This document shows, in pieces, positions 1 to 64,000 of a stretch of DNA of 64,000 bases. The stretch's first letter is position 1, and each line of letters begins with the position of its first letter. The notes below the pieces were generated by a model. That model ran no database searches. It saw only the letters and a list, made by a program, of their open reading frames with translations, and was not told the DNA's origin. The translations under genes and the position numbers were made by a program. Origin of the DNA: Paeniglutamicibacter terrestris (lineage in GTDB: Bacteria > Actinomycetota > Actinomycetes > Actinomycetales > Micrococcaceae); the NCBI RefSeq assembly GCF_012271785.1, contig NZ_JAAWVT010000005.1:1-64000 (forward strand). Direction: 5' to 3'.

Positions 1-90
1 ATGCTGGTATCTGAGGACTCTCAGGAGTATTCTCGGTTTCGGGAGACCAACCAGGGTCGTAAGAGATCCCAGCCCGAGGGTGAGAGGTAA
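1..90 (+). CDS. possible 3' end of a gene cut by the window edge
   Basis: An open frame runs from base 1 to a TAA at 88-90. It encodes a short hydrophilic, Arg/Glu/Gln-rich tail. It begins with ATG at base 1 but may simply be the C-terminal end of a longer gene to the left. The next gene starts 3 bases after the stop, as in a tight operon. No family is recognised and too little is visible to name a function. Confidence 0.3.
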   Translation: MLVSEDSQEYSRFRETNQGRKRSQPEGER

Positions 91-93
91 TTG

Positions 94-231
94 ATGCCAG
101 ACAAATCCCCACACAAACATGAACACAAGAAGCCTGCCGGTAAGTCCATTAAGGCTCGACGCGCGGAGAAGCGCTCGAAGAACGCGCCGATGACTGAATC
201 GGAACAGGTAGCCCACATCAAGAAACACTGA
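94..231 (+). CDS. small lysine-rich conserved actinobacterial protein (45 aa)
   Basis: A 45-residue, very basic protein: Lys/His-rich N-terminus, then a KSIKARRAEKRSKN stretch and an acidic/polar tail. It resembles the short uncharacterised MPDKSP-type proteins common in Actinobacteria, whose function is unknown. A GAGAGG ribosome binding site sits about 7 bases before the ATG, and the start follows the upstream stop by 3 bases, so translation is probably coupled. A perfect 13-bp hairpin follows at 261-293. The ORF is shorter than usual gene-calling cut-offs; the start codon, RBS and composition support it. Confidence 0.65.
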   Translation: MPDKSPHKHEHKKPAGKSIKARRAEKRSKNAPMTESEQVAHIKKH

Positions 232-260
232 GCAACTTGATGATTGGAGAACGTTTACAA

Positions 261-293
261 GAAGCGGAGAAGAACATTCATCTTCTCCGCTTC
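261..293 (+). terminator. hairpin after the small Lys-rich gene
   Basis: Perfect 13-bp inverted repeat (261-273 with 281-293) and a 7-base loop, 30 bases after the stop of the preceding gene. There is no clean T-tract, so it is a probable transcript end or mRNA-stabilising hairpin rather than a textbook terminator. Confidence 0.5.
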
Positions 294-366
294 TTCCATG
301 TCCAACGCGGAAGAAAACAGCGGATTCACAAGATATTCACGGCGCGAAAACTTTTTTGAGAAGTTT

Positions 367-394
367 CCAATCCGTTTCCCCACCGGCACCGAAT
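367..394 (+). promoter_or_regulatory. predicted SigK-type ECF promoter of the fasciclin lipoprotein gene
   Basis: CCAATCC (367-373), a 16-base spacer and CGAAT (390-394), about 78 bases before the lipoprotein start. The same two boxes with the same 16-base spacing occur at 2802-2829 before the molybdopterin oxidoreductase. As I recall it, the mycobacterial SigK consensus is CCATCC plus CGAAT. Assignment to the adjacent SigK is inference. Confidence 0.65.
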
Positions 395-472
395 GCTTCA
401 TGACAGCCCGCCCCAACCAAGGGGATTGGGAAGGTGCGGAGACCACGGTCGACGCCAGACAAGGAGAATGTC

Positions 473-1159
473 ATGAAGCGCATGAACCGCAAGTTTGCTG
501 CAGCACTCGGAGTTATCGCAGTTGCAACCGTAGGTCTGACGGCCTGCTCGTCGGGATCCCAAACCGCAGAATCGATGGCACCGAGCTCATCGGCTCCTTC
601 GTCCAGCGCCTCGGCAGCCCCGAGCAGCTCGGCCATGGCCAGCGAATCGGCCATGGACCCGGCAGCCAATCTCGTTGGTTCGGGCTGCGCCGCCTACGCT
701 AAGGCAGTACCCAGCGGCGAGGGTTCGGTAGCTGGAATGGCCAAGGATCCGGTTGCTGTTGCAGCCTCCAATAACCCCCTGCTGAAGACCCTCACCGCCG
801 CGGTGTCCGGCAAGCTCAACCCGAAGGTCGACCTGGTTGATACTCTCAATGGCGACGAGTTCACGGTCTTCGCACCGGTTGACGAGGCTTTCGCAGCCAT
901 TCCTGAAAAGGATCTCAAGGCAGTCGTTGCTGATGCAGACACGCTCAGCAAGATTCTGACCTACCACGTGGTCCCCGGCCAGATCGCCCCGAGTGATATC
1001 GCCGGATCCCACAAGACCGTAGAAGGCCAGGACCTGAAGGTCACCGGTAGCGGCGACAAGCTCATGGTCAACGGCGCCTCGGTCATTTGCGGTGGCGTCC
1101 AGACCGCCAACGCCACGGTGTACCTGGTTGACACCGTGCTGATGCCGCCGGCCAAGTAG
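473..1159 (+). CDS. fasciclin-domain lipoprotein (MPT70/MPT83-like)
   Basis: A 228-aa exported protein. Residues 1-25 form a lipoprotein signal with lipobox GLTAC (Cys25), so it should be anchored to the outer face of the membrane. Residues ~27-60 are a Ser/Ala/Pro-rich linker, and residues ~95-228 form a single fasciclin (FAS1) domain with the typical [23 protein letters not shown] and C-terminal [10 protein letters not shown] blocks. An AAGGAG RBS (461-466) fixes the ATG at 473 over an upstream in-frame GTG at 434. It lies just before sigK-rskA. In mycobacteria, FAS1 lipoproteins MPT70/MPT83 are the main SigK targets, so this is probably the regulon's output gene here. The adhesion or ligand role of the domain is unknown. 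Confidence 0.93.
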
Positions 1160-1335
1160 TAACTGCTGCGACTGACGCAACGGTAAGGCAACCCAACAGG
1201 GGGTTGGTGTCTGATGGTCCCCTCCATCAAACACCGGCCCCCTGTGGTCGATGGACATCGACTGGTTGGCGCGGACGGGCGGAAAACTTGTTTTCCTTCC
1301 CGACGCACCAGAAAAGATGACGGACGGGGTTTGGA

Positions 1336-1938
1336 ATGCATGAGACGCTTTATCGCATGAGCTCACATCTATCCGGTGGAACGGACCAAACCTCCGCGCC
1401 CACTACAGAAGAACTGATGCTCCGGATCGCGACAGGCAACGAGAACGCCTTTGAGGAACTCTACGACCGTGTCTCCCCCCAGGTCTTTGGTCTGGTCCGA
1501 CGCATCCTGAAAGATCAGGCGCAAAGCGAAGAAGTAGCGCAAGAGGTATTCGTCGAAGCTTGGCAACAGGCCGCACGCTACGACGAGTCCCGAGGTAAGG
1601 CCATCACCTGGCTACTGACCTTGGCACACCGCCGAGCTGTGGACCGAGTTCGGGCCAGTCAAGCTAGTAAAGACCGCGATCTGCGCGAAGGGATCAAGGA
1701 CTTTCAGGCTAGCTACGATGACGTTGAGGAAACGGCCATCCTGCACGATGAAAGTCTCCGGGTGAACCAAGCCCTGGAACGGCTTAGCGAGACACAGCGC
1801 GACGCCATCCGGTTGGCCTACTTTGGCGGATTCACCCACCTTGAGGTGGCTGAGTTACTCAAGATCCCGGTGGGAACCGCAAAAACACGAATACGCGATG
1901 GAATGAACAAACTTAGAGACCTGATGGGAGTGGCGTAA
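1336..1938 (+). CDS. sigK: ECF RNA polymerase sigma factor, SigK family
   Basis: A 200-aa group IV sigma factor. The region-2 domain (~residues 25-100) has the core-binding run FEELYDRVSPQVFGLVRRIL and the -10 recognition part SRGKAITWLLTLAHRRAVDRVR. The region-4 helix-turn-helix is near the C-terminus (FGGFTHLEVAELLKIPVGTAKTRI). Length and sequence suit the SigK group. The gene ends in an ATGG-type one-base overlap with the anti-sigma gene, so the two are translationally coupled. A second ATG lies 7 codons in (1357), so the exact start is uncertain. The CCAATCC/CGAAT motif is not seen before sigK itself, so clear autoregulation is not visible. Confidence 0.92.
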   Translation: MHETLYRMSSHLSGGTDQTSAPTTEELMLRIATGNENAFEELYDRVSPQVFGLVRRILKDQAQSEEVAQEVFVEAWQQAARYDESRGKAITWLLTLAHRRAVDRVRASQASKDRDLREGIKDFQASYDDVEETAILHDESLRVNQALERLSETQRDAIRLAYFGGFTHLEVAELLKIPVGTAKTRIRDGMNKLRDLMGVA

Positions 1939-2774
1939 TGGAAAAGCACAAGAACGAGCTGACCGCCAGCTTCGCCCTGAACGCACTGGGGGAGGAGGAA
2001 CGCGACGAACTGCTACGACATGCCGAAGCCTCGGACGAGGTCCAAAGTGAACTTGACGCATTGCAGGAAACCGCTGCCCTTCTTGGCCTTTCCGCCGAGC
2101 CGGTAACCCCTCCGGCTAGCCTCAAGGCCAACATTATGGCCTCCATTCGTACTACCCCACAGCTACCGCCCCTCGACGTTCAGCGGGACGTTCCTGCCCA
2201 CGATGCCCAGGAACCCTCGGGTTCCGTCCCGGTAGATGATCGTATCGCTCAGCAGTCAACCGAACCTGCCGTCCAACCGGCCCCATCCGCCCCGGCCAAA
2301 TCGAACCAGCGGATGTTTGCCCTGGCTGCCGGAGTGCTGCTGGTGGCAGGTGGAGTGCTGGGCGGAGTGGTGGTCAACCAAAACGCGCAGCAACAAAAGC
2401 TTGAGGAACAGTTGGCTGCCTTGAGCACCCAACAATCAGAGCTGACCCGCATCCTGACGGCATCCGATGTCAGGTCAAAGACCCAGAAAATGGACGACGG
2501 AGCCCGAGTCACTCTGGCCTACTCGGCCACCGAAGGCAAGATGGCGGTGACCACCGCGGGATTGCCTGCTTTGCCCGGCGACAAGGCATATGAACTCTGG
2601 CTGATCTCCGGCACGGGGGCGGTATCTGCGGGGCTTGTTAATGGTGCCAATGCCGATGGAATGGTGATGGTTTCTGGGGCCATGGAGGGCGTGACCCACT
2701 TCGGAATCACCGTGGAACCTGCCACGGGGTCGCCGGCGCCAACCACCGATCCCATTCTGGTCCAGGAGCTTTAA
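1938..2774 (+). CDS. rskA: anti-sigma-K factor RskA
   Basis: A 278-aa single-pass membrane anti-sigma factor. The cytoplasmic N-terminal region (1-~75) has the FALNALGEEERDELLRH helix expected to bind sigma. A Pro-rich linker leads to a transmembrane helix at ~126-146. The external C-terminal RskA domain contains the PGDKAYELWLI and GVTHFGITVEPATGSP blocks. No Cys-based zinc motif is visible at the N-terminus, unlike the second anti-sigma factor in this window. The start overlaps the sigK stop by one base. In the family, regulated proteolysis of RskA releases SigK; that mechanism is inferred here. Confidence 0.9.
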   Translation: MEKHKNELTASFALNALGEEERDELLRHAEASDEVQSELDALQETAALLGLSAEPVTPPASLKANIMASIRTTPQLPPLDVQRDVPAHDAQEPSGSVPVDDRIAQQSTEPAVQPAPSAPAKSNQRMFALAAGVLLVAGGVLGGVVVNQNAQQQKLEEQLAALSTQQSELTRILTASDVRSKTQKMDDGARVTLAYSATEGKMAVTTAGLPALPGDKAYELWLISGTGAVSAGLVNGANADGMVMVSGAMEGVTHFGITVEPATGSPAPTTDPILVQEL

Positions 2775-2801
2775 GGCCCCTCGGGAAAAGGCCTCGGACT
2801 T

Positions 2802-2829
2802 CCAATCCGCCAATGGTAGCGTTCCGAAT
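2802..2829 (+). promoter_or_regulatory. predicted SigK-type ECF promoter of the molybdopterin oxidoreductase gene
   Basis: CCAATCC (2802-2808), a 16-base spacer and CGAAT (2825-2829), about 70 bases before the ATG at 2899. It matches the 367-394 site in both boxes, in the flanking TT and G bases and in spacing. It lets the oxidoreductase be transcribed separately from sigK-rskA under the same sigma factor. Confidence 0.65.
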
Positions 2830-2898
2830 ACGTAGTGACTAGATGTTCCCCGCAAGAGCAGGGGGCAAAAGCATCACAACGTACGGGTGGGTGGATTC

Positions 2899-4458
2899 AT
2901 GAACAAGTTGCCAGCAAAGAAGCTGCGAGACCTGGGAGCCTTCGGGCTTGCAGGTTTCGCATCGGCCGCGGTGCTTTTTTCCGTAGCTCAATTGATGTCG
3001 GCGTTCTTCGCGACCTCTTCGGCGCCACTGGTGGCTATGGGATCGGTCTTCATCGATCTGACCCCACCGTGGCTTAAAGACTTCGCCATTGCCACCTTCG
3101 GGACCAACGATAAACTGGCACTATTCATCTCCATTGGCGTGGTCGTGGCCATCGCCGCGGTACTGCTGGGGATCTTGGCAAGGCGTAGTTTTGCCTTGGC
3201 TGCTGGCTCCATTGTGGTCCTTGCAGCGGTGATCGGTGGGGCTGTGCTGTCCCGGCCCGCAACCGGACTTGTTGACCTGACACCCATCATCCTCGGCGCG
3301 GTGGCCGGTCTGGCCACGCTGCGCTGGCTCACCAAGCTTGCAGCTAAGAGCAGGTCCACTGGCTCGGATGCGGTTCCAGCCTCAGGCTCTTCACGGAGGA
3401 ACTTTCTGTTGGGTTCCGTCCTCTCCCTGGTAGGTGCCGCAGTAGCTACGGGCGTGGGTAAGTCGCTGGCCACCGCAAGGAACGTTGCCGATTCAGCCCG
3501 TGCGGCTCTCGGACTGCCACCGGCGAAGGTCTTGGCTCAGGCTCCACCGGCCGATGCACAGATCGAGCTGTCGGGTATGCCGAAATTCATCACCCCGAAC
3601 AAGGATTTTTACCGGATTGATACGGCACTTTCGGTACCGCGGATCAACCCTTCCGAATGGTCGCTTCGCGTCCACGGCATGGTCGAAAAGGAATTCACCC
3701 TGAGCTTCGACGAGCTGTTGGCCGAGGACCTCGTGGAAACCTATCTGACTCTGACCTGTGTTTCAAACCCCGTCGGTGGGCAGCTGGTGGGAAACGCAAA
3801 GTGGTTGGGTTATCCGCTGCGCCAGCTACTGGAGCGCGCGGTGCCTAAGGAAGGTGCCGACATGGTCCTTTCGACCTCGATCGACGGTTTCAGCGCCTCG
3901 ACGCCGCTTGAGATCCTCACAGATGACCGCATGGCATTGCTGGCGATCGGCATGAACGGAGAGCCGTTGCCGCTAGAGCACGGATTCCCTGTCCGTATGG
4001 TGGTTCCCGGACTCTATGGCTATGTGTCCGCTACTAAGTGGGTCGTTGACCTAGAAGTCACTCGATTCGAAGACAAGGCCGCTTACTGGACCACGCGCGG
4101 CTGGTCGGATCGAGGACCCATTAAGCTGTCTTCGAGGGTGGATGTGCCGCGTTCGTTCGCCAGTGTTCCGGCCGGGAAAGTAGTTATGGGCGGAACTGCC
4201 TGGGCGCAGACCCGAGGCATCTCCAAGGTTCAGGTACAAATCGATGACGGCGATTGGAAGGACACTGAGCTGGGCGCCGAGGCCTCTGTGGACACCTGGC
4301 GGCAGTGGCGCTATGAGTGGGACGGCGGTACCTCGGGAAACCACACCGTCAGCGTCCGGGCCTTCGATGCTCAGGGCGAGATGCAAACCAGCGACAAGGC
4401 TGATCCAGTACCAAACGGGGCCAGTGGCTGGCAGCGTGTCCAGTTCTCGGTCGAGTAG
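2899..4458 (+). CDS. membrane-anchored molybdopterin-dependent oxidoreductase (sulfite oxidase-like)
   Basis: A 519-aa protein with several N-terminal transmembrane helices (~10-150). A twin-arginine-like segment (SSRRNFLLGSVLSLVG) follows, then an external oxidoreductase molybdopterin-binding domain and a C-terminal Mo-co dimerisation/Ig-like domain. The Cys in TLTCVSNPVGG matches the conserved molybdenum-ligand Cys of the sulfite oxidase fold. ATG 2899 was chosen over an in-frame GTG at 2887. The substrate is not evident; sulfite oxidase/YedY relatives act on sulfite or on oxidised Met. Its position behind sigK-rskA and the shared promoter motif suggest a redox or cell-envelope role in the SigK regulon (inference). 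Confidence 0.88.
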   Translation: MNKLPAKKLRDLGAFGLAGFASAAVLFSVAQLMSAFFATSSAPLVAMGSVFIDLTPPWLKDFAIATFGTNDKLALFISIGVVVAIAAVLLGILARRSFALAAGSIVVLAAVIGGAVLSRPATGLVDLTPIILGAVAGLATLRWLTKLAAKSRSTGSDAVPASGSSRRNFLLGSVLSLVGAAVATGVGKSLATARNVADSARAALGLPPAKVLAQAPPADAQIELSGMPKFITPNKDFYRIDTALSVPRINPSEWSLRVHGMVEKEFTLSFDELLAEDLVETYLTLTCVSNPVGGQLVGNAKWLGYPLRQLLERAVPKEGADMVLSTSIDGFSASTPLEILTDDRMALLAIGMNGEPLPLEHGFPVRMVVPGLYGYVSATKWVVDLEVTRFEDKAAYWTTRGWSDRGPIKLSSRVDVPRSFASVPAGKVVMGGTAWAQTRGISKVQVQIDDGDWKDTELGAEASVDTWRQWRYEWDGGTSGNHTVSVRAFDAQGEMQTSDKADPVPNGASGWQRVQFSVE

Positions 4459-4476
4459 TTCACCCCGGTTAGCCAG

Positions 4477-4923
4477 CTAGGTGTACATGAGCGATCCGGG
4501 AGTGGTCAGGGTGCGCCCAGTTTCCAACCATGTTTTCAAGCCGGATAGGATCATTGGCCAGCCGCCGAACAGCTGTTCGTTAGCGTCGACCCTGAGCTGA
4601 TCGTGGGTGATCGTTAGCAGGCAAGAATCCTCGACCTGGCTGATTTCATAAGTGACCCGGGAAGCACCCTCGGCGGTGACCGCTTCGTCCCAGAGCGCGG
4701 TCATCGTCAGGGACAGGCGGCGAGGTGCGTCGGCCTCCAATATGGTGCCTCGTCCCAGCGGACCGTGAGCATGAGGATTTACCGTCGTGTATTCGGAACC
4801 AACCATCCAATCGGTGACGAAGGTGTTGCCGAAGTAGTATTTCGGCGTCTGAGCTGGGTCGGTGAGCGCCTCCCACAATTTTTCCGGGGTTGTTTGAATG
4901 TAGAACTCATAGATCTTTTCCAT
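4477..4923 (-). CDS. SRPBCC / AHSA1-family protein
   Basis: A 148-aa single-domain START-like (SRPBCC, AHSA1 type) protein. It opens with the family pattern KIYEFYIQTTPEKLWEALTDPAQTPKYYFG, followed by GxxYTTVNPHAHG, RLSLTMTALWDE, SRVTYEIS and a C-terminal GWPMILSGLKTWLETG helix. The fold binds hydrophobic ligands, and the ligand here is unknown. Such genes often sit beside ArsR regulators, but none is adjacent. It is convergent with the molybdopterin oxidoreductase, with only 18 bases between the stops. Confidence 0.85.
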   Translation of the reverse strand: MEKIYEFYIQTTPEKLWEALTDPAQTPKYYFGNTFVTDWMVGSEYTTVNPHAHGPLGRGTILEADAPRRLSLTMTALWDEAVTAEGASRVTYEISQVEDSCLLTITHDQLRVDANEQLFGGWPMILSGLKTWLETGRTLTTPGSLMYT

Positions 4924-5358
4924 GGCATCAGGCTATGCCTCTTTTGTTGGGCGGTTGGGGTAAACCTCAAGATTGTCTCTAGGAAGAATTCTGACGCTGG
5001 GAGTGCGCCCCTGAACCATGGTGAACCGTGGACCGGCAGCTTGGGGCGACATCGTCTGGTCCCACGTACGTGCCGGAAAAACCTAGAAAGTCCATGACGC
5101 CAGGCGTAGTCTCGGAGATAGTTCGGACGGCTGAATGTCGGGATCCGACCGCTAGTGGGAGCCTGGTGACTGCATGGAAAGAGCCATGGAACTGATACCC
5201 CATAGAAGTGCGCTCTAGTTAGCGGAGTTTCCTCTGGATATCCACGTTCGGCGAAGAATGGCCGCGGTGAACCGGCCCGAGTGACCTGGCATCGTCTCGC
5301 CACCTGACAGCGCACCCACTTGGGGACCACTTGGCACTCGTTCAAATCGAGGATAGCG
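4924..5358. other. intergenic stretch with no recognisable gene
   Basis: 435 bases between the SRPBCC gene and the next small gene. I see no ORF with a plausible RBS, no tRNA and no strong hairpin. The open frames here have atypical codon use and no family resemblance. Confidence 0.5.
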
Positions 5359-5532
5359 ATGAACATTCAATCCAACATCAACTCACGCCACGAAGAAGAA
5401 GTAGAAGCCGCTCTGTCCCCTGATATGGGCAAACGACGGAAGATCGCTACCGATCAGCTACCCGATGGTTCCGGTAATGACGGCCCCAAGCATCCGGATG
5501 CCGATGACGAGGGGCGCTTCGACGCGGGGTAA
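5359..5532 (+). CDS. small hydrophilic protein of unknown function (57 aa)
   Basis: A 57-residue, charged, Asp/Gly-rich protein that ends in a DADDEGRFDAG tail. A CGAGGA RBS (5348-5353) lies 5 bases before ATG 5359, which supports this start over an in-frame ATG at 5320. It lies 90 bases before a small membrane protein gene in the same direction. No family is recognised. The support is the RBS and composition only. Confidence 0.4.
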   Translation: MNIQSNINSRHEEEVEAALSPDMGKRRKIATDQLPDGSGNDGPKHPDADDEGRFDAG

Positions 5533-5622
5533 TACACCGCGGATCATGGTCGCGGTTCATTTCCGTGACTGCGAACGCCGCGGAAGGCAAGCACTTTGGA
5601 CATTGAGGGGAGGTGAAATCCC

Positions 5623-5910
5623 ATGACTCAGGACGCACACATTCCAGCACCACGTGAGGAGCCGGTGGCCAATCCGAAAGTACCTCGGCAACACCATGCC
5701 AATGGTTTGTTGATCGGCGGTGGACTGACAGCATTGTTGTTCCTACTGTTCATCATCACCGGTGCCGTCGCCGTCGGAGGCACGCTGAGCCCGCTATGGA
5801 TCGGATTTATTATTGGCGTTTTGGTCGCCCTTCTAGGTGTATTCCGCATTCTCCGGGGACCCACGGCCTTCGGTTTTGGAGACACCGAGCATAAGCACCC
5901 GGCAGCATAA
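5623..5910 (+). CDS. small two-helix membrane protein (95 aa)
   Basis: A 95-aa protein with a hydrophilic N-terminus of ~27 residues and two transmembrane helices (~28-52 and ~56-76) joined by a short Gly/Thr turn. The tail is short and His-containing. A strong GGGGAGGTG RBS (5607-5614) lies 8 bases before the ATG. No domain is recognised. A very strong 20-bp-arm hairpin follows 22 bases after the stop. Confidence 0.65.
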   Translation: MTQDAHIPAPREEPVANPKVPRQHHANGLLIGGGLTALLFLLFIITGAVAVGGTLSPLWIGFIIGVLVALLGVFRILRGPTAFGFGDTEHKHPAA

Positions 5911-5932
5911 CTGGCACCGGGCATCAATGATT

Positions 5933-5978
5933 CGTAGGTCATCGACCGGTCGGTTCCTCGACCGGTCGATGACCTACG
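5933..5978. terminator. 20-bp perfect inverted repeat, probable bidirectional transcript end
   Basis: Perfect 20-bp arms (5933-5952 and 5959-5978) around a 6-base loop, just after the stop of the two-helix membrane protein. There is no T-tract on the plus side. The arms contain an internal CGACCGGTCG palindrome, so a protein-binding site is an alternative. Confidence 0.5.
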
Positions 5979-6092
5979 TCGAATTAAAGGGACAATCCAA
6001 ATAGCTGTTGTGGGCTAGGTGTTTTGTCGCGGGTGTGGGGCCGAATCCGATTAGGCTGTGGAGACGGACCACGAAAGGGACCTGCACCTAAT

Positions 6093-6758
6093 ATGAGACG
6101 CGTCTTGGCATACCTTTTGCGCATCGGGGGAACTGCGGCCATCGTTGCCGCAGTCGTCGTTCAAGTGCAACGAAGCATCACGAATGAGGAAGCCGGCACG
6201 GGAGAAGTCGAGTTTGTTGTCCAAAACTTCTTCTCGTTCTTTACGATCGAATCCAACGTGTTGGCGGCTGTCGTGCTGTTCGTCGGAATTTTCACGCTGT
6301 CGAAGCGTGGTGAGTCTCGTGGCTGGAGCATGATCAGGGCGGCAGTGACCACCTACATGGCGACCACGGGTGTGGTCTATAACTTGTTGCTGCGTGGCAT
6401 TGAACTGCCGCAAGGAGCCACGGTTCCGTGGTCCAATGAGGTTCTGCATGTCATTGCCCCGGCCATCATTGTCCTAGATTGGCTGATTGCGCCTGGTCGC
6501 CGGCCGCTAAAATCAACGGCACTGTGGGGGATCATCGCCTTCCCCATACTCTGGGCCGGCTATACCTTGGCCCGAGGTGTGTTGGTTCTGGATCCGCGCA
6601 CCAACGTGGCGTGGTACCCGTATCCGTTCCTTGATCCGAATATCAGCCCCAATGGCTACTTCTCCGTCGCCTTTTACATTGCGCTGATTGCCGCGGTTAT
6701 CGGTGTCGTGGGCGCCGGAGTTCTGTGGGTCAGCCGCCTTCGTCGACGGACTGCCTAG
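6093..6758 (+). CDS. Pr6Pr-family six-helix membrane protein
   Basis: A 221-aa integral membrane protein with about six hydrophobic helices. Features typical of the Pr6Pr (FAR-17a/AIG1-like) group are the FFSFFTIESNVLAAVVLF block, TTGVVYNLLLRG, a helix with the NEVLHVIAPAIIVLDWLI His/Asp signature, and the YPYPFLDP segment before the last helix. ATG 6093 has AAAGGGA upstream and fits the family start; an in-frame start at 6024 would add 23 unrelated residues. The function of bacterial members is unknown. Some eukaryotic relatives are Thr/His-dependent lipid hydrolases, which is only suggestive. Confidence 0.82.
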   Translation: MRRVLAYLLRIGGTAAIVAAVVVQVQRSITNEEAGTGEVEFVVQNFFSFFTIESNVLAAVVLFVGIFTLSKRGESRGWSMIRAAVTTYMATTGVVYNLLLRGIELPQGATVPWSNEVLHVIAPAIIVLDWLIAPGRRPLKSTALWGIIAFPILWAGYTLARGVLVLDPRTNVAWYPYPFLDPNISPNGYFSVAFYIALIAAVIGVVGAGVLWVSRLRRRTA

Positions 6759-6982
6759 TTCTATCGTCGGTGGTTCTTGGCAGCCAAGATCTCTCGGGTC
6801 ACATAAATTCGCGTGAGGACCAATCAACTACGACGAGCCTCAGCGTAGTTCCCGTGCGGAACATGCTCGGTCCTGCGAAGGCCGGCACCCGTTAATAAAA
6901 AAGTACCCCGTCGGGAATGAATTTTCATCCTTCGTGGTTTTACATGCAAACACATGTATTTCTTGAGAGGGAAGCACGCACC

Positions 6983-7663
6983 ATGAGCCAGAACATTGTA
7001 GTCATTTCCGGAGGCCTTGGCACTCCATCAACCTCGGGCCTGCTGGGTCGCCAGCTCGGGGAGGCAACAGTGAGGGAACTGGCCGCCAACGGTATCCAAG
7101 CAGATCTGACGGTTTTGGAATTGCGCGACTATGCCGTCGATATCAGTAACAACCTTCTCACCGGTTACGCCCCACCGCGTCTGGCCGAGGCCATCGAAGC
7201 CGTTTCGCAGGCCAGCGGCTTGATTGCCGTATCGCCGGTCTTCACCGCTTCGGTGTCGGGGCTGTTCAAGTCGTTCATCGATGTTCTGGATCCAAAAGCA
7301 CTTGAGGACAAGCCCGTGATTCTTGCTGCAACCGCGGGAAGTGCTCGACACAACCTCGTGGTTGACTATGCCATGCGTCCGATCTTCGCTTACCTGCGAG
7401 CGCGCATCATGCCCACGTCCGTCTTCGCTTCCCCCGAAGACTGGGGCGCTGACCAGGGGCAGGGCGCTCTGGCAGAACGGGAACTGCGCGCGGGCGCAGA
7501 AATGGCACTTTCCATCGCGGGAACCAATGGAGCGACTGTCCTGACACAGGACTTGGGGGACACCCGCTCCATCGCTCCGCGCGTGAGCGAAAACGCCAAT
7601 CCACGCGACACGATGAGCTCGTTGCCGTTCGAACAATTACTGGCAAATATCCAGTCGAAGTAG
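6983..7663 (+). CDS. NAD(P)H-dependent FMN reductase (CE1759 family)
   Basis: A 226-aa flavodoxin-like reductase with a nucleotide-binding start (IVVISGGLGTPSTSG). Other family blocks are the flavin-contact VSPVFTASVSGLFKSFIDVL and AATAGSARHNLVVDYAMRPIF. It matches the FMN reductases that usually accompany LLM flavin monooxygenases, but no monooxygenase partner is adjacent. A GAGAGGGA RBS sits ~9 bases before ATG 6983, favouring it over the upstream in-frame start at 6917. It likely supplies reduced FMN in the cytoplasm. The gene is followed by a hairpin at 7721-7753. Confidence 0.88.
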   Translation: MSQNIVVISGGLGTPSTSGLLGRQLGEATVRELAANGIQADLTVLELRDYAVDISNNLLTGYAPPRLAEAIEAVSQASGLIAVSPVFTASVSGLFKSFIDVLDPKALEDKPVILAATAGSARHNLVVDYAMRPIFAYLRARIMPTSVFASPEDWGADQGQGALAERELRAGAEMALSIAGTNGATVLTQDLGDTRSIAPRVSENANPRDTMSSLPFEQLLANIQSK

Positions 7664-7720
7664 CGAGGTCCGCTTCCCGCTCACGGCGGTGAATGTTGCG
7701 CGTCTTCTAGTGATGGCGTA

Positions 7721-7753
7721 GGGGCGGTATCCGGTTGAACCGGATACCGCCCC
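7721..7753. terminator. hairpin after the FMN reductase gene
   Basis: 16-base complementary arms (7721-7736 and 7738-7753), in practice a stem of about 14 bp with a small loop. It lies 57 bases after the FMN reductase stop. No T-run follows. Confidence 0.55.
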
Positions 7754-8162
7754 GTCTCCATGTTCTGGCCCAGCGGTGCCTAATCCAAACCACATGCGAA
7801 TCTGCGAGAAACGAATCCCGTGGCGGGTCTTACGCTTCGATGGCATGGGGCGAGCGTGTACCTGTCTCGACCATTGATCTGCCGACTATCGACGATGCCA
7901 CGCTTTTTCAAACGCAAAATCGATGACCGTAAATACCAAACAGCGAGACGAATAATCGATGATGCTCTGGAACTTTGACCCCAGGAAGAATCGTGGGTTC
8001 AGCTGCGTGGGAAGTCACAGACGCACCTAACCAACCGGTGACGGTAGCCTGTCGGAAGAGTGGTTCTGCCCTTCGTCGTGTCGTTGGTATGACGAAAGGC
8101 AAAATACCTCCATGAACTGCCGCCGCCCGAATGCTTCTGACCGAAAGGTACGACGGATATCC
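7754..8162. other. intergenic stretch without a supported gene
   Basis: About 400 bases upstream of the D-2-hydroxyacid dehydrogenase, presumably its promoter region. The open frames here lack RBS and family resemblance, and no RNA gene is recognised. Confidence 0.4.
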
Positions 8163-9179
8163 ATGCGTCCACAGGTACTCATCTGCTCATTTCTTGATGC
8201 GGAACTCATCAAACGGATCACCGACGAAGTGCCTCAGTTTGACGTCATTTATTGCCCCGAACTGTTGCCCATTCCACAATTTTCCGCTGATCACTGGGGC
8301 AATGTTCGAGAGCTAACCTCAAGCCAGTTGGAACAATGGCGGGAGCATCTTGCCAACGCTACGATCATGTTCGATTTCGACTGGTGGGAACCCCAAGACT
8401 GGCGTGAAAAAAGTCCCAAGTTGCGTTGGATACAAGCAACCCAAGCAGGCGTGGGGGCACGGGCCGAAGCCCTGGGACATCACGACAATACGATGCTGAT
8501 TACCACCGCAGCGGGAGTTCATGCCAAGCCCTTGGCCGAATTTGCGTTGGCGGGACTGCTCTACTTCGTCAGAGACCTACCAGCGTTGGAAGCCCGACGA
8601 CAGACGGAGGTCTGGTCAGGCGGGCATTCGAGCACCTTGTATGGCCGCAGAGCCTTGATGGTGGGAGCGGGAAGCATTGGGCGCGAGGTGGCCAGAACGT
8701 TGAGCTTCATGGGCGTGAGCTGCGACGGGACCACCCGGAGCGGGCGAGAGCTCGGGCAACCATTTGAAAACTCGGTGAATCTCAACGATTGCCAGCTGGA
8801 AAGCTATGACGTCGTGGTCCTATCCTGTCCCTTAACCCAGGAAACCAGGGGCCTTTTCGGCGAGCAACAAATTTCCGCCATGAAGAAGGGGAGCATCCTG
8901 GTGAATCTGGCCCGGGGTCCGGTACTGGATCAAGATGCGCTCCTAGCGGCGCTGGTGAGCGGGCATCTTGGGGGAGCGGTGCTTGATGTTGCGAGTCCCG
9001 AGCCGCTGCCGCAAGGTGACCCGCTGTGGAAGGCTCCGAACCTTGTTCTCTCACCACATTGCGCAGCAAACGTTGATGCGGAGAACACCCGGCTCGTGGA
9101 GTTGTTCATCAAAAACATTCGACGTTTTCTCGACGGCGAAGAACTGATTAATCGATACGATCCGCACGCTGGATATTGA
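8163..9179 (+). CDS. D-2-hydroxyacid dehydrogenase (NAD(P)-dependent)
   Basis: A 338-aa enzyme of the D-isomer-specific 2-hydroxyacid dehydrogenase family, which interconverts 2-oxo acids and D-2-hydroxy acids. The Rossmann motif is GAGSIG (~residues 173-178). The catalytic Arg is in NLARGPVLDQDAL, the Glu follows in LDVASPEPLP, and the His is in LSPHCA, so the Arg-Glu-His set is complete. It belongs to the divergent subgroup that includes GhrA-like enzymes, and the exact substrate is unknown. The start is ambiguous: ATG 8163 fits homologues, while ATG 8112 is in frame. Neither has a strong RBS at ideal spacing. It is convergent with the MalY-like gene. Confidence 0.88.
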   Translation: MRPQVLICSFLDAELIKRITDEVPQFDVIYCPELLPIPQFSADHWGNVRELTSSQLEQWREHLANATIMFDFDWWEPQDWREKSPKLRWIQATQAGVGARAEALGHHDNTMLITTAAGVHAKPLAEFALAGLLYFVRDLPALEARRQTEVWSGGHSSTLYGRRALMVGAGSIGREVARTLSFMGVSCDGTTRSGRELGQPFENSVNLNDCQLESYDVVVLSCPLTQETRGLFGEQQISAMKKGSILVNLARGPVLDQDALLAALVSGHLGGAVLDVASPEPLPQGDPLWKAPNLVLSPHCAANVDAENTRLVELFIKNIRRFLDGEELINRYDPHAGY

Positions 9180-9213
9180 GGGTCCATTCTGCCGCAAACT
9201 CTATGGGTCCGAG

Positions 9214-10419
9214 TTACTGCGCGAACTCCGGGTCGGTGATGTCCTTGTTGTCGCAGCCATCCACTGCCGCTCCCATGCGGTGGATCATGCCACCTAGCAC
9301 TGGATGTGGGGTGGCAAAGTTCAGCCGCACAAAGCCCTGGCCGCCGCTACCGCAATCACTGCCGTTAATCAGTGCGACCTGGGCCTCGGCCAGGAAGAAC
9401 CTTGCGGCATCGGGATCGAGGTTTAGTTGTGAAACATCGAGCCAGCCGAGATAAGTCCCTTGCGGGGGTTGGTATCCGACGTGGGGAAGATGTCGATTGA
9501 TGAGCTCGCCGAGCAACATCCGTGAGTGATCAAGATAGTCGACCACCCCGTCAAGCCACCCAGTGCCGGTACTGTAAGCGGCAGTGGTGGCAGCGAGCCC
9601 AACATTGGCTACGCAACTCTCCGGAATCTGTCCCACCCTCGCCCACAAGTCGAGATCCGCAGAGTTGCTCAAAATGAGTTGCGCGCACTTGAGGCCCGAG
9701 AGATTAAACGCCTTGGTAGCGCCAACAGCCGTGACACTATGCGCTGCCGCGGCCGGCAATACTGTGGCATAGGGAAGGTGCGAAGCACCGTCGAAAACCA
9801 GCGGCGAATGGACCTCATCGACGAAAACTCGCGAACCCGTGGCCTCAACGAGGTCACAGATTCTGAGCAGCTCCGCACGCGAATAGACCTTGCCGATCGG
9901 ATTGTGCGGATTGACCAGAATCAGCAGTGCCCCTCCGGAAAGTGCTTGCTCTAACGCCGTCCAATTGATCTCCCACCCGGAATCGGTCCGGAGCATCGTC
10001 ACTTCTATGGATTCTCGGCCAAAGCGTGATGCCGCAGCGATGTAGGGCATGTAGGCAGGGGTGAGCAAAACCAGCGGGGCATTGCGACGGTGACGCGGTG
10101 AAAAATGCATGATCGCCGCTTCGAGCGCTGCCTCGATGGAGTTCAGTGGCCTCACCTGCTGAGGGTCAATCGACCAAGAAAATCTGTTGTCCAACCAGGA
10201 CGCGGTGGCCAATTGCATATCGTGGACCAACCACGTTGGTGCATAACCGGTCAGCCCATGGGTCAGGGTCTGTTGGGCGGCCTCGACCACGCCAGGAGCA
10301 GTTCCGAAATCCATTTCGGCCAGTCCCGCACCGAGCGCGTGGGGGTACTCGGACCACTTCCGAGATCCAGCGTGGCGCAATTGCTCAACGGTGAGCTGAT
10401 CATAGGGGTGGACACTCAT
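9214..10419 (-). CDS. MalY/PatB-family PLP-dependent C-S lyase or aminotransferase
   Basis: A 401-aa fold-type I PLP enzyme. Family motifs are LAEMDFGTAP near the N-terminus, LVNPHNPIG, VDEVHSPLVF (PLP-contact Asp) and the Schiff-base lysine in GATKAFNLSGLKCA. MalY/PatB members cleave cystathionine (beta-lyase), giving homocysteine, and some also act as aminotransferases. The methionine operon in this window has metB (cystathionine gamma-synthase) but no dedicated beta-lyase. This gene could therefore supply the second transsulfuration step; that link is inference. It stands alone, convergent with the upstream dehydrogenase. Confidence 0.9.
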   Translation of the reverse strand: MSVHPYDQLTVEQLRHAGSRKWSEYPHALGAGLAEMDFGTAPGVVEAAQQTLTHGLTGYAPTWLVHDMQLATASWLDNRFSWSIDPQQVRPLNSIEAALEAAIMHFSPRHRRNAPLVLLTPAYMPYIAAASRFGRESIEVTMLRTDSGWEINWTALEQALSGGALLILVNPHNPIGKVYSRAELLRICDLVEATGSRVFVDEVHSPLVFDGASHLPYATVLPAAAAHSVTAVGATKAFNLSGLKCAQLILSNSADLDLWARVGQIPESCVANVGLAATTAAYSTGTGWLDGVVDYLDHSRMLLGELINRHLPHVGYQPPQGTYLGWLDVSQLNLDPDAARFFLAEAQVALINGSDCGSGGQGFVRLNFATPHPVLGGMIHRMGAAVDGCDNKDITDPEFAQ

Positions 10420-10607
10420 TTAGCCAGCTTAGACGCGATCGATGGGTAAAGACCCAGAGAATTTTGGTTTTCTTCGGCCCATGAGCGGCCAAGTTGTATA
10501 GGTTGGGAGGAGGTCGGGACGCGGGCCACCGATGCCACCTTCGAGGGATCATTTTCCGCAGAGAGATCCGGCCCCGAACACCAACTAAGGTATGGGGGGG
10601 GAGAACG

Positions 10608-11126
10608 ATGAGCGGACGCCGCGAGAGCGTTGAGGAACGACTGGACCGGAACTGGAACGAGCTCATGCAGGAGCTTCGAGTCATGCAGACGGGTGCGCAG
10701 ATTCTGGCAGCTTTCCTAGTGGTCTTGCCCTTTCAGGCCGGATTCGTGAATCTTGAGCATGCCGAACGGATCTTCTACCTGGTGCTTTTGGTCTTCTCGG
10801 CGCTGCTGATCATCCTGCTGGTCACCCCTGTCGCCGTGCACCGCCACCTCTTCGGACATCGGGTGAAGGTCACCACCGTTCACATGGGACACGTTATCTC
10901 CAAGATCGTGATCATGGGCGTGGGGATGCTGGTGGCAGGGTGCGTCTGGTTTGTTATCCAGGTCCTCTATGGCTGGGCGATTGGTGCCATCATCGGCGGA
11001 CTGACCATGCTGGCGGCCATTTTCCTCCTTTTTGTCTTACCCCGAATCATCAAACCGCGGTCCTCGATCCCCGCCGAGCCGGAGCAGGTAGCTGGCGCGG
11101 GGGAAACAATTGACCCGCAAATGTGA
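10608..11126 (+). CDS. DUF6328 membrane protein
   Basis: A 172-aa membrane protein. The cytoplasmic N-terminus RLDRNWNELMQELRVMQTG leads into QILAAFLVVLPFQAGF, a pattern typical of DUF6328. Four predicted transmembrane helices follow (~26-45, 53-75, ~95-120, ~122-142) and then a polar tail. A G-rich RBS (10594-10602) precedes ATG 10608; the longer in-frame start at 10494 is less likely. Function is unknown. It stands alone before the hpaH-hpaI pair. Confidence 0.8.
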   Translation: MSGRRESVEERLDRNWNELMQELRVMQTGAQILAAFLVVLPFQAGFVNLEHAERIFYLVLLVFSALLIILLVTPVAVHRHLFGHRVKVTTVHMGHVISKIVIMGVGMLVAGCVWFVIQVLYGWAIGAIIGGLTMLAAIFLLFVLPRIIKPRSSIPAEPEQVAGAGETIDPQM

Positions 11127-11237
11127 GGTTCGCTACCCATTGGATACGATGTTCAGAGTGTGACCTGCGTCCTCATATGACGGGGCGCCGGATTCCACAC
11201 ACCACGCATCCAGAACTTTAGAAGGGCCGCGGCCAGC

Positions 11238-12023
11238 ATGCTCAATGATGAGACCATCACCCAGATCGCCGATGAACTCGTGCAAGCGGGCCAAGACCGG
11301 GTGCCGGTCAAGCGCCTCACCGCCCGCTTCCCCGAGATGACCATCGAAGATTCCTACCGGGTCCAGAATCTCTGGCGCCAGCGTTCGGAGGCCAACGGCC
11401 GCATCCTCACCGGGCGCAAAATCGGACTGACCTCCCGTGCCATGCAGATGGCCACGGGAATCACCGAACCGGACTACGGCATCATCTTTGATGACATGGT
11501 GCTCGACTCCGGCGCCAGCATCGAATGGGAGAAATACACCCACCCGCGCGTTGAAATGGAGCTGGCCTTCAAGCTCAACAAGGACATCGAGGGCCCCAAC
11601 GCCAACATCTTCGATGTTTTGAATGCCACCGAATACGTCATCCCGGCACTGGAAATCCTTGACTCGCGCATCGAGATGGAGGGCCGCACCATCGTGGACA
11701 CCATTAGCGACAACGCCGCCATGGGAGCCATGGTCATCGGAGGCAACCCGATGAAGCCCTCCGATCTGGACCTGCGCTGGGTCTCGGGCATCCTGTTCAA
11801 AAACCAAGTGGTGGAGGAGACCGGCGTCGCCGCCGGAGTGCTGAACCACCCGGCCGCCGGAGTCTACTGGCTGGCCAATAAGATCGCCGCCCACGGAGAT
11901 AAGCTCAACGCCGGGGAAATCATCCTTGCCGGCTCCTTCACCCGCCCCATGTGGGTGGACAAGGGAGACACGGTCTTTGCCGACTACGGACGCATGGGGA
12001 CAGTGACATGTCATTTCGCCTAG
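11238..12023 (+). CDS. hpaH: 2-oxo-hept-4-ene-1,7-dioate hydratase
   Basis: A 261-aa enzyme of the fumarylacetoacetate hydrolase-like hydratase family. It matches HpaH/HpcG, which adds water to 2-oxohept-4-ene-1,7-dioate in homoprotocatechuate degradation. Visible blocks are GRKIGLTSRAMQ, the metal-ligand pair in HPRVEMELAFKL, and the C-terminal GSFTRPMWVDKGDTVFADYG. The next gene, hpaI, overlaps its 3' end by 16 bases, so the two form an operon covering the last two ring-fission steps. The earlier pathway genes (ring-cleavage dioxygenase, CHMS dehydrogenase, isomerase/decarboxylase) are not in this window. Confidence 0.92.
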   Translation: MLNDETITQIADELVQAGQDRVPVKRLTARFPEMTIEDSYRVQNLWRQRSEANGRILTGRKIGLTSRAMQMATGITEPDYGIIFDDMVLDSGASIEWEKYTHPRVEMELAFKLNKDIEGPNANIFDVLNATEYVIPALEILDSRIEMEGRTIVDTISDNAAMGAMVIGGNPMKPSDLDLRWVSGILFKNQVVEETGVAAGVLNHPAAGVYWLANKIAAHGDKLNAGEIILAGSFTRPMWVDKGDTVFADYGRMGTVTCHFA

Positions 12024-12823
12024 ACGCCGATCCGTCCCTGAAGGACGCACTGCGGGACGCGGATCATTCGCTCGCGGGAATTTGGGTCTGCTCCGGATCC
12101 CCGCTCATCGCCGAGATCTGCGCGGGAGCCGGATTCGACTGGATTTTCATCGATGCCGAACATTCGCCCAACGGACTCGAATCCATCCTGGCCCAGCTTC
12201 AGGCCGTCCGCGGTTACCCCGTCATCCCGGTGGTTCGCCCCCCGGTTAATGACACCGTGGTGATTAAGCAGTACCTGGATCTGGGGGTGCAGTCACTGAT
12301 TGTGCCGATGGTTAACAACGCCGACGACGCTCGCGCGGCCGTCGCGGCCTGCCACTACCCGCCCATGGGGGTCCGTGGTGTGGGTTCGGCCCTGGCACGC
12401 TCGGCACGGTGGAACCGGATTCCGGATTACCTCACACGCGCGAGTGAAACCGTGACGTTGATGGTGCAGATCGAATCCGCTCAGGCGGTGAGCAATGTTG
12501 ATGAGATCGTGGCCACCGAGGGCGTTGACGGCATCTTCATTGGCCCCTCCGACCTCGCCGCCTCGATGGGTGTGATCGGTCAACAGGAACACCCCGAGGT
12601 CATCAACGCGGTGGAAACCGCCATCGCGGCGGGGCTCAAGGCCGGGAAGTACGTGGGGGTAAACGCCTTCACCGAGGCCTCGGCCAAGCGCTACATCGCC
12701 TCGGGCGCCCACTACGTCGGGGTCGGTGCAGACGTCGCGATGTTGGCCCGTGGCTCCGAAGCCTTGGCCGCCAAGTTCGGTGCCGGAAGCCAAAGCGCGG
12801 ACGGAACTCCCGCCAGCTACTAA
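12008..12823 (+). CDS. hpaI: 4-hydroxy-2-oxoheptanedioate aldolase (HpcH/HpaI family)
   Basis: A 271-aa class II aldolase. In the pathway it splits 4-hydroxy-2-oxoheptanedioate into pyruvate and succinate semialdehyde. Motifs include FDWIFIDAEHSPN, PVVRPPVNDT, GVRGVGSALARSARW and the metal-ligand Glu and Asp in MVQIESAQAV and IFIGPSDLAASMG. ATG 12008 lies inside the end of hpaH, in a different frame. An in-frame start at 11951 would add residues without family support. A 14-bp hairpin follows at 12859-12900. Confidence 0.92.
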   Translation: MSFRLDADPSLKDALRDADHSLAGIWVCSGSPLIAEICAGAGFDWIFIDAEHSPNGLESILAQLQAVRGYPVIPVVRPPVNDTVVIKQYLDLGVQSLIVPMVNNADDARAAVAACHYPPMGVRGVGSALARSARWNRIPDYLTRASETVTLMVQIESAQAVSNVDEIVATEGVDGIFIGPSDLAASMGVIGQQEHPEVINAVETAIAAGLKAGKYVGVNAFTEASAKRYIASGAHYVGVGADVAMLARGSEALAAKFGAGSQSADGTPASY

Positions 12824-12858
12824 GCGGAGGATGAAGGAAGTTATCACGATGTGGCCGA

Positions 12859-12900
12859 TCGGCTGTTCACCGCGGGTCACCCGTCACGGTGAACAGCCGA
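12859..12900 (+). terminator. hairpin between hpaI and the TSUP gene
   Basis: Perfect 14-bp arms (12859-12872 and 12887-12900) with a 14-base loop, 35 bases after the hpaI stop and 13 bases before the next ATG. There is no T-tract. It may end the hpa transcript or act in the leader of the following gene. Confidence 0.5.
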
Positions 12901-12913
12901 TAAACTCGGGCTA

Positions 12914-13660
12914 ATGGAACTCTCCCTCATCTTCGTCGTGCTCGGCATGGTCGTCATCGGTGCCATCGCTCAGCGAGTTGCGGGCCTCGGGTTCGCCATG
13001 CTCGTTTCCCCCTTCCTCGTGATCATGCTCGGCGCCCACGAGGGCGTCTTTTTGGTGAACATCTGCGGAGTGGTCTCCTCGGCGATCATCATGCCCCGGG
13101 TCTATCGCGATATCGACTGGTCGATGTTCCGCTGGCTATGCTCCTTTTCCGTCATTGGCTCTATCATCGGGGCCCTATTGGCAGGGGCGCTGCCTTCGGC
13201 ACCCCTGTCGATCGTGGTGGGGGCGGTGGTCCTGGCGGCACTACTGCTCTCGCTGATCCTGTCCCGCGCCAATGTCACGGTGCGTGGTCAGCTCCCCAAA
13301 TCCAGCGCAGGTTTCCTCTCCGGGCTAACCAACGCGATGGCGGGTGTGGGTGGACCTGCGGTGAGCGCCTACGCCGTATTGGCCCGCTGGCCGCAACGGC
13401 CCTTCGCCGCAACCCTGCAGCCGTTTTTTGTGGTGACGGGTTTGATCTCCATCGGGATGAAATTCATCACCACCCCCGCCGCGCTGCCCGCGATGCCGCC
13501 CTGGGCCTGGATCGGAGTTGCTGTCTTCATCTGGGTCGGGGTGTTCATCGGTGAGCGCGTTCAGCGCGTGGTTAGTGACAAGCACGCCCGATTCTTTGTC
13601 CTGTGTATTGCCTTCCTTGGAGCGATTACCGCGCTCATCAGTGGACTGCGCGCGCTCTAA
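12914..13660 (+). CDS. TSUP-family (TauE/SafE) membrane exporter
   Basis: A 248-aa integral membrane protein with about 7-8 helices and the two-repeat TauE/SafE layout. The first repeat is QRVAGLGFAMLVSPFLVIMLG and the second is SSAGFLSGLTNAMAGVGGPAVSAYAV. The family carries sulfite or small organosulfur/carboxylate anions, but the substrate cannot be read from the sequence. The RBS is weak, with an upstream hairpin 13 bases before the ATG, so short-leader or leaderless initiation is possible. It follows the hpa pair and precedes DUF6350 by 48 bases. Confidence 0.85.
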   Translation: MELSLIFVVLGMVVIGAIAQRVAGLGFAMLVSPFLVIMLGAHEGVFLVNICGVVSSAIIMPRVYRDIDWSMFRWLCSFSVIGSIIGALLAGALPSAPLSIVVGAVVLAALLLSLILSRANVTVRGQLPKSSAGFLSGLTNAMAGVGGPAVSAYAVLARWPQRPFAATLQPFFVVTGLISIGMKFITTPAALPAMPPWAWIGVAVFIWVGVFIGERVQRVVSDKHARFFVLCIAFLGAITALISGLRAL

Positions 13661-13708
13661 GGCCTCGGGGCTCTAAACCGCGTCAATCAGGGGATCAAAG
13701 GCACTTCG

Positions 13709-15055
13709 ATGGCACGATGGGACACGATGAGTGAGAAGAAAAAGCAGCCGCCCGCCGCAGCTGCACTAAATGCGGCCCGCCAACGGTTGAGTACCGGATG
13801 GCCCATGCCACTATTCCTGCAGGGAGCCTTCGAGTTCATGCAGGCGGCCCTATTCTCCGCGTTCCTCGTGGTCATTCCGTGGTTCGCCGTCTGGTTCAGC
13901 GGCGGCTTTGCCGACCGGGGCATCGAATCGGTACTAAAAATGGGCGGCCAGATTTGGCTGCTGATCCACGGGGTGCCCCTCAACTTGCTGCAGGTGGGGG
14001 ACGGCATTGACCCATCACACGGATCGGCGGTGCTGAACTTCATTCCGCTGGGACTGACCCTGATCCCGTTTTTCCTCTGCTGGCGTGCCGGACGACGCAT
14101 CGCCCGAGCCTCCTACACCGACCAATTGTGGCAAGGCATCATCGGCGCCCTGGGCGTCTACCTGCTCTGTGGGCTATTCACCGGTTTCCTGGTGAACAAC
14201 GAGGAAGCCAGCGTCTCACTGCTGGCCGCGACACTGATTCCTCTGCTCCCCGCCGGTGCCGGAGTCATCACCGGGGCCCGCCGCGAGGCCGGGTCCTGGG
14301 TACGGCTCATCGGCTTTGATGCGGCAGCCTGGATCGCCAAGACCTCACAGCACTCGCGCTGGGCGGGGTCCTATGTCTGGGCCGCATTGTGCGGGGGCGC
14401 CCTGGCCTACCTGCTGACCTTTGCCCTCGCCTCCGGATTGCTGGCGATCAACCTGGCCGTGCATTGGGTGGATGTCTCCAACGTTTACCAGCAGCTGCGC
14501 CCCGGTCCGATCGGTTCGGCGGTACTGACCCTGGGCCAGCTCGGCGTGATGCCGAACCTGGCGCTGTGGACCCTGGCCTGGATCACCGGCGGTGGCTTCA
14601 CCCTGGGAGTAGGCAGTACGCTCTCCACCCTGCAAACCACCGTGGGCCCGCTGCCAGCGGTTCCGGTGCTCGCGGCGCTGCCCGCCGGGGATTTGAGCTA
14701 CGCGTGGGCCTTTATGCTGCTGCCGGTGTTTGCCGGGTTCATGGCCGGCTGGTACTTCCTGCGGGTGGGGGAGAACCACTTTGATGACTGGGTCTCCACA
14801 CGGGTCGGCTCCAGATGGCTGTCCCTGGGACTGTCCACGGTGGCCCTTGGCCTGTTTGTAGGCATCATCTCCGGGCTGCTCTCGGTGGTGGGATCCTGGC
14901 TGGCCGGCGGATCGCTGGGCATCGGGCGCTTCACCGAGGTGGGGCCCGACGTGCTACTCACCGCCGTTCTCCTGGCCGCTCAGGTCGCGTTGGGCACGGC
15001 CATCGGTTACCTCGTGTCCCCGTTACTTGAGCACGATCCGGTGCTTGACCGCTAG
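13709..15055 (+). CDS. DUF6350 (PerM-like) multi-pass membrane protein
   Basis: A 448-aa protein with around ten transmembrane helices. It matches the DUF6350 family, which includes mycobacterial PerM, a protein linked to cell division and persistence. Typical parts are the GIESVLKMGGQIWLLIHGVPL segment and the repeated GGGFTLGVGSTLS / LPAVPVLAALP region. In many Actinobacteria it lies directly between sucD and purN-purH. Here about 5.9 kb with an ABC importer separates it from purN. An alternative start is ATG 13727. Role in this organism inferred from family only. Confidence 0.85.
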   Translation: MARWDTMSEKKKQPPAAAALNAARQRLSTGWPMPLFLQGAFEFMQAALFSAFLVVIPWFAVWFSGGFADRGIESVLKMGGQIWLLIHGVPLNLLQVGDGIDPSHGSAVLNFIPLGLTLIPFFLCWRAGRRIARASYTDQLWQGIIGALGVYLLCGLFTGFLVNNEEASVSLLAATLIPLLPAGAGVITGARREAGSWVRLIGFDAAAWIAKTSQHSRWAGSYVWAALCGGALAYLLTFALASGLLAINLAVHWVDVSNVYQQLRPGPIGSAVLTLGQLGVMPNLALWTLAWITGGGFTLGVGSTLSTLQTTVGPLPAVPVLAALPAGDLSYAWAFMLLPVFAGFMAGWYFLRVGENHFDDWVSTRVGSRWLSLGLSTVALGLFVGIISGLLSVVGSWLAGGSLGIGRFTEVGPDVLLTAVLLAAQVALGTAIGYLVSPLLEHDPVLDR

Positions 15056-15310
15056 GAGCGCAGCTTCACTCCCAGATCGTCGTGCAGGTGGTGTGCGGCG
15101 GCGTGCCAGGTAAATTGCGCCAGCGCTCAAACGGTGAATACCGAGCCGTTGGACCTGTAACCGCGCCGCGAGTACTGCTCGGGACTCAGCGATTCCCATA
15201 CCCGTGCTCAGGTCGCCGGCGGGGTCAAGACCCGAGATCGCTCCCGCATTGCCCGCACATCTGGGTTAGGACGATGATCGAATCCTTGGAGTCATCAGGC
15301 GGTTATGGCC

Positions 15311-15727
15311 TCATGGCTTGATCTCACCGGTGCTCATACCCGCGGGCATGAGCTGCTCCTGATAGTGCTGCGTGCAGAGCGCCTGGCTACGCAGCGTCAG
15401 GGCATCGGTGGTGCAATCCTTGAAGGCCACGGTGGGTCCGTAAAACACCAGCTGCACCACCAATGGCAGGGCCACCAGGACGCAGCCCAGCGTCGCGATG
15501 GGCGCGGCAATACGCAACATCCCGGAGGCTGGAGTCCGTAGGGCGATAACGCAGGTCACGATGCCACACACTAGACCCGCGGCGGCGAAGAGCAGGCCGA
15601 TGAGGTTAAAAGGTAGGGGCAGGTACCAGCAGATTAATGTGCCAGCCATTGTCATGATCGTGGCGCGAGCCCAGGGCAGGAGCCGAGTCATTGCGGCGCG
15701 GGCATCGGGGGAAGGGTGTGAAGGCAT
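15311..15727 (-). CDS. small membrane protein of unknown function (138 aa)
   Basis: A 138-aa protein with three hydrophobic segments (~20-38, ~42-62, ~75-96) and a ~40-residue polar C-terminus containing two Cys (FKDCTTDAL, QALCTQHY). An AGGGTGG RBS lies ~6 bases before ATG 15727, much better than the long frame extending to 16090. The topology suggests the Cys-bearing tail is outside the cell. No family is recognised. It is divergent from the ABC importer operon. Confidence 0.6.
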   Translation of the reverse strand: MPSHPSPDARAAMTRLLPWARATIMTMAGTLICWYLPLPFNLIGLLFAAAGLVCGIVTCVIALRTPASGMLRIAAPIATLGCVLVALPLVVQLVFYGPTVAFKDCTTDALTLRSQALCTQHYQEQLMPAGMSTGEIKP

Positions 15728-15878
15728 ATGAACCACCCTAGACCTCAATGGTGCAACGTTTATGGCCCCGGCGGTCACACTTCGGTGCCGCTGCGTACGA
15801 TAATGGTTTGTCACAGGTACTTTTTGACACTCGCGGTCCCCCCGCGCCCCGATTGACGATGTGAAGGAACAACGGCTG

Positions 15879-17402
15879 ATGCAGGCAAGAACCAAGGCCC
15901 GACGCGGTATCCGCGGCGCACTGCTCGGCGCGGCACTCACCGCAGCCCTGCTGCTTTCCTCCTGTAGCGCCGGTGCCGGCCCGCAGAGCACCGATCCCGA
16001 CTCGCTCACCGTGGCGTTAACCGGGGAACCGGTAAACCTCGACTTCACCACCACGGCCGGGGCAGCGATCCCGCAGGCGCTGATGTCCAACGTCTACCAG
16101 GGTCTGGTGGCAGTGGACCAGACCGGGGCCATCAAACCGCTGTTGGCCACCAGCTGGGAAACCAATCAAGCCAACACCTCCTATACCTTCACGCTGGTGG
16201 CGGGCGCCACCTTCTCCAACGGTGCGGCATTCGACGCGCAGGACGTGAAGTTCTCCATCGAACGGGTTAAATCCGATGCGTGGCTTAACGGGCTCAAGTC
16301 CAAGATGGACGTGGTGAAGAACGTGGTGGTCAATTCCCCGACCTCCGTCACGGTTAACCTCTCGCGCCCCTCACAGGCTTGGCTGTACTCGATGACCACG
16401 CTGGTCGGTGCCATGTTTGATGCATCGGGTGTTGCTGATCTGGCCAATACGCCGGTGGGCACCGGACCCTACACGCTCAGCTCGTGGGCTCGCGGGGATT
16501 CGATCAGCCTGACCGCACGCCCGGACTATTGGGGCACCGCCCCGAGCATCAAAAACGTGAAGCTGCGCTACTTCGCCGACGCCATCGCTACCACCAACGC
16601 CCTGAGCACCGGGGACGTTGATGTCATCTACAACATGCAGGCTCCGGAACTGCTTTCCACCTTCAGTACCAACCCCGATTACCAGGTCCTCGAGGGCACC
16701 TCCAACGGTGAGATCATCTTGTCGATGAACAATAAGGTGGCGCCCTTTGATGACAAGCGGGTGCGCCAAGCGGTGCTCTATGCCATCGACCGGCAGGCGG
16801 TGCGCGATACCGCGTGGAACGGACTTGGTACCCTGGTGGGCGCTCCGGTGCCGCCGACCGACCCGTACTACGAGGACCTGAACTCGCTCTACCCCTTTAA
16901 CCCGGCCAAGGCCAAGGCCCTGTTGAAGGACGCCGACGCGGAAAATGTGAAGATCACCTTCACCGTACCCACCCGCCCCTACGCCAGTGCGGTGGCGGAG
17001 ATCGTGCAGTCGCAATTGCGTGATGTGGGGATCGACGCGAAGATCACCTCCGCCGAATTCCCCGCCGTCTGGCTGGACACGGTCTTTAATAAGCACAACT
17101 ATCAGATGTCGGTGGTGCTCGCCGTGGAGGCCCGCGACGTGCTCACCATGTTTAACAACCCCGACTACTACATCGGCTACGACAACTCGAAGATCTCCGC
17201 GGAGGCGGCAGCGGCCGATGCCGGGGATACCACCAGCTACATCGCCGGCATGAAAAACGTGGTGCGCACCATTGCCGATGATGCGCCGGTGGATACGCTG
17301 TTCATCTTCCCGAACATCTCGGTAGCCAAGGCGGGGATCACCGGTCTGGGAGCCAACTCGGTCACCGAGGCGCTGAACCTCTCCACCATCGCTTGGTCCT
17401 AG
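15879..17402 (+). CDS. peptide/opine/nickel ABC transporter, substrate-binding lipoprotein (SBP family 5)
   Basis: A 507-aa lipoprotein: basic N-terminus, hydrophobic core and lipobox LLSSC (Cys29). A family 5 extracellular solute-binding domain follows, with GEPVNLDF, the LVAGATFSNGAAFDAQDVKFSIER signature, VGTGPYTLSSW and DDKRVRQAVLYAIDR. An AAGGA RBS precedes ATG 15879; an in-frame GTG at 15861 is less likely. It heads a four-gene operon (binding protein, two permeases, fused double ATPase). The family takes up di- and oligopeptides, opines, nickel or glycosides, and the substrate here is unknown. Confidence 0.93.
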   Translation: MQARTKARRGIRGALLGAALTAALLLSSCSAGAGPQSTDPDSLTVALTGEPVNLDFTTTAGAAIPQALMSNVYQGLVAVDQTGAIKPLLATSWETNQANTSYTFTLVAGATFSNGAAFDAQDVKFSIERVKSDAWLNGLKSKMDVVKNVVVNSPTSVTVNLSRPSQAWLYSMTTLVGAMFDASGVADLANTPVGTGPYTLSSWARGDSISLTARPDYWGTAPSIKNVKLRYFADAIATTNALSTGDVDVIYNMQAPELLSTFSTNPDYQVLEGTSNGEIILSMNNKVAPFDDKRVRQAVLYAIDRQAVRDTAWNGLGTLVGAPVPPTDPYYEDLNSLYPFNPAKAKALLKDADAENVKITFTVPTRPYASAVAEIVQSQLRDVGIDAKITSAEFPAVWLDTVFNKHNYQMSVVLAVEARDVLTMFNNPDYYIGYDNSKISAEAAAADAGDTTSYIAGMKNVVRTIADDAPVDTLFIFPNISVAKAGITGLGANSVTEALNLSTIAWS

Positions 17403-17421
17403 GGGTAGGTGGGGACAAAAG

Positions 17422-18366
17422 ATGTTGCTGCGACTGGGCTCGAACCTGGCCCGATTTGTGCTCTCCTTGTGTGTAGCCACCATCGCTGTGTTCGCGATGA
17501 TGCGGGTGCTGCCCGGGGATCCCGCGGTGATTGCCGCCGGAGAAAATGCCTCACCGCAGATCGTTGCCTCCCTCGCGCACCAATTTGGAACGGATCGCCC
17601 GCTGGTGGTGCAGTACTGGGATTGGTTCTCCGGGCTCTGGCGCGGGGACTTCGGCATCTCGTATGTGACCCGCACGGATATCTCACCGCTGGTGGCAGAC
17701 AAAGTGCAGGTCTCGCTGATTCTTGTCACCCTGGCCATGGCGCTGGCCCTGGCCATCGCCATCCCGGCCGGCACCATTGCCGCGGTACGCCACAACAAAC
17801 CCAGCGGCACGCTGATCTCGGCCCTGAGCCAGCTGGGCATCGCCATCCCCGGGTTCCTGCTGGGCATCGTCTTGGTTTCATTTTTTGCGCTGCGGCTGGG
17901 CTGGCTGCCGGCCAACGGTTGGGTGGCCCCGGTGGAAGGTTTTTCCTCCTTCCTCTCGAGGCTGGTGCTGCCGGTGATGGCGCTGGCCGGTGTGCAGTCG
18001 GCCATCTTAGTGCGCTACGTACGATCGGCGGTGCTGGGCATCATGCACGAGGACTATCTGCGTACCGCCCGCGCCAAGGGTCTCTCCCCGCTGCGTGCGC
18101 TGGCCAAACATGGATTGCGTAACGCGGCGATTCCGGTGCTGACGGTCACCTCCGTGCAATTCTCCGCGCTGATCATTGGCGCGGTGGTCATCGAGCGCGT
18201 TTTTGTTATTCCGGGGCTGGGCTCAATGCTGCTGGCCGCGGTGGGCAACCGCGACCTGCTCACCGTCCAATCGGTGGTGATGGTGCTGGTGGCCATCACG
18301 CTGATCGTTAACCTGCTGGTGGACATGCTCTATACCATCCTCGACCCGCGCATTCGGGCGGCCTAA
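17422..18366 (+). CDS. ABC transporter permease (DppB type)
   Basis: A 314-aa inner-membrane permease with six helices, the DppB-type N-terminal region (FAMMRVLPGDPAVIAAGE), the binding-protein-dependent transport fold and the cytoplasmic EAA loop (MHEDYLRTARAKGLSPLRALAKHGLRNA) that contacts the ATPase. It follows the binding protein by 19 bases and precedes the second permease by 3. With it, the gene forms the heterodimeric translocation pore. Confidence 0.93.
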   Translation: MLLRLGSNLARFVLSLCVATIAVFAMMRVLPGDPAVIAAGENASPQIVASLAHQFGTDRPLVVQYWDWFSGLWRGDFGISYVTRTDISPLVADKVQVSLILVTLAMALALAIAIPAGTIAAVRHNKPSGTLISALSQLGIAIPGFLLGIVLVSFFALRLGWLPANGWVAPVEGFSSFLSRLVLPVMALAGVQSAILVRYVRSAVLGIMHEDYLRTARAKGLSPLRALAKHGLRNAAIPVLTVTSVQFSALIIGAVVIERVFVIPGLGSMLLAAVGNRDLLTVQSVVMVLVAITLIVNLLVDMLYTILDPRIRAA

Positions 18367-18369
18367 AGA

Positions 18370-19239
18370 ATGAAAAAGATGTTCTTGTCCCGCGCTAAAA
18401 ATTCTGCCGGATCGCCGGCCTCCGGGGTTAACTCCACCTTGCTCATGGGATCGATACTGGTCGCGGTGGTGCTGCTGAGCGCGCTGCTGTCCTTGGTCTT
18501 CACCCCCTATGATCCGGTGCAGGCCAACCCCTCGGTGCGCTTGAGTACCCCGAGCGCCACGCACTGGTTGGGCACCGATCAGCTGGGCCGTGATCTACTC
18601 TCGCGGATCCTGGTGGGCGCGCGAATCACTCTGCTGGTCGGGGTGCTCTCGGTGTCCATCGCCGCGCTGATTGGCACGCCGCTGGGCATTTGGGCGGGGA
18701 TGAAACGTGGCGCGGTGGAGGAAGTGACGATGCGCGCCTCCGATATCCTGTTGGCCTTCCCGGCCCTGCTGCTGGCGATCATGTTCGCGGCAATTTACGG
18801 TGCATCAACCGTCAGCGCGATGGTCGCCATCGGGCTGGCCTCGGTGCCGGGCTTTGCCCGGGTGGCGCGGGCCGGCACGCTCCAGGTGATGAATGCCGAA
18901 TTTGTGCTTGCCGCTCGCGCCGCTGCCCAACCGCCGGTGCGTATAGCGCTGCGCCACGTGCTGCCCAACATCACCGGGATGCTGCTGGTGCAATGCTCGG
19001 TGACCTTCGCCCTGGCCGTCTTGGCGGAGGCTGCGCTGTCCTTCCTGGGGCTGGGCACACCGCCGCCGGTTCCCTCGTGGGGCCGGATGTTGCAGGAATC
19101 CCAGCAATACTGGGGCACCTTCCCGCTGCTGACCATCGTGCCCGGGGTGAGCATTGCCGTGGCGGTGCTGGGGTTTAACCTGCTGGGCGATGGCTTGCGC
19201 GATAAATTTGATCCGAAGTTGGGACGGGGTAAGGCATGA
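18370..19239 (+). CDS. ABC transporter permease (DppC type)
   Basis: A 289-aa permease. It has an N-terminal helix, the PYDPVQANPSVRLSTPS periplasmic region with the family's HWLGTDQLGRDLLSRIL signature, then the transport domain with its EAA-type loop (MNAEFVLAARAAAQPPVRIALRHVLPN). The 3' end overlaps the ATPase gene by 4 bases, indicating translational coupling. Confidence 0.93.
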   Translation: MKKMFLSRAKNSAGSPASGVNSTLLMGSILVAVVLLSALLSLVFTPYDPVQANPSVRLSTPSATHWLGTDQLGRDLLSRILVGARITLLVGVLSVSIAALIGTPLGIWAGMKRGAVEEVTMRASDILLAFPALLLAIMFAAIYGASTVSAMVAIGLASVPGFARVARAGTLQVMNAEFVLAARAAAQPPVRIALRHVLPNITGMLLVQCSVTFALAVLAEAALSFLGLGTPPPVPSWGRMLQESQQYWGTFPLLTIVPGVSIAVAVLGFNLLGDGLRDKFDPKLGRGKA

Positions 19240-20996
19240 GTGAGCGCCAACTCTTGGAGGTCTCGGGCCTGTCCATTTCCGCCGGTGAACGAACGCTGGT
19301 GTCAGATCTTTCCTTCTCGATGGCCACCGGGGAACGCATCGGGCTGATCGGGGAATCTGGGTCCGGCAAATCACTCACCGCCACGGCTCTGCTGGGCTTG
19401 TTGCCCGAAGAACTGAGCGTGTCCGGGACCGGAAGACTGCACGGCTTTGAGCACAATCTGCTCACCGCCCCGGAACGGGCCATGGCCCCGCTGCGCGGCG
19501 ATGAAATTTCGATGGTGTTCCAGGAGCCACTCAGCGCGCTGAACCCCTTGATGAAAATCGGTGCGCAGGTGGCCGAGGTGCTGCTCATCCATCGCACCCT
19601 GGGTACCCGTGCCGCAGCGCGTGCCCGGGCCATCGAGTTGTTGGCATCGGTGCAGATCCCCGATCCCGCTCAGGCCGCCAACGCCTACCCGCACCAGCTC
19701 TCCGGCGGGCAGCGGCAACGGGTCATGATCGCCATGGCCCTAGCGAACGATCCGCAATTGCTCCTGTGTGATGAGCCGACCACCGCACTAGATGTCACGG
19801 TGCAGTCCCAGGTGCTGGAGCTGATTTCGGAGCAGGTCACTGCGCGCGGCACCGGCCTGCTCTTTATCACTCACGATCTGGCGGTGGTCGCGCGGATGTG
19901 CACTCGGGTCTTGGTGCTGAACCAGGGGCGGATCGTTGAACAGGGAGAGATCGATACCGTCTTTTCCGCCCCGAATCACCCCTACACTCGGGCGCTGCTG
20001 GCGGCCAGTGACATGTCGGCCACCGATGAGCGTGGGCGTCTGTTTACCGTGGCGACGGCGGGGAACTACCAACCGCCGGCGCTCCGTGCGGCCGCGCCGG
20101 AACCAGTAGTCGCGATCCCGAATCCCCGACCCTTCGCTGCGTCTTTTTCCACCGAGTCTTCCCCCACGCCAACTCACCGCGCGATCGCACCATTGATCAC
20201 CGCCAGCAACCTGAGTCGCAGCTACCACCGCGCGCGCACTTCACTCTTGGGCCCGCGTCCGGTGGTTCACGCGCTGGCCAATATCGATTTCACCGTGGTG
20301 CCGGGGGAACGCGTGGGTATCGTGGGGGAATCTGGCTCGGGCAAATCCACGTTGCTACGCATTTTGGCCGGGCTCGATACCCCCACCGGCGGCGACGCCG
20401 TCGTGGCCGGCACCTCCATAGCAGGTGCGCGCGAAGCGGATCTGAGCGCGCTGCGTAGCGAGCTGCAGATCATCTTCCAGGACCCGTTGGGTTCTCTTGA
20501 CCCGCGGATGAGAGTGGCAGATATTGTCGCCGAGCCGTTGCTGGTACCGGGTCAGAGTCTGGACGCGGCCGCTCGGCGTGCCACGGTGCTCAAGATGTTG
20601 AACTCGGTGGGACTTGAGCCAGATTCAGCGAACCGCTATCCGCATCAGTTCTCCGGCGGGCAGCGCCAACGCATCTCCATCGCCCGTGCCCTGGTAAATC
20701 GCCCGCGGATCCTGGTGGCAGATGAGCCGGTCTCCGCGTTGGATGTTTCGGTGCGAGCCCAGGTGTTGAACTTGATCGCTGATCTGGTGGACGAATACGC
20801 GTTGACGCTACTTTTGGTCTCCCACGATCTTTCGGTCATCCGCCATCTGTGCCAGCGAGTCATCGTCATGAAGGATGGTCGCATTGTGGAAGCCGGGGAC
20901 ACCGAACAGATCTACATCAACCCGGCGCACCCCTATACCGCGCGATTGATCGCCAGCTCCCTTGACCTGTCCGAGGAACTGGCCCGCGCCCACTAA
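19236..20996 (+). CDS. fused dual ABC ATPase (DppD-DppF type)
   Basis: A 586-aa protein with two complete nucleotide-binding domains in tandem. Each has a Walker A (GESGSGKS), a Q-loop (VFQEPLSALNPL; IFQDPLGSLDPR), a signature (LSGGQRQR; FSGGQRQR) and a Walker B (LLCDEPTTALD; LVADEPVSALD). A low-complexity Ala/Pro/Thr linker (~270-320) joins them. It powers the peptide-type importer encoded just upstream. The stop lies only 10 bases before purN, so purN may be read partly from this operon. Confidence 0.94.
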   Translation: MSERQLLEVSGLSISAGERTLVSDLSFSMATGERIGLIGESGSGKSLTATALLGLLPEELSVSGTGRLHGFEHNLLTAPERAMAPLRGDEISMVFQEPLSALNPLMKIGAQVAEVLLIHRTLGTRAAARARAIELLASVQIPDPAQAANAYPHQLSGGQRQRVMIAMALANDPQLLLCDEPTTALDVTVQSQVLELISEQVTARGTGLLFITHDLAVVARMCTRVLVLNQGRIVEQGEIDTVFSAPNHPYTRALLAASDMSATDERGRLFTVATAGNYQPPALRAAAPEPVVAIPNPRPFAASFSTESSPTPTHRAIAPLITASNLSRSYHRARTSLLGPRPVVHALANIDFTVVPGERVGIVGESGSGKSTLLRILAGLDTPTGGDAVVAGTSIAGAREADLSALRSELQIIFQDPLGSLDPRMRVADIVAEPLLVPGQSLDAAARRATVLKMLNSVGLEPDSANRYPHQFSGGQRQRISIARALVNRPRILVADEPVSALDVSVRAQVLNLIADLVDEYALTLLLVSHDLSVIRHLCQRVIVMKDGRIVEAGDTEQIYINPAHPYTARLIASSLDLSEELARAH

Positions 20997-21006
20997 ACTT
21001 GAAGCC

Positions 21007-21573
21007 ATGCGCATCGTAGTTCTTGTCTCCGGCACCGGGTCCAACCTCCAGTCAGTTATCGACGCCGTCGCCGACGGCTCGCTACAAAATGTTGAGATCG
21101 CCGCTGTCGGTGCGGATAAGGCGGGGACCTTTGGGGTGCAACGCTCCGCCGCGGCCGGGATCGAAACCTTTGTGGTGAATTTCAAGGACTTCGCCGAGCG
21201 TGCCGACTGGAACCACGCACTGACCCAAAAGTGCCTCTCCTACGCGCCGGATTATGTGGTGTCTTCGGGCTTCATGCGCATCGTCGGTGAGGAATTCATC
21301 AACGCCTTTGATGGCACCTACATCAACACGCACCCCGCCCTGCTGCCTTCATTCCCGGGCGCCCACGGGGTCCGCGACGCGCTGGCCTACGGTGTCAAGG
21401 TCACCGGTTGCACCGTGCACATCGCCGATGCCGGCGTGGACACCGGTCCGATCCTGCGCCAGGAAGCGGTGGTCATCAGCCCCGATGACACCGAAGATTC
21501 GCTGCATGAGCGCATCAAGCTCGTTGAGCGCCGCCTGCTCATCGCCACCTTGGCAGATCTGGCCGCGAAGTAA
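21007..21573 (+). CDS. purN: phosphoribosylglycinamide formyltransferase
   Basis: A 188-aa PurN, which transfers a formyl group from 10-formyl-THF to GAR in purine synthesis. Motifs are VLVSGTGSNLQSVID (phosphate loop), FMRIVGEEFI, the catalytic NTHPALLPSFPGAHG (Asn and His) and HIADAGVDTGPIL with the catalytic Asp. ATG 21007 is the family start. In related genomes purN is followed directly by purH; here purH is 20.5 kb away at 42133. Confidence 0.95.
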   Translation: MRIVVLVSGTGSNLQSVIDAVADGSLQNVEIAAVGADKAGTFGVQRSAAAGIETFVVNFKDFAERADWNHALTQKCLSYAPDYVVSSGFMRIVGEEFINAFDGTYINTHPALLPSFPGAHGVRDALAYGVKVTGCTVHIADAGVDTGPILRQEAVVISPDDTEDSLHERIKLVERRLLIATLADLAAK

Positions 21574-21642
21574 CACCCGCTTTTTCGAAAACAGGAGGCC
21601 CGCCCGGCATCGACAGTGATGTCTACGGGTCAGGTTAGTCGA

Positions 21643-21982
21643 TCAAGGCGTTCCAGCACATGCTGTGGCGCCCACGTCGTGGGCTGCCACGTGGGCCACG
21701 ATAACGGCCTAGCCTGACGCAAGCGCCGCGAACTTCACCGGATCTGGCATCCCGCGTGCCGCGGCATCGGCCGTAAAGGCCTCCCGGTGTGCCTCGCGCA
21801 CCGGCACCTCGCCGCGGATCCAGCCCCGGCCGACCTCGATGACGGTCCACGAAGAGCGGCAACACGGGCTCGGCGCACTCCAAGGCCCAGCCGGCAAACA
21901 GCCGGCGGTGTTCATCGCTCCGCGTGCCCCCGCGGCGGAAGGTGACCAGCCGCCGGTCGCGTTCCCGGGGAAGAGTTGGCAT
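21643..21982 (-). pseudogene. decayed gene for an Imm-5-like putative immunity protein
   Basis: The minus strand carries pieces of one protein family in three frames. First comes a block RRLVTFRRGG with FAGWALECAEPVLPLF. A second frame holds WIRGEVPVREAHREAFTAD, and a third holds IVAHVAAHDVGATA before a stop. In intact members these blocks follow one another in a single ~150-aa protein (ADP-style His/Ala-rich immunity-like family). At least two frameshifts have disrupted it. Family naming rests on remembered pattern similarity. Confidence 0.5.
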
Positions 21983-22124
21983 GACCCCGAATGCCCGGCG
22001 GCTGCTGGACGAACACCCGACGGACATGTTCGCCGCCTCCCCGAGGAACAGCGTCCACGCCCTTGACCACCGCGCCTCTGCGCGCCAGAGATCACGTTCT
22101 TGACCGCGTGGGACGGCGCGGACC

Positions 22125-22431
22125 CTGCTCGCCTGCGGCGCCCTGAAAGAGCTGGACCCCTTGCCCGGGAAGATCAACTCGAGGCATCGCCGCCCGCTTG
22201 CTGGGACGAATCATGGACGAGACGCGCGTCCGCTTCGACGGGTGGCTGTATCTGGAAACGGGAAGCGACGACTTCTTTGCCTTCGCGCGCAGGTTGTATC
22301 GGCGCCACGGCTTCAGGCCGTGCTGGCCCTTCGGTTCCTTTGGCGCGGATCCGGACAGCGTCTTCATAGGAATGAGCCTGGCCGCAAGGGGTTGCGCCGA
22401 CCCGGCGAGTACGGAACGATGGGGTAGATAA
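22125..22431 (+). pseudogene. truncated, frameshifted GNAT acetyltransferase remnant
   Basis: The fragment LACGALKELDPLPGKIN is in one frame. After ~22180 the sequence continues in another frame as RGIAARLLGRIMDETR (acetyl-CoA loop region), LYLETGSDDFFAFARRLY and HGFRPCWPFGSFGADPDSVF. These are the consecutive C-terminal blocks of the common GNAT family with the LYLETGS/GPF/DPNSVFM pattern. The N-terminal half and the IKSM-RTAP segment are missing. The stop overlaps the predicted LacI operator before the GH92 gene. Confidence 0.6.
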
Positions 22432-22443
22432 ATCGATTTATCA
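22426..22443 (+). promoter_or_regulatory. predicted LacI-family operator upstream of GH92
   Basis: AGATAAATCGATTTATCA, containing a perfect 16-bp palindrome (22427-22442) with the central CG usual for LacI-family sites. It matches 15 of 18 bases of the site at 32383-32400 before the sugar ABC operon and 12 of 18 of the site at 31137-31154. It lies ~95 bases before the GH92 start. Confidence 0.65.
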
Positions 22444-22538
22444 GTTTCGTGTGAAGCCGTGTCGGGACAAGTAAATGTCCGCGCAACAGGCGCCGCAGCT
22501 GGTCGCCTTCGCGGTGGAAACAAGGGAACGGACCCCAG

Positions 22539-25500
22539 ATGAGAGTATTAACCGAACTTCAGCGCCTCGGGGGGCCCGGCACTGCCGTCGCAGCGAGGAA
22601 CGGGGTCGGCTTCACCTCGCTCGAGGCCTTCAGAGCGGACGTGGAACAAGGGGCAGGGACCTGTGTGCTGGTGGTACCCGGCGCCCTGGAGAACCGGGTG
22701 ATCCGGGCCGGGGAAGAAATCCAGTGGGTTCTCTTCCCCGAAGGTGCGGGACCCGTGCCCCAGCTCTGGGACGCCACGGCGGCCGCCATCGACATCGAGT
22801 TCACCGACGGAACCCGCCTCAGCGAGCTGGAGGCGACAGACCAGTACGGTGCCGGGCTCGGCCCCGATGCCCAGGCAGCGGCCAAGGCCATGTGGGTCGA
22901 CCAGTGGAACCGCCGCGCGGTGGGGCTGGACGCGGTGATCGGCAAGCAGGTGGCCCGGGTCCTGGCGGTCATCAAGGGATCCGAGCGCACCGACATCCGC
23001 GTCTTCTTCGACGACATCGACATCCACGAGGCCGCCCCGGCGCCGGCCACCGCGCTGGACGCCGTGGTGACCACGCGCGGGACCCAGTCCTCGGACCGCT
23101 TCTCCCGGGGCAACAACGCCCCGCTGGTCGCCGTTCCGCATGGCGGAGTCTTCGGTCTGCCGATGACCAACGCCGCTCGCGGCAACTGGCCCTATTCCTA
23201 CCATGCCGACAACCGGGCAACCGACAACAAGCCGACCATCCAGGCCTTCGCGACCTCCCACATCCCGAGCCCGTGGATGGGGGACCGCGGCGTCTTTCAG
23301 ATCATGCCTAGCCCCCGGGCTGTCCCCGAAGTCTCCCGCGAGGCCCGCGCCCTGGGATTCACCCACGGCGCGGAGCGACCCGGCCCGCACCGCTACGGAG
23401 TCGACCTCGAGGGCGGTCTCAGCGCCGAGCTGACCGCCGGCGCCTTCGCACTGGGCATGCGCTTCACCTTCCCCGGTGACACCGCCTCCATCATCGTCGA
23501 CCACCACGGCACGGTCACCGAAATGCGCACGCGTGCCGATGGCGAAGACCTGGTCCTCGAGGCGCACCTGGATGACCGCGAAAACACGCCCCCGCACTAC
23601 CTGCATGTGCGCATTCCCCGAGCCGCCGGGAACCATCTGCGGCTGGTCGAGGGTCGGCTGCGCGGCTACGTGGGGGCAACCCCGGATGCGCAGGGCCGCG
23701 TGGATGTGTTGCTGGGCATCTCGACCGTCGACTATGCCCAGGCCGCGGCCAACCTCACGGCCGCCGGCGGCTTTGAGACCATGCTGGAATCCTGCCGCGC
23801 GCAGTGGGAGAGCAAGCTTTCCACCCTCGAGGTTGCAGGAGCCAGCGCCGACCAGCTGACTAGCCTGTACTCGGGCCTGTACCGGCTATTCCTGTACCCG
23901 AACCGGGCAGGGGAACCCGGAAGCGATGGCACCAAACGCTACCGCTCGCCCTATGGGGAAGTGCTCACCGAACCGGTCCGGGAGGAACCGGGGGCCGAGA
24001 TCATGGACGGGGAGCTCTCGACCACCAACGGCTTCTGGGATACCTACCGCACGGCCTGGCCGCTGCTGGGTCTGCTCACCCCGGCCGAGGCCGGCGAACT
24101 GGCCCAGGGCTTCGTCCAGCACTTCCACGACGGCGGCTGGACCCCGCGCTGGAGCGCCCCGAGCGCCGAGGACTGCATGACCGGCACCACCAGCGACACC
24201 GTCTTCGCCGACCTGCTGGTCAAGAACGTGCCAGGACTGAAACTGGAAGAGGCCTACGCCTCGGCGGTGAAGAACGCGACGGTGCCGGCCGCGAACCAGA
24301 AGGTCGGGCGCAAGGGAATTCACCCCGGCATTTTCCGCGGCTACATCGACACCGCCACCGGCGAGGGCATGTCCTGGACGCTGGACAACGCCATCAACGA
24401 CTGGGCGCTGGCCCAGATGGCCGCACTGCTGGCCGCCAAGGCATCCGCGGGCTCGGCGGCCGCCGCCCGCTACGGGGCCGAACACGAGTACTTCGCCCGC
24501 CGCTCCCTGAGCTACCGGGAAGTGTTCGACACCGAGCGCGGCTTCTTCATCGGCAGGAACCCCGGCGGGGCCTGGCGCGTGGAAGCCGGATTCGACCCTG
24601 CGGAATGGGGACACGACTACACCGAGACCAATGCCTGGGGCACCGCCTTCACGGTCCCGCACGACGGTGCGGGGTTGGCCGAGCTCCACGGCGGCGAAGC
24701 GGGCCTGGGCCAGGCGCTGGATACCTTCTTCGACACCCCCGAGACCGGGGATGAGTCCAAGTCAGGGTCCTACGGGTTCGCCATCCACGAGATGACCGAG
24801 GCCCGCGATGTGCGCATGGGGATGCTGGGTCTGTCCAACCAGCCCGCCCACCACATCCCGTTCATGTACATGTTTGCCGGCAGGCACGACGACGCGCACC
24901 GGATCGTGCGCGAGGCTATTTCCCGGCTCTTCGTGGGCTCGGACATCGGCCAGGGCTCCCCGGGCGATGAGGATAACGGGGAAATGAGCGGCTGGTACAT
25001 CTTCGCCACCCTCGGTCTCTACCCGCTGGCGCCGGCCTCCGGCAGCTACGTGTTGATCCCTCCGTCAATTGAGCGTGCGGTGCTGCGCCCCACCGGGGGA
25101 GAAGCGATCACCATCGAGGTCACCAATCCCCAGGCGCACGGCAGCTACATCGAATCAATGCGCATCAACGGCCAGGAATGGAACGAGATCTCGGTCCCGC
25201 ACTCCCTGCTGGCTTCCGGCGCGCACCTGGAGTTCACGCTTTGCGCGGAGCCCTCGGGCTGGGCGGCGGAAACACGGCCGGCCTCGGCCTCCGCCCTGCA
25301 CGGGTTCAGCTCGCTGTTGCTCGATGCCACGGCCGGTGCGCGCGCTGTGTCCGGGGTGCCCGGAGCCGGCACCCTGATTGACGACACCGGGGCAACACCC
25401 GTGGTGCTGGGGGCTGGGGACAGCGTTCAGATCGATTTCGTTGCCGGCGCCGCCGTGGATTTATACACGCTCACCGCAGCGGTCCCGGGCAGCCTCGGCT

Positions 25501-25706
25501 GGCGCATCGACCTGTTCGGTGTCGACGGGAAGCCCCTGGCCACCGAGCGGCGCACCACCGAGGAATTCAACTGGGCAGGTCAGACCCGTGTGTTCCGCCT
25601 TGCAGCGGATCTTGGTCAGTCATTCGGTCAGGTGACCGGTTTGCGCTTCACGGCACGCGACGCGATGACCCTGCGGCAGCTGGAGGTCTTCGCTACGGAC
25701 ACCTAA
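22539..25706 (+). CDS. GH92 family alpha-mannosidase, predicted cytoplasmic
   Basis: A 1055-aa glycoside hydrolase family 92 protein. GH92 enzymes are Ca2+-dependent inverting exo-alpha-mannosidases (often alpha-1,2) acting on N-glycans. The hallmark catalytic block GDEDNGEMSGWY lies at 809-820. Other family blocks are FWDTYRTAWPLL, VPHGGVFGLPMTNAARGNWPYSY and GSYGFAIHEMTEARD. The C-terminal ~130 residues form a beta-rich extension resembling an NPCBM-like carbohydrate-binding module. There is no signal peptide, so it should act inside the cell on imported oligosaccharides. A predicted LacI operator lies upstream. It is transcribed alone at the left edge of the glycan locus. Confidence 0.92.
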   Translation: MRVLTELQRLGGPGTAVAARNGVGFTSLEAFRADVEQGAGTCVLVVPGALENRVIRAGEEIQWVLFPEGAGPVPQLWDATAAAIDIEFTDGTRLSELEATDQYGAGLGPDAQAAAKAMWVDQWNRRAVGLDAVIGKQVARVLAVIKGSERTDIRVFFDDIDIHEAAPAPATALDAVVTTRGTQSSDRFSRGNNAPLVAVPHGGVFGLPMTNAARGNWPYSYHADNRATDNKPTIQAFATSHIPSPWMGDRGVFQIMPSPRAVPEVSREARALGFTHGAERPGPHRYGVDLEGGLSAELTAGAFALGMRFTFPGDTASIIVDHHGTVTEMRTRADGEDLVLEAHLDDRENTPPHYLHVRIPRAAGNHLRLVEGRLRGYVGATPDAQGRVDVLLGISTVDYAQAAANLTAAGGFETMLESCRAQWESKLSTLEVAGASADQLTSLYSGLYRLFLYPNRAGEPGSDGTKRYRSPYGEVLTEPVREEPGAEIMDGELSTTNGFWDTYRTAWPLLGLLTPAEAGELAQGFVQHFHDGGWTPRWSAPSAEDCMTGTTSDTVFADLLVKNVPGLKLEEAYASAVKNATVPAANQKVGRKGIHPGIFRGYIDTATGEGMSWTLDNAINDWALAQMAALLAAKASAGSAAAARYGAEHEYFARRSLSYREVFDTERGFFIGRNPGGAWRVEAGFDPAEWGHDYTETNAWGTAFTVPHDGAGLAELHGGEAGLGQALDTFFDTPETGDESKSGSYGFAIHEMTEARDVRMGMLGLSNQPAHHIPFMYMFAGRHDDAHRIVREAISRLFVGSDIGQGSPGDEDNGEMSGWYIFATLGLYPLAPASGSYVLIPPSIERAVLRPTGGEAITIEVTNPQAHGSYIESMRINGQEWNEISVPHSLLASGAHLEFTLCAEPSGWAAETRPASASALHGFSSLLLDATAGARAVSGVPGAGTLIDDTGATPVVLGAGDSVQIDFVAGAAVDLYTLTAAVPGSLGWRIDLFGVDGKPLATERRTTEEFNWAGQTRVFRLAADLGQSFGQVTGLRFTARDAMTLRQLEVFATDT

Positions 25707-25780
25707 CCACCGCCTCCGGAGCGCACCTTGATCATGGCCGGCCGTCGCTCTGGCCCGGAATAGGGGAACATCGGTCTCGA

Positions 25781-26308
25781 CTACACGGGCCGCGCAACAG
25801 AAGGCCGCTGAAACACGAGCAACACGTCGGACACCAAATCGTGGGGGTATTGAACCCACACGATCCCGATGACTCCCACAGAGCTGAGGTGCTGCTCGAA
25901 CACGCGGGTGCAATCGCGGATCAAGTGAGTGGGTCGGCCTCGTGATGCTCCGCGGTCATGTATGGCGGGGAAGTGAGCATGAGGTTGATGCCCGCGTCGG
26001 GTTGGGACGGGGTCATGCGGCGGATGATCCTTAACAGCTCCCGTGCCTCGCCCTCGACCGTGCGTGCTCCGGGCACCCGTCGTTGAAGGTACTCCACGCT
26101 CGGGTAGCAGTTCAATGCCCAGTGCTTCGCGCCCCAGCGCGAGGGAACGCTCGGCCAGAAACGTGTCGTGTGATGCGCTCAGTTGCGAATCCAGTGGTGA
26201 GATCGTGGGTCTACTCTCGATCAATTCTTCTCCACGTCCCTCATCATCCGAAGTGTAGCCGCCGAGCAGCGGCCCCTGACATTTCAGGCATTGGCGAAGA
26301 CCGGACAT
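25781..26308 (-). pseudogene. decayed site-specific DNA methyltransferase gene
   Basis: The minus strand encodes, in one frame, a segment with LAERSLALGREALGIELLPE. The sequence then moves to another frame: VEYLQRRVPGARTVEGEARE followed by INLMLTSPPYMTAEHHEADP, which contains the TSPPY catalytic motif of amino-methyltransferases. That frame stops, and the C-terminal block THLIRDCTRVFEQHL and GIVWVQYPHDLVSDVLLVFQRP resumes in the first frame. The order of blocks is right for one ~220-aa actinobacterial DNA methylase, with at least two frameshifts and a missing middle. No intact partner nuclease is present. Confidence 0.6.
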
Positions 26309-26520
26309 CGAGGCAACGTCATACGCACCGCCATCGAGTCCGCTCCAAGGGGGTGACAGCAGAGCCTGACTGTTACGACAGCCTGAACCTGTCGATTGGG
26401 ACTCTCATCGAGCCAGCTGGGCACGGTGTCGGGGTCGGCTAGATCTACCATCCATCGGTGGACTGCTGGTTGAAGCGCATAGCCCTACCCTCGCACGGCA
26501 AAACTTGCCCGAACGCACCT
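26309..26520. other. intergenic stretch between the methylase remnant and the GH38 terminator
   Basis: About 210 bases with no ORF carrying an RBS or family resemblance. It may hold further decayed N-terminal methylase sequence, but I could not recognise any. Confidence 0.35.
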
Positions 26521-26574
26521 AAAGAAAAGGGCACCTTGTCTTGCAGACCTCTTGGTCCGCAAGACAAGGCGCCC
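26521..26574 (-). terminator. Rho-independent terminator of the GH5-GH38 operon
   Basis: A GC-rich ~21-bp stem with two mismatches (26529-26549 with 26554-26574) and a 4-base loop. Read on the minus strand it is followed by a T-rich run (A-rich 26521-26528 on the plus strand). It lies 18 bases beyond the GH38 stop. Confidence 0.85.
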
Positions 26575-26591
26575 CTGGCTATTTTTGGTGA

Positions 26592-29500
26592 CTAGCCCTT
26601 GAGCTTGAAGCGCAGGGTGCGCACCTCAAAGGCGGTCAACGCAAGGCTCACCGCGCCGTCGGCGAGCTCGGCAACGCCGTCTTCACCCTCAAGGGGATCT
26701 TCCAGCAGGGAGATCGCCGAGGCGCCTGCCACCGGACGGTGCACCTTCACGGTGCCCGCCGCGCGGCGGCCCAGGGACTCATAGACGCGCACGACCAGGT
26801 CGCCGCTCTTGTCCCCGGCCAACTTGACGTTGGAGAGCACGATGCCCTCGCCCTCGACGGTGACCAGCGGGTCAAACCCGTTGGCGCCGTTGATGGTACG
26901 TGCGTCGCTGTTTAGCAACGCACCGGCCTCGGTGGCCGCGGCGATGTCCGCGCCGATGACCAGGCCGTAGCGGTGGCTCTGGATGCCCTGGTCGGTTTCC
27001 GGATCCGGGAAGCGCGGGGCGCGCAGCAGCGAGAGGCGCATATTGGTCATCACCCCGGCCTTGGTGGAATCGCGGGTGACATCGAAACCGTAGATGGAGT
27101 CGTTGATCAGCGCTGCCCCGAAGCCGGGCTCCTCGGCCAGCACGAAGCGGTGCATCGAGGTCTCGAACTTCGCGGCCTCCCAGCTGGTGTTCACGTGGGT
27201 GACGCGCTTGTGGTAACCGAACTGGGTCTCGGCGATCGCGTGCTCGGCACGGATATCCAGCGGGAACGCGACCTTCAGGAACTTCTCGGTCTCGTGCCAG
27301 TCGGTGACCTGCTCAATCTGCAACACCTTGGAGCTCGGGGCGAGGGTCAGTTCCTGGCGCACGGTGGAGGCGGAGAAGCTGCGCTCGATGAGAACGCGGG
27401 CGGTGCCATCGGCATCGGTGGACAGCGTGAGCGAGTCCAGTTCGCGCAGGTCGGTGACCTGGTTGCGGTAGTACTTGTCCACGTCCCAGGCGTCCCACAT
27501 GTTCGGGAAGTCCTGGTGCAGCTGCAACAGGTTGGCCTCGGTGCCCGCGGCAATGCTCTCGCGCCTGGTGGAATGGTCCAGTGCGGAGGTGATCAGGCCT
27601 TCGGCTGAGATGGTGATGGTAACCAGCTCGTTGCTCAGCACGATGCCGTCCGCCGACTCGGTGGCGGTGACCTTGTCGGTGGCCGGGGCCAGCTCGGCCA
27701 CGGCGGCCGCTGAACCGGTGCGCAGGCCCGCACGGGTGAACGGTGCCGCGTTCAGCTGGATCGGGGTGTCTCCCTGGCCAACCAGCAGTGCCTGGGCGCT
27801 GGCGATGATGGCCTCGGCCGCGGCGGTGACCCGTGCGTATTGGACCACTACCTCGCGGTGTACCCAAGCGATAGAGGTACCCGGCAGAATGTCGTGGAAC
27901 TGGTGCAGCAGCACCTGCTGCCACAGCTCGTCGATCTCGTTGTGCGGGTACTCGAAGCCGGCGTACACCGCAGCGGTGGCGGCCCAGAGTTCGGCTTCCA
28001 CTAGCAGATGCTCGGTGCGGCGGTTGCCCTGCTTGGTCTGGTGCTGGGAAGTCAGCGTGGCGCGGTGCAGCTCCAGATAGAGCTCGCCAACCCAGACCGG
28101 TGGGGTGGGCAGCTCGGTCTTGGCGCGCTTGAAGAACTCGTCGGGGTGTTCCCACTTCACGGTGGCGCTGCCTTCGAGGTCGGCCAAGCGGCGCGCCTTG
28201 CCGGTCATCTCACGGGTGGTGCCGCCGCCACCGTCGCCCCAGCCCACCGGTGCAATGGAGCCGGTGGCGTGGCGGGACTCGCGGAACTGGCGCGAGGCGC
28301 GGGCCACCTCTTCGCCGGAGAGCTGCGAGTTATAGGTGTCCATCGACGGGAAGTGGCTGAAGACGCGTGAGCCGTCGATGCCCTCCCAGTTGAAGGTGTG
28401 GTGCGGGAACTTGTTCTGCTGGTTCCAGGAAATCTTCTGCGTGAAGAACCACTCGAAGCCGGCACGGCTCATCAGCTGCGGCAGCGCGGGGGAGTAGCCG
28501 AAGGAATCGGGCAGCCAGACCCCGGCGCAGGTGACGCCGAATTCCTCGCGGAAGAACTTCTGGCCGTAGTAGAACTGGCGGACCAGTGATTCGCCCGAGG
28601 GCATGACGGTGTCGGATTCGACCCACATGCCGCCCAGCGGCAAGAAGCGCCCTGCGGCAACTGCCTCCTTGACGCGGGCATAGACCTCGGGGCGGTTGTC
28701 CTTCATCCATGCGTACTGCTGGGCGCTTGACATGCCGTAGAGGAAGTCCTCGTCAACGCCGAGCAGCTCGACCATGGAGGAAGAGGTGCGCGAGACCTTA
28801 CGGATGGTTTCGCGCACCGGCCAGAGCCAGGCGGAGTCGATGTGGGCGTGGCCCACGGCGGAGATGCGGTGCGCGGACTCGTCGGCGCGCTTGGAAAGCA
28901 CCTCGACCAATTCGGCGCGGGCCGCCGGTGCGGTCTCGGTGATGCGCTGCAGATCCAGCACGTCAAGGGAGTTGTCCATGGCCTGCAGGATGCGCATGCG
29001 GCGCGGGCCCTCGGGCAGCTCGGCCTGCAGTTCCAGCAGCACCTCGAGGTCCAGCGAGAGTTCGTGGACCTCGGGCTCGAAGATCGCTAGGTCCATGCGG
29101 CGGGTGGTGTAGAGCTTGCGCGAGGAGGAGGTCTGGATGTCTCCCTCGGTGGTGGGCAGGAACGGGTGGTAGTCCAGCAGTACCGGGTTCGCGGCTGCCT
29201 CGATGAAGTAGTCGATTTCCTCCCCGCCCTCGGCAACGTCCACGCCCGGGATCCACTGGTTGCGCGGGTTGATCGACTTCACGGTGATGCCGTCGGCGCG
29301 GTAGACCAAGCCCTCACATTGGAAGCCTGGCATGTTCTTGTCGAAACCCAGGTCCACGAGGACCTCGATACGCTTGCCGGACCATTCGGCCGGGACCGTG
29401 CCGCGCAGGCGGAACCACGTGGTGCCCCAGGCTGCGCCCCAGATGGTTCCGACCGAATAATCGGTGTATTCAAGGCCCATGGCCTCGGCCGGGGCGATCG

Positions 29501-29624
29501 GCTCGCCAGGGAGTTCGTGCCACTGGATGTCCAGCGGGAGAGATACGGGGTGGATGGCTGGGCGGATGCGTTCTTCGAGGACCCGCTTGACGCGTCCGAG
29601 GGTCAAGGGAATGTCGTCATGCAT
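26592..29624 (-). CDS. GH38 family alpha-mannosidase, predicted cytoplasmic
   Basis: A 1010-aa glycoside hydrolase family 38 enzyme (Zn2+-dependent retaining alpha-mannosidase). The metal-binding block GHAHIDSAWLWP is at ~258-269, and the likely nucleophile Asp373 sits in GVWLPDSFGYSPALP. The N-terminal beta domain and the C-terminal beta-sandwich domains are present at full bacterial length. A GAAAGG RBS lies 7 bases before ATG 29624; an in-frame start 24 codons earlier is less likely. There is no signal peptide. It follows the GH5 gene by 90 bases on the same strand and ends at a strong terminator. Expected role: removal of alpha-1,3/1,6-mannoses from imported glycans, working with GH92. 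Confidence 0.94.
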   Translation of the reverse strand: MHDDIPLTLGRVKRVLEERIRPAIHPVSLPLDIQWHELPGEPIAPAEAMGLEYTDYSVGTIWGAAWGTTWFRLRGTVPAEWSGKRIEVLVDLGFDKNMPGFQCEGLVYRADGITVKSINPRNQWIPGVDVAEGGEEIDYFIEAAANPVLLDYHPFLPTTEGDIQTSSSRKLYTTRRMDLAIFEPEVHELSLDLEVLLELQAELPEGPRRMRILQAMDNSLDVLDLQRITETAPAARAELVEVLSKRADESAHRISAVGHAHIDSAWLWPVRETIRKVSRTSSSMVELLGVDEDFLYGMSSAQQYAWMKDNRPEVYARVKEAVAAGRFLPLGGMWVESDTVMPSGESLVRQFYYGQKFFREEFGVTCAGVWLPDSFGYSPALPQLMSRAGFEWFFTQKISWNQQNKFPHHTFNWEGIDGSRVFSHFPSMDTYNSQLSGEEVARASRQFRESRHATGSIAPVGWGDGGGGTTREMTGKARRLADLEGSATVKWEHPDEFFKRAKTELPTPPVWVGELYLELHRATLTSQHQTKQGNRRTEHLLVEAELWAATAAVYAGFEYPHNEIDELWQQVLLHQFHDILPGTSIAWVHREVVVQYARVTAAAEAIIASAQALLVGQGDTPIQLNAAPFTRAGLRTGSAAAVAELAPATDKVTATESADGIVLSNELVTITISAEGLITSALDHSTRRESIAAGTEANLLQLHQDFPNMWDAWDVDKYYRNQVTDLRELDSLTLSTDADGTARVLIERSFSASTVRQELTLAPSSKVLQIEQVTDWHETEKFLKVAFPLDIRAEHAIAETQFGYHKRVTHVNTSWEAAKFETSMHRFVLAEEPGFGAALINDSIYGFDVTRDSTKAGVMTNMRLSLLRAPRFPDPETDQGIQSHRYGLVIGADIAAATEAGALLNSDARTINGANGFDPLVTVEGEGIVLSNVKLAGDKSGDLVVRVYESLGRRAAGTVKVHRPVAGASAISLLEDPLEGEDGVAELADGAVSLALTAFEVRTLRFKLKG

Positions 29625-29714
29625 GAATGCCTTTCGCCGGACCCAAGGCCCGGTGGGGATAGATCTGTTCCAAAAATGAAGGCTGGGGGAGTGCACGGCA
29701 CCAAGGGCCGCAGG

Positions 29715-31085
29715 TCAGATGGCGCTGCCGGCCGAGACCTCCCTGGTAGTCAGCACCGTGGTGATGCCGCGGGCGGCGAGGAAAGAGGCATCGCCTGCTT
29801 GTGATGCAAGGATAACCGACGGTCGTGCCCCATCCATGGCAAGGGACATCCAGGCCTCGAAGAAAGCCCCGCCGGGCTCGCAGGTGGCCCTTCCCGGGGC
29901 AAGGGTCTCGTCCCCAACTTCTAGCACCAGGGCGGTGCTGCGCCGAGCCGGGGCCGGTGCGGTCCGCACCTCGGCGGCCACCTTGGCAAAGGCGTGTCCC
30001 TGCGGCTTGATGGTGCGGTCGTTGCCGATCAGTCCCAGCGAGTATTCCAGGGACGGGAAATCCGCCAGCGCGGTATCCACGTCGTGGGAGGACCACCATG
30101 TGACGCCCCAGAGGTTTTCGGTGTCCAGCGCGTACTTCAGCGATCCTTCGAGGAATGCCGGGGCGTCCTCGGCCGAGACATGTGGTGCTGGCGCGCCGAT
30201 TTCCTGCAACCAGATGGGTCGGTTCGGGTCGGTGGACCAGCCGCGGCCCAGTTCGATGAGGTATTCGGCCAGGCGCAGGGATTGCTCGCTCATGCCCCCG
30301 TAAAGCTTGGAGGTGCCGTTGAAGATCCAGGAGTGGATGGTGGTGGAGTGTCCGCGGCGCGCGGCCAGGGCCGGGGTGAAGCTGTGCTCGCCGCCGAACC
30401 AGCACATGTCGTACTCGGAGTGGTGGTGTTCTAGGCCCGGGGCACCCGCCGCGCAGGCCGCAAGCATGGTGCTGATCCAGGTGTCGGCCTGGGCAACGGT
30501 GAGTTCGCTGCGGTTGGGGTGCAGCGGGGAGGCGAACTGGCTAAATTCGTTGCCGATGCTCATGCCCAGGAAGTTGGGGCGCCCGGCCAGGGTGGAGGCG
30601 ATGGCCTCGAGGTAGGCCGACTGCCCCTCGATCACCAGCTCCGAGGTGAACAGGTTCTGCTGGTGCCAGGTTTGGGCCCACGCAGGAACGTAGTCGAAGG
30701 AGGACAGGTGACCCTGCAGTCCGTCGACACTGACATCCAGGCCGCGTTCGGCCGCGGCGTCCACGACGGCGGCCAGGTCGGCCAGGGCCTGCGGGCGGAT
30801 GAGGCTGCGGTTGGGCTGGAATACCGGCCAGAGGGCGAAAGCCCGGATGTGGTCGGCTCCGAGTTCAGCGATGCTGTCCAGGTCTCGGGAGACCTGGTCG
30901 ATGTCGAAGTCGAGCCAGTGGTGGAACCAGCCGCGGGTGGGGGTGTAGTTCACGCCGAAGCGCAGCGGGGCCCCGCCGCGCTGCACGGGCGTGGTGTCGG
31001 CAGAAAAGTCCTGGAGAATCCTGTTGCTCAATGGGTGCCCTGTTCTGAGTGAAGCACGGTCAGGTGGAGTCATCGAGGGTTTCAT
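29715..31085 (-). CDS. GH5-like beta-mannosidase, resembling subfamily GH5_18
   Basis: A 456-aa clan GH-A (TIM barrel) hydrolase. The acid/base Glu180 is in MSIGNEFSQF and the nucleophile Glu295 in PIWLQEIGAPA. The FGVNYTPTRGWFHHWLDFD opening and HIRAFALWPVFQPN resemble the GH5_18 enzymes of bifidobacteria, which split Man-beta-1,4-GlcNAc from N-glycan cores. No signal peptide is seen. The start is uncertain: ATG 31085 or 31073 lack an RBS, while a TTG at 31031 has AGGG ~6 bases upstream. The residue numbers assume 31085. A predicted LacI operator is at 31137-31154. It is co-directional with GH38. The subfamily is inferred from memory and context. Confidence 0.8.
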   Translation of the reverse strand: MKPSMTPPDRASLRTGHPLSNRILQDFSADTTPVQRGGAPLRFGVNYTPTRGWFHHWLDFDIDQVSRDLDSIAELGADHIRAFALWPVFQPNRSLIRPQALADLAAVVDAAAERGLDVSVDGLQGHLSSFDYVPAWAQTWHQQNLFTSELVIEGQSAYLEAIASTLAGRPNFLGMSIGNEFSQFASPLHPNRSELTVAQADTWISTMLAACAAGAPGLEHHHSEYDMCWFGGEHSFTPALAARRGHSTTIHSWIFNGTSKLYGGMSEQSLRLAEYLIELGRGWSTDPNRPIWLQEIGAPAPHVSAEDAPAFLEGSLKYALDTENLWGVTWWSSHDVDTALADFPSLEYSLGLIGNDRTIKPQGHAFAKVAAEVRTAPAPARRSTALVLEVGDETLAPGRATCEPGGAFFEAWMSLAMDGARPSVILASQAGDASFLAARGITTVLTTREVSAGSAI

Positions 31086-31136
31086 GGCGGAGCGGCAGTG
31101 CCGGCACGTCGCCGGGCATGGTCCGGACTCGCCCGA

Positions 31137-31154
31137 AACTAATACGATTTAGTA
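31137..31154 (-). promoter_or_regulatory. predicted LacI-family operator upstream of the GH5-GH38 operon
   Basis: On the plus strand AACTAATACGATTTAGTA, a CTAAnnCGnnTTAG palindrome. It matches 13 of 18 bases of the ABC-operon site and 12 of 18 of the GH92 site, all sharing CGATTTA. It lies about 50 bases upstream of the GH5 gene, between it and lacI. Confidence 0.55.
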
Positions 31155-31193
31155 AGAACCGTACACGGGCAATCCGGATTCTGTAAAGATGGC

Positions 31194-32231
31194 CTAGGTG
31201 TCGTGCCTGTGGGGCCCTGCTGTGCTGCCGCGAACCGTCAAGGTTGGGGCTGCCGCGGCAATGTCCAGCGCCACGTCCTTGCCCGAAATGATCTCCAGCA
31301 ACGCACCGACCACTTGCTCGCCCAGCGCGAAGGTGTCGCGGGTCAGTGACGTGATTCCCGGGTAGACCAGGCTGGTGAGCGCCGAGTCGTCGAAGGCGAC
31401 GATGGAGATGTCATCGGGTACAGATACTCCCATTTCCCGCGTCACCCCGGAACCCGCGACGGCCATGACGTCGCTGTCGTAGACGATGGCCGTGGGCCGG
31501 TCCTTGCGCTGCGACAGGATCCGCCGGGTGATCGAGGCGCCCTGTGAATCGCTGAAGTCGGTGGTGTAGGAAACCGCGGATTCGAGGCCGAATTCCTCGA
31601 TTGCGTCCTGCACTGCCGCCATGCGGCGCTGGGTGTGCACGAATCCCGGGATGCCGGCAACGTGGGCGATCCTGCGGTGTCCCAGGGTGGCCAGATAGGA
31701 CATGATGGTCATCATGGCCTCGCGGTCATCGGTCCACACGGCAGGGATGTTGCTGTGTTCAGTGGGCCCGCCAATGAGGATTGCGGGCATCTGCTGGGCC
31801 TCCAACACGGGAATCCGCGGGTCGTTCTCGTGCAGGTCGATGAGGATCCAGCCGTCGACGCGGTGTTCGTTCCACCAGTGTTTGTAGGTGCGGATTTCCG
31901 CCTCGGTGTCTTCGACGATCAGCATGTGCAGGGCAATCTCCGAGCGCGAGAGGCCGGCTTGGACCCCGGAGATCAGTTGCGCAAAGAACGGTTCCACGCC
32001 TAGGGTGCGGGCGGGGCGGGCGATGACGAACCCCACGACGTCGCTGCGGGCATCACGAAGGGCTCGCGCCGCATTGTTGGGTCGCCACTGCATCTCGTCG
32101 GCAATGCGCAAGATCCGGGCACGTGTTTCCTCGCTGACGCCGGGTCGCCCGTTCAGGGCAAATGACACGGCCCCACTCGAAACGCCGGCCGCGCGGGCGA
32201 TATCGCTGATGGTGGTGCGCTGTCTAGGCAT
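31194..32231 (-). CDS. LacI-family transcriptional regulator
   Basis: A 345-aa regulator. The N-terminal LacI helix-turn-helix and hinge (TTISDIARAAGVSSGAVSFA through RPNNAARALR) are followed by a periplasmic-binding-protein-like effector domain with VDGWILID, LGHRRIAHVAGI and VPDDISIVAFDDS. It sits between the GH5-GH38 operon (same strand) and the divergent sugar ABC operon, the usual place for the local repressor. Three similar CG-centred palindromes before the locus promoters are its candidate operators. The effector is probably mannose, GlcNAc or a Man-GlcNAc oligosaccharide (inference). Confidence 0.93.
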   Translation of the reverse strand: MPRQRTTISDIARAAGVSSGAVSFALNGRPGVSEETRARILRIADEMQWRPNNAARALRDARSDVVGFVIARPARTLGVEPFFAQLISGVQAGLSRSEIALHMLIVEDTEAEIRTYKHWWNEHRVDGWILIDLHENDPRIPVLEAQQMPAILIGGPTEHSNIPAVWTDDREAMMTIMSYLATLGHRRIAHVAGIPGFVHTQRRMAAVQDAIEEFGLESAVSYTTDFSDSQGASITRRILSQRKDRPTAIVYDSDVMAVAGSGVTREMGVSVPDDISIVAFDDSALTSLVYPGITSLTRDTFALGEQVVGALLEIISGKDVALDIAAAAPTLTVRGSTAGPHRHDT

Positions 32232-32382
32232 GTAAGTCGCGTCCTTCGAAAATCATTTTCACCGATTTGTAGCGGTGGAGACCAGTTTTAGTGGTTTTTT
32301 AGCTACTTTGCTTATCCAACCATAGAATTGTCCGTGGATTAAGCCTTGACAGCCACAGTGCGGTGTGGAAACTTTACTCAAG

Positions 32383-32400
32383 AGCTATAACGATTTATCA
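32383..32400 (+). promoter_or_regulatory. predicted LacI-family operator of the sugar ABC operon
   Basis: AGCTATAACGATTTATCA. It matches the GH92 site at 15 of 18 positions. A TTGACA -35 box at 32346-32351 with a weak -10 around 32370-32375 places this site over the likely transcription start, as expected for a repressor site. Confidence 0.65.
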
Positions 32401-32481
32401 CGAAGTTTTCCACCCGTAGGTGTTCATAGGTGCCCTTGGCCAATCGCCGGTCGCCTGACGTTTTTAAATAGGAGATCCCTC

Positions 32482-33756
32482 ATGCGACGACGCATATCGC
32501 TGGCCATGGCCGCATCCGCGGCACTGCTGGCCCTGACTGCATGCACCGGCGGCGGACAAACCGCACCGGTGCAGACCGGCGGCGGAGAAATCACCGGCGA
32601 AGTCAGCCTGCAGACCTGGTCGCTGACGCCGAAGTTCACCGACTTCCTCAACGAGACGGTCGCTGCGTTCGAGAAGGAATACCCCGGAACCAAAGTCAAG
32701 CTCATTGACCAGCCGGGTGACGGCTACTCCGACAAGGTACTCACCCAGGCCGCATCGGGTACTTTGCCCGACGTGGTGAACCTTCCGCCGGACTTCGCCT
32801 TGCCGCTGGTCGGACAGAAGATGCTGCTGGATGTCTCCACGGTCGACCCGACCCTCGAGCAGACCTACATCCCCGGCTCCCTGGCGGCGTACCAGTTCCG
32901 CGGTTCAGAAGGCACCTACGCCTACCCGTGGTACCTGAATACCGATGTGAACTACTGGAACACCGACAAGCTAGAGAAGTGTGGACTGGACCCGGCCAAG
33001 GTTCCGGCCACGACCTCCGAGCTCTTCGAGCAGGCAGCGATCATGCACGAAGCCTGCCCCAAGGAATACCTGCTCAGCCGTAAGCCGGGCCTCGGCGACC
33101 TGGCCCTGTCCGGTGCACCGATCCTCAGCGAAGACGGAACCAAGTTCGAGTTCAACACCCCGGAAGCCGCAGCGTTGGTCGACCAGTACGCCCAGGCCTT
33201 CCAAAAGGGACTGATGCCCTCCTCGGTTCTCTCCAGCGACTACCTGGGCAACTCCTTGCTCTTCACCAAGGGCGAAGTTGCCTGGACCACCGGCGGCGCC
33301 ACCTCCATCCCGGACTTCGAGCGCGACAACCCCAGCCTCAAGGGCTCGGTAGTTGCTAGCCCCGCCTTGGACATCTCCCCGCTCTATGCGCAGGGCCTGT
33401 CGGTCTCCGCGAATTCCAAGAACCAGGCCACGGCCGTGGCACTGGCGAAGTGGATGACCAACGCCAAGAACCAAGCCGCGTTTGCCCACCTGGTCAATGT
33501 CTTCCCCTCCACCATCGAATCGGCCGAGGACCCATTCTTCTCCAAGAGCGACGGAACAGCTTCCAGTGATTCCAAGGTCATTGCCTTCAAGGCACTCGAG
33601 ACGGCAAAAAACATGCAGCCGTACGAGGTGAATAGCGCCATGAGCGATTACGCCGGGCAGCAGATCGCCTTGGCCATCCGCGGCGACATCTCCAGCCAAG
33701 ACGCACTGGACAAGGCAGTCGAACGCCTCAACGAAATGCTCGAACGCCAGAAGTAG
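32482..33756 (+). CDS. sugar ABC transporter, substrate-binding lipoprotein (SBP family 1)
   Basis: A 424-aa lipoprotein with signal and lipobox ALTAC (Cys21), then a family 1 extracellular solute-binding domain (QTWSLTPKFTDFLNETVAAF; TLPDVVNLPPDF; YPWYLNTDVNYWN). An AGGAG RBS at 32470-32474 fixes ATG 32482. It is the first gene of a rightward operon with two CUT1 permeases, a GH18 enzyme and a GlcNAc kinase-like gene, so the likely ligand is the Man(n)GlcNAc product of the GH18 enzyme (inference). The predicted LacI operator lies ~80 bases upstream. Confidence 0.93.
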   Translation: MRRRISLAMAASAALLALTACTGGGQTAPVQTGGGEITGEVSLQTWSLTPKFTDFLNETVAAFEKEYPGTKVKLIDQPGDGYSDKVLTQAASGTLPDVVNLPPDFALPLVGQKMLLDVSTVDPTLEQTYIPGSLAAYQFRGSEGTYAYPWYLNTDVNYWNTDKLEKCGLDPAKVPATTSELFEQAAIMHEACPKEYLLSRKPGLGDLALSGAPILSEDGTKFEFNTPEAAALVDQYAQAFQKGLMPSSVLSSDYLGNSLLFTKGEVAWTTGGATSIPDFERDNPSLKGSVVASPALDISPLYAQGLSVSANSKNQATAVALAKWMTNAKNQAAFAHLVNVFPSTIESAEDPFFSKSDGTASSDSKVIAFKALETAKNMQPYEVNSAMSDYAGQQIALAIRGDISSQDALDKAVERLNEMLERQK

Positions 33757-33833
33757 CCGCAGCTTTCCGGTGGAGGGGCCAAACCCCGGGCCCGCCGTCC
33801 TTAGCACGCGCCTTATAAGAAAGTCTGCACACT

Positions 33834-34715
33834 ATGAAGACTAAAAGCTGGATCAGCCCCTGGCTGTTCGTCGCCCCCGCATTGCTATGGCTCGGAGTAT
33901 TCAGTTTCTGGCCGTCCATCAACACCATCATCCTGGCGTTCACCAACGCCAAGCCGCTTGGCGGGGATGTGGAATTCGTTGGGCTCAGCAACTTCTCGTA
34001 CATGTTCCGCGACCCTCAGCTGATGAATGCTTTGCTCAACAGCCTAGTCTTCATGCTCATCTGCCTGCCCCTGCTGACCATCCTGCCGCTGCTGATCGCG
34101 ATGCTGTTGGAAAAGAAGTTGAAGGGCATTTCCTTCTTTCGCACTGCCTTCTACACCCCGGTGATCGCCTCGGCCGTGGTCGTCGCACTGATCTGGACCT
34201 GGCTGCTTGACGAGCAGGGCTTGGTCAACAACATGGCCCAGGCCCTGGGCCTCATCACCGAGCCCATCCCGTTCCTGACTGACCGCTGGCTGGTCATTTT
34301 CAGCGCCATCAGCCTGACGGTGTGGAAGGGGCTTGGCTACTACATGATCATTTACCTGGCTGCCCTGGCCAACGTCAGCAAGGACCTGCACGAGGCAGCC
34401 GCCATGGACGGGGCCGGCCCGATCCGCCGCTTCTGGTCGGTCACGGTTCCGGGGGTGCGCAACACCATGGCACTGATCGCCGTGCTGGTCTGCGTCTCGG
34501 CACTGCGCGTTTTCTCCGAGCTCTACATCCTCACCGGCGGCTCCGGTGGACCCGGCGGCGAAGCGATGTCGATCGTCATGCTGATCCAACAGTACGCCCG
34601 CGGCTTCGCGGGTGACCTGGGGTACGCGTCGGCGTTGAGCCTCCTGCTCTTTGCCGTGACCCTGGTGCCGCTGCTCATCCTGGGCAAAATCAACAAGAAG
34701 GTGAACGAATCATGA
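33834..34715 (+). CDS. sugar ABC transporter permease (CUT1, MalF type)
   Basis: A 293-aa permease with six helices. Family features are SWISPWLFVAPALLWLGVFSFWP at the N-terminus, FFRTAFYTPVIASAVVVALIW and the EAA loop LHEAAAMDGAGPIRRFWSVTVPGV. It overlaps the next permease gene by 4 bases. It pairs with the downstream MalG-type subunit. No ATPase is encoded nearby, so it presumably uses a shared MsiK/MsmX-like ATPase encoded elsewhere. Confidence 0.94.
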   Translation: MKTKSWISPWLFVAPALLWLGVFSFWPSINTIILAFTNAKPLGGDVEFVGLSNFSYMFRDPQLMNALLNSLVFMLICLPLLTILPLLIAMLLEKKLKGISFFRTAFYTPVIASAVVVALIWTWLLDEQGLVNNMAQALGLITEPIPFLTDRWLVIFSAISLTVWKGLGYYMIIYLAALANVSKDLHEAAAMDGAGPIRRFWSVTVPGVRNTMALIAVLVCVSALRVFSELYILTGGSGGPGGEAMSIVMLIQQYARGFAGDLGYASALSLLLFAVTLVPLLILGKINKKVNES

Positions 34716-35650
34716 GCACCCCCAACAGCACCCTCGAAGAAACCCGGAAGGCACCCGAGGCCGCCGCGACTGAGGCCAAAAAGAAAGCCGGGCGCAAGCC
34801 CAAGCGCGGCTTCAGCAGCATCGGGACCATGTCCCCGACCGAGAAGTGGATCCGCTACGTCCTGCTGATCGTCGTGCTGCTGATCTGCATCGGGCCGTTC
34901 CTATGGGAGTTCTCCACCTCGCTCAAGGGCGCCGACGAGGACATCTACACCGATGTTCCCTCGTTCTTCCCCGCCAGCCCCACGATCGATAACTACATCC
35001 GGGCTTTCATGGCCGTGCCGATCTTCTCCTTCATCGGCAACTCCCTGTTCGTCGCCGCGGTGGGAGTCACCGGCAACATCGTCTTCGCCACGCTGGCCGG
35101 CTACGCCATTGCGCGCCTGAAGTTCCGCGGCTCCAAGATCGTGTTGGGCCTGCTGCTTGCCTCGCTGATCCTGCCCGGCGAGGCAACCATCGTTTCCCAG
35201 TTCCTGCTGGTGAGCGAACTCGGCCTAGCCGACACCCTGCTCGGCGTTGCACTGCCAGGCATGGTCGCGCCGTTGAACGTGCTCTTGATGTACAACGCCT
35301 TCCGCGTCATGCCCGAGGAACTGGACCAGGCAGGGGTCATCGACGGCGCCAACGCCTGGCAGCGATTGTGGCACATCGGCGTCCCCTCGGTGCGCGGCAC
35401 CATCGCCGTGGTGGCGATCTTCTCCTTCATCGGCGCGTGGGACGACTTCCTGTGGCCGCTGATCGTGTTGACCACCCCGGAAAACTTCACCCTGACCATC
35501 GGCCTGCAGTACCTCGCCGGAACCTTCGCCACCGATCAGCGGCTCATCGCCGCCGGTGCCATGATCGCGTTCATCCCGATCGCCATCGTCTTTGCCGTCC
35601 TGCAGCGCCACTTCTTCAAGGGCGTCGAGGAAGGCGGAGTCAAGGGCTAG
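34712..35650 (+). CDS. sugar ABC transporter permease (CUT1, MalG type)
   Basis: A 312-aa permease with a charged ~45-residue N-terminal cytoplasmic extension (Lys/Glu/Ala-rich, longer than usual), then six helices. It includes IGPFLWEFSTSLKGADED and the EAA loop MPEELDQAGVIDGANAWQRLWHIGVPSV. It overlaps the preceding permease gene by 4 bases. A T-tailed hairpin (35678-35710) follows, so transcription into the GH18 gene may be reduced. Confidence 0.94.
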   Translation: MSTPNSTLEETRKAPEAAATEAKKKAGRKPKRGFSSIGTMSPTEKWIRYVLLIVVLLICIGPFLWEFSTSLKGADEDIYTDVPSFFPASPTIDNYIRAFMAVPIFSFIGNSLFVAAVGVTGNIVFATLAGYAIARLKFRGSKIVLGLLLASLILPGEATIVSQFLLVSELGLADTLLGVALPGMVAPLNVLLMYNAFRVMPEELDQAGVIDGANAWQRLWHIGVPSVRGTIAVVAIFSFIGAWDDFLWPLIVLTTPENFTLTIGLQYLAGTFATDQRLIAAGAMIAFIPIAIVFAVLQRHFFKGVEEGGVKG

Positions 35651-35677
35651 ACACGCCCAACTCTTCGTTCCAAGGCT

Positions 35678-35710
35678 GGGACCGCCACAAGAAGTGGCGG
35701 TCCCGTTTTC
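35678..35710 (+). terminator. terminator/attenuator between the ABC permease and GH18 genes
   Basis: An 11-bp perfect GC-rich stem (35678-35688 with 35694-35704), a 5-base loop, then GTTTTCC. It probably lowers expression of the downstream GH18-kinase pair or ends part of the ABC transcript. Confidence 0.75.
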
Positions 35711-35733
35711 CAACCAAAGGAGTTAGACCCCGC

Positions 35734-36720
35734 ATGTCCAAGCAAAACCTCCGGAGCCTTTCCGCCATCGCCTCCACAGCACTGCTCGCCGGGACCATCG
35801 CCCTGGCAGCTCCGCTGGCGGCCAACGCCGGGCCAACCGCCCAGGCCCCCACTGCGGCCACGGCACAGCCAGCCCCGGCCGACGGCACCGATACCCGCCG
35901 CACGGTCCTGTACTACCAAACCCAGTACCACGAGGGAACGTACGTTTCTCCGCTGCCGATGGTCCAGCGCCAGACCGGATTGACCGACCTGATCGTCGGG
36001 GCCATCCACGTCAACGAGACTCCCGGGGAGATCCGGCTGAACGACGACCTTCCCGCGGATGCCAAGTTCAACCGGATGTGGGACGAGCTCGGAACCATGC
36101 AGGATGCCGGTGTCGATGTGATCGGCATGCTCGGAGGTGCAGCCCGCGGGACCTTCGACCGCCTGGATCTGGACACCTTCGACACCTACTACCCGCACCT
36201 GCGCGAGATGGTGCAGACCTACGGGCTGGATGGACTGGACCTTGACGTTGAGGAAGACATGTCCCTGCCCGGGGTCATCAACCTGATCGACCAGCTCAAG
36301 GCCGACTTCGGCGAGGACTTCATCATCACTCTGGCCCCGGTGGCCACCGCACTGAAGGGCGGGACCAGCATCTCCGGGTTCAACTACGATGAGCTGTACG
36401 CAGCACGCGGCGCCGACATCGAGTGGTTCAACACGCAGTTCTACTGCGGCTGGGGAACCCTGGAAACAACCGCCGGCTACGACGCCATCATGGATTACGG
36501 CGTTTACCCGGCGGACAAGGTTGTTGCCGGAACGCTCACCGACCCGAGCCTATGCAGGGGGTACGTTGAGGTGGATACATTGGCCAAGACCGTCAAGGAG
36601 CTGAGTAACAAGTACCCGGAATTCGGCGGGGTCATGGGGTGGGAGTACTTCACCTCCCAGCCGGGCGGCACCACTAAGCCCTGGAAATGGGCGGAGATCA
36701 TCACCAAGGCGATGCGCTAG
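35734..36720 (+). CDS. secreted GH18 endo-beta-N-acetylglucosaminidase-like enzyme
   Basis: A 328-aa protein with a Sec signal peptide (~1-32, cleavage near ANA-G) and an Ala/Pro/Thr-rich linker to ~50. A glycoside hydrolase family 18 barrel follows. The catalytic DxxDxDxE motif is complete at 166-173 (DGLDLDVE), followed by FIITLAPVATAL. GH18 includes chitinases and N-glycan endo-beta-N-acetylglucosaminidases. The short single-domain form and the mannosidase-rich neighbourhood favour the latter, which cuts between the two core GlcNAc residues. An AAAGGAG RBS (35716-35722) precedes the ATG. This is the only clearly secreted hydrolase of the locus. Confidence 0.85.
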   Translation: MSKQNLRSLSAIASTALLAGTIALAAPLAANAGPTAQAPTAATAQPAPADGTDTRRTVLYYQTQYHEGTYVSPLPMVQRQTGLTDLIVGAIHVNETPGEIRLNDDLPADAKFNRMWDELGTMQDAGVDVIGMLGGAARGTFDRLDLDTFDTYYPHLREMVQTYGLDGLDLDVEEDMSLPGVINLIDQLKADFGEDFIITLAPVATALKGGTSISGFNYDELYAARGADIEWFNTQFYCGWGTLETTAGYDAIMDYGVYPADKVVAGTLTDPSLCRGYVEVDTLAKTVKELSNKYPEFGGVMGWEYFTSQPGGTTKPWKWAEIITKAMR

Positions 36721-36744
36721 CATCCGGCACGAGAAGGAATATCC

Positions 36745-37662
36745 ATGAGCAACACCGGGCAGACCCCGTTGGCCCTGGTGGGCCTAGACATTGGCGGCAC
36801 CAAGACGCACGCCATGCGCTGGAGTGGTGAAACGAAGCTCGCCGAGGCCAAGAGCGGCAGTGCCAACGTCCAGAACGTCAGTGTCGAGACCGCCAAGGCC
36901 AATATCGCCGAGGTATTCGCGGCGCTCGGGGCCGGCCATATCGACCGGGTCGTGGCCGGTGCCGGAGGCATCGACACCGAGTCGGACGCCGAGTTCCTGC
37001 GGTCCCTGATCGCGAGCCATGCCCCAGGCGCCGAGATCCTCGTGGTCCACGACACCCGGCTGATCCTGGCTGCGGGCCATGCCTCCACCGGCATGGCAGT
37101 GATCCTGGGCACCGGTTCGGCTGCCTGGGGCGTCAATGCCGAGGGCAAGGAGGGTCGGGCCGGGGGCTGGGGGTACCTGCTGGGGGACGAGGCCAGCGGC
37201 TACTGGATGGGGCGTGAAGCGGTGCGCCACACGCTTCGCGAGTTCAACCGGGGACAAGTTCCCGGCGAGCTGGGCCGCCGAGTGCTTGATGCCAACAACG
37301 TGGAATCCCCGGATGAGCTGATCGCGCTGTTCCACGGCGACACCGACCGCCGCTACTGGGCCCAGCAGTCCCCGCTGGTCTTCGAGGCCCTGCTGGCCGG
37401 GGACTCGGACAGCGCGGTGATCGTCGGGGAGGCGGTCAGGCACGTGTGCCGGATGCTCGGAGACCTCTCCGCCCTGCTGGAAACCAACGGACCTGTCATC
37501 ATCGGCGGTGGCGTGGGAACGCACCAGCCGGTCTTCCAGGAGAAACTGCGGGTGGCAATGGGTGCCATCGGGCTTGTTGACATCCGTTTTCTGGCCCTTG
37601 ACCCGGTGGAGGGGACGAAGTTCATTTCCGATCTCAGCCCCTTGCCCGCAAAAAACACCTAG
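36745..37662 (+). CDS. BadF-type N-acetylglucosamine kinase-like protein
   Basis: A 305-aa ASKHA-fold sugar kinase. The phosphate-1 loop GLDIGGTKTHAM, the GTGSAAWGVNAEG phosphate-2 loop, LLGDEASGYWMG and the adenosine motif IIGGGVG match the BadF/BadG/BcrA/BcrD ATPase family, which includes GlcNAc kinase. It lies 24 bases after the GH18 gene with an AAGGA RBS. Phosphorylating GlcNAc released from the glycan core by the GH5 enzyme would complete the pathway (inference). A 13-bp hairpin follows. Confidence 0.88.
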   Translation: MSNTGQTPLALVGLDIGGTKTHAMRWSGETKLAEAKSGSANVQNVSVETAKANIAEVFAALGAGHIDRVVAGAGGIDTESDAEFLRSLIASHAPGAEILVVHDTRLILAAGHASTGMAVILGTGSAAWGVNAEGKEGRAGGWGYLLGDEASGYWMGREAVRHTLREFNRGQVPGELGRRVLDANNVESPDELIALFHGDTDRRYWAQQSPLVFEALLAGDSDSAVIVGEAVRHVCRMLGDLSALLETNGPVIIGGGVGTHQPVFQEKLRVAMGAIGLVDIRFLALDPVEGTKFISDLSPLPAKNT

Positions 37663-37682
37663 ACAGCGCCAACCGCACATAA

Positions 37683-37725
37683 CTGCGCCCTCCGGCCTCC
37701 CGTCAGCGGGAACCGGAGGGCGCAG
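37683..37725. terminator. hairpin between the convergent kinase and MFS genes
   Basis: A 13-bp perfect stem (37683-37695 with 37713-37725), 20 bases after the kinase stop and 27 bases from the stop of the convergent MFS gene. There is no long T-tract. It probably acts for both directions. Confidence 0.6.
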
Positions 37726-37752
37726 TGGTGCGGTCCAAGACATTGGGCGGGC

Positions 37753-39102
37753 CTATTGCAGTGCACGGCCTTTGGTCTCGGGAGCGAAGAACGCCATCAG
37801 GATGACCGCCGCGACCACGAGGGCTCCCGCAGCGAGGAACAAATTACCGAGGCCGAAGACTGGCCACAACGCGGCAAAAAGTAGAGGACCAAAGCCTGCG
37901 CCCAATCTGCTGAATGACGAAGCCCAGCCGAAGCCCGAACTGCGCAATTCCGTGGGGTAAAGCTCTGAAATATAGGCATACAGCACCGGGATGGCAACCT
38001 GAATGACAACGCCAAAGACCAACATCCAGACCAGTGCGATGGTTGGGGCGTTGATGGTCACTGCCACCAGAACCAAAATGAAGGCAGATAGAGGGCCAGT
38101 GACGCCCAGCAACCATTTGCGGCCAACCTTTTCGACCAACAGCGCCGCAATGGCGACACCGATCAAGCCCATTAGCGCCATCACCGAAGTCATGAAGAGG
38201 GCCGTGGATTGCGCCATGCCAGCATCGGACAGGATGGAAGGCATCCATGTCAGTGCCAGGTAATAAACCAAGAGGATGGTCAAGAACAATGACCAAGAAA
38301 CCAATGTGATCTTGGGGCTGAATCGCCAGACTTTCACCAGCTGATCGAGCCAAGACCCGGCCGAGAGACGAGGAGCCGACGCCGGATCCGGCAGGGTATA
38401 GGGTTTGGCCTCGGCACCTGTTCGGGTGACCAAATCATCAATGACCTTGGCCGCCTTGTCACGTTGGCCGGCGCGGACCAGATAGAGCGGTGACTCCGGA
38501 ACACTTCTGCGGATCCAAAACACCAGTAGGGCAGGAAGCACCATGACGGCAAGAATGAGTCGCCAATTACCCGTGGTTGCTTGAACCCAGCCGGAAATGA
38601 AGAATGAGAGCGCAGCGCCAATTGGCCACCACCCATCCATTGCGGTGAGCACCCGTCCCCGTTGTTTGGCTGGGGTGAACTCACCCACGAGAGCGTAATC
38701 AACCGGGATGCAGCCACCCAGACCCACTCCGGCAATAAAGCGGAAGGCAACGAACCAAGCGAAGCTGGGAGCCAGGGCACCCGCCACGGTGAAGATCGAA
38801 AAGATCAGTAGCGTCCAAGTGAATGCCTTTTTGCGCCCGATTTTATCCGCAATGGTTCCCCAGAGGAACGCGCCAAGCGCCATACCCAGCAGGTTACCCG
38901 TGCCTAGGAGGGCCGCGGTGGTGCGGTCCAGACCCCACTCCGCGGCGACCAAAGGAATGAGCGCGCCATTGAGCGTGACATCCCAGGCATCAAACATGAA
39001 TCCCAGTCCACCAATGACAAATATCTTCCCCTGGACACCCCACTTCCACGGGAGATTCTGGACGATTGACTCGCCAGTGGGGAGCTTGAGGTAGTTGTTC
39101 AT
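37753..39102 (-). CDS. MFS transporter (metabolite:H+ symporter, sugar-porter/NiaP-like)
   Basis: A 449-aa major facilitator with 12 helices. It has the loop 2-3 signature GTIADKIGRKKAF, the loop motif VGEFTPAKQRGRVLTAMDGWW, and PESPLYLVRAGQ before the central loop. This places it in the SV2/NiaP-like metabolite:H+ symporter group. An AAAAGG RBS lies ~6 bases before ATG 39102, better than the frame's earlier start at 39207. The substrate (aromatic acid, nicotinate or sugar) cannot be told. It is probably not part of the glycan operon, being convergent to it. Confidence 0.9.
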   Translation of the reverse strand: MNNYLKLPTGESIVQNLPWKWGVQGKIFVIGGLGFMFDAWDVTLNGALIPLVAAEWGLDRTTAALLGTGNLLGMALGAFLWGTIADKIGRKKAFTWTLLIFSIFTVAGALAPSFAWFVAFRFIAGVGLGGCIPVDYALVGEFTPAKQRGRVLTAMDGWWPIGAALSFFISGWVQATTGNWRLILAVMVLPALLVFWIRRSVPESPLYLVRAGQRDKAAKVIDDLVTRTGAEAKPYTLPDPASAPRLSAGSWLDQLVKVWRFSPKITLVSWSLFLTILLVYYLALTWMPSILSDAGMAQSTALFMTSVMALMGLIGVAIAALLVEKVGRKWLLGVTGPLSAFILVLVAVTINAPTIALVWMLVFGVVIQVAIPVLYAYISELYPTELRSSGFGWASSFSRLGAGFGPLLFAALWPVFGLGNLFLAAGALVVAAVILMAFFAPETKGRALQ

Positions 39103-39360
39103 GAGAGGCCTTTTGACAGGTGCGGTTTGGCGCGGGACGAGTTGAGCTATGAAGGCTGGGCAGTACGTGCGGCGTGGGAGGAACCGGTCCTCTGCAACCG
39201 GGATCAACGCTACGCGCTGAATAGGGATTGCACAGAATATCCCTTGACATTTTCTTGCTTCTTGTGTCGTGAAACGGCAAATTCTGGAGGTTCAGATTTT
39301 GATTCAGACCCGTGTGCAAAGGCTGTTCCGGTGCAGAGCATCCCGGGGTAGGCTCTGAAT

Positions 39361-40107
39361 ATGGGAGTAGATTGGACCGCTCTCGAAGAGGCGATACGGG
39401 TGTCGGCTCTTCGCCAGGCGGAAGAGATTATTAACCACCACCCGGACGAAGTGTTCTACGCGATCGCCCTCGATGGGGTGAGTGCCGACGAAACCGATCA
39501 TATCGATTTGCCGGTTCTGGCCCTGAACTCCGAACAAGCACTAACACGTGCCCTCAGCGGCGACGACGTGGAAATAGTTGAAGAGGACTTCGACGACGAG
39601 AACGACGAAGAAGGCTTCGAGGAACGTGCCGACGGTGATGACAATGGGTCCGACCGGGACACGCATCTCCACGACAACGATGTGATTCGTGATGAAGACG
39701 ACGATGAAGACGACGTTCCCATCGATGATGATGACGATGAAGATATCGACGAGGTGCTGAAGGAATTTGACGCCCTGACTTCCGATGCGGAACAGGGCTA
39801 TTTCTCTTCCAAATGGAATCCAGCGGACTGGCAGTGGAGTCCCATTGAGCTCTTTGACGAGTCAGCAACGTCTCTTTGGAATCAGGCGCTGACCAGTGTG
39901 GCCAAAGATCATGGCTGGGAGAAGACCAACCAGCTGTATTACGAAATGCTCATCCGCATCACCGAATCGTTGCGCTCAGCCCTTGCCAAAGGGCGAAACG
40001 CGGATATCGTCGTCTACCTTTCCGACGAGGAGCATGGCGATGCCTTGCTGCGAAGGTGCCTTACCGACACTCAGCTGGCGAAACACTTCCCGGAACTCGC
40101 GCATTAG
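39361..40107 (+). CDS. DUF4303-like protein with a long acidic insertion
   Basis: A 248-aa protein. Its start (residues ~15-65: VFYAIALDG through LALNSEQAL) and end (~145-248: KWNPADWQWSPIELFDES, LYYEMLIRITESLRSAL, DIVVYLSDEEHGDALL) resemble the two halves of a DUF4303 domain, a family including polymorphic-toxin immunity proteins. Between them, residues ~68-132 are almost all Asp and Glu and probably disordered. It ends with a 4-base overlap with the convergent anti-sigma gene. No toxin gene is adjacent. The function is unknown and the domain call is from pattern memory. Confidence 0.65.
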   Translation: MGVDWTALEEAIRVSALRQAEEIINHHPDEVFYAIALDGVSADETDHIDLPVLALNSEQALTRALSGDDVEIVEEDFDDENDEEGFEERADGDDNGSDRDTHLHDNDVIRDEDDDEDDVPIDDDDDEDIDEVLKEFDALTSDAEQGYFSSKWNPADWQWSPIELFDESATSLWNQALTSVAKDHGWEKTNQLYYEMLIRITESLRSALAKGRNADIVVYLSDEEHGDALLRRCLTDTQLAKHFPELAH

Positions 40108-40772
40108 CCCGGCAGCTGCGCAGGACCTTCCGGGAGGCTGAGTTCGGCGAGGATCCTTGAATCCAGGTCGCGCAGCTGGATTGTCGAGATGCGTCCCAGC
40201 TCCGTGGGCACGGCCCCGCTCAGACGGGCCGTGCCCGTTTTCGTGGCGCTCCAGGAGCCAGCCCTGTCGACCTGGCCGGAGCGATCGACCACCCACAGCG
40301 AAAGCGTCCCGCTGGTGGGCAATTCGGTGCCACTGAATTGCAGCTCGGTGCCCCAGGCCTTGGCATTCAATCCCAGATCCACGCGCGGCCCGGCGGCCGA
40401 GACCACCTCGTAGCTGGCATCGGGTGCGGGCGCGGGACGCAGCACCGGCGCCAGGAACACGCCCCCGGCCACGGATGCGGCGACCGCCGCCACCGCTGCG
40501 GTACCCAGCAGGGCGCGACGGGTTCGGCGCCTGGCCCGCAGTCGGTCCAGGAGTTCGACCCCGGGATCCGAAACCGTGACGGTGGGCTTAGCGAACAACA
40601 GCGCCTGGGCCGCCTGCGTATCCAATGCGCCAAGCCGCGTTGTCACCGGGGCAAAGGAGACAAGCTCCTCGCGGCATTGCTGGCAGATGGCCAGGTGCGC
40701 CTCGAAGTCACGTGCCTCGTCGGGGTCAAGCCCGCCCAACGCATAGGCACCCAGGTCCATGTGCTCGTTCAC
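40104..40772 (-). CDS. zinc-motif anti-sigma factor (RskA-like C-terminal domain)
   Basis: A 222-aa membrane anti-sigma factor. The N-terminal ZAS domain has the His-x3-Cys-x2-Cys motif (His26, Cys30, Cys33 in AHLAICQQC). A transmembrane helix lies at ~88-110, and an external RskA-type domain contains the GTLSLWVVDRSGQ and GRISTIQLRDLDSR blocks. The GTG start at 40772 overlaps the stop of the sigma gene, with GGGGGTGG just upstream; ATG 40760 is an alternative. It should hold the co-transcribed ECF sigma factor inactive at the membrane until a signal arrives. Confidence 0.88.
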   Translation of the reverse strand: MNEHMDLGAYALGGLDPDEARDFEAHLAICQQCREELVSFAPVTTRLGALDTQAAQALLFAKPTVTVSDPGVELLDRLRARRRTRRALLGTAAVAAVAASVAGGVFLAPVLRPAPAPDASYEVVSAAGPRVDLGLNAKAWGTELQFSGTELPTSGTLSLWVVDRSGQVDRAGSWSATKTGTARLSGAVPTELGRISTIQLRDLDSRILAELSLPEGPAQLPG

Positions 40773-41302
40773 TGTTCCACCCCCATTTCTGCCAAGATCC
40801 CGCGAAGGGCCCTCAGCGCGTAGTACGCCCGTGATTTCACCGTGCCCTGGGGGATCCCCAAGCTTGAGGCCGTTTGGGCCACCGTGGAACCTAGATAATG
40901 CATGTGGATCACCACCTGCCGATGTTCTAGGGTCAAACGCATTAAGGCCTCTTCCATGAGAATCCTGTCCAGGACCGCTTCCATGCCCGCAAGAGCGCCC
41001 GCAGCCTCGGGATCTTGGTCGCCCAGCGCCGAAGCGGAAATCCGTGCGGCGGCTCGGCGGTGCCGGTCGATGATCACGTTGCGCGCGGTGGCAAACAAGT
41101 AGCTGCGCAGCGATCCGGTCAACTCCGGGGCGGCCTTCCACACCTTGAGCACGGTTTCCTGCACCACGTCGTCCGCCTCGTCGCGGTCGGAGGCTACACG
41201 CAGCACAAAGCGTCGGAGGTCCTCTCCGTGGTCGCGGTAGATGTCCGACACCGCTTGCGCATCTAGTGGCACATGGGGTCCATTGGGTCTCTTCGGGAAC
41301 AT
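40769..41302 (-). CDS. ECF RNA polymerase sigma factor (RpoE-like)
   Basis: A 177-aa group IV sigma factor. Region 2 (YRDHGEDLRRFVLRVASDRD through SLRSYLFATARNVIIDRHRR) and region 4 (RQVVIHMHYLGSTVAQTASS, GIPQGTVKSRAYYALRAL) are both complete. It overlaps the anti-sigma gene by 4 bases. The ATG at 41302 lies only ~12 bases downstream of the predicted -10 box, so the mRNA is probably leaderless. The promoter is nearly a mirror image of that of the divergent lipoprotein gene, implying autoregulation (inference). Confidence 0.9.
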   Translation of the reverse strand: MFPKRPNGPHVPLDAQAVSDIYRDHGEDLRRFVLRVASDRDEADDVVQETVLKVWKAAPELTGSLRSYLFATARNVIIDRHRRAAARISASALGDQDPEAAGALAGMEAVLDRILMEEALMRLTLEHRQVVIHMHYLGSTVAQTASSLGIPQGTVKSRAYYALRALRGILAEMGVEQ

Positions 41303-41313
41303 GGGTTCACCCC

Positions 41314-41344
41314 ACTAAGACGCATCGTTACTTCAATCGGTTCA
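41314..41344 (-). promoter_or_regulatory. predicted ECF promoter of the sigma/anti-sigma operon
   Basis: Read on the minus strand: TGAACC (41344-41339), a 16-base spacer, CGTCTTAGT (41322-41314). GAAC-type -35 and CGTC-type -10 boxes are usual for ECF sigma factors. Boxes and spacing are identical to those of the divergent lipoprotein promoter at 41384-41414. Confidence 0.75.
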
Positions 41345-41383
41345 ACCACGTTCCAAGTATGCGCAGAAAAGTTGGCCACGGTG

Positions 41384-41414
41384 TGAACCCCAACACACCT
41401 TGATGCGTCTTAGT
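41384..41414 (+). promoter_or_regulatory. predicted ECF promoter of the divergent lipoprotein gene
   Basis: TGAACC (41384-41389), a 16-base spacer, CGTCTTAGT (41406-41414), about 100 bases before the lipoprotein ATG. It is the exact counterpart of the minus-strand promoter at 41314-41344. Together they form a 13-bp inverted repeat (41314-41326 and 41402-41414). Confidence 0.75.
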
Positions 41415-41517
41415 CAGTGAGAGATGCCTCGGGAGTACCTGAAACCAGCCCCCGGGGAGCTCCTGGCCCCCAGGCAACGGGGGCCCACGTCCCGCCCCAA
41501 GTGTTAGGAATTGCATC

Positions 41518-42045
41518 ATGAACCCGAAGAACCACACCAAGACCGCGGCCGCTGCACTTTTCCTCGGCGCAGCGCTGCTGCTGTCGGGCTGCGCCGACAC
41601 CACCACCCCGGGACAAAGCCCCGCCGCAACGTCGCCCGACACCGGCGGCGGATACGAGGCACCGGCACCCAGCGCCTCGGACACGGCGATGGCCGGCACG
41701 GATCTGAAGACCGCCCAGACAAGCCTGGGCAATATCGTGGTGGATGCAAAGGGCATCAGCCTGTACGTCTTCACCAAGGATGCCAAAGGCACCAAAACCA
41801 GCGCATGCACCGGAGAATGCCTGAATGCTTGGCCCATCGCCACCACCGCCAATGCCACGCCGACGATGGACGGTGTCACCGGAGAAGTGGGAACCATCAC
41901 TAGTCCCGACGGTCAGAAGCAACTGACGCTTAACGGCATGCCGCTGTACTACTTCTCGCAGGATACAAAGCCCGGGGATACCTTGGGTCAAGCGGTGCAA
42001 GGGATCTGGTACGTGGTCACGCCCGAGGGCGAAATGGTCAAGTAA
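41518..42045 (+). CDS. COG4315-type lipoprotein with two secreted repeats
   Basis: A 175-aa lipoprotein with lipobox LLSGC (Cys25), a Thr/Pro/Ser/Ala-rich linker to ~60, and two copies of the secreted repeat common in actinobacterial lipoproteins. The first is ISLYVFTKD with SACTGECLNAWPI; the second is MPLYYFSQDTKPGDTLGQAV and GIWYVVTPEG. Two Cys in CTGEC may form a disulfide. Function is unknown. The gene is divergent from the ECF sigma operon and has the same promoter boxes, so it is probably the sigma factor's direct target. Confidence 0.88.
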   Translation: MNPKNHTKTAAAALFLGAALLLSGCADTTTPGQSPAATSPDTGGGYEAPAPSASDTAMAGTDLKTAQTSLGNIVVDAKGISLYVFTKDAKGTKTSACTGECLNAWPIATTANATPTMDGVTGEVGTITSPDGQKQLTLNGMPLYYFSQDTKPGDTLGQAVQGIWYVVTPEGEMVK

Positions 42046-42132
42046 CCCCGCCGCCACACAAGCGGGCTGCCGTGGGGCTGGGCGCTAAGATGGGACCTGC
42101 ACCCCCCTCAAACTGCACCATGGGAGACCCTT

Positions 42133-43800
42133 GTGAGCCGTATTGTCCTTGATCGCGTCCCGATTCGACGGGCTCTGATTTCCGTCTATGACAAGAACGG
42201 ATTGGAGGAACTGGCAACAGGCCTGCACGCCGCAGGAGTCGCACTGGTCTCCACCGGTTCCACGGCCAAGCGCATTGCCGCCGCCGGAATCCCTGTCACC
42301 GAGGTTGAGGAAGTTACCGGCTCCCCGGAGATGCTTGACGGTCGAGTCAAGACCCTGCACCCGCGTGTACACGGCGGAATCCTTGCCGACCGTCGCGTGC
42401 CGGAACACATGAAAACTCTCGACGACATGCAGATCGAGGCCTTCGACCTCGTCGTGGTGAACCTTTACCCGTTCGTCGACACCGTTCGCTCCGGCGCGGA
42501 AAATGACGCAGTCGTTGAGCAGATCGACATCGGCGGACCCGCCATGGTGCGTTCGGCAGCCAAGAACCACGCGGCCGTCTCCATCGTCGTTGACCCGGCC
42601 TACTACTCCGAGGTCATCGCCGCAGCATCGGTCGGTGGCTTCGATCTGAAGTCCCGTCAGCGTCTGGCCGCCAAGGCCTTCGCTCACACGGCAGCCTATG
42701 ACACCGCTGTCGCTTCGTGGACCGCAGCGCAGTTCCTCGACGAGGACGGCGACGGAGTCATCGACTGGCCCGCATACTCGGGTTTGGCCCTGGAACGCTC
42801 AGAGGTTTTGCGCTACGGCGAAAACCCGCACCAGCAGGCAGCTCTCTACGTGGACAAGGCAGCACCGGCCGGCATCGCCCAGGCCGACCAGCTCCACGGC
42901 AAGGCCATGAGCTACAACAACTACGTTGACGCCGATGCGGCATTGCGCGCAGCCTTCGACTTCGAGGCCCCGGCCGTCGCAGTGATTAAGCACGCCAACC
43001 CGTGTGGCGTCGCAGTGGCTTCGGCCGATGCAACGGATCCGATCGCCGACGCTCACGCCAAGGCTCATGCAACGGACCCGCTCTCCGCCTTCGGTGGTGT
43101 TATTGCCGCGAACCGCACCGTGACCGCCGGCATGGCCAACACCATCAAGGACATCTTCACCGAGGTTGTTATTGCGCCGGACTTCGCGCCGGAAGCGGTG
43201 GAAATCCTCTCCAAGAAGAAGAACATCCGTCTGCTGGCCCTGCCCGAGGGCTACGGCCGCTACCCGAGCGAAATTCGCCAGGTTTCCGGCGGAGTGCTCG
43301 TCCAGGTATCGGATAAGGTCGACGCCGATGGCGACGACTCGGCAAACTGGACCCTGGCAGCAGGCGAAGCAGCCGACGCTGCCACCCTTACGGACCTGGC
43401 CTTCGCTTGGACCGCAGTGCGTGCCGCGAAGTCTAATGCCATCCTGCTTGCCAACAACGGTGCAGCAGTGGGCATCGGCATGGGGCAGGTCAACCGCGTT
43501 GACTCCTGCAAGCTGGCCGTAGAGCGCGCCAACACCCTGGGCGTCACCGTGGAGTCCACGGTAGATGCAGCCGGCGGCGCTTCCGGAGCCGAGGGTGTTT
43601 CTGCCGAACGCGCCCGCGGTGCGGTGGCTGCATCGGATGCCTTCTTCCCGTTTGCCGACGGTCTGCAGATCCTCTTGGACGCCGGTGTGCGTGCAGTGGT
43701 GCAGCCCGGCGGATCGGTCCGCGATGAAGAGGTCATTGCCGCAGCAAACGCGGCCGGCATCACCATGTACTTCACCGGTGCACGCCACTTCTTCCACTAG
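42133..43800 (+). CDS. purH: bifunctional AICAR transformylase / IMP cyclohydrolase
   Basis: A 555-aa PurH catalysing the last two steps of IMP synthesis. The N-terminal MGS-like cyclohydrolase domain ([37 protein letters not shown]) is followed by the transformylase domain ([38 protein letters not shown]). The start is GTG 42133. It ends at a T-tailed terminator (43831-43875). In relatives it directly follows purN; here purN is at 21007. Confidence 0.96.
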
Positions 43801-43830
43801 AGAAAACGTCACTGATCACCAGTGATCATG

Positions 43831-43875
43831 CTGCCGCCGTTTTTCCCTGCACAGGGGAAAGCGGTGGCAGTTTTT
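43831..43875 (+). terminator. Rho-independent terminator of purH
   Basis: An interrupted GC-rich stem pairing CTGCC (43831-43835) with GGCAG (43866-43870) and an inner CCC/GGG helix, followed directly by TTTTT. Confidence 0.8.
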
Positions 43876-43876
43876 C

Positions 43877-43929
43877 GTTGACCATGGTGGCCCCGGGCGA
43901 ATTCTTCGCCCGGGGCCACCATGGTCAAC
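43877..43929 (-). terminator. 25-bp perfect hairpin after the DHA2 efflux gene
   Basis: Perfect 25-bp arms (43877-43901 and 43905-43929) with a 3-base loop, directly beside the purH terminator and 17 bases beyond the stop of the leftward MFS gene. There is no T-run on the minus side. Confidence 0.6.
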
Positions 43930-43946
43930 GGCTGTTGAGGTGTTCG

Positions 43947-45407
43947 CTAGTGCGTCTTATGTACCTTGACGAAGAAGGAAATACCCAGACCGATGGTGGC
44001 CAAGACGGCACCGATGATGAAGGAGACATGGGCGCCGGAGAACAGGGCGTGGGCCAGGTCGGATCCCGCTTCAAGCTTCGCGGTGGACAACAGGGACATG
44101 ACCGTCACGAAGATGGTGGTGCCGATGGCGCCACCGAGCTGCTGGCCGGTGTTGAAGATGGCAGAACCATGGCCGTAGAGCCGCGGCTCGACGGTGGACA
44201 ATGCCGAGGACATCAGCCCGGTCATCAGCAGGGCGAGTCCGATGGAGAAGACGACGTGGTTAAGCATGAACATCCACAATGCGGTGTCCGAATCCACCGT
44301 GACATACATCCACTGGCCCGCCGCCAACATGGCAGCACCGGGGATCAGCACCGGACGCGGACCGAAGCGGTCGTAGATGCGTCCGAAGATCGGGGAGACG
44401 ATGGCCTGTGCCAGACCGCCGGGCAGCAGCATCATGCCGATGGACAGCGTGCTGAAGCCCGAACCTGATTCAAGGATGATCGGCAGCATCACAATGGTGC
44501 CCAGCAGGGTGCCGAAGGCAATCATGATCATCAGTAGCGAGAAGGTGAAGGTGCGGGACATGAACGGGGTGAGGTTCAGCAGTTCTTTGCCTTCGCGGGT
44601 CAAACGGACCTGGCGCTTGATGAACAGGCCCAGGGCAGTTAGGCCGACAACGAAGCAGCCGACGGTCAAGGCAACGTTCTCGCCAAGATGTTCAAGGGTG
44701 GAGATGCCGTAGACCAGCAGGCCGAAGGCCAGCGCGGAGAGCACGACCGAAAGAACATCAAGCGGAATCTTGCGGGCCTGCGACGGGACCTTGATGAAGA
44801 TGAGGCCCAGTACCAAAATGATCACGGCCAACGGTGCCATCATGATGAAGATGTAGTGCCAGGTGAAGGCGTTCACGATGGCACCGGAAACCGTCGGACC
44901 GATGGCCGGGCCCACGGAGATGACGATGGCGTTTAAGCCCATAATGGCCCCGCGCTTATGTATGGGAACCAGGGACAACGTGGTGGTCATCAGCAACGGC
45001 AGCACGATCGCGGTACCGATGGCCTGGATGATGCGGGCCACCAGCAGCACGGCGAAGCTCGGTGCAAAAATGGCGAGCACGGTGCCGACAATGAAGCTGG
45101 ACAGCGCGAAAATGAAGAGGCTGCGGGAGCTGAAGCGCTGTAGTAGGTAGCCGGTTGTCGGGATGACTACGGACATGGTCAGCAAGAATCCGGTGGTCAG
45201 CCACTGTCCTGCGGCCGCGGAGACGGACAGGTCCGCCATGACCGCTGGCAGCGCAACGCTGAGTGCCGTTTCGTTGAGGATCATCATGAACGCGGCGAGT
45301 GCTAGCGCGCCAATGATTCCGGTCAGTTGCTTGGTTGGCAACGTTGGCGGAGCCTGCCGGGTAGGAGTTTCGGGCGGCGACATCGTGTCGTCTGCGGTCT
45401 GAGCCAT
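43947..45407 (-). CDS. DHA2-family MFS multidrug efflux transporter
   Basis: A 486-aa, 14-helix drug:H+ antiporter of the EmrB/QacA type. It has AAFMMILNETALSVALPAVMADL in helix 1, WLTTGFLLTMSVVIPTTGYLLQRF in helix 2 and its loop, and the helix-5 motif C-like NAIVISVGPAIGPTVSGAIV. It is divergent from a TetR gene with a large inverted repeat between them, the standard layout for drug-inducible efflux. The exported compounds are unknown. Confidence 0.94.
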   Translation of the reverse strand: MAQTADDTMSPPETPTRQAPPTLPTKQLTGIIGALALAAFMMILNETALSVALPAVMADLSVSAAAGQWLTTGFLLTMSVVIPTTGYLLQRFSSRSLFIFALSSFIVGTVLAIFAPSFAVLLVARIIQAIGTAIVLPLLMTTTLSLVPIHKRGAIMGLNAIVISVGPAIGPTVSGAIVNAFTWHYIFIMMAPLAVIILVLGLIFIKVPSQARKIPLDVLSVVLSALAFGLLVYGISTLEHLGENVALTVGCFVVGLTALGLFIKRQVRLTREGKELLNLTPFMSRTFTFSLLMIMIAFGTLLGTIVMLPIILESGSGFSTLSIGMMLLPGGLAQAIVSPIFGRIYDRFGPRPVLIPGAAMLAAGQWMYVTVDSDTALWMFMLNHVVFSIGLALLMTGLMSSALSTVEPRLYGHGSAIFNTGQQLGGAIGTTIFVTVMSLLSTAKLEAGSDLAHALFSGAHVSFIIGAVLATIGLGISFFVKVHKTH

Positions 45408-45438
45408 CGGAGGCTACCTCTTCTGTAAGTTTTTGAAC

Positions 45439-45499
45439 TGACAAAATCATGTCATGGTCTGACAGGTTCTGTAAGCTAAACCTGTCAGAGTGTGACATG
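45439..45499. promoter_or_regulatory. predicted TetR operator between the efflux and regulator genes
   Basis: Inverted repeat 45448-45466 / 45481-45499, with 16 of 19 bases complementary around a 14-base spacer. It is built of TGACA/TGTCA half-sites, with a further TGACA at 45439-45443. It lies between the divergent DHA2 pump and TetR genes, so one regulator could repress both. Confidence 0.75.
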
Positions 45500-45560
45500 A
45501 AATATAGTGGGAGGGTCTCGGTGGCTGTCGAGGCGGCCGCTACAGGGAATGAGATGAATC

Positions 45561-46145
45561 TTGGGTATTCGTGATGATCACCGCGCCCAGATGCTGCGCG
45601 AGATTCAGGGGGCCATGCTGGACCTCGTGGAGGAGCGGGGCCTGGATGCCACGACGGTCGGCGACATTGCGGCCCGTGTGGGGATTTCTGAGCGCACGGT
45701 TTTTCGCTACTACGCTTCCAAGGAGCATGTGCTGATGCCCGGTCAGCAAAACCTGATCGAAGCTCTGGTGGATCACAAAAGCACCTCGAGCGGCGCATCG
45801 GGGATCCTGGAGGACTTATTGTCACGGTGCCGCGAACTTTTTGCGCTCGAAGTTGAACAGAGCGATTTTCGCCGGATTTCGCGGTTGATGGTCAAGGAGC
45901 CGCAGATACTGCGGATTGCTATGCATCAGGAGCGAAGCCTGGTTAAGGCGCTCAGCGAGGCGCTGACGCAACGTGGCCAGCTGGGCCAGCTTCGGGCGCT
46001 GCTAGTTGCCGAGGTAGTTACTGCCGCCTGGCGGGTTGCCTGGCAAACATTCGGCCAGCGGGAAATCGATGGCATCGACGCCGATCCGGTAGCCATCTTT
46101 GATGAAACCGTGAGTGAGTTGGGGATGCTCTTTCCTCGAGCCTGA
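45561..46145 (+). CDS. TetR-family transcriptional regulator
   Basis: A 194-aa regulator. The N-terminal helix-turn-helix (GLDATTVGDIAARVGISERTVFRYYASKEHVL) is followed by a helical ligand domain with a C-terminal part like the MftR/TetR-C17 group. The start is probably TTG 45561; no ATG or GTG lies at a better position. It is divergent from the DHA2 pump and is presumably its repressor. Confidence 0.9.
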   Translation: MGIRDDHRAQMLREIQGAMLDLVEERGLDATTVGDIAARVGISERTVFRYYASKEHVLMPGQQNLIEALVDHKSTSSGASGILEDLLSRCRELFALEVEQSDFRRISRLMVKEPQILRIAMHQERSLVKALSEALTQRGQLGQLRALLVAEVVTAAWRVAWQTFGQREIDGIDADPVAIFDETVSELGMLFPRA

Positions 46146-46311
46146 GCAGCAGCGCCCCTGAGTTCAGTTATGACGGGTTAACTTAACGACGCACTGCTGC
46201 AATAGCGCTGATTGCCGCGTCTTTTCGCGGTGAAATAGGTGTGGGGGAGAACGCGTCTCTCGCCACAAAAAGTGTGTGTGCGCAGTAAATCGGGTAAGTT
46301 AGGGCTGTTGA

Positions 46312-48588
<2,277 letters not shown>

Positions 48589-48606
48589 TTTCACGCGCTC
48601 CGCGCA

Positions 48607-48661
48607 CAAACGGCACGGGCCGCTACTTTCCTTTTCGGAAGGTGGCGGCCCGTGCCGTTTG
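48607..48661. terminator. bidirectional terminator between icd and dgt
   Basis: A 17-bp perfect stem (48607-48623 with 48645-48661), extended inward by further pairing around a small loop. It lies between the convergent stops of icd and dgt. Confidence 0.75.
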
Positions 48662-48668
48662 CGGTTGA

Positions 48669-50210
48669 TCAGAGCCCGCGTCCAACCTCCCAAATACTTT
48701 CGGAGGAGCCGGTCAGCAGGGCATTCACCGACACCGCTTGGGCGTCGGTAAACGAGGCAATGTAATCCACGATCGCCCGGGATCTCCCCAGGCGTCGGAT
48801 CTCACTTCCCGACGCGTTGGGAATGGAATTCGGGGACTGAATGAACAGCTGCTGATATTCGGCGGTTGCCGCCTCGACGGAGTCCAGCAGTCGGCGCGGT
48901 GCGCGGGCGGAGTCCTGTGGATCATCCAGCCAGGCGGACAAGCCCTCGGCCAAGGACTTGATGATGCGAGTTTGCCCGCGCTGGTACAGCGCCAAATCCG
49001 AGCGTTCCAGGACAAAGCGTTCGTGCACAAATTTGAGCACCACCACATCGTGCCAGGCCTCGTCGGCCAGCCGGACATGTCCGCTGCGGATTTGTGGATT
49101 CTTCTCCACGGCGATCGAGCCCTGCAGCCTGTCGATCCAGCGCCGGGTGAAGGCTGTGACGGTGCGATCGGCATCCAGCCCGCCGTCATAGGGCAGGGAC
49201 AACAGCCCCTCCACCAGATCATTGTCCACCCGCTGCACCGAGGCACGGAAAGCCTGTGCATCGGAGATCCACGGGTCCTTGGCCGCAACCCGGCGCCAGG
49301 CGCGCTCGAGCTCATGGCCGGGCAAACGTCGGTCAAGGTCGCGCGCGTCCAATGCGGCCAGCTCGGAGGCGGCATCAAGCCAACGGCGCAGCTCGGTGGA
49401 TACGAGGGAGTACTGCAGCACACCGGCCCGATAGAAGTCATCGAGGTCATGCACCGCATAGGCAATGTCATCGGCGATGTCCATGACCGAGCATTCCAGG
49501 GTCTGCTGGTGTTCGGCGATTTGCGGGAACACCGAGAGCACATCGGCCATCTCCGCCGACTCAATGTCATAGGCCGAGAACTTCAGGGCGGGACTGCCAC
49601 CGCCAATGCCCACGCCACGCGGCAGCAGCTCCGGTGGTCGGGGCGCCAGCGTGCGCCAAGCATTGCGGGTCCAGGGATACTTCAACACCGCCGCGCGCAC
49701 CGCGCGGGTCAGGTTCAGCCCGCGTGGGCTCGCATCGCAGCTGTCCAGTGCCGTGAGGATGCGGAAAGACTGAGCGTTCCCCTCAAAACCGTCGGGCAAC
49801 CCCAGGATGTTGCGGGCCGCCCGGTCAAGTTCCTGTTCGCCCAGATGTCCGAAGGGCGGGTGGCCCAGGTCGTGGGCGGCGGCCGCTGCCTGCACCACCA
49901 CCGGATCACAACCGCCGAGCTCGGCAACCAAGGCGCGGGTGGGTTCATCGGCGGTGCGCAAGCCGATGGCGATGGAGCGAGCCACCGCGGAAACCTTGAG
50001 CGTGTGAGTGAGCCGGTTGTGCACCACGGTGCCCGCACCTGCCTGCGGGATCACCTGGGTCACCGCCGAGAGCCGGGAGAAGTAGGGGGAGAAACGGATG
50101 CGTTCGATGTCGACGCGGAATTCGTCTTCTCCGGGCCGCGAGTCCTCGTCGATTGACCGTTCCCTGCCGCCGCTTTGGTGGGTCGTGTTCCTGTAGTCCA
50201 TGGTGCGCAC
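48669..50210 (-). CDS. dgt: deoxyguanosinetriphosphate triphosphohydrolase-like protein
   Basis: A 513-aa HD-domain dNTP triphosphohydrolase. The metal site is visible as HNRLTHTLKVSAVARSIA (near residues 64-69) and AAAHDLGHPPFGHLGEQEL (His113, Asp114). Later CSVMDIADDIAYAVHDLDDFY gives the last Asp ligand. It trims dNTP pools in the cytoplasm. The start is GTG 50210 or ATG 50201 (three codons later); neither has a clear RBS. In many Actinobacteria dgt is followed by dnaG; dnaG is not here, where icd is convergent. Confidence 0.93.
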   Translation of the reverse strand: MRTMDYRNTTHQSGGRERSIDEDSRPGEDEFRVDIERIRFSPYFSRLSAVTQVIPQAGAGTVVHNRLTHTLKVSAVARSIAIGLRTADEPTRALVAELGGCDPVVVQAAAAAHDLGHPPFGHLGEQELDRAARNILGLPDGFEGNAQSFRILTALDSCDASPRGLNLTRAVRAAVLKYPWTRNAWRTLAPRPPELLPRGVGIGGGSPALKFSAYDIESAEMADVLSVFPQIAEHQQTLECSVMDIADDIAYAVHDLDDFYRAGVLQYSLVSTELRRWLDAASELAALDARDLDRRLPGHELERAWRRVAAKDPWISDAQAFRASVQRVDNDLVEGLLSLPYDGGLDADRTVTAFTRRWIDRLQGSIAVEKNPQIRSGHVRLADEAWHDVVVLKFVHERFVLERSDLALYQRGQTRIIKSLAEGLSAWLDDPQDSARAPRRLLDSVEAATAEYQQLFIQSPNSIPNASGSEIRRLGRSRAIVDYIASFTDAQAVSVNALLTGSSESIWEVGRGL

Positions 50211-50296
50211 CAGCCTAATTCACCTGATGGCTCTGCCCGGGGCGACGCGACACAATCACGGGCGATCCATCGCCATAGATCGGTCAGGGGCAAACA

Positions 50297-50332
50297 CAGC
50301 GGGTGCCCATCCTTGTGGATGGGCACCCGCTG
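50297..50332. terminator. hairpin between ilvD and dgt
   Basis: A 16-bp perfect stem (50297-50312 with 50317-50332) and a 4-base loop, 34 bases beyond the ilvD stop. Only short T-runs follow on the minus strand. Confidence 0.7.
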
Positions 50333-50366
50333 TTGAAACTACATTAGCGCGCGAACGCGGTGGTCC

Positions 50367-52235
50367 TTAGACTCGCGCCGGCAGTGGAACCGAGATTTCC
50401 GGGACGTGCCGCACGGCACCCTTGTCCGCCGACTGAGCGAAGGCAGCATAGGCGCGCAGGGCCGGGGAAACCACGCGCTCGCGGTCGCGGGGCCGGTAGC
50501 CGATGCTCGATTCGAGCAATTCGCGGCGGCGAGCCAACTCATCGTCGCTGACCTCCAGCGTGATGGAGCGGGCCGGGATGTCGATGGAAATCGTGTCACC
50601 ATTTTGAACCAGCGCGATAGCGCCACCGGCGGCGGCCTCGGGTGAGACGTGGCCGATCGACAGTCCGGAGGTACCTCCGGAGAAGCGCCCGTCGGTGATC
50701 AGTGCACACTTGGCGCCGAGACCCAGTCCCTTGAGGAACGAGGTGGGGTAGAGCATTTCCTGCATGCCCGGCCCGCCGCGCGGTCCCTCGTAGCGGATCA
50801 CGACGACGTCGCCGGCGACCACGGTCTTGCTCAGGATGGCGGTGACGGCATCGTCCTGGGATTCGAAGACCACGGCTGGACCGGAGAACTTGAAGATCGA
50901 TTCATCCACACCAGCGGTCTTCACCACGCAGCCGTCAACGGAGATGTTGCCGCGCAGCACGGCCAGCCCGCCCTCGACGCTGTGGGCGTGCTCAACGGAG
51001 TGAACACAGCCGTTTTCGGCGTCGGTGTCCAGGGTGTCCCAGCGCTCGGATTGCGAGAAGGCGGTGGCCGAGCGGACGCAGCCCGGGGCTGCATGGAACA
51101 GTTCGATGGCCGTCTCGGTGGCCTTGCCACCACGAATGTCCCAATCATCGAGCCAGGAGCGCAGATCGGGGCCGTGCACGGAGCGGACATCATGGTTCAG
51201 CATTCCGGCGCGGTCCAGCTCGCCCAAGATGGCGGGGATGCCACCGGCGCGGTGGACATCCTCGACCAGATAGACGCCATTGGGGGCGACCTTGGACAGG
51301 CACGGGGTGCGGCGTGAAATGGCGTCGATGTCATCGAGGGTGAAATCGAGTTCGGCTTCCTGGGCAGCGGCGAGCAGGTGCAGGATCGTATTGGAGGATC
51401 CGCCCATCGCGATGTCCATGGTCATCGCGTTCTCAAACGCGGCACGTGAAGCGATCGAGCGCGGCAGGACCGAGTAGTCGTCCTCAAGGTAGTGCGCGTT
51501 GGTGATCTCGACAATGGCCTTGCCGGCATCCTGATACAGGGCGCGGCGGGCCGTGTGCGTGGCCAGCGTGGTGCCGTTACCCGGCAGGGCCAGACCCAGG
51601 GCCTCGGTGAGGCAGTTCATGGAGTTGGCGGTGAACATCCCCGAGCATGAGCCGCAGGTGGGGCAGGCGTTCTCTTCGAGGGTCAAGAGGTCGGCGTCGG
51701 AGACGGATTCATCCACGGCGTCGGCGATGGCCGAGATCAGGTTCAAGCCCTTGCGCACGGTGCCGTCAATCAGGACCGCGGAGCCACCCTCCATCGGCCC
51801 GCCACTAACAAAAACGACCGGGATATTCAGGCGCAGTGCCGCCATCATCATGCCGGGGGTGATCTTGTCGCAGTTGGAGATGCAGATCAGTGCGTCGGCG
51901 CAGTGCGCGTTCACCATGTACTCGACCGAGTCGGCAATCAGTTCGCGCGAGGGCAGCGAGTACAGCATTCCACCGTGTCCCATGGCGATGCCGTCATCCA
52001 CGGCGATGGTGTTGAATTCGCGCGGGATGCCGCCTGCCTCGATGATCGCCTCGGAGACGATGCGCCCTACGGGCTGGAGGTGGGTGTGGCCGGGAACGAA
52101 TTCGGTGAAGCTGTTGGCTACGGCAATGATCGGTTTGCCGAAGTCGGAGCCTTTAACGCCGGCTGCTCGGAGCAGGGCGCGGGCGCCGACCATGTTGCGG
52201 CCGTGGGTGACTGTGCGTGAACGAAATGGAGGCAT
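50367..52235 (-). CDS. ilvD: dihydroxy-acid dehydratase
   Basis: A 622-aa IlvD/Edd-family enzyme making the 2-oxo acid precursors of Val, Leu and Ile. Fe-S ligand motifs are [16 protein letters not shown] and [18 protein letters not shown]. Other blocks are [29 protein letters not shown] and [15 protein letters not shown]. It is full length. It is transcribed alone and divergent from an XRE-type regulator with 77 bases between the two starts. Confidence 0.97.
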
Positions 52236-52312
52236 AGAACATGTTATCCAGTACCGGTCCCAAGGCGGAAGTCGCTCGTAATACTAGTAGTGGCAGTGAT
52301 AGATTTAGACTC

Positions 52313-53149
52313 ATGAGCACCGAACGCCGGCAGGAGCTGGGACAGTTCCTGCGAGATCGACGCAGTCACCTCGTCCGCGCGGAACTCGGGCTTCCGCCGA
52401 TCGGGCGCAACCGCACCTTGGGTCTGCGCCGGGAGGAAATTGCCGCCTTCGCCGCGGTCAGTGTCACCTGGTACACCTGGCTTGAACAAGGGCGAGACAT
52501 TAACGCCTCCCGCCAGGTGCTCGAATCCATCGCCCGCGTGCTCACCCTGACCTCTGCCGAAGCGTCGTACCTACTGGCCATGGGCGGATATACGCCCAGC
52601 CCCGTCACCGAGGTCAGCTCGATTGAGCAGGCTCCGGAGCACCTGCAGCGGCTGCTTAATGCCTTTGATTTCCCGGCGTTTGCCGTCGCCCCAGACTGGG
52701 GTATCGCCGGGTGGAATCGTGCCTACACCGGCCTGTACAACCGCATCTCGGCGGTGGATCCGGGGGACCGGAACCTGCTCTGGCTGATTTTTACCGACCC
52801 GTACCTGCGCAAGATGCTGCCGGACTGGGAAGAGACCTCGCGGCACTTTGTGGCGGAGTTCCGTGCCGAGGCTGGAGCCCGACTCGGCTCCGCCGCCCAT
52901 ACAACGCTGCTGCGGCGCTTGGGTGAATCCAGTCAACAGTTTGCCAAACTCTGGGCCGACCGCGGCGTGGAGCGCTTTGCCTCCCGGCAACGGGTGTTCC
53001 TGCATCCGCTCGCCGGAGAGCTGGTTTTTGAGCAGCACCGGCTGGTGCCCTCTGATGCACCGGAACTGCATCTGGTGATGTACGTGCCGGTGGCAGGTAC
53101 GCAGACCGCCGATCGGCTGCGAACGTTACTGGCGGAGCACACCGCCTGA
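52313..53149 (+). CDS. XRE-family regulator with MmyB-like ligand domain
   Basis: A 278-aa protein. The N-terminal helix-turn-helix (~5-75) has the actinobacterial pattern GQFLRDRRSHL, RTLGLRREEIAAFAAVSVTWYTWLEQGRDI. The C-terminal ~180 residues match the MmyB-like/PAS-like ligand domain, with WGIAGWNRAYTGLY and HPLAGELVFEQHRL. ATG 52313 has no RBS and is likely leaderless; an in-frame ATG at 52241 is less likely. It is divergent from ilvD, which it might regulate. The ligand is unknown; some family members bind fatty acids. Confidence 0.88.
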   Translation: MSTERRQELGQFLRDRRSHLVRAELGLPPIGRNRTLGLRREEIAAFAAVSVTWYTWLEQGRDINASRQVLESIARVLTLTSAEASYLLAMGGYTPSPVTEVSSIEQAPEHLQRLLNAFDFPAFAVAPDWGIAGWNRAYTGLYNRISAVDPGDRNLLWLIFTDPYLRKMLPDWEETSRHFVAEFRAEAGARLGSAAHTTLLRRLGESSQQFAKLWADRGVERFASRQRVFLHPLAGELVFEQHRLVPSDAPELHLVMYVPVAGTQTADRLRTLLAEHTA

Positions 53150-53540
53150 GCAGCTCGCCCCTGCCCGAAGCCTCAATGGCATCACGCTTCGCCTGGTTAA
53201 TGGAGCGACAGTGAAGCGTCGGTCAATCCGTTTGATCGCTCCCGCACACCATCAGTTTTTTGGGGTTTTGTCCTGCCTGGAGTTTCTCGGCCACCCTCCC
53301 GCCGATGGTTCCGTGAGACGTCACGGACGCTTCACAGTGATCTGTCCACCGTCACATAAAATCCCAAAATCCTTACCGAACAAAGGAAATAGCGAGTGAC
53401 CGGGCTGTAACAATGTGTCCCCGAGCACCGCCCGAAGATGACGCCCCGCGTTCATGTGAAGTGTTTTTGCCCTTCGTGACGAGGACCGTCGAGCGCCCCT
53501 TGCACAGCGTGCTGATGGTGTTTCAAGATGGATACATCAA
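53150..53540. other. intergenic region before the SAM riboswitch
   Basis: About 390 bases with no supported gene. It holds short inverted repeats such as GAGCGA (53201-53206) with TCGCTC and GTGAGACGTCAC near 53310, and presumably the promoter of the methionine operon, whose boxes I cannot place with confidence. Confidence 0.4.
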
Positions 53541-53655
53541 CCATCAAGAGCGGCTGAGAGATCTGGCTCGTTGACGCCGCAGCAACCATCACGTGATGGC
53601 ATTCCTCCTTCAAGAGGATGTCCATCAATGAGGGTGCTAAGGCCAGAAGCGATGG
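53541..53655 (+). ncRNA. SAM-I (S-box) riboswitch
   Basis: The core matches the S-box: ATCAAGAGCGGCTGAGAGAT, then CTGGCTCGTTGACGCCGCAG, CAACC, a variable hairpin arm, and GGTGCTAAGGCC. The closing P1 helix can pair CCATC (53541-53545) with GATGG (53651-53655). It sits ~110 bases before metF, first gene of the methionine operon. A T-tailed terminator at 53682-53719 forms the likely expression platform: SAM binding should turn the operon off. Confidence 0.85.
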
Positions 53656-53681
53656 AGCCGCTTCAGCGTTCGCTCACCATC

Positions 53682-53719
53682 GCCGCAGGGCACCCCAAAT
53701 GTGGGTCCCAGCGGCTTTT
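53682..53719 (+). terminator. riboswitch-controlled terminator in the metF leader
   Basis: Stem GCCGC-(A)-GGG-CCC paired with GGG-CCC-AGCGGC, followed by TTTT, 46 bases before metF. GCCGCT at 53657-53662, just after P1, is complementary to the AGCGGC of the terminator's right arm and is a candidate anti-terminator strand. Confidence 0.7.
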
Positions 53720-53765
53720 GTGTCGACCCCGCTGAGGCCTCCCTCGAATCAACGAGGAGTCCCAC

Positions 53766-54692
53766 ATGAGCATTGCAACAAGCGTCGCACCACCGTCGCT
53801 GTCTTACGAGCTGTACCCACCGGCTAGTCGTGATGCCAGTGAAAGTGTGTTCAGTACCATCGCCGCGCTGGAGAGCACCGATCCAGACTATGTGTCGGTG
53901 ACCTACTCCGGATCTCCGACGCGTCGCGCTGCCTCACTGGAGCTGATTGACCATCTGATCCGCGACACCCGGTTGCGTCCACTGGCCCACCTAACCTGTG
54001 TGGGAGAGAGTCGGGAGTCTCTACAGAACCTGGTGCGCCACTTCATTTCCCTCGGGGTGCGAGGAGTGCTCGCCCTGCGCGGGGACCTGCCCACCAAGAC
54101 CGATGAATGGCGCGGAGAATTTCCCTTCGCCCGGTACCTCATCGAACTGATCCGTGAGGTCGAGGCCGAACATTCGGCGGCCCTGGCCGGCGGCAGACTC
54201 GGTGTGGGCGTGGCCGCTTACCCGATTCGGCATCCGGAATCGCCCTCCTTTGACCACGACATTGAGGTGCTCCTGGCGAAGGAACGATCCGGCGCCAACT
54301 ACGCCATCACTCAGGTGTATTTCCAAGCCATCGAATACACCAACCTGGTGGAATCGGCACAACGTGCCGGTGTCACCATCCCGATCATTCCCGGAGTCAT
54401 TCCGCTGAACTCGCTAAAGCGGCTGAATCGTTTGGCCTCCATGACCGGGGTGTGCCCTGATCCGGAACTGGCCCACGCACTGGAAACCGCCGATTCGGAG
54501 GCCGAACGCCATCGCATCGGCGTGGCAGCAGCGGTGAACCTGGCTCGGCGCGCCTTCGACGATGGCGCTCCAGGAGTTCACCTCTACACCTTCAATGATC
54601 ATCGCGGCTCCCTCGACGTCGTTGAACAACTGGAATTGCCACGCACCCGGGCCAAGGTCACCCGCACGTGGGCCACCCGCGCCGTGGCCTAA
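53766..54692 (+). CDS. metF: methylenetetrahydrofolate reductase
   Basis: A 308-aa FAD-dependent MTHFR, reducing 5,10-methylene-THF to 5-methyl-THF, the methyl donor for MetE. Barrel motifs are SYELYPPAS, DYVSVTYSGSPTR, PLAHLTCVG, RGVLALRGDLP and NYAITQVYF. A GAGGAG-like RBS (CGAGGAG) precedes ATG 53766. It is first in a four-gene operon under the SAM-I riboswitch. Confidence 0.95.
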   Translation: MSIATSVAPPSLSYELYPPASRDASESVFSTIAALESTDPDYVSVTYSGSPTRRAASLELIDHLIRDTRLRPLAHLTCVGESRESLQNLVRHFISLGVRGVLALRGDLPTKTDEWRGEFPFARYLIELIREVEAEHSAALAGGRLGVGVAAYPIRHPESPSFDHDIEVLLAKERSGANYAITQVYFQAIEYTNLVESAQRAGVTIPIIPGVIPLNSLKRLNRLASMTGVCPDPELAHALETADSEAERHRIGVAAAVNLARRAFDDGAPGVHLYTFNDHRGSLDVVEQLELPRTRAKVTRTWATRAVA

Positions 54693-54758
54693 AGAACCGC
54701 CCCACCAGCTCCACCACCCACCGAACTTTTAAGCATCACAACCATCAGGAGAAATACC

Positions 54759-57116
54759 ATGTCGAAGCAGACCTTCCCCGCCGCATCCATCCTTGGCTAC
54801 CCACGCATCGGTCCTAACCGCGAACTGAAAAAGGCCCTCGAAGCGCACTGGGCCAAGCAGACCGACGAAGCCACGCTGCACGCCGCAGCTCTCGAACTGC
54901 AGAGAAACAACCTCGCGAAGCTCACCACCTTAGGACTTGGTGCCACCGACGCATCGCTGCCCGGAGACTTCGCCTACTACGATCAGGTACTGGATGCGAC
55001 CATCGCGCTCTCCGCTGTGCCGACCCGCTTCGCGGATCTCGCCGCAACCGACGGCACCATCAATACCGCCGGCGCGTTTGTTCTTGCCCGCGGCGATGAA
55101 TCCCGTGCCCCGCTGGAAATGACCAAGTGGTTCGATACCAACTACCACTACCTCGTGCCGGAGATCGGTGAAAGCACCCCGATCAAGGCCAACGCCGCAG
55201 CGTTGGTGGAATCCTTCACCGCCCACCAGGCTAACGGCACCACCATCCGACCCACGCTCGTGGGACCCATCAGTTACCTGCTGCTGGCCAAGGCCGAGGA
55301 CGGCGCAGCAGCCGACTTCGATCCGTTGGTGCGCCTGGATGAAGTGGTGAACGCCTACGTCGAGATTCTCGCGGCGCTGGCCGCTGCCGGTGCCCCGTGG
55401 GTTCAGCTTGATGAGCCAGCCTTGGTCACCGACCGCGGCGCCGCACTAGCCGTTCCCGGCGCGCTGGCCGAATCCGTCTACACCACGCTGGCCGCAGCCA
55501 CCAAGCGCCCGGCCCTGCTAGTGACCTTGGGCTACGGCACCGCGGGCAACGTCGAACGCCCGGGTGAAACTCAGGGCCTGCTGGCCCGCGCCGGTGTTGA
55601 CGCGGTGCACGCCGACCTCATCCGTGGGGCATTGCCCACCGCAAACTTCCTGGGCGATCTGGCCGGCTCCACGCTGGTGGCGGGCATCGTTGATTCACGC
55701 AACATCTGGCGCAACAACCTCACCACCTCACTGCAGACCCTGCAGGGGCTGCGCGCCGAGGTCCAGCAGGCCGGCGGGACGCTCGCCGTGGGTACCGCCA
55801 CCTCGTTGCAGCACGTCCCGCACGATGTCGCCCTGGAAACCAAGCTGCCGGCACACCTCCCCGAATGGCTCGCCTTCGCCAACCAGAAGGTCTCCGAGGT
55901 CATCACGCTGGCCAAGGGTCTGAACGACGGGCAAGAAGCAGTGGCAACGGAATTGGCCGAAGCCGACGCGGCCATCAAGAACCGCGCCGAGTTCGCCGGA
56001 ACCACCGTGCCCGCTGTCCGCACCCGCCTGGCCAACCTGACTACCGCCGACTTCTCCCGTTCGGACGCCACCACCCGCAAGGTGGCGCAGGAACAGGCAC
56101 TGGACTTGCCGCTGCTGCCCACCACCACCATCGGTTCCTTCCCACAGACCGTAGAGGTCCGCTCCGCCCGTGCCGCGCACCGCGCGGGCACCATCAACGA
56201 CGCCGCCTACGAGGGCTTCTTGAAGGAGGAGATCGCCCGCGTGGTGGCCCTGCAGGAAGAACTGGGTCTGGATGTGCTGGTGCACGGCGAGGCCGAGCGT
56301 AATGACATGGTTCAGTACTTCGCGGAAAACTTCGACGGCTTCGCCGAAACCTCCAACGGTTGGGTGCAGTCCTACGGATCGCGGGCCACACGTCCTTCGA
56401 TCCTCTGGGGAGATGTCTCCCGTCCGGCCCCGTTCACCGTCCCGTGGATCTCCTACGCGGCATCGTTGACCAACAAGCCGTTCAAGGGCATGCTCACCGG
56501 TCCGGTCACCATCTTGGCGTGGAGCTTCATCCGCGACGACGAGCCGCTTTCGGTCTCCGCCAACCAGGTGGCCTTGGCCCTGCGTGATGAGATCGCCGAT
56601 CTCGAGGCCGCCGGCATCTCCATCATTCAGGTCGATGAGCCGGCATTGCGCGAACTGTTGCCGCTGCGGAGCAAGGATCAGACAAAGTACCTGGGCTGGA
56701 GCGTGGATTCCTTCCGGCTATCCACCGCCGGAGCCGTGGATAGCACCCAAATCCACACCCACCTGTGCTACTCCGAATTCGGGGAGATCATCAACGCGAT
56801 CGACGCCCTGGACGCCGATGTGACATCGATCGAGGCAGCACGTTCCCGGATGGAGGTCACCGAGGATTTGACGAACTTCGGCTTCTCCCGCGGCATCGGT
56901 CCGGGTGTTTATGACATCCACGCCCCGCGTGTACCTTCCGAGGCCGAGGTTGCCGAACTGATCAACATTGCGCTGGGCTCCCTAGATGCCCGCCAGCTTT
57001 GGATCAACCCGGACTGCGGACTCAAGACCCGCGGTTACCTCGAGACGCGCGAGTCGCTGGCTAACCTCGTGGCGGCCACGGTTGCCGCACGCAGCACCCT
57101 GAGCCTGAGCGTCTAG
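54759..57116 (+). CDS. metE: cobalamin-independent methionine synthase
   Basis: A 785-aa MetE, transferring the methyl group from 5-methyl-THF polyglutamate to homocysteine. It has the N-terminal barrel (LGYPRIGPNRELKKALE) and a C-terminal catalytic barrel with PTTTIGSFPQT. The zinc ligands appear as HTHLCYSEF and later NPDCGLKTR. AGGAGA lies 66 bases after metF, before the ATG. A 12-bp hairpin in the gap to metY may modulate downstream expression. Confidence 0.97.
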   Translation: MSKQTFPAASILGYPRIGPNRELKKALEAHWAKQTDEATLHAAALELQRNNLAKLTTLGLGATDASLPGDFAYYDQVLDATIALSAVPTRFADLAATDGTINTAGAFVLARGDESRAPLEMTKWFDTNYHYLVPEIGESTPIKANAAALVESFTAHQANGTTIRPTLVGPISYLLLAKAEDGAAADFDPLVRLDEVVNAYVEILAALAAAGAPWVQLDEPALVTDRGAALAVPGALAESVYTTLAAATKRPALLVTLGYGTAGNVERPGETQGLLARAGVDAVHADLIRGALPTANFLGDLAGSTLVAGIVDSRNIWRNNLTTSLQTLQGLRAEVQQAGGTLAVGTATSLQHVPHDVALETKLPAHLPEWLAFANQKVSEVITLAKGLNDGQEAVATELAEADAAIKNRAEFAGTTVPAVRTRLANLTTADFSRSDATTRKVAQEQALDLPLLPTTTIGSFPQTVEVRSARAAHRAGTINDAAYEGFLKEEIARVVALQEELGLDVLVHGEAERNDMVQYFAENFDGFAETSNGWVQSYGSRATRPSILWGDVSRPAPFTVPWISYAASLTNKPFKGMLTGPVTILAWSFIRDDEPLSVSANQVALALRDEIADLEAAGISIIQVDEPALRELLPLRSKDQTKYLGWSVDSFRLSTAGAVDSTQIHTHLCYSEFGEIINAIDALDADVTSIEAARSRMEVTEDLTNFGFSRGIGPGVYDIHAPRVPSEAEVAELINIALGSLDARQLWINPDCGLKTRGYLETRESLANLVAATVAARSTLSLSV

Positions 57117-57141
57117 CCTCACCACCCTTAGGCCCACCATC

Positions 57142-57177
57142 GCGGAGGGGGCGCCACCCAAGTGCCGCCCCCTCCGC
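57142..57177 (+). repeat. hairpin between metE and metY
   Basis: Perfect 12-bp G/C-rich arms (57142-57153 and 57166-57177) with a 12-base loop and no T-tract. It is a possible partial terminator or mRNA-stabilising element inside the operon. Confidence 0.5.
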
Positions 57178-57226
57178 ATCACCCCACGTCGCATTCACTT
57201 ACCTCTTCGGCCCGAAAGGCACGATC

Positions 57227-58558
57227 ATGGCCTCCAGGCAATGGAACAGCTCCACCACCGAAATTCACGCAGGCTACACACCCGCTGCCCCGCACCGCCC
57301 CATGACCGTGCCCATCTACTCCTCCGCCGCCTATCAATTCCCCGACTACGCCACCGCCGCGCAGCTTTTCTCACTCAGGCAGCCGGGCTTCACCTACTCC
57401 CGCACCGGTAACCCCACGGTGGCCGTCTTGGAGGAACGTGCGGCGGCCCTCGAGGGTGGGATCGGTGCCATCGCCACGGCCACCGGACAATCGGCGGTGT
57501 CCCTCGCGCTGCTGGCGTTGCTGCAGGGCCCGGGCCATCTGGTGGCCTCTAATAAGCTTTACGGTGGCACCGTTGATCTACTCACCGACACCTTCGCCGA
57601 CTTCGGGGTCACCGTCACGTTTATCAACCCGGAGGACCCGGATGCCTGGGCCGCCGCGATCACGGAGAAGACCCGGGGTTTTCTGCTCGAGTCGGTCTCC
57701 AACCCGCTGATCACGCTGGTGGACCTGCGGGCCATTACCGAGGTGGCGCACGCCGCCGGAATCCCGGTCGTCGTGGATAACACCCTGGCCACCCCCGCTG
57801 CCTACCGGCCCATCGACTTCGGGGCCGATGTGGTGGTGCATTCGGCCACCAAGGCGCTGTCCGGTCACGGCTCGGTGCTGGGCGGTTTGATCATCGATGC
57901 TGGCACCTTTGACTTCTCCGATGCCGCCCGGTGGCCGCAGATCGCCGCGCCCAAGGCCCGCTACTACGGGGATTCACTATTGGAGCGTTATGGCTCCAAG
58001 GCATACCTGATGTTGGTGCGCTCCAAATTCCTGCACGATCTGGGGCCCACACTCTCGGCCCCCGCCGCCGCCGGAATTCTCACCGGCATCGAGACGCTGT
58101 CGCTGCGCGTGGCCAAGGCGCAGGCGAACGTGCTGGAACTGTGCCGGGGCCTGGCCGGGCATCCGGCGGTGGCCCGCGTGCATCACCCCTCCATCCCCAC
58201 CCACCGGGACCATGCGTTGGCCCAGCGCGACTTCCCACGCGGAACCGGCTGCGTGTTCTCCTTTGACCTGGTGGATCCGGGGAACGTACCGGTTTTCGTT
58301 GATTCGCTGCGGCTCTTCGCGCTGGCGGCAAACATCGGGGACGCCCGCTCGCTGGTGGTTCACCCCGCGGCCATGACGCACTGCCGACTCTCCGACGCCC
58401 AGCTTCGGGCGGCAGGTATTGGCCCCGGCACGCTGCGTATCTCGGTGGGGCTGGAGGATTCGGCGGATCTGCTGCAGGACCTCATTGGCTCGCTGGACGC
58501 GCTCAGCACCACGCCGGCCCAGCCAGCGGCAGATCTGCTGGAAACCAGCAACGCCTAA
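57227..58558 (+). CDS. metY: O-acetylhomoserine sulfhydrylase
   Basis: A 443-aa Cys/Met metabolism PLP enzyme (fold type I). The YSRTGNPTVAVLEERAAALEGG opening, VVDNTLATPAAYRPIDFGAD and the PLP lysine in VVHSATKALSGHGSVLGG are present. The insertion after the lysine site and the ~440-aa length fit MetY, which makes homocysteine directly from O-acetylhomoserine and sulfide. It is third in the SAM-riboswitch operon, 110 bases after metE and 32 bases before metB. Confidence 0.9.
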   Translation: MASRQWNSSTTEIHAGYTPAAPHRPMTVPIYSSAAYQFPDYATAAQLFSLRQPGFTYSRTGNPTVAVLEERAAALEGGIGAIATATGQSAVSLALLALLQGPGHLVASNKLYGGTVDLLTDTFADFGVTVTFINPEDPDAWAAAITEKTRGFLLESVSNPLITLVDLRAITEVAHAAGIPVVVDNTLATPAAYRPIDFGADVVVHSATKALSGHGSVLGGLIIDAGTFDFSDAARWPQIAAPKARYYGDSLLERYGSKAYLMLVRSKFLHDLGPTLSAPAAAGILTGIETLSLRVAKAQANVLELCRGLAGHPAVARVHHPSIPTHRDHALAQRDFPRGTGCVFSFDLVDPGNVPVFVDSLRLFALAANIGDARSLVVHPAAMTHCRLSDAQLRAAGIGPGTLRISVGLEDSADLLQDLIGSLDALSTTPAQPAADLLETSNA

Positions 58559-58590
58559 ACAACCGCCCCACCACGAAAGGAAGAACCACA

Positions 58591-59793
58591 ATGAGCGAAC
58601 GGCAGCACGGCTTTAATACCCAGGCCATCCACGCGGGACAGGCACCGGATCCATTAACCGGCGCGGTGATCCCGCCGATCTATCAGACCAGCACCTTTGT
58701 CCAGGACGGCATCAACGTGCTGCGCAACGGACACGAATACTCCCGCGGTTCAAACCCCACGCGCAACGGCTTCGAAACTCAGCTCACCACCTTGGAGGCG
58801 GGGCACGCCGGATTCGCCTTCGCCTCGGGCATCGCCGCGGAGGACGCGCTACTGCGTGCGGTGCTGGCCCCGGGGGACCACATCGTGCTTGGTGCCGACG
58901 GTTATGGCGGAACCAACCGGCTGATCAATCGACTGCACGGAAAATGGGGGATCACCAATACCCCGGTGGATATCACCGATACCGCGGCAGTTGCCGCCGC
59001 AGTGCAGCCGGGGAAAACCGCGCTGCTTTGGGTCGAAACCCCGTCCAACCCGCTGCTGGGGATTGCCGATGTTGCAGCGTGGGCAGCCATCGCCCACGCT
59101 GCTGGCGCCCTGTTGGTAGTGGATAACACCTTCTCCACACCCTTCCTGCAGCGGCCGCTGAGACTGGGCGCGGACGTGGTGGTGCATTCGACCACCAAGT
59201 ACATTGGCGGGCACTCGGATGTGTTGGGCGGTGCGGTGATAGTTTCCGATGCAACGTTCCGTGGCGAGACCTTGGCAGCGGCGGTGGGCCTCCAGCAATT
59301 TGCCGGGGGCGCCGTGGCCGGGCCGCAGGATTGTTTTTTGGCCGCCCGCGGCCTGAAGACCCTGGGGCTGCGAATGGAACGTCACTGCTCCAACGCCGCG
59401 AGGATCGCGACGTGGTTGGACGGGCGTGCCGAACTGGAAAAAGTGCTCTATCCAGGACTGCCCACCCACCCGGGGCACGAGCTGGCCAAGGCTCAATCCT
59501 CCGGCTTTGGTGGAATCGTCTCACTGCAATTTGTTGGCGGTGAGGCCGCAGCCCGGGCCTTCGCCGAATCCACCGAACTCTTTGCCCTCTCGGTCTCCCT
59601 TGGCGGGGTCGAATCGCTGGTGTGCTATTCGGCGGAGATGACGCACGCCTCGGTCATCGGCACCGAGCTGGCGGTGCCACGGAACTTAGTGCGGCTTTCG
59701 GTGGGCATCGAGCAGGTGGAGGACCTGATCGCTGATCTCGAGCTAGGTCTAACCGCGGCCCGTAGCGCTACTTTGGAACGGGTCGCTGCCTAA
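58591..59793 (+). CDS. metB: cystathionine gamma-synthase
   Basis: A 400-aa PLP enzyme of the same family as MetY but shorter. Blocks are FNTQAIHAGQAPDPLTGAVI, YQTSTFVQDG, YSRGSNPTRNGFE, VDNTFSTPFLQRPL and the lysine site VVHSTTKYIGGHSDVLGG. The pattern fits cystathionine gamma-synthase, forming cystathionine from an activated homoserine and cysteine; cystathionine gamma-lyase is an alternative. An AAAGGAAG RBS lies before the ATG. With metY in the same operon both sulfur-assimilation routes are present. Confidence 0.88.
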   Translation: MSERQHGFNTQAIHAGQAPDPLTGAVIPPIYQTSTFVQDGINVLRNGHEYSRGSNPTRNGFETQLTTLEAGHAGFAFASGIAAEDALLRAVLAPGDHIVLGADGYGGTNRLINRLHGKWGITNTPVDITDTAAVAAAVQPGKTALLWVETPSNPLLGIADVAAWAAIAHAAGALLVVDNTFSTPFLQRPLRLGADVVVHSTTKYIGGHSDVLGGAVIVSDATFRGETLAAAVGLQQFAGGAVAGPQDCFLAARGLKTLGLRMERHCSNAARIATWLDGRAELEKVLYPGLPTHPGHELAKAQSSGFGGIVSLQFVGGEAAARAFAESTELFALSVSLGGVESLVCYSAEMTHASVIGTELAVPRNLVRLSVGIEQVEDLIADLELGLTAARSATLERVAA

Positions 59794-59910
59794 AAGCGTG
59801 GGATGCGCGATAAAAATCCCAACGAATCGTGCTGCAACTGCGCTAGACGGTAGTGATCGCGCGATGAACGGTAGCCCATGATCAGATTGTGGTCACGATT
59901 GGAAAAGTGT

Positions 59911-59930
59911 TGATCATTTTGTCATGATCA
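59911..59930. promoter_or_regulatory. TGATCA repeats before the BASS transporter gene
   Basis: Two TGATCA palindromes (59911-59916 and 59925-59930) arranged as a larger partial inverted repeat ending 4 bases before the ATG, and a third ATGATCA at ~59878. It is a possible operator; the regulator is unknown. There is no clear RBS, so a short leader is likely. Confidence 0.4.
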
Positions 59931-59934
59931 TTGC

Positions 59935-60942
59935 ATGTCTACCCATCGAAACGTACAGCACAAGCCGGTCCTGGATGCCGAAGAACGCAGCGCAAAAATA
60001 GCCGTGACGGTATTCCCGCTGCTGGTTCTGGCCGGCGGGGCACTGGCTTTGCTCACTCCGGAGACCTTCAGCGGATTCTCCAAGGCGGTGAATCCGCTGC
60101 TCATGATCATCATGTTCGGGATGGGACTCACGCTGACCCTGCCGGACTTTGCGCTGGTGGTGCGCAAGCCGCTTCCGGTACTGCTGGGCGTTGTGGCGCA
60201 GTACGTGATCATGCCGCTGCTGGGGCTGGGTATTTCGATGTTGCTTCAGCTTCCGCCGGCTCTGGCTGCGGGTGTCATTCTGGTGGGTTGCGCCCCCGGT
60301 GGTACCGCATCCAACGTCGTGACCTACCTGGCCAAGGGCGATGTTGCGCTCTCGGTGACGATGACCTCGATCTCCACGCTGGTGGCACCGATCTTCACCC
60401 CACTGCTGACGCTGTGGCTGGCCGGGCAGTACCTGCCGGTTGATGCCGGCTCGATGGCCATGTCCATCGTCCAGATCGTGCTGATCCCCGTGGCGCTCGG
60501 GCTCGTACTGCGTCTGGTATTGCCCCGTTTCGCCACCCTCGTTTTACCTGCCCTTCCGTGGGTATCGGTTCTGGCGATCACCGCGGTGGTCCTGATCGTG
60601 GTCGCCGGCAGTGCCGCGGCCATCTTCAGCGCCGGGGCGCTGATCCTGTTGGCTGTCATCATGCACAACGCCGGAGGCATGGCTCTGGGGTACGGCACCG
60701 CCAAGCTCTTCAAGCAGCCCATCGCCACCCGCCGCACCATGGCCATCGAGGTTGGCATGCAGAATTCGGGGTTGGCCGCCGGCCTAGCCAGGACGTACTT
60801 CAGCCCGGAGGCGGCATTGCCCGGCGCCGTGTTCTCGGTCTGGCACAACCTCTCCGGCGCCATCATTGCCGCGATCTGGCGCCGCAGTAGCGCCAAGAAT
60901 GCCGCGCGGGAGACCGAGGCTGCTCAGCCAGTCGCCCGCTAA
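59935..60942 (+). CDS. bile acid:sodium symporter (BASS) family transporter
   Basis: A 335-aa, roughly ten-helix membrane protein. Family motifs are MIIMFGMGLTLTLPDFALVVRKP, the sodium-site region VGCAPGGTASNVVTYLAKGDVALS, and the late EVGMQNSGLAAGLARTYF. Bacterial BASS members carry pantoate, 2-oxo acids, sulfonates or other organic anions with Na+. It follows the methionine operon by 141 bases, and a link to 2-oxo acid or sulfur metabolites is possible but unproven. Confidence 0.93.
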   Translation: MSTHRNVQHKPVLDAEERSAKIAVTVFPLLVLAGGALALLTPETFSGFSKAVNPLLMIIMFGMGLTLTLPDFALVVRKPLPVLLGVVAQYVIMPLLGLGISMLLQLPPALAAGVILVGCAPGGTASNVVTYLAKGDVALSVTMTSISTLVAPIFTPLLTLWLAGQYLPVDAGSMAMSIVQIVLIPVALGLVLRLVLPRFATLVLPALPWVSVLAITAVVLIVVAGSAAAIFSAGALILLAVIMHNAGGMALGYGTAKLFKQPIATRRTMAIEVGMQNSGLAAGLARTYFSPEAALPGAVFSVWHNLSGAIIAAIWRRSSAKNAARETEAAQPVAR

Positions 60943-60969
60943 GCGGTACCGGATTGACCGTCGCTGCGC

Positions 60970-61566
60970 TTAGCCCTCGAAGGTCTGCGGGAGAATATCG
61001 CGGTGGGCGAGCACCGAAGCAACATCAAGGAACGGATCCTGATGCAGCGCACGAAATAGCTCCGGGGCCGCGGCGATGAACAGCGAATCGGGATACAGGC
61101 ACGTGCCCCAGGCAAAGGCCATCCCCGGATCGGCGACAAAATCGGGCACGTTACCCTTGATCCCACGCTCGATGATCTCGTGGATCGTCAGTGTCTCGTG
61201 CGCATATTCCTGGCCGTTGACCATGCTGGTTCTCATCCCCGGAGCAGATGAGCGCGAATATCCGGCCCAGCTGCGCGTGGGCAACAGCTGGTCCGGGCCC
61301 AGCTGAGTTGTCAGGAGCTCGCGCAGGCTGTGCGCGGTGAGTGGATCCAAGGAGCCCAAGGCGGGACTCGGCGTCACGGCGCCGGGATGATCGGCGCTGT
61401 AGAGCGCCCAGAGTTCATAAAAGTTGGTTGAGGCGGTGAGCTCGACCCCCACCGGCAACAGGGCAGACCAGCGTATTGCCGCCCCCGGTTCGTTAACAAC
61501 GGGCAGGAAGAGTCGAAGCATCCGCAGGGAATGGAACTCCTCGGGAATGAGGTCCCGTGCCAGCAC
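60970..61566 (-). CDS. uncharacterised protein (198 aa)
   Basis: A soluble-looking 198-aa protein with no recognised domain. Residues include an EEFHSLRMLRLFLPVVNEPGAA block and a Trp/Tyr-rich NFYELWALYSADH segment. The GTG start at 61566 has an AGAAGG RBS ~9 bases upstream. The terminator of the next gene at 61605-61636 makes the longer frame (to 61710) implausible. It is convergent with the BASS gene. The function is unknown. Confidence 0.55.
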   Translation of the reverse strand: MLARDLIPEEFHSLRMLRLFLPVVNEPGAAIRWSALLPVGVELTASTNFYELWALYSADHPGAVTPSPALGSLDPLTAHSLRELLTTQLGPDQLLPTRSWAGYSRSSAPGMRTSMVNGQEYAHETLTIHEIIERGIKGNVPDFVADPGMAFAWGTCLYPDSLFIAAAPELFRALHQDPFLDVASVLAHRDILPQTFEG

Positions 61567-61596
61567 GACGTCACGTCCTTCTTCTCTTGATCTGTC

Positions 61597-61636
61597 AAAC
61601 AAAAGTGGTGGTGCCAGAAAATTCCGGCACCACCAC
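61597..61636 (-). terminator. Rho-independent terminator of the Gfo/Idh/MocA gene
   Basis: An 11-bp perfect stem (61605-61615 with 61626-61636) followed on the minus strand by TTTTGTTTG. It lies 16 bases beyond the stop of the leftward oxidoreductase gene. Confidence 0.85.
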
Positions 61637-61651
61637 CCGTTGTGTAAGTTA

Positions 61652-62710
61652 CTAGCCCACGAGTACATCGTTGGGGTAACGGATCCCCAACTGATGGCGG
61701 ATCCCGTCAAAGACGGCGATGGTATTCACCGAGTGTTCCCACGGCATGGTGGGAGACTCGTTGAGATCCTGTTGGATACACCGTGTCGCCTCGCGGAACT
61801 CGAACGTGTAGTTCGCGCCCACGGCTTCAAAGACTTCGGTCCGGGCCGGGCCATCGGCCGGGTGGATGAAGAGCTTGGTGGGATTGTGCAGCGGCGCGTT
61901 GGTACCCAACCAGCCATTGGTACAGGCCACCCGGGCTTCCCGCGTGGAGGTGCTATTGAGCGAAACCATCAGCTGCGCATGGCGTCCCTCCGGGTAACCC
62001 AACGTGACGGCGGTCTGGACATCCACCCCGTCATCGTTGACCTCACCGAGGGCTTGCACCGAGGTCGGGAAGCCGAAGGCTGCGATCGCCCAGGTCATGG
62101 GGTAAACAGCCAAGTCCAGCAGGGCTCCGCCACCGGCGTCTCGATCCCAGATACGCCACTGTGGATCGTACTCGGCGGTGAATCCCAGATCGGCCTGGAC
62201 CCATGTCGGTTCGCCGAGCTCGCCGGAATCCAGAATGTCCAAGGCTCGAGCGAACACCGGGGTGAAGCGCGACCAGACGGCTTCCATCAGGAAGAGGTCA
62301 CGTTCGTGGGCCTCAAGAGCCAATGCCCGGGCCTCGGCGGCATTGATGGTCAACGACTTTTCGCAGACCACATGCTTGCCGGCCCGCAGTGCAGCCATGG
62401 CGATCTCAAAATGCTGCGCATGCGGGGTGCCGATGTAAACGGCCTCGATCTCCGGCTCGGCAAACATCGCTTCGTAGGAGCCGTAGGCCCATTCAATGTC
62501 GTGTTCATCAGCGAACGCGCGGGCACGCTTCTCGGAGCGTGAGGAAACAGCAATCACATTCGCGTCTTCCAGCGACTGCAGATCGGCAACAACCTTGCCG
62601 ACGATGCTTCCGGTAGAGACGATGCCCCAATTCAGTGAGCGGCCCGTGGCCTTGATCGGTGAGGGGGCTCCCGGGTGGGCGGTGGGTGGTGCCTGGATGT
62701 TGATTTCCAT
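61652..62710 (-). CDS. Gfo/Idh/MocA-family oxidoreductase
   Basis: A 352-aa NAD(P)-dependent oxidoreductase. A Rossmann start (WGIVSTGSIVGKVVADL), AVYIGTPHAQHFEIAMAAL and the active-site block GKHVVCEKSLTINAAEA are followed by the dihydrodiol-dehydrogenase-like MEAVWSRFTPVF and LLDLAVYPMTWA. It probably acts on a sugar, inositol or trans-dihydrodiol; the substrate is unknown. It lies 35 bases after the gamma-carbonic-anhydrase-like gene on the same strand, so they may share a transcript. Confidence 0.92.
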   Translation of the reverse strand: MEINIQAPPTAHPGAPSPIKATGRSLNWGIVSTGSIVGKVVADLQSLEDANVIAVSSRSEKRARAFADEHDIEWAYGSYEAMFAEPEIEAVYIGTPHAQHFEIAMAALRAGKHVVCEKSLTINAAEARALALEAHERDLFLMEAVWSRFTPVFARALDILDSGELGEPTWVQADLGFTAEYDPQWRIWDRDAGGGALLDLAVYPMTWAIAAFGFPTSVQALGEVNDDGVDVQTAVTLGYPEGRHAQLMVSLNSTSTREARVACTNGWLGTNAPLHNPTKLFIHPADGPARTEVFEAVGANYTFEFREATRCIQQDLNESPTMPWEHSVNTIAVFDGIRHQLGIRYPNDVLVG

Positions 62711-62745
62711 CGCGTGTGTGCTCCCTATGCAGTGGGCGGGTGAAT

Positions 62746-63270
62746 TTAGAGCGTGGCGTTTGCCTCGCGGTGTTTTGCCGCCAACACCAAGTAGTGGGCG
62801 GCGTTTTCCTTCAGGTTCTCAACCTCCTCATCGCTCAACTCACGGCGGACCTTTGCGGGGACTCCTGCCACCAGCGAACGCGGCGGGACGATGGTGCCCT
62901 CAAGCACCAAGGCGCCGGCGGCCACCAGGGAGTTCTCCCCAATGACGGCCCCGTTCATGATGGTTGCGCTCATTCCCACGAGGCAGTCATGACCCACGGT
63001 GGCACCATGGACCACTGCCGAGTGACCCACCGAGACGCGCTCGCCGATGGTGCAGGGGTACCCGGTATCGGCATGCAGCACCACGTTGTCCTGGAGATTG
63101 GTGCCTGCCATCACGGTGATGGTGTCCGAGTCTCCGCGGGCCGAAACGCCATAAAAGGCACTAGCGTTTGCGCCCAGTGACACGTCCCCGGACAGCGTTG
63201 CTGTCGGTGCCACAAAAGCCGTGGGGTCAACGATCGGAGTTTTCGAATCAATGGTGATGATGTGAGCCAT
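62746..63270 (-). CDS. gamma-carbonic anhydrase-like hexapeptide-repeat protein
   Basis: A 174-aa left-handed beta-helix protein with repeated hexapeptides (PTAFVAPTATLSGDVSLGANAS). The metal-binding His residues of the gamma-CA family are visible in VVLHADTG, GHSAVVHGATVGHDCLVG. It belongs to the PaaY/YrdA group, whose members are trimers with zinc or iron. The physiological role of most members is unknown. It is first in a possible two-gene leftward operon. Confidence 0.92.
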   Translation of the reverse strand: MAHIITIDSKTPIVDPTAFVAPTATLSGDVSLGANASAFYGVSARGDSDTITVMAGTNLQDNVVLHADTGYPCTIGERVSVGHSAVVHGATVGHDCLVGMSATIMNGAVIGENSLVAAGALVLEGTIVPPRSLVAGVPAKVRRELSDEEVENLKENAAHYLVLAAKHREANATL

Positions 63271-63534
63271 AACACCACTCTAGCCTGTGCTCAGCACCGA
63301 AAATGGACGCGCGGCACCGGGAGGCCAGCCGCGGTTTTGCTCTCCCGCGGTGGAGCCGTGCAGACAGCGCCCGTGCTGGTGCCGAGCCGAGGATATGATC
63401 GTAGCCAGAGACCGGCACCGGGCCGAGGATGCACCAGACTCAGCACGGCGTTGTGGCTGTCGCCCGCGCGATGCAGGTGAGACAAAGAACGGCGACGATG
63501 TCCGGACGCCAAGAATTCAGGAGCAGCTGGAAAG

Positions 63535-64000
63535 ATGTGGCCGCAGCACAAGGTCGAGGTTTACGAGCAGATGGTAGCGGAGCTCCGCGCCACGCTGGAG
63601 CGTAACGCTCCCACCATTAATCCGCAGCTACGGACTCAGCTGAACGGGATCATTAATCACGCGGTGAACGCCGTCAATAACGGAGCCCCGATTGTGGCGA
63701 TCGGCCTGCCTGAGCTGGAAACCGAAGAACTTGGGCTCTCGGTGCCAGCTGCACCATCCGCGACGAGTGCTATTGACGATGCCGAAACGGTAGAGGTTGC
63801 GGCGAAACCCGCCATCGATCCCTTCCGCCATGGTGCCAAGGCCGAGGCCAACAGGATGCTCAAGGCCAAGGATTTGGCTCGCTGGCTCTGGGACAGGGAC
63901 ATCAGCGGGGAACAGATGATGGCCTTCAGCAATAAGTGGCGCAACAAGATGGCTCGAGCCGCGGGTGTTAATCCGCCCTCAACGCTGGAAACCTGGACGG
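63535..64000 (+). CDS. uncharacterised protein, 3' end beyond the window
   Basis: An open frame from ATG 63535 (AGGAG at 63519-63523) runs to the window edge without a stop, at least 155 residues. The N-terminal ~45 residues are helical (VEVYEQMVAELRATLERN), then come a Val/Ala/Pro-rich middle and a helical part with KAKDLARWLWDRDISGEQMMAF. No family is recognised. Codon use fits a real gene. Confidence 0.6.
   Translation, partial: MWPQHKVEVYEQMVAELRATLERNAPTINPQLRTQLNGIINHAVNAVNNGAPIVAIGLPELETEELGLSVPAAPSATSAIDDAETVEVAAKPAIDPFRHGAKAEANRMLKAKDLARWLWDRDISGEQMMAFSNKWRNKMARAAGVNPPSTLETWT

Follow-up and report, generated by a model that had tools for sequence, protein, structure and literature searches.

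The region spanning nucleotides 22539–37662 of the window, i.e. the 64,000-nucleotide stretch of Paeniglutamicibacter terrestris DNA analysed here, is very probably a regulated locus for utilisation of high-mannose N-glycans, to judge from its sequence. The nine genes that a preliminary description had named are all present as open reading frames at the coordinates in Table 1, each with a family match, and the catalytic motifs of the locus enzymes are intact by sequence comparison. Adjacent GH38 and GH5_18 genes, an ABC importer, a regulator and an endoglycosidase are found together, as in other actinobacterial GH38/GH5_18 N-glycan loci. Families, catalytic residues, signal-like N-termini, synteny, an endoglycosidase slot occupied by two families, operators in relatives and homology breaks are read directly from the DNA. 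The type of system is already known, and the locus is a well-supported further case of it.

Table 1. Genes and proposed operators of the locus (positions in the window)
Feature	Position	Strand	Basis
Proposed LacI-type operator upstream of GH92, perfect 16-bp palindrome GATAAATCGATTTATC	22427..22442		Operator scan
GH92 exo-alpha-1,2-mannosidase, predicted cytoplasmic	22539..25706	+	PF07971, 394 bits; alpha-1,2 signature
GH38 alpha-mannosidase, predicted cytoplasmic	26592..29696	-	PF01074, 303 bits
GH5_18 beta-mannosidase with Man-beta-1,4-GlcNAc as predicted substrate; predicted cytoplasmic	29715..31085	-	Closest to ScGH5_18
LacI-family regulator	31194..32231	-	PF00356 and PF13377
Proposed LacI-type operator GCTATAACGATTTATC, LacI/SBP intergenic region	32384..32399		Relatives have similar sites ahead of SBP
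CUT1 sugar-binding lipoprotein (SBP)	32482..33756	+	Family match; signal; oligosaccharide-binding-protein fold
Sugar ABC permease A	33834..34715	+	PF00528; UgpA-like, below cut-off
Sugar ABC permease B	34712..35650	+	PF00528; UgpE/MalG-like, below cut-off
Predicted secreted GH18 endo-beta-N-acetylglucosaminidase, Endo T (fungal B-V) type	35734..36720	+	Endo T similarity, fold, Sec-like signal
BadF/NagK-type sugar kinase (GlcNAc and/or mannose)	36745..37662	+	Family matches

The GH18 reading frame extends over 35368–36720 on the plus strand, and the true start, with a Sec-like signal, is probably at 35734. Its DxxDxDxE motif is intact, as described earlier (DGLDLDVE, residues 166–173). The protein is identical to Endo T at 130 of 272 aligned residues (48%) and scores 260 bits against Endo T and 281 bits against 2y8v, but solved chitinases outside this group reach 42 bits at most; structure comparison gives a TMt of 0.90 to 4ac1. 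Endo T residues Y12, D129, E131, Y195 and W259, whose active-site roles are set out in the passages of the Endo T paper drawn on here (PMC3408457), correspond to Y60, D171, E173, Y237 and W303, with the alignment numbering shifted by 4 by hand and D171 counted from the motif line. GH18 is a predicted endo-beta-N-acetylglucosaminidase of the Endo T type, far from known chitinases outside the group. In the same passages, Endo T and Endo FV are described as acting on fungal and yeast high-mannose structures (PMC3408457). The best-scoring solved relative, 2y8v, carries a chitinase label as deposited.

The GH5 protein falls just under the cut-off of the Pfam Cellulase model (22.1 against 23.5 bits) and is firmly predicted to belong to GH5 subfamily 18. 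It scores 351–548 bits against nine GH5_18-type sequences compared with 62 bits for the next GH5 (7bob), a gap that bears out the earlier designation of ‘GH5_18-like’. The closest solved relative is the actinobacterial ScGH5_18 (7lr7, 548 bits), followed by BlMan5B of Bifidobacterium longum, whose structure is also solved (6mp2, 386 bits), and by 6gvb (351 bits). E180, in GNE and replaced by Ala in the mutant 7lr8, is present, as is the nucleophile E295 in WLQE. A GH5_18 core is reportedly common to gut and soil actinobacterial N-glycan loci (Higgins 2021).

The GH38 start is probably the ATG at 29624. The protein is nearest to 7ufr (798 bits) and Ams1, every GH38 domain of the Ams1/7ufr type is present together with the catalytic Asp, and D397, in LPDSFGY, aligns with the position occupied by Ala in 7ufu. 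In GH92, the +1 subsite triad W246/H750/E751, the acid E696 and the bases D810/D812 are all present in the alignment. The hydrophobicity scan of N-termini, on which export was predicted throughout, showed no signal peptide in GH92, consistent with the cytoplasmic location first proposed. The same scan finds signals in GH18 and the binding protein and none in GH92, GH38 or GH5, and this fits the earlier view that GH18 alone acts outside the cell. The nearest solved GH92 by sequence search is 7nsn (721 bits), an enzyme from Neobacillus that has been applied to yeast alpha-mannan and to fungal O-glycans. This raises the question of whether the system is aimed more broadly, at the alpha-mannan of fungi or yeast or at O-mannosylated proteins in general, with the N-glycan core as just one of several substrates; the fungal and yeast substrates of Endo T and Endo FV would also suit such a target. 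However, a GH92 with no signal seen would not meet polymeric mannan, and it is the N-glycan core that suits a beta-mannosidase plus an endoglycosidase (GH76 and GH99 endo-mannanases lay outside the search). A general mannan target is considered quite unlikely.

A neighbourhood survey across Micrococcaceae supports an N-glycan context for GH18. Strong matches (at least 362 bits) occur in five of 295 genomes of the family and GH5_18-grade matches in 36, which include all five GH18 carriers, with GH5 within about 18 kb. By simple counting the chance of this co-occurrence is 2e-5, or 2e-4 when the window's own genome is left out. Nineteen importer-bearing loci, window included, were compared for the gene that follows permease B. 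This is an Endo T-type GH18 in eight (the window, G164 and six named loci), GH85 in five (G097, G114, G054, G026 and G008; one GH85 reading frame was checked), GH5 in five and GH92 in one. One importer locus has an EndoS-like GH18 elsewhere, three of nine GH85 genes lie far from GH5, and GH85 was not found in the window's own genome. Comparison of these relatives suggests that the endoglycosidase is an exchangeable part.

Some findings weigh against the N-glycan reading. Among 25 named loci with Endo T-type GH18, six have GH5 and importer and one has weak permease/LacI matches alone; neither GH5 nor importer was found at the other 18 within the available flanks, several of which are short. These 18 include A. 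silviterrae, where GH92 adjoins GH18 and GH5 is about 18 kb away. At the six loci with both, GH5 is 40–43% identical to that of the window, and no GH38 match was seen in the 4–5 kb beyond GH5. For A. silviterrae and G269, the GH18 N-termini given by the selected start codons showed no signal.

The GH18 fold and motif are common to chitinases, 2y8v has the label mentioned above and the kinase is NagK-like. A locus for chitin or chito-oligosaccharides, with a GH18 chitinase, a chitobiose importer, a GlcNAc kinase and incidental mannosidases, was therefore weighed, and it is judged highly improbable. The locus holds three mannosidase families, one slot serves both GH18 and GH85, and no GH20 was found in the genome by a search that did not cover GH3 beta-N-acetylglucosaminidases. 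The chitin reading was dropped mainly on the score gap to Endo T, the linkage to GH5_18, the GH85 in the same slot and the GH20 result.

The binding-protein reading frame covers 32365–33756 on the plus strand; the true start is probably 32482, with a lipobox, LTAC, read by eye. An AlphaFold model compared with Foldseek has an oligosaccharide-binding-protein fold. Sequence and fold searches matched only general oligosaccharide-binding proteins, and no protein whose ligand is known came out as a close relative; neither 5swa nor 5swb, the NgtS entries from the pneumococcus, is among the best 35 matches by sequence or the best 50 by fold. We infer that Man(n)GlcNAc is the ligand. None of the locus genes encodes an importer ATPase; a search of the genome found a single OB_MalK-type gene, located on a different contig.

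The LacI gene has GH5 or SBP as its neighbour in relatives. The operator pattern occurs at two sites in the window at three mismatches or fewer, compared with 0.07 expected, and the site upstream of GH92 is the only one in the genome with no mismatch. The whole genome has nine places at this threshold, two of them in the locus, where about 4.7 would be expected from the window shuffle rate; a control with the pattern reversed gave one. A wider regulon beyond the locus is not claimed. Sites with five mismatches, found in six of 18 relatives, are individually weak, being matched by 2.5–8.5% of shuffles. No operator was found upstream of the chosen importer start in three of the 18 (L078, L085 and L096), which can be attributed to a wrong choice of start, as all three have GCTATACCGGTTTATC close to where the importer begins.

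The kinase had been called GlcNAc kinase-like. Its BadF family holds, but GlcNAc specificity is not supported: it scores 76 bits against the curated NagK model NF046058, whose cut-off is 370. Mannose is as likely a substrate as GlcNAc because the score to the broad hexokinase 2e2n (91 bits) is close to that of the GlcNAc/MurNAc kinase 8zo3 (98 bits), because the gene adjoins GH38 in three of six congeners inspected, which have no GH5, and because a mannose-6-phosphate isomerase gene follows the BadF-family kinase in an Arthrobacter-type relative. Thus, the substrate may be mannose rather than, or besides, GlcNAc.

We infer the substrate, transported sugar, trimming order, use of a separate ATPase and in vivo regulation as follows. 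High-mannose glycoproteins, which in a soil setting probably come from fungi or plants, would be cut at their chitobiose core by the secreted GH18, with release of Man(n)GlcNAc. The lipoprotein and two permeases would import this product, with energy from a shared ATPase of MalK/MsiK type whose gene lies outside the locus. In the cytoplasm, GH92 would take off alpha-1,2 mannoses and GH38 the alpha-1,3/1,6 mannoses, GH5_18 would split the remaining Man-beta-1,4-GlcNAc, and the kinase would phosphorylate the freed GlcNAc and/or mannose. LacI may repress both GH92 and the importer operon via the common palindromic operator, with repression lifted when LacI binds a glycan fragment. Much of the pathway in the preliminary description stands, namely GH5_18, an Endo T-type GH18 in N-glycan context, the export pattern and the GH92 alpha-1,2 signature. 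‘Self-contained’ is too strong, as the importer ATPase and the phosphomannose isomerase and glucosamine-6-phosphate-isomerase-type genes are encoded outside the locus. Nor is the combination ‘little described’: the literature already has similar loci from Cutibacterium acnes and bifidobacteria, and the Arthrobacter-type relative has the same functions together.

The locus looks like a mosaic assembled around a resident GH38–kinase pair, and this is the new point of the analysis. GH5 is found in one of 15 genomes of the genus, that of the window. GH38 is at the same site in four of the six congeners, the kinase accompanies it in the three already mentioned, and GH5, LacI, importer, GH18 and GH92 are absent from this site in all six. 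The GH5–LacI–importer–GH18 cassette is placed between GH38 and the kinase, and GH92 is a putative second insert. No donor of the cassette was found, the best identities being 68% for GH5 (G238), 64% for SBP (G164), 77% in a partial and 73% in a longer match for permease A (G182) and 61% for GH18 (Actinacidiphila, Streptomyces sp. 8L).

The retention of GH38, and often the kinase, in congeners without GH5, importer or GH18 could also point to two neighbouring systems, a resident pair that handles simple alpha-mannosides and an N-glycan cassette that has landed beside it without the two being joined in function as yet; the closest relatives of GH38 and GH5 do differ. Such a separation is unlikely, since completion of the pathway needs GH38 and no second GH38 gene was found in the genome, and the order GH38–GH5–LacI–SBP–PermA–PermB–endoglycosidase is repeated in G164, G097, G114, G026 and G008. 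An origin of the locus by exchange of parts has an even chance of being correct. A ready cassette of GH5_18, LacI, importer, fungal-type secreted endoglycosidase and operator would move between actinobacterial families, and land beside a resident GH38–kinase pair, so that a degrader of alpha-mannosides becomes able to feed on N-glycans; GH92 would join via the same operator, and the position after the permeases would be a true exchange slot for Endo T-type GH18 or GH85.

Most of the N-glycan foraging systems in the literature drawn on here come from gut or pathogenic bacteria; the present genome is of soil type, and its set has an endoglycosidase of a type known from fungi. The locus enzymes are candidates for deglycosylation work, and bacterial ‘chitinases’ of the Endo T type merit re-annotation.

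Comparisons with known systems rest on the portions of each source drawn on here. Locus 1 of C. acnes likewise has GH38 and GH5_18, an ABC binding protein and permeases, a regulator and a GH18 for which an endoglycosidase role has been proposed; it has GH20 and an ATPase gene, with GH92 unmentioned in that portion, whereas the present locus has GH92 and a BadF kinase (PMC6160142). A P. acnes GH18, presumably that of this locus 1, falls within the ENGase cluster of the Endo T paper (PMC3408457). In the B. longum cluster for high-mannose N-glycans the endoglycosidase also acts outside, the whole glycan is imported and GH38 acts inside, but there are three GH38 plus GH125 in place of GH92 and one GH38 (PMC10154615). 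The Streptococcus pneumoniae system resembles it in having GH92, GH38, a kinase (ROK), an ABC importer and an endoglycosidase; it differs in that the endoglycosidase is the GH85 EndoD, the locus table lists GH125, GH20 and GH29 without GH5, GH92 precedes EndoD in action, and importer and EndoD are encoded away from the locus (PMC5215778). Uptake in Bacteroides thetaiotaomicron is of SusD type, with a CUT1 importer and GH5_18 not mentioned in the portions drawn on, but its high-mannose loci resemble the present one in having a GH18 endoglycosidase and an intracellular GH92 (PMC10154615, PMC11180146).

The nine genes that the preliminary description had placed in this locus are all present as described, by open reading frame and family matches, and they very probably form a locus for high-mannose N-glycan utilization. 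GH92 stands alone in reading rightward on its side; GH38, GH5 and LacI read leftward, and the binding protein (SBP), two permeases, GH18 and the kinase rightward. Gaps are 18 bases between GH38 and GH5 and 24 bases between GH18 and the kinase, the permeases overlap by 4 bases, and the sole long gap of the locus, 885 bases, separates GH92 from GH38.

Proposed starts, bordering genes and minor reading frames of the N-glycan locus
Feature	Position	Strand	Basis or remark
SBP, proposed start	32482	+	start choice from sequence
GH18, proposed start	35734	+	start choice from sequence
GH38, proposed start	29624	-	hand count on sequence
PurN-type gene	20962-21573		borders locus on GH92 side
PurH gene	42133-43800		borders locus on kinase side
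ORF upstream of GH92	21635-22177		no Pfam match
ORF upstream of GH92	22198-22431		resembles C-terminal part of an acetyltransferase, by reading alone
GH92-GH38 spacer	25707-26591		largest ORF without Pfam match
Frame in spacer	25921-26115		TSPPY stretch, DNA methylase-like by eye; perhaps mobile-element debris

The GH5 protein scores 351-548 bits against nine GH5_18-type sequences of solved structure and 62 bits against the next GH5. Given this wide gap, the sequence-based assignment to GH5_18 is firm, and the GH5_18-like features first noticed are borne out. The nearest solved relatives of GH38 are the 7ufr group, which we take to be from Bifidobacterium longum, and then Ams1. Among solved structures, GH18 scores highest against Aspergillus fumigatus ChiC, at 281 bits (its entry calls it a chitinase), followed by Trichoderma Endo T at 260 bits, with which it shares 130 identical residues over 272 aligned; the next GH18 reaches 42 bits. 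An AlphaFold model of GH18 (mean pLDDT 86) has a TM score of 0.90 (target length) to 4ac1 and 0.88-0.89 to ChiC. The available part of one report states that Endo T and Endo FV are active on high-mannose structures, that chitinase misannotation is frequent in the B-V cluster (Endo T type), and that this cluster counts four actinobacterial members, including P. acnes, Kribbella flavida and Microbacterium testaceum (PMC3408457). A relative 44% identical to GH18 is also found outside the Actinobacteria, in Thermosporothrix hazakensis (Chloroflexota; locus L094). In the GH92 alignment, all residues reported as setting alpha-1,2 specificity, as given in the accessible text of PMC10167667, are present; 7nsn is considered the enzyme of that work because Glu944, Trp477, His996 and Glu997 match the expected letters.

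A simple hydrophobicity scan reveals export-type N-termini on GH18 and the SBP and none on GH92, GH38 or GH5, in agreement with the predicted division of labour proposed earlier, i.e. GH18 outside the cell and the other three enzymes inside. A high-mannose N-glycan would be released outside, imported and trimmed inside, with a kinase step on GlcNAc and/or mannose. In genome G269 and in A. silviterrae, an Endo T-type GH18 adjoins GH92 on the opposite strand (L066 1540-2418 and L081 9965-10837); since the chosen starts carry no signal, these GH18 enzymes may act intracellularly.

The kinase is of the BadF type, as had been suggested, but the evidence does not favour GlcNAc over mannose as its substrate. 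It scores 76 bits against a curated GlcNAc-kinase model with a cut-off of 370, its hexokinase score nearly equals its GlcNAc/MurNAc kinase score, in three congeners it lies beside GH38 without GH5, and a phosphomannose isomerase gene follows that of a BadF-family kinase in the family genome G182. Judged from sequence and context, mannose, or both sugars, would be as likely a substrate as GlcNAc. Nor is the locus self-contained, as was once thought: genes for an OB_MalK-type ATPase and for phosphomannose isomerase (one each) and two of the glucosamine-6-phosphate-isomerase type lie elsewhere in the genome.

Similar systems are known. The portions available of three papers describe a C. acnes locus with GH20 together with GH38, GH5_18, GH18, importer and regulator, the latter five common to the window (PMC6160142), import of whole glycans and intracellular trimming in Bifidobacterium (PMC10154615), and GH92, GH38, a ROK kinase and an importer in pneumococcus (PMC5215778). 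G182, which shares its genus label with A. silviterrae, has the order GH18-LacI-SBP-PermA-PermB-GH5-GH38-GH92-BadF kinase-phosphomannose isomerase, the same combination of functions as the window; the two kinases are so far apart in sequence that they give no match to each other. No Micrococcaceae locus of this kind is among the titles and abstract beginnings listed, a scope that omits most subscription journals, and absence from print is not claimed. The original remark that the combination is little described is too strong, comparable loci having been published. It is well supported that the N-glycan locus is real and ordinary in kind, its mosaic make-up being the informative part.

A perfect palindrome lies upstream of GH92, its end 96 bases away from the gene, and the SBP has a related site ahead of it; two such sites are observed in the window versus 0.07 expected. 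LacI is predicted to bind these putative operators. With the window importer site as reference, sites with at most five mismatches precede the SBP in 15 of 18 relatives and sites with at most four in 9 of 18, some of these relatives being near-duplicates.

Of 295 Micrococcaceae genomes, 42 give a GH5 match at E 0.001, and 36 of these remain as GH5_18-grade once six weak ones are excluded. An Endo T-type GH18 scoring at least 362 bits occurs in five (nine with any match, four weak ones excluded). All five belong to the 36, with GH18 and GH5 within ~18 kb; the probability of this is 2e-5, or 2e-4 without the window's own genome, by simple counting that ignores relatedness. GH85 is found in nine of the 36, and never with an Endo T-type GH18, a non-overlap that is not significant by itself (0.21). 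It is far from GH5 in three of the nine (G047, G019, G091) and adjoins GH38 in G115. For the role of GH18 in the pathway, gene position is more telling. In 19 importer-bearing loci (12 from family genomes, six from the 25 named organisms' loci with Endo T-type GH18, and the window), permease B is followed by Endo T-type GH18 in eight (window, G164, five Kribbella loci, Streptomyces sp. SID13031), GH85 in five (G097, G114, G054, G026, G008), GH5 in five (G182, G047, G019, G153, G091) and GH92 in one (G274). The neighbourhood survey that had been proposed links GH18 to genes of N-glycan use. Counting against this, the flanks compared match neither GH5 nor importer in 18 of the 25 named loci, and thus Endo T-type GH18 is also found outside such loci; in the six with GH5, the 4-5 kb beyond it give no match to GH38. 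G274 contains a different GH18 adjoining GH92 (L041 1607-2815), whose EndoS TIM-barrel match of 21.4 bits is under the cut-off of 27, and also a ROK kinase within its GH5_18-type locus.

GH92 is matched in 16 of the 36 GH5_18 genomes (in G113 in fragments only). It is within ~20 kb of GH5 in nine (window, G182, G091, G047, G019, G274, G153, G221, G269), the others being on a separate contig or farther away.

GH5 is matched in none of 14 congeners (one genome 88% complete); 14 losses would be a less parsimonious account of this than gain by the lineage of the window. The site itself was compared in six congeners. GH38 is there in G190, G168, G141 and G126 (83-86% DNA identity) and the kinase in G190, G141 and G126; G111 and G180 have a match to neither, and none of the six has GH5, importer, GH18 or GH92 matches at the site. 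Congener homology ends at 29640-29656, just ahead of the proposed GH38 start, and restarts, toward the kinase, at 36667-36708 (in G168 not before an MFS gene), so that a 7-kb cassette occupies the interval between GH38 and kinase. On the same comparison, a second insert, between ~21.98 and 26.59 kb, consists of GH92 and ~0.9 kb of non-homologous DNA. The region 21635-22539 upstream of GH92 looks like a decayed resident gene; its segment 21660-21983 is similar to congener DNA.

The window GH38 protein is 84-86% identical to those of congeners, 72% to G182 and 51% to G164 and G097, whereas GH5 is 67% identical to G164, 66% to G097 and 48% to G182. This conflict of nearest relatives indicates that the locus is a mosaic. 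There is perhaps an even chance that a GH5-LacI-importer-GH18 cassette moves between actinobacterial families and landed beside a resident GH38-kinase pair, that GH92 was recruited via the same operator, and that the endoglycosidase slot is exchangeable. The absence of the resident pair at the site in two of six congeners, the lack of a GH38 match in the named loci and the separate counting of weak operators make this reading somewhat less likely, and that of an N-glycan locus very slightly so.

The nearest congener, G111, has 94-95% identity in the flanks and ~2.5 kb of other DNA at the site, its GH38 being elsewhere in the genome. The site contains a 474-aa ORF that is DUF222/HNH (13E12-type)-like by eye (L106 5737-7161), and the purN-purH region may therefore be an insertion hot spot.
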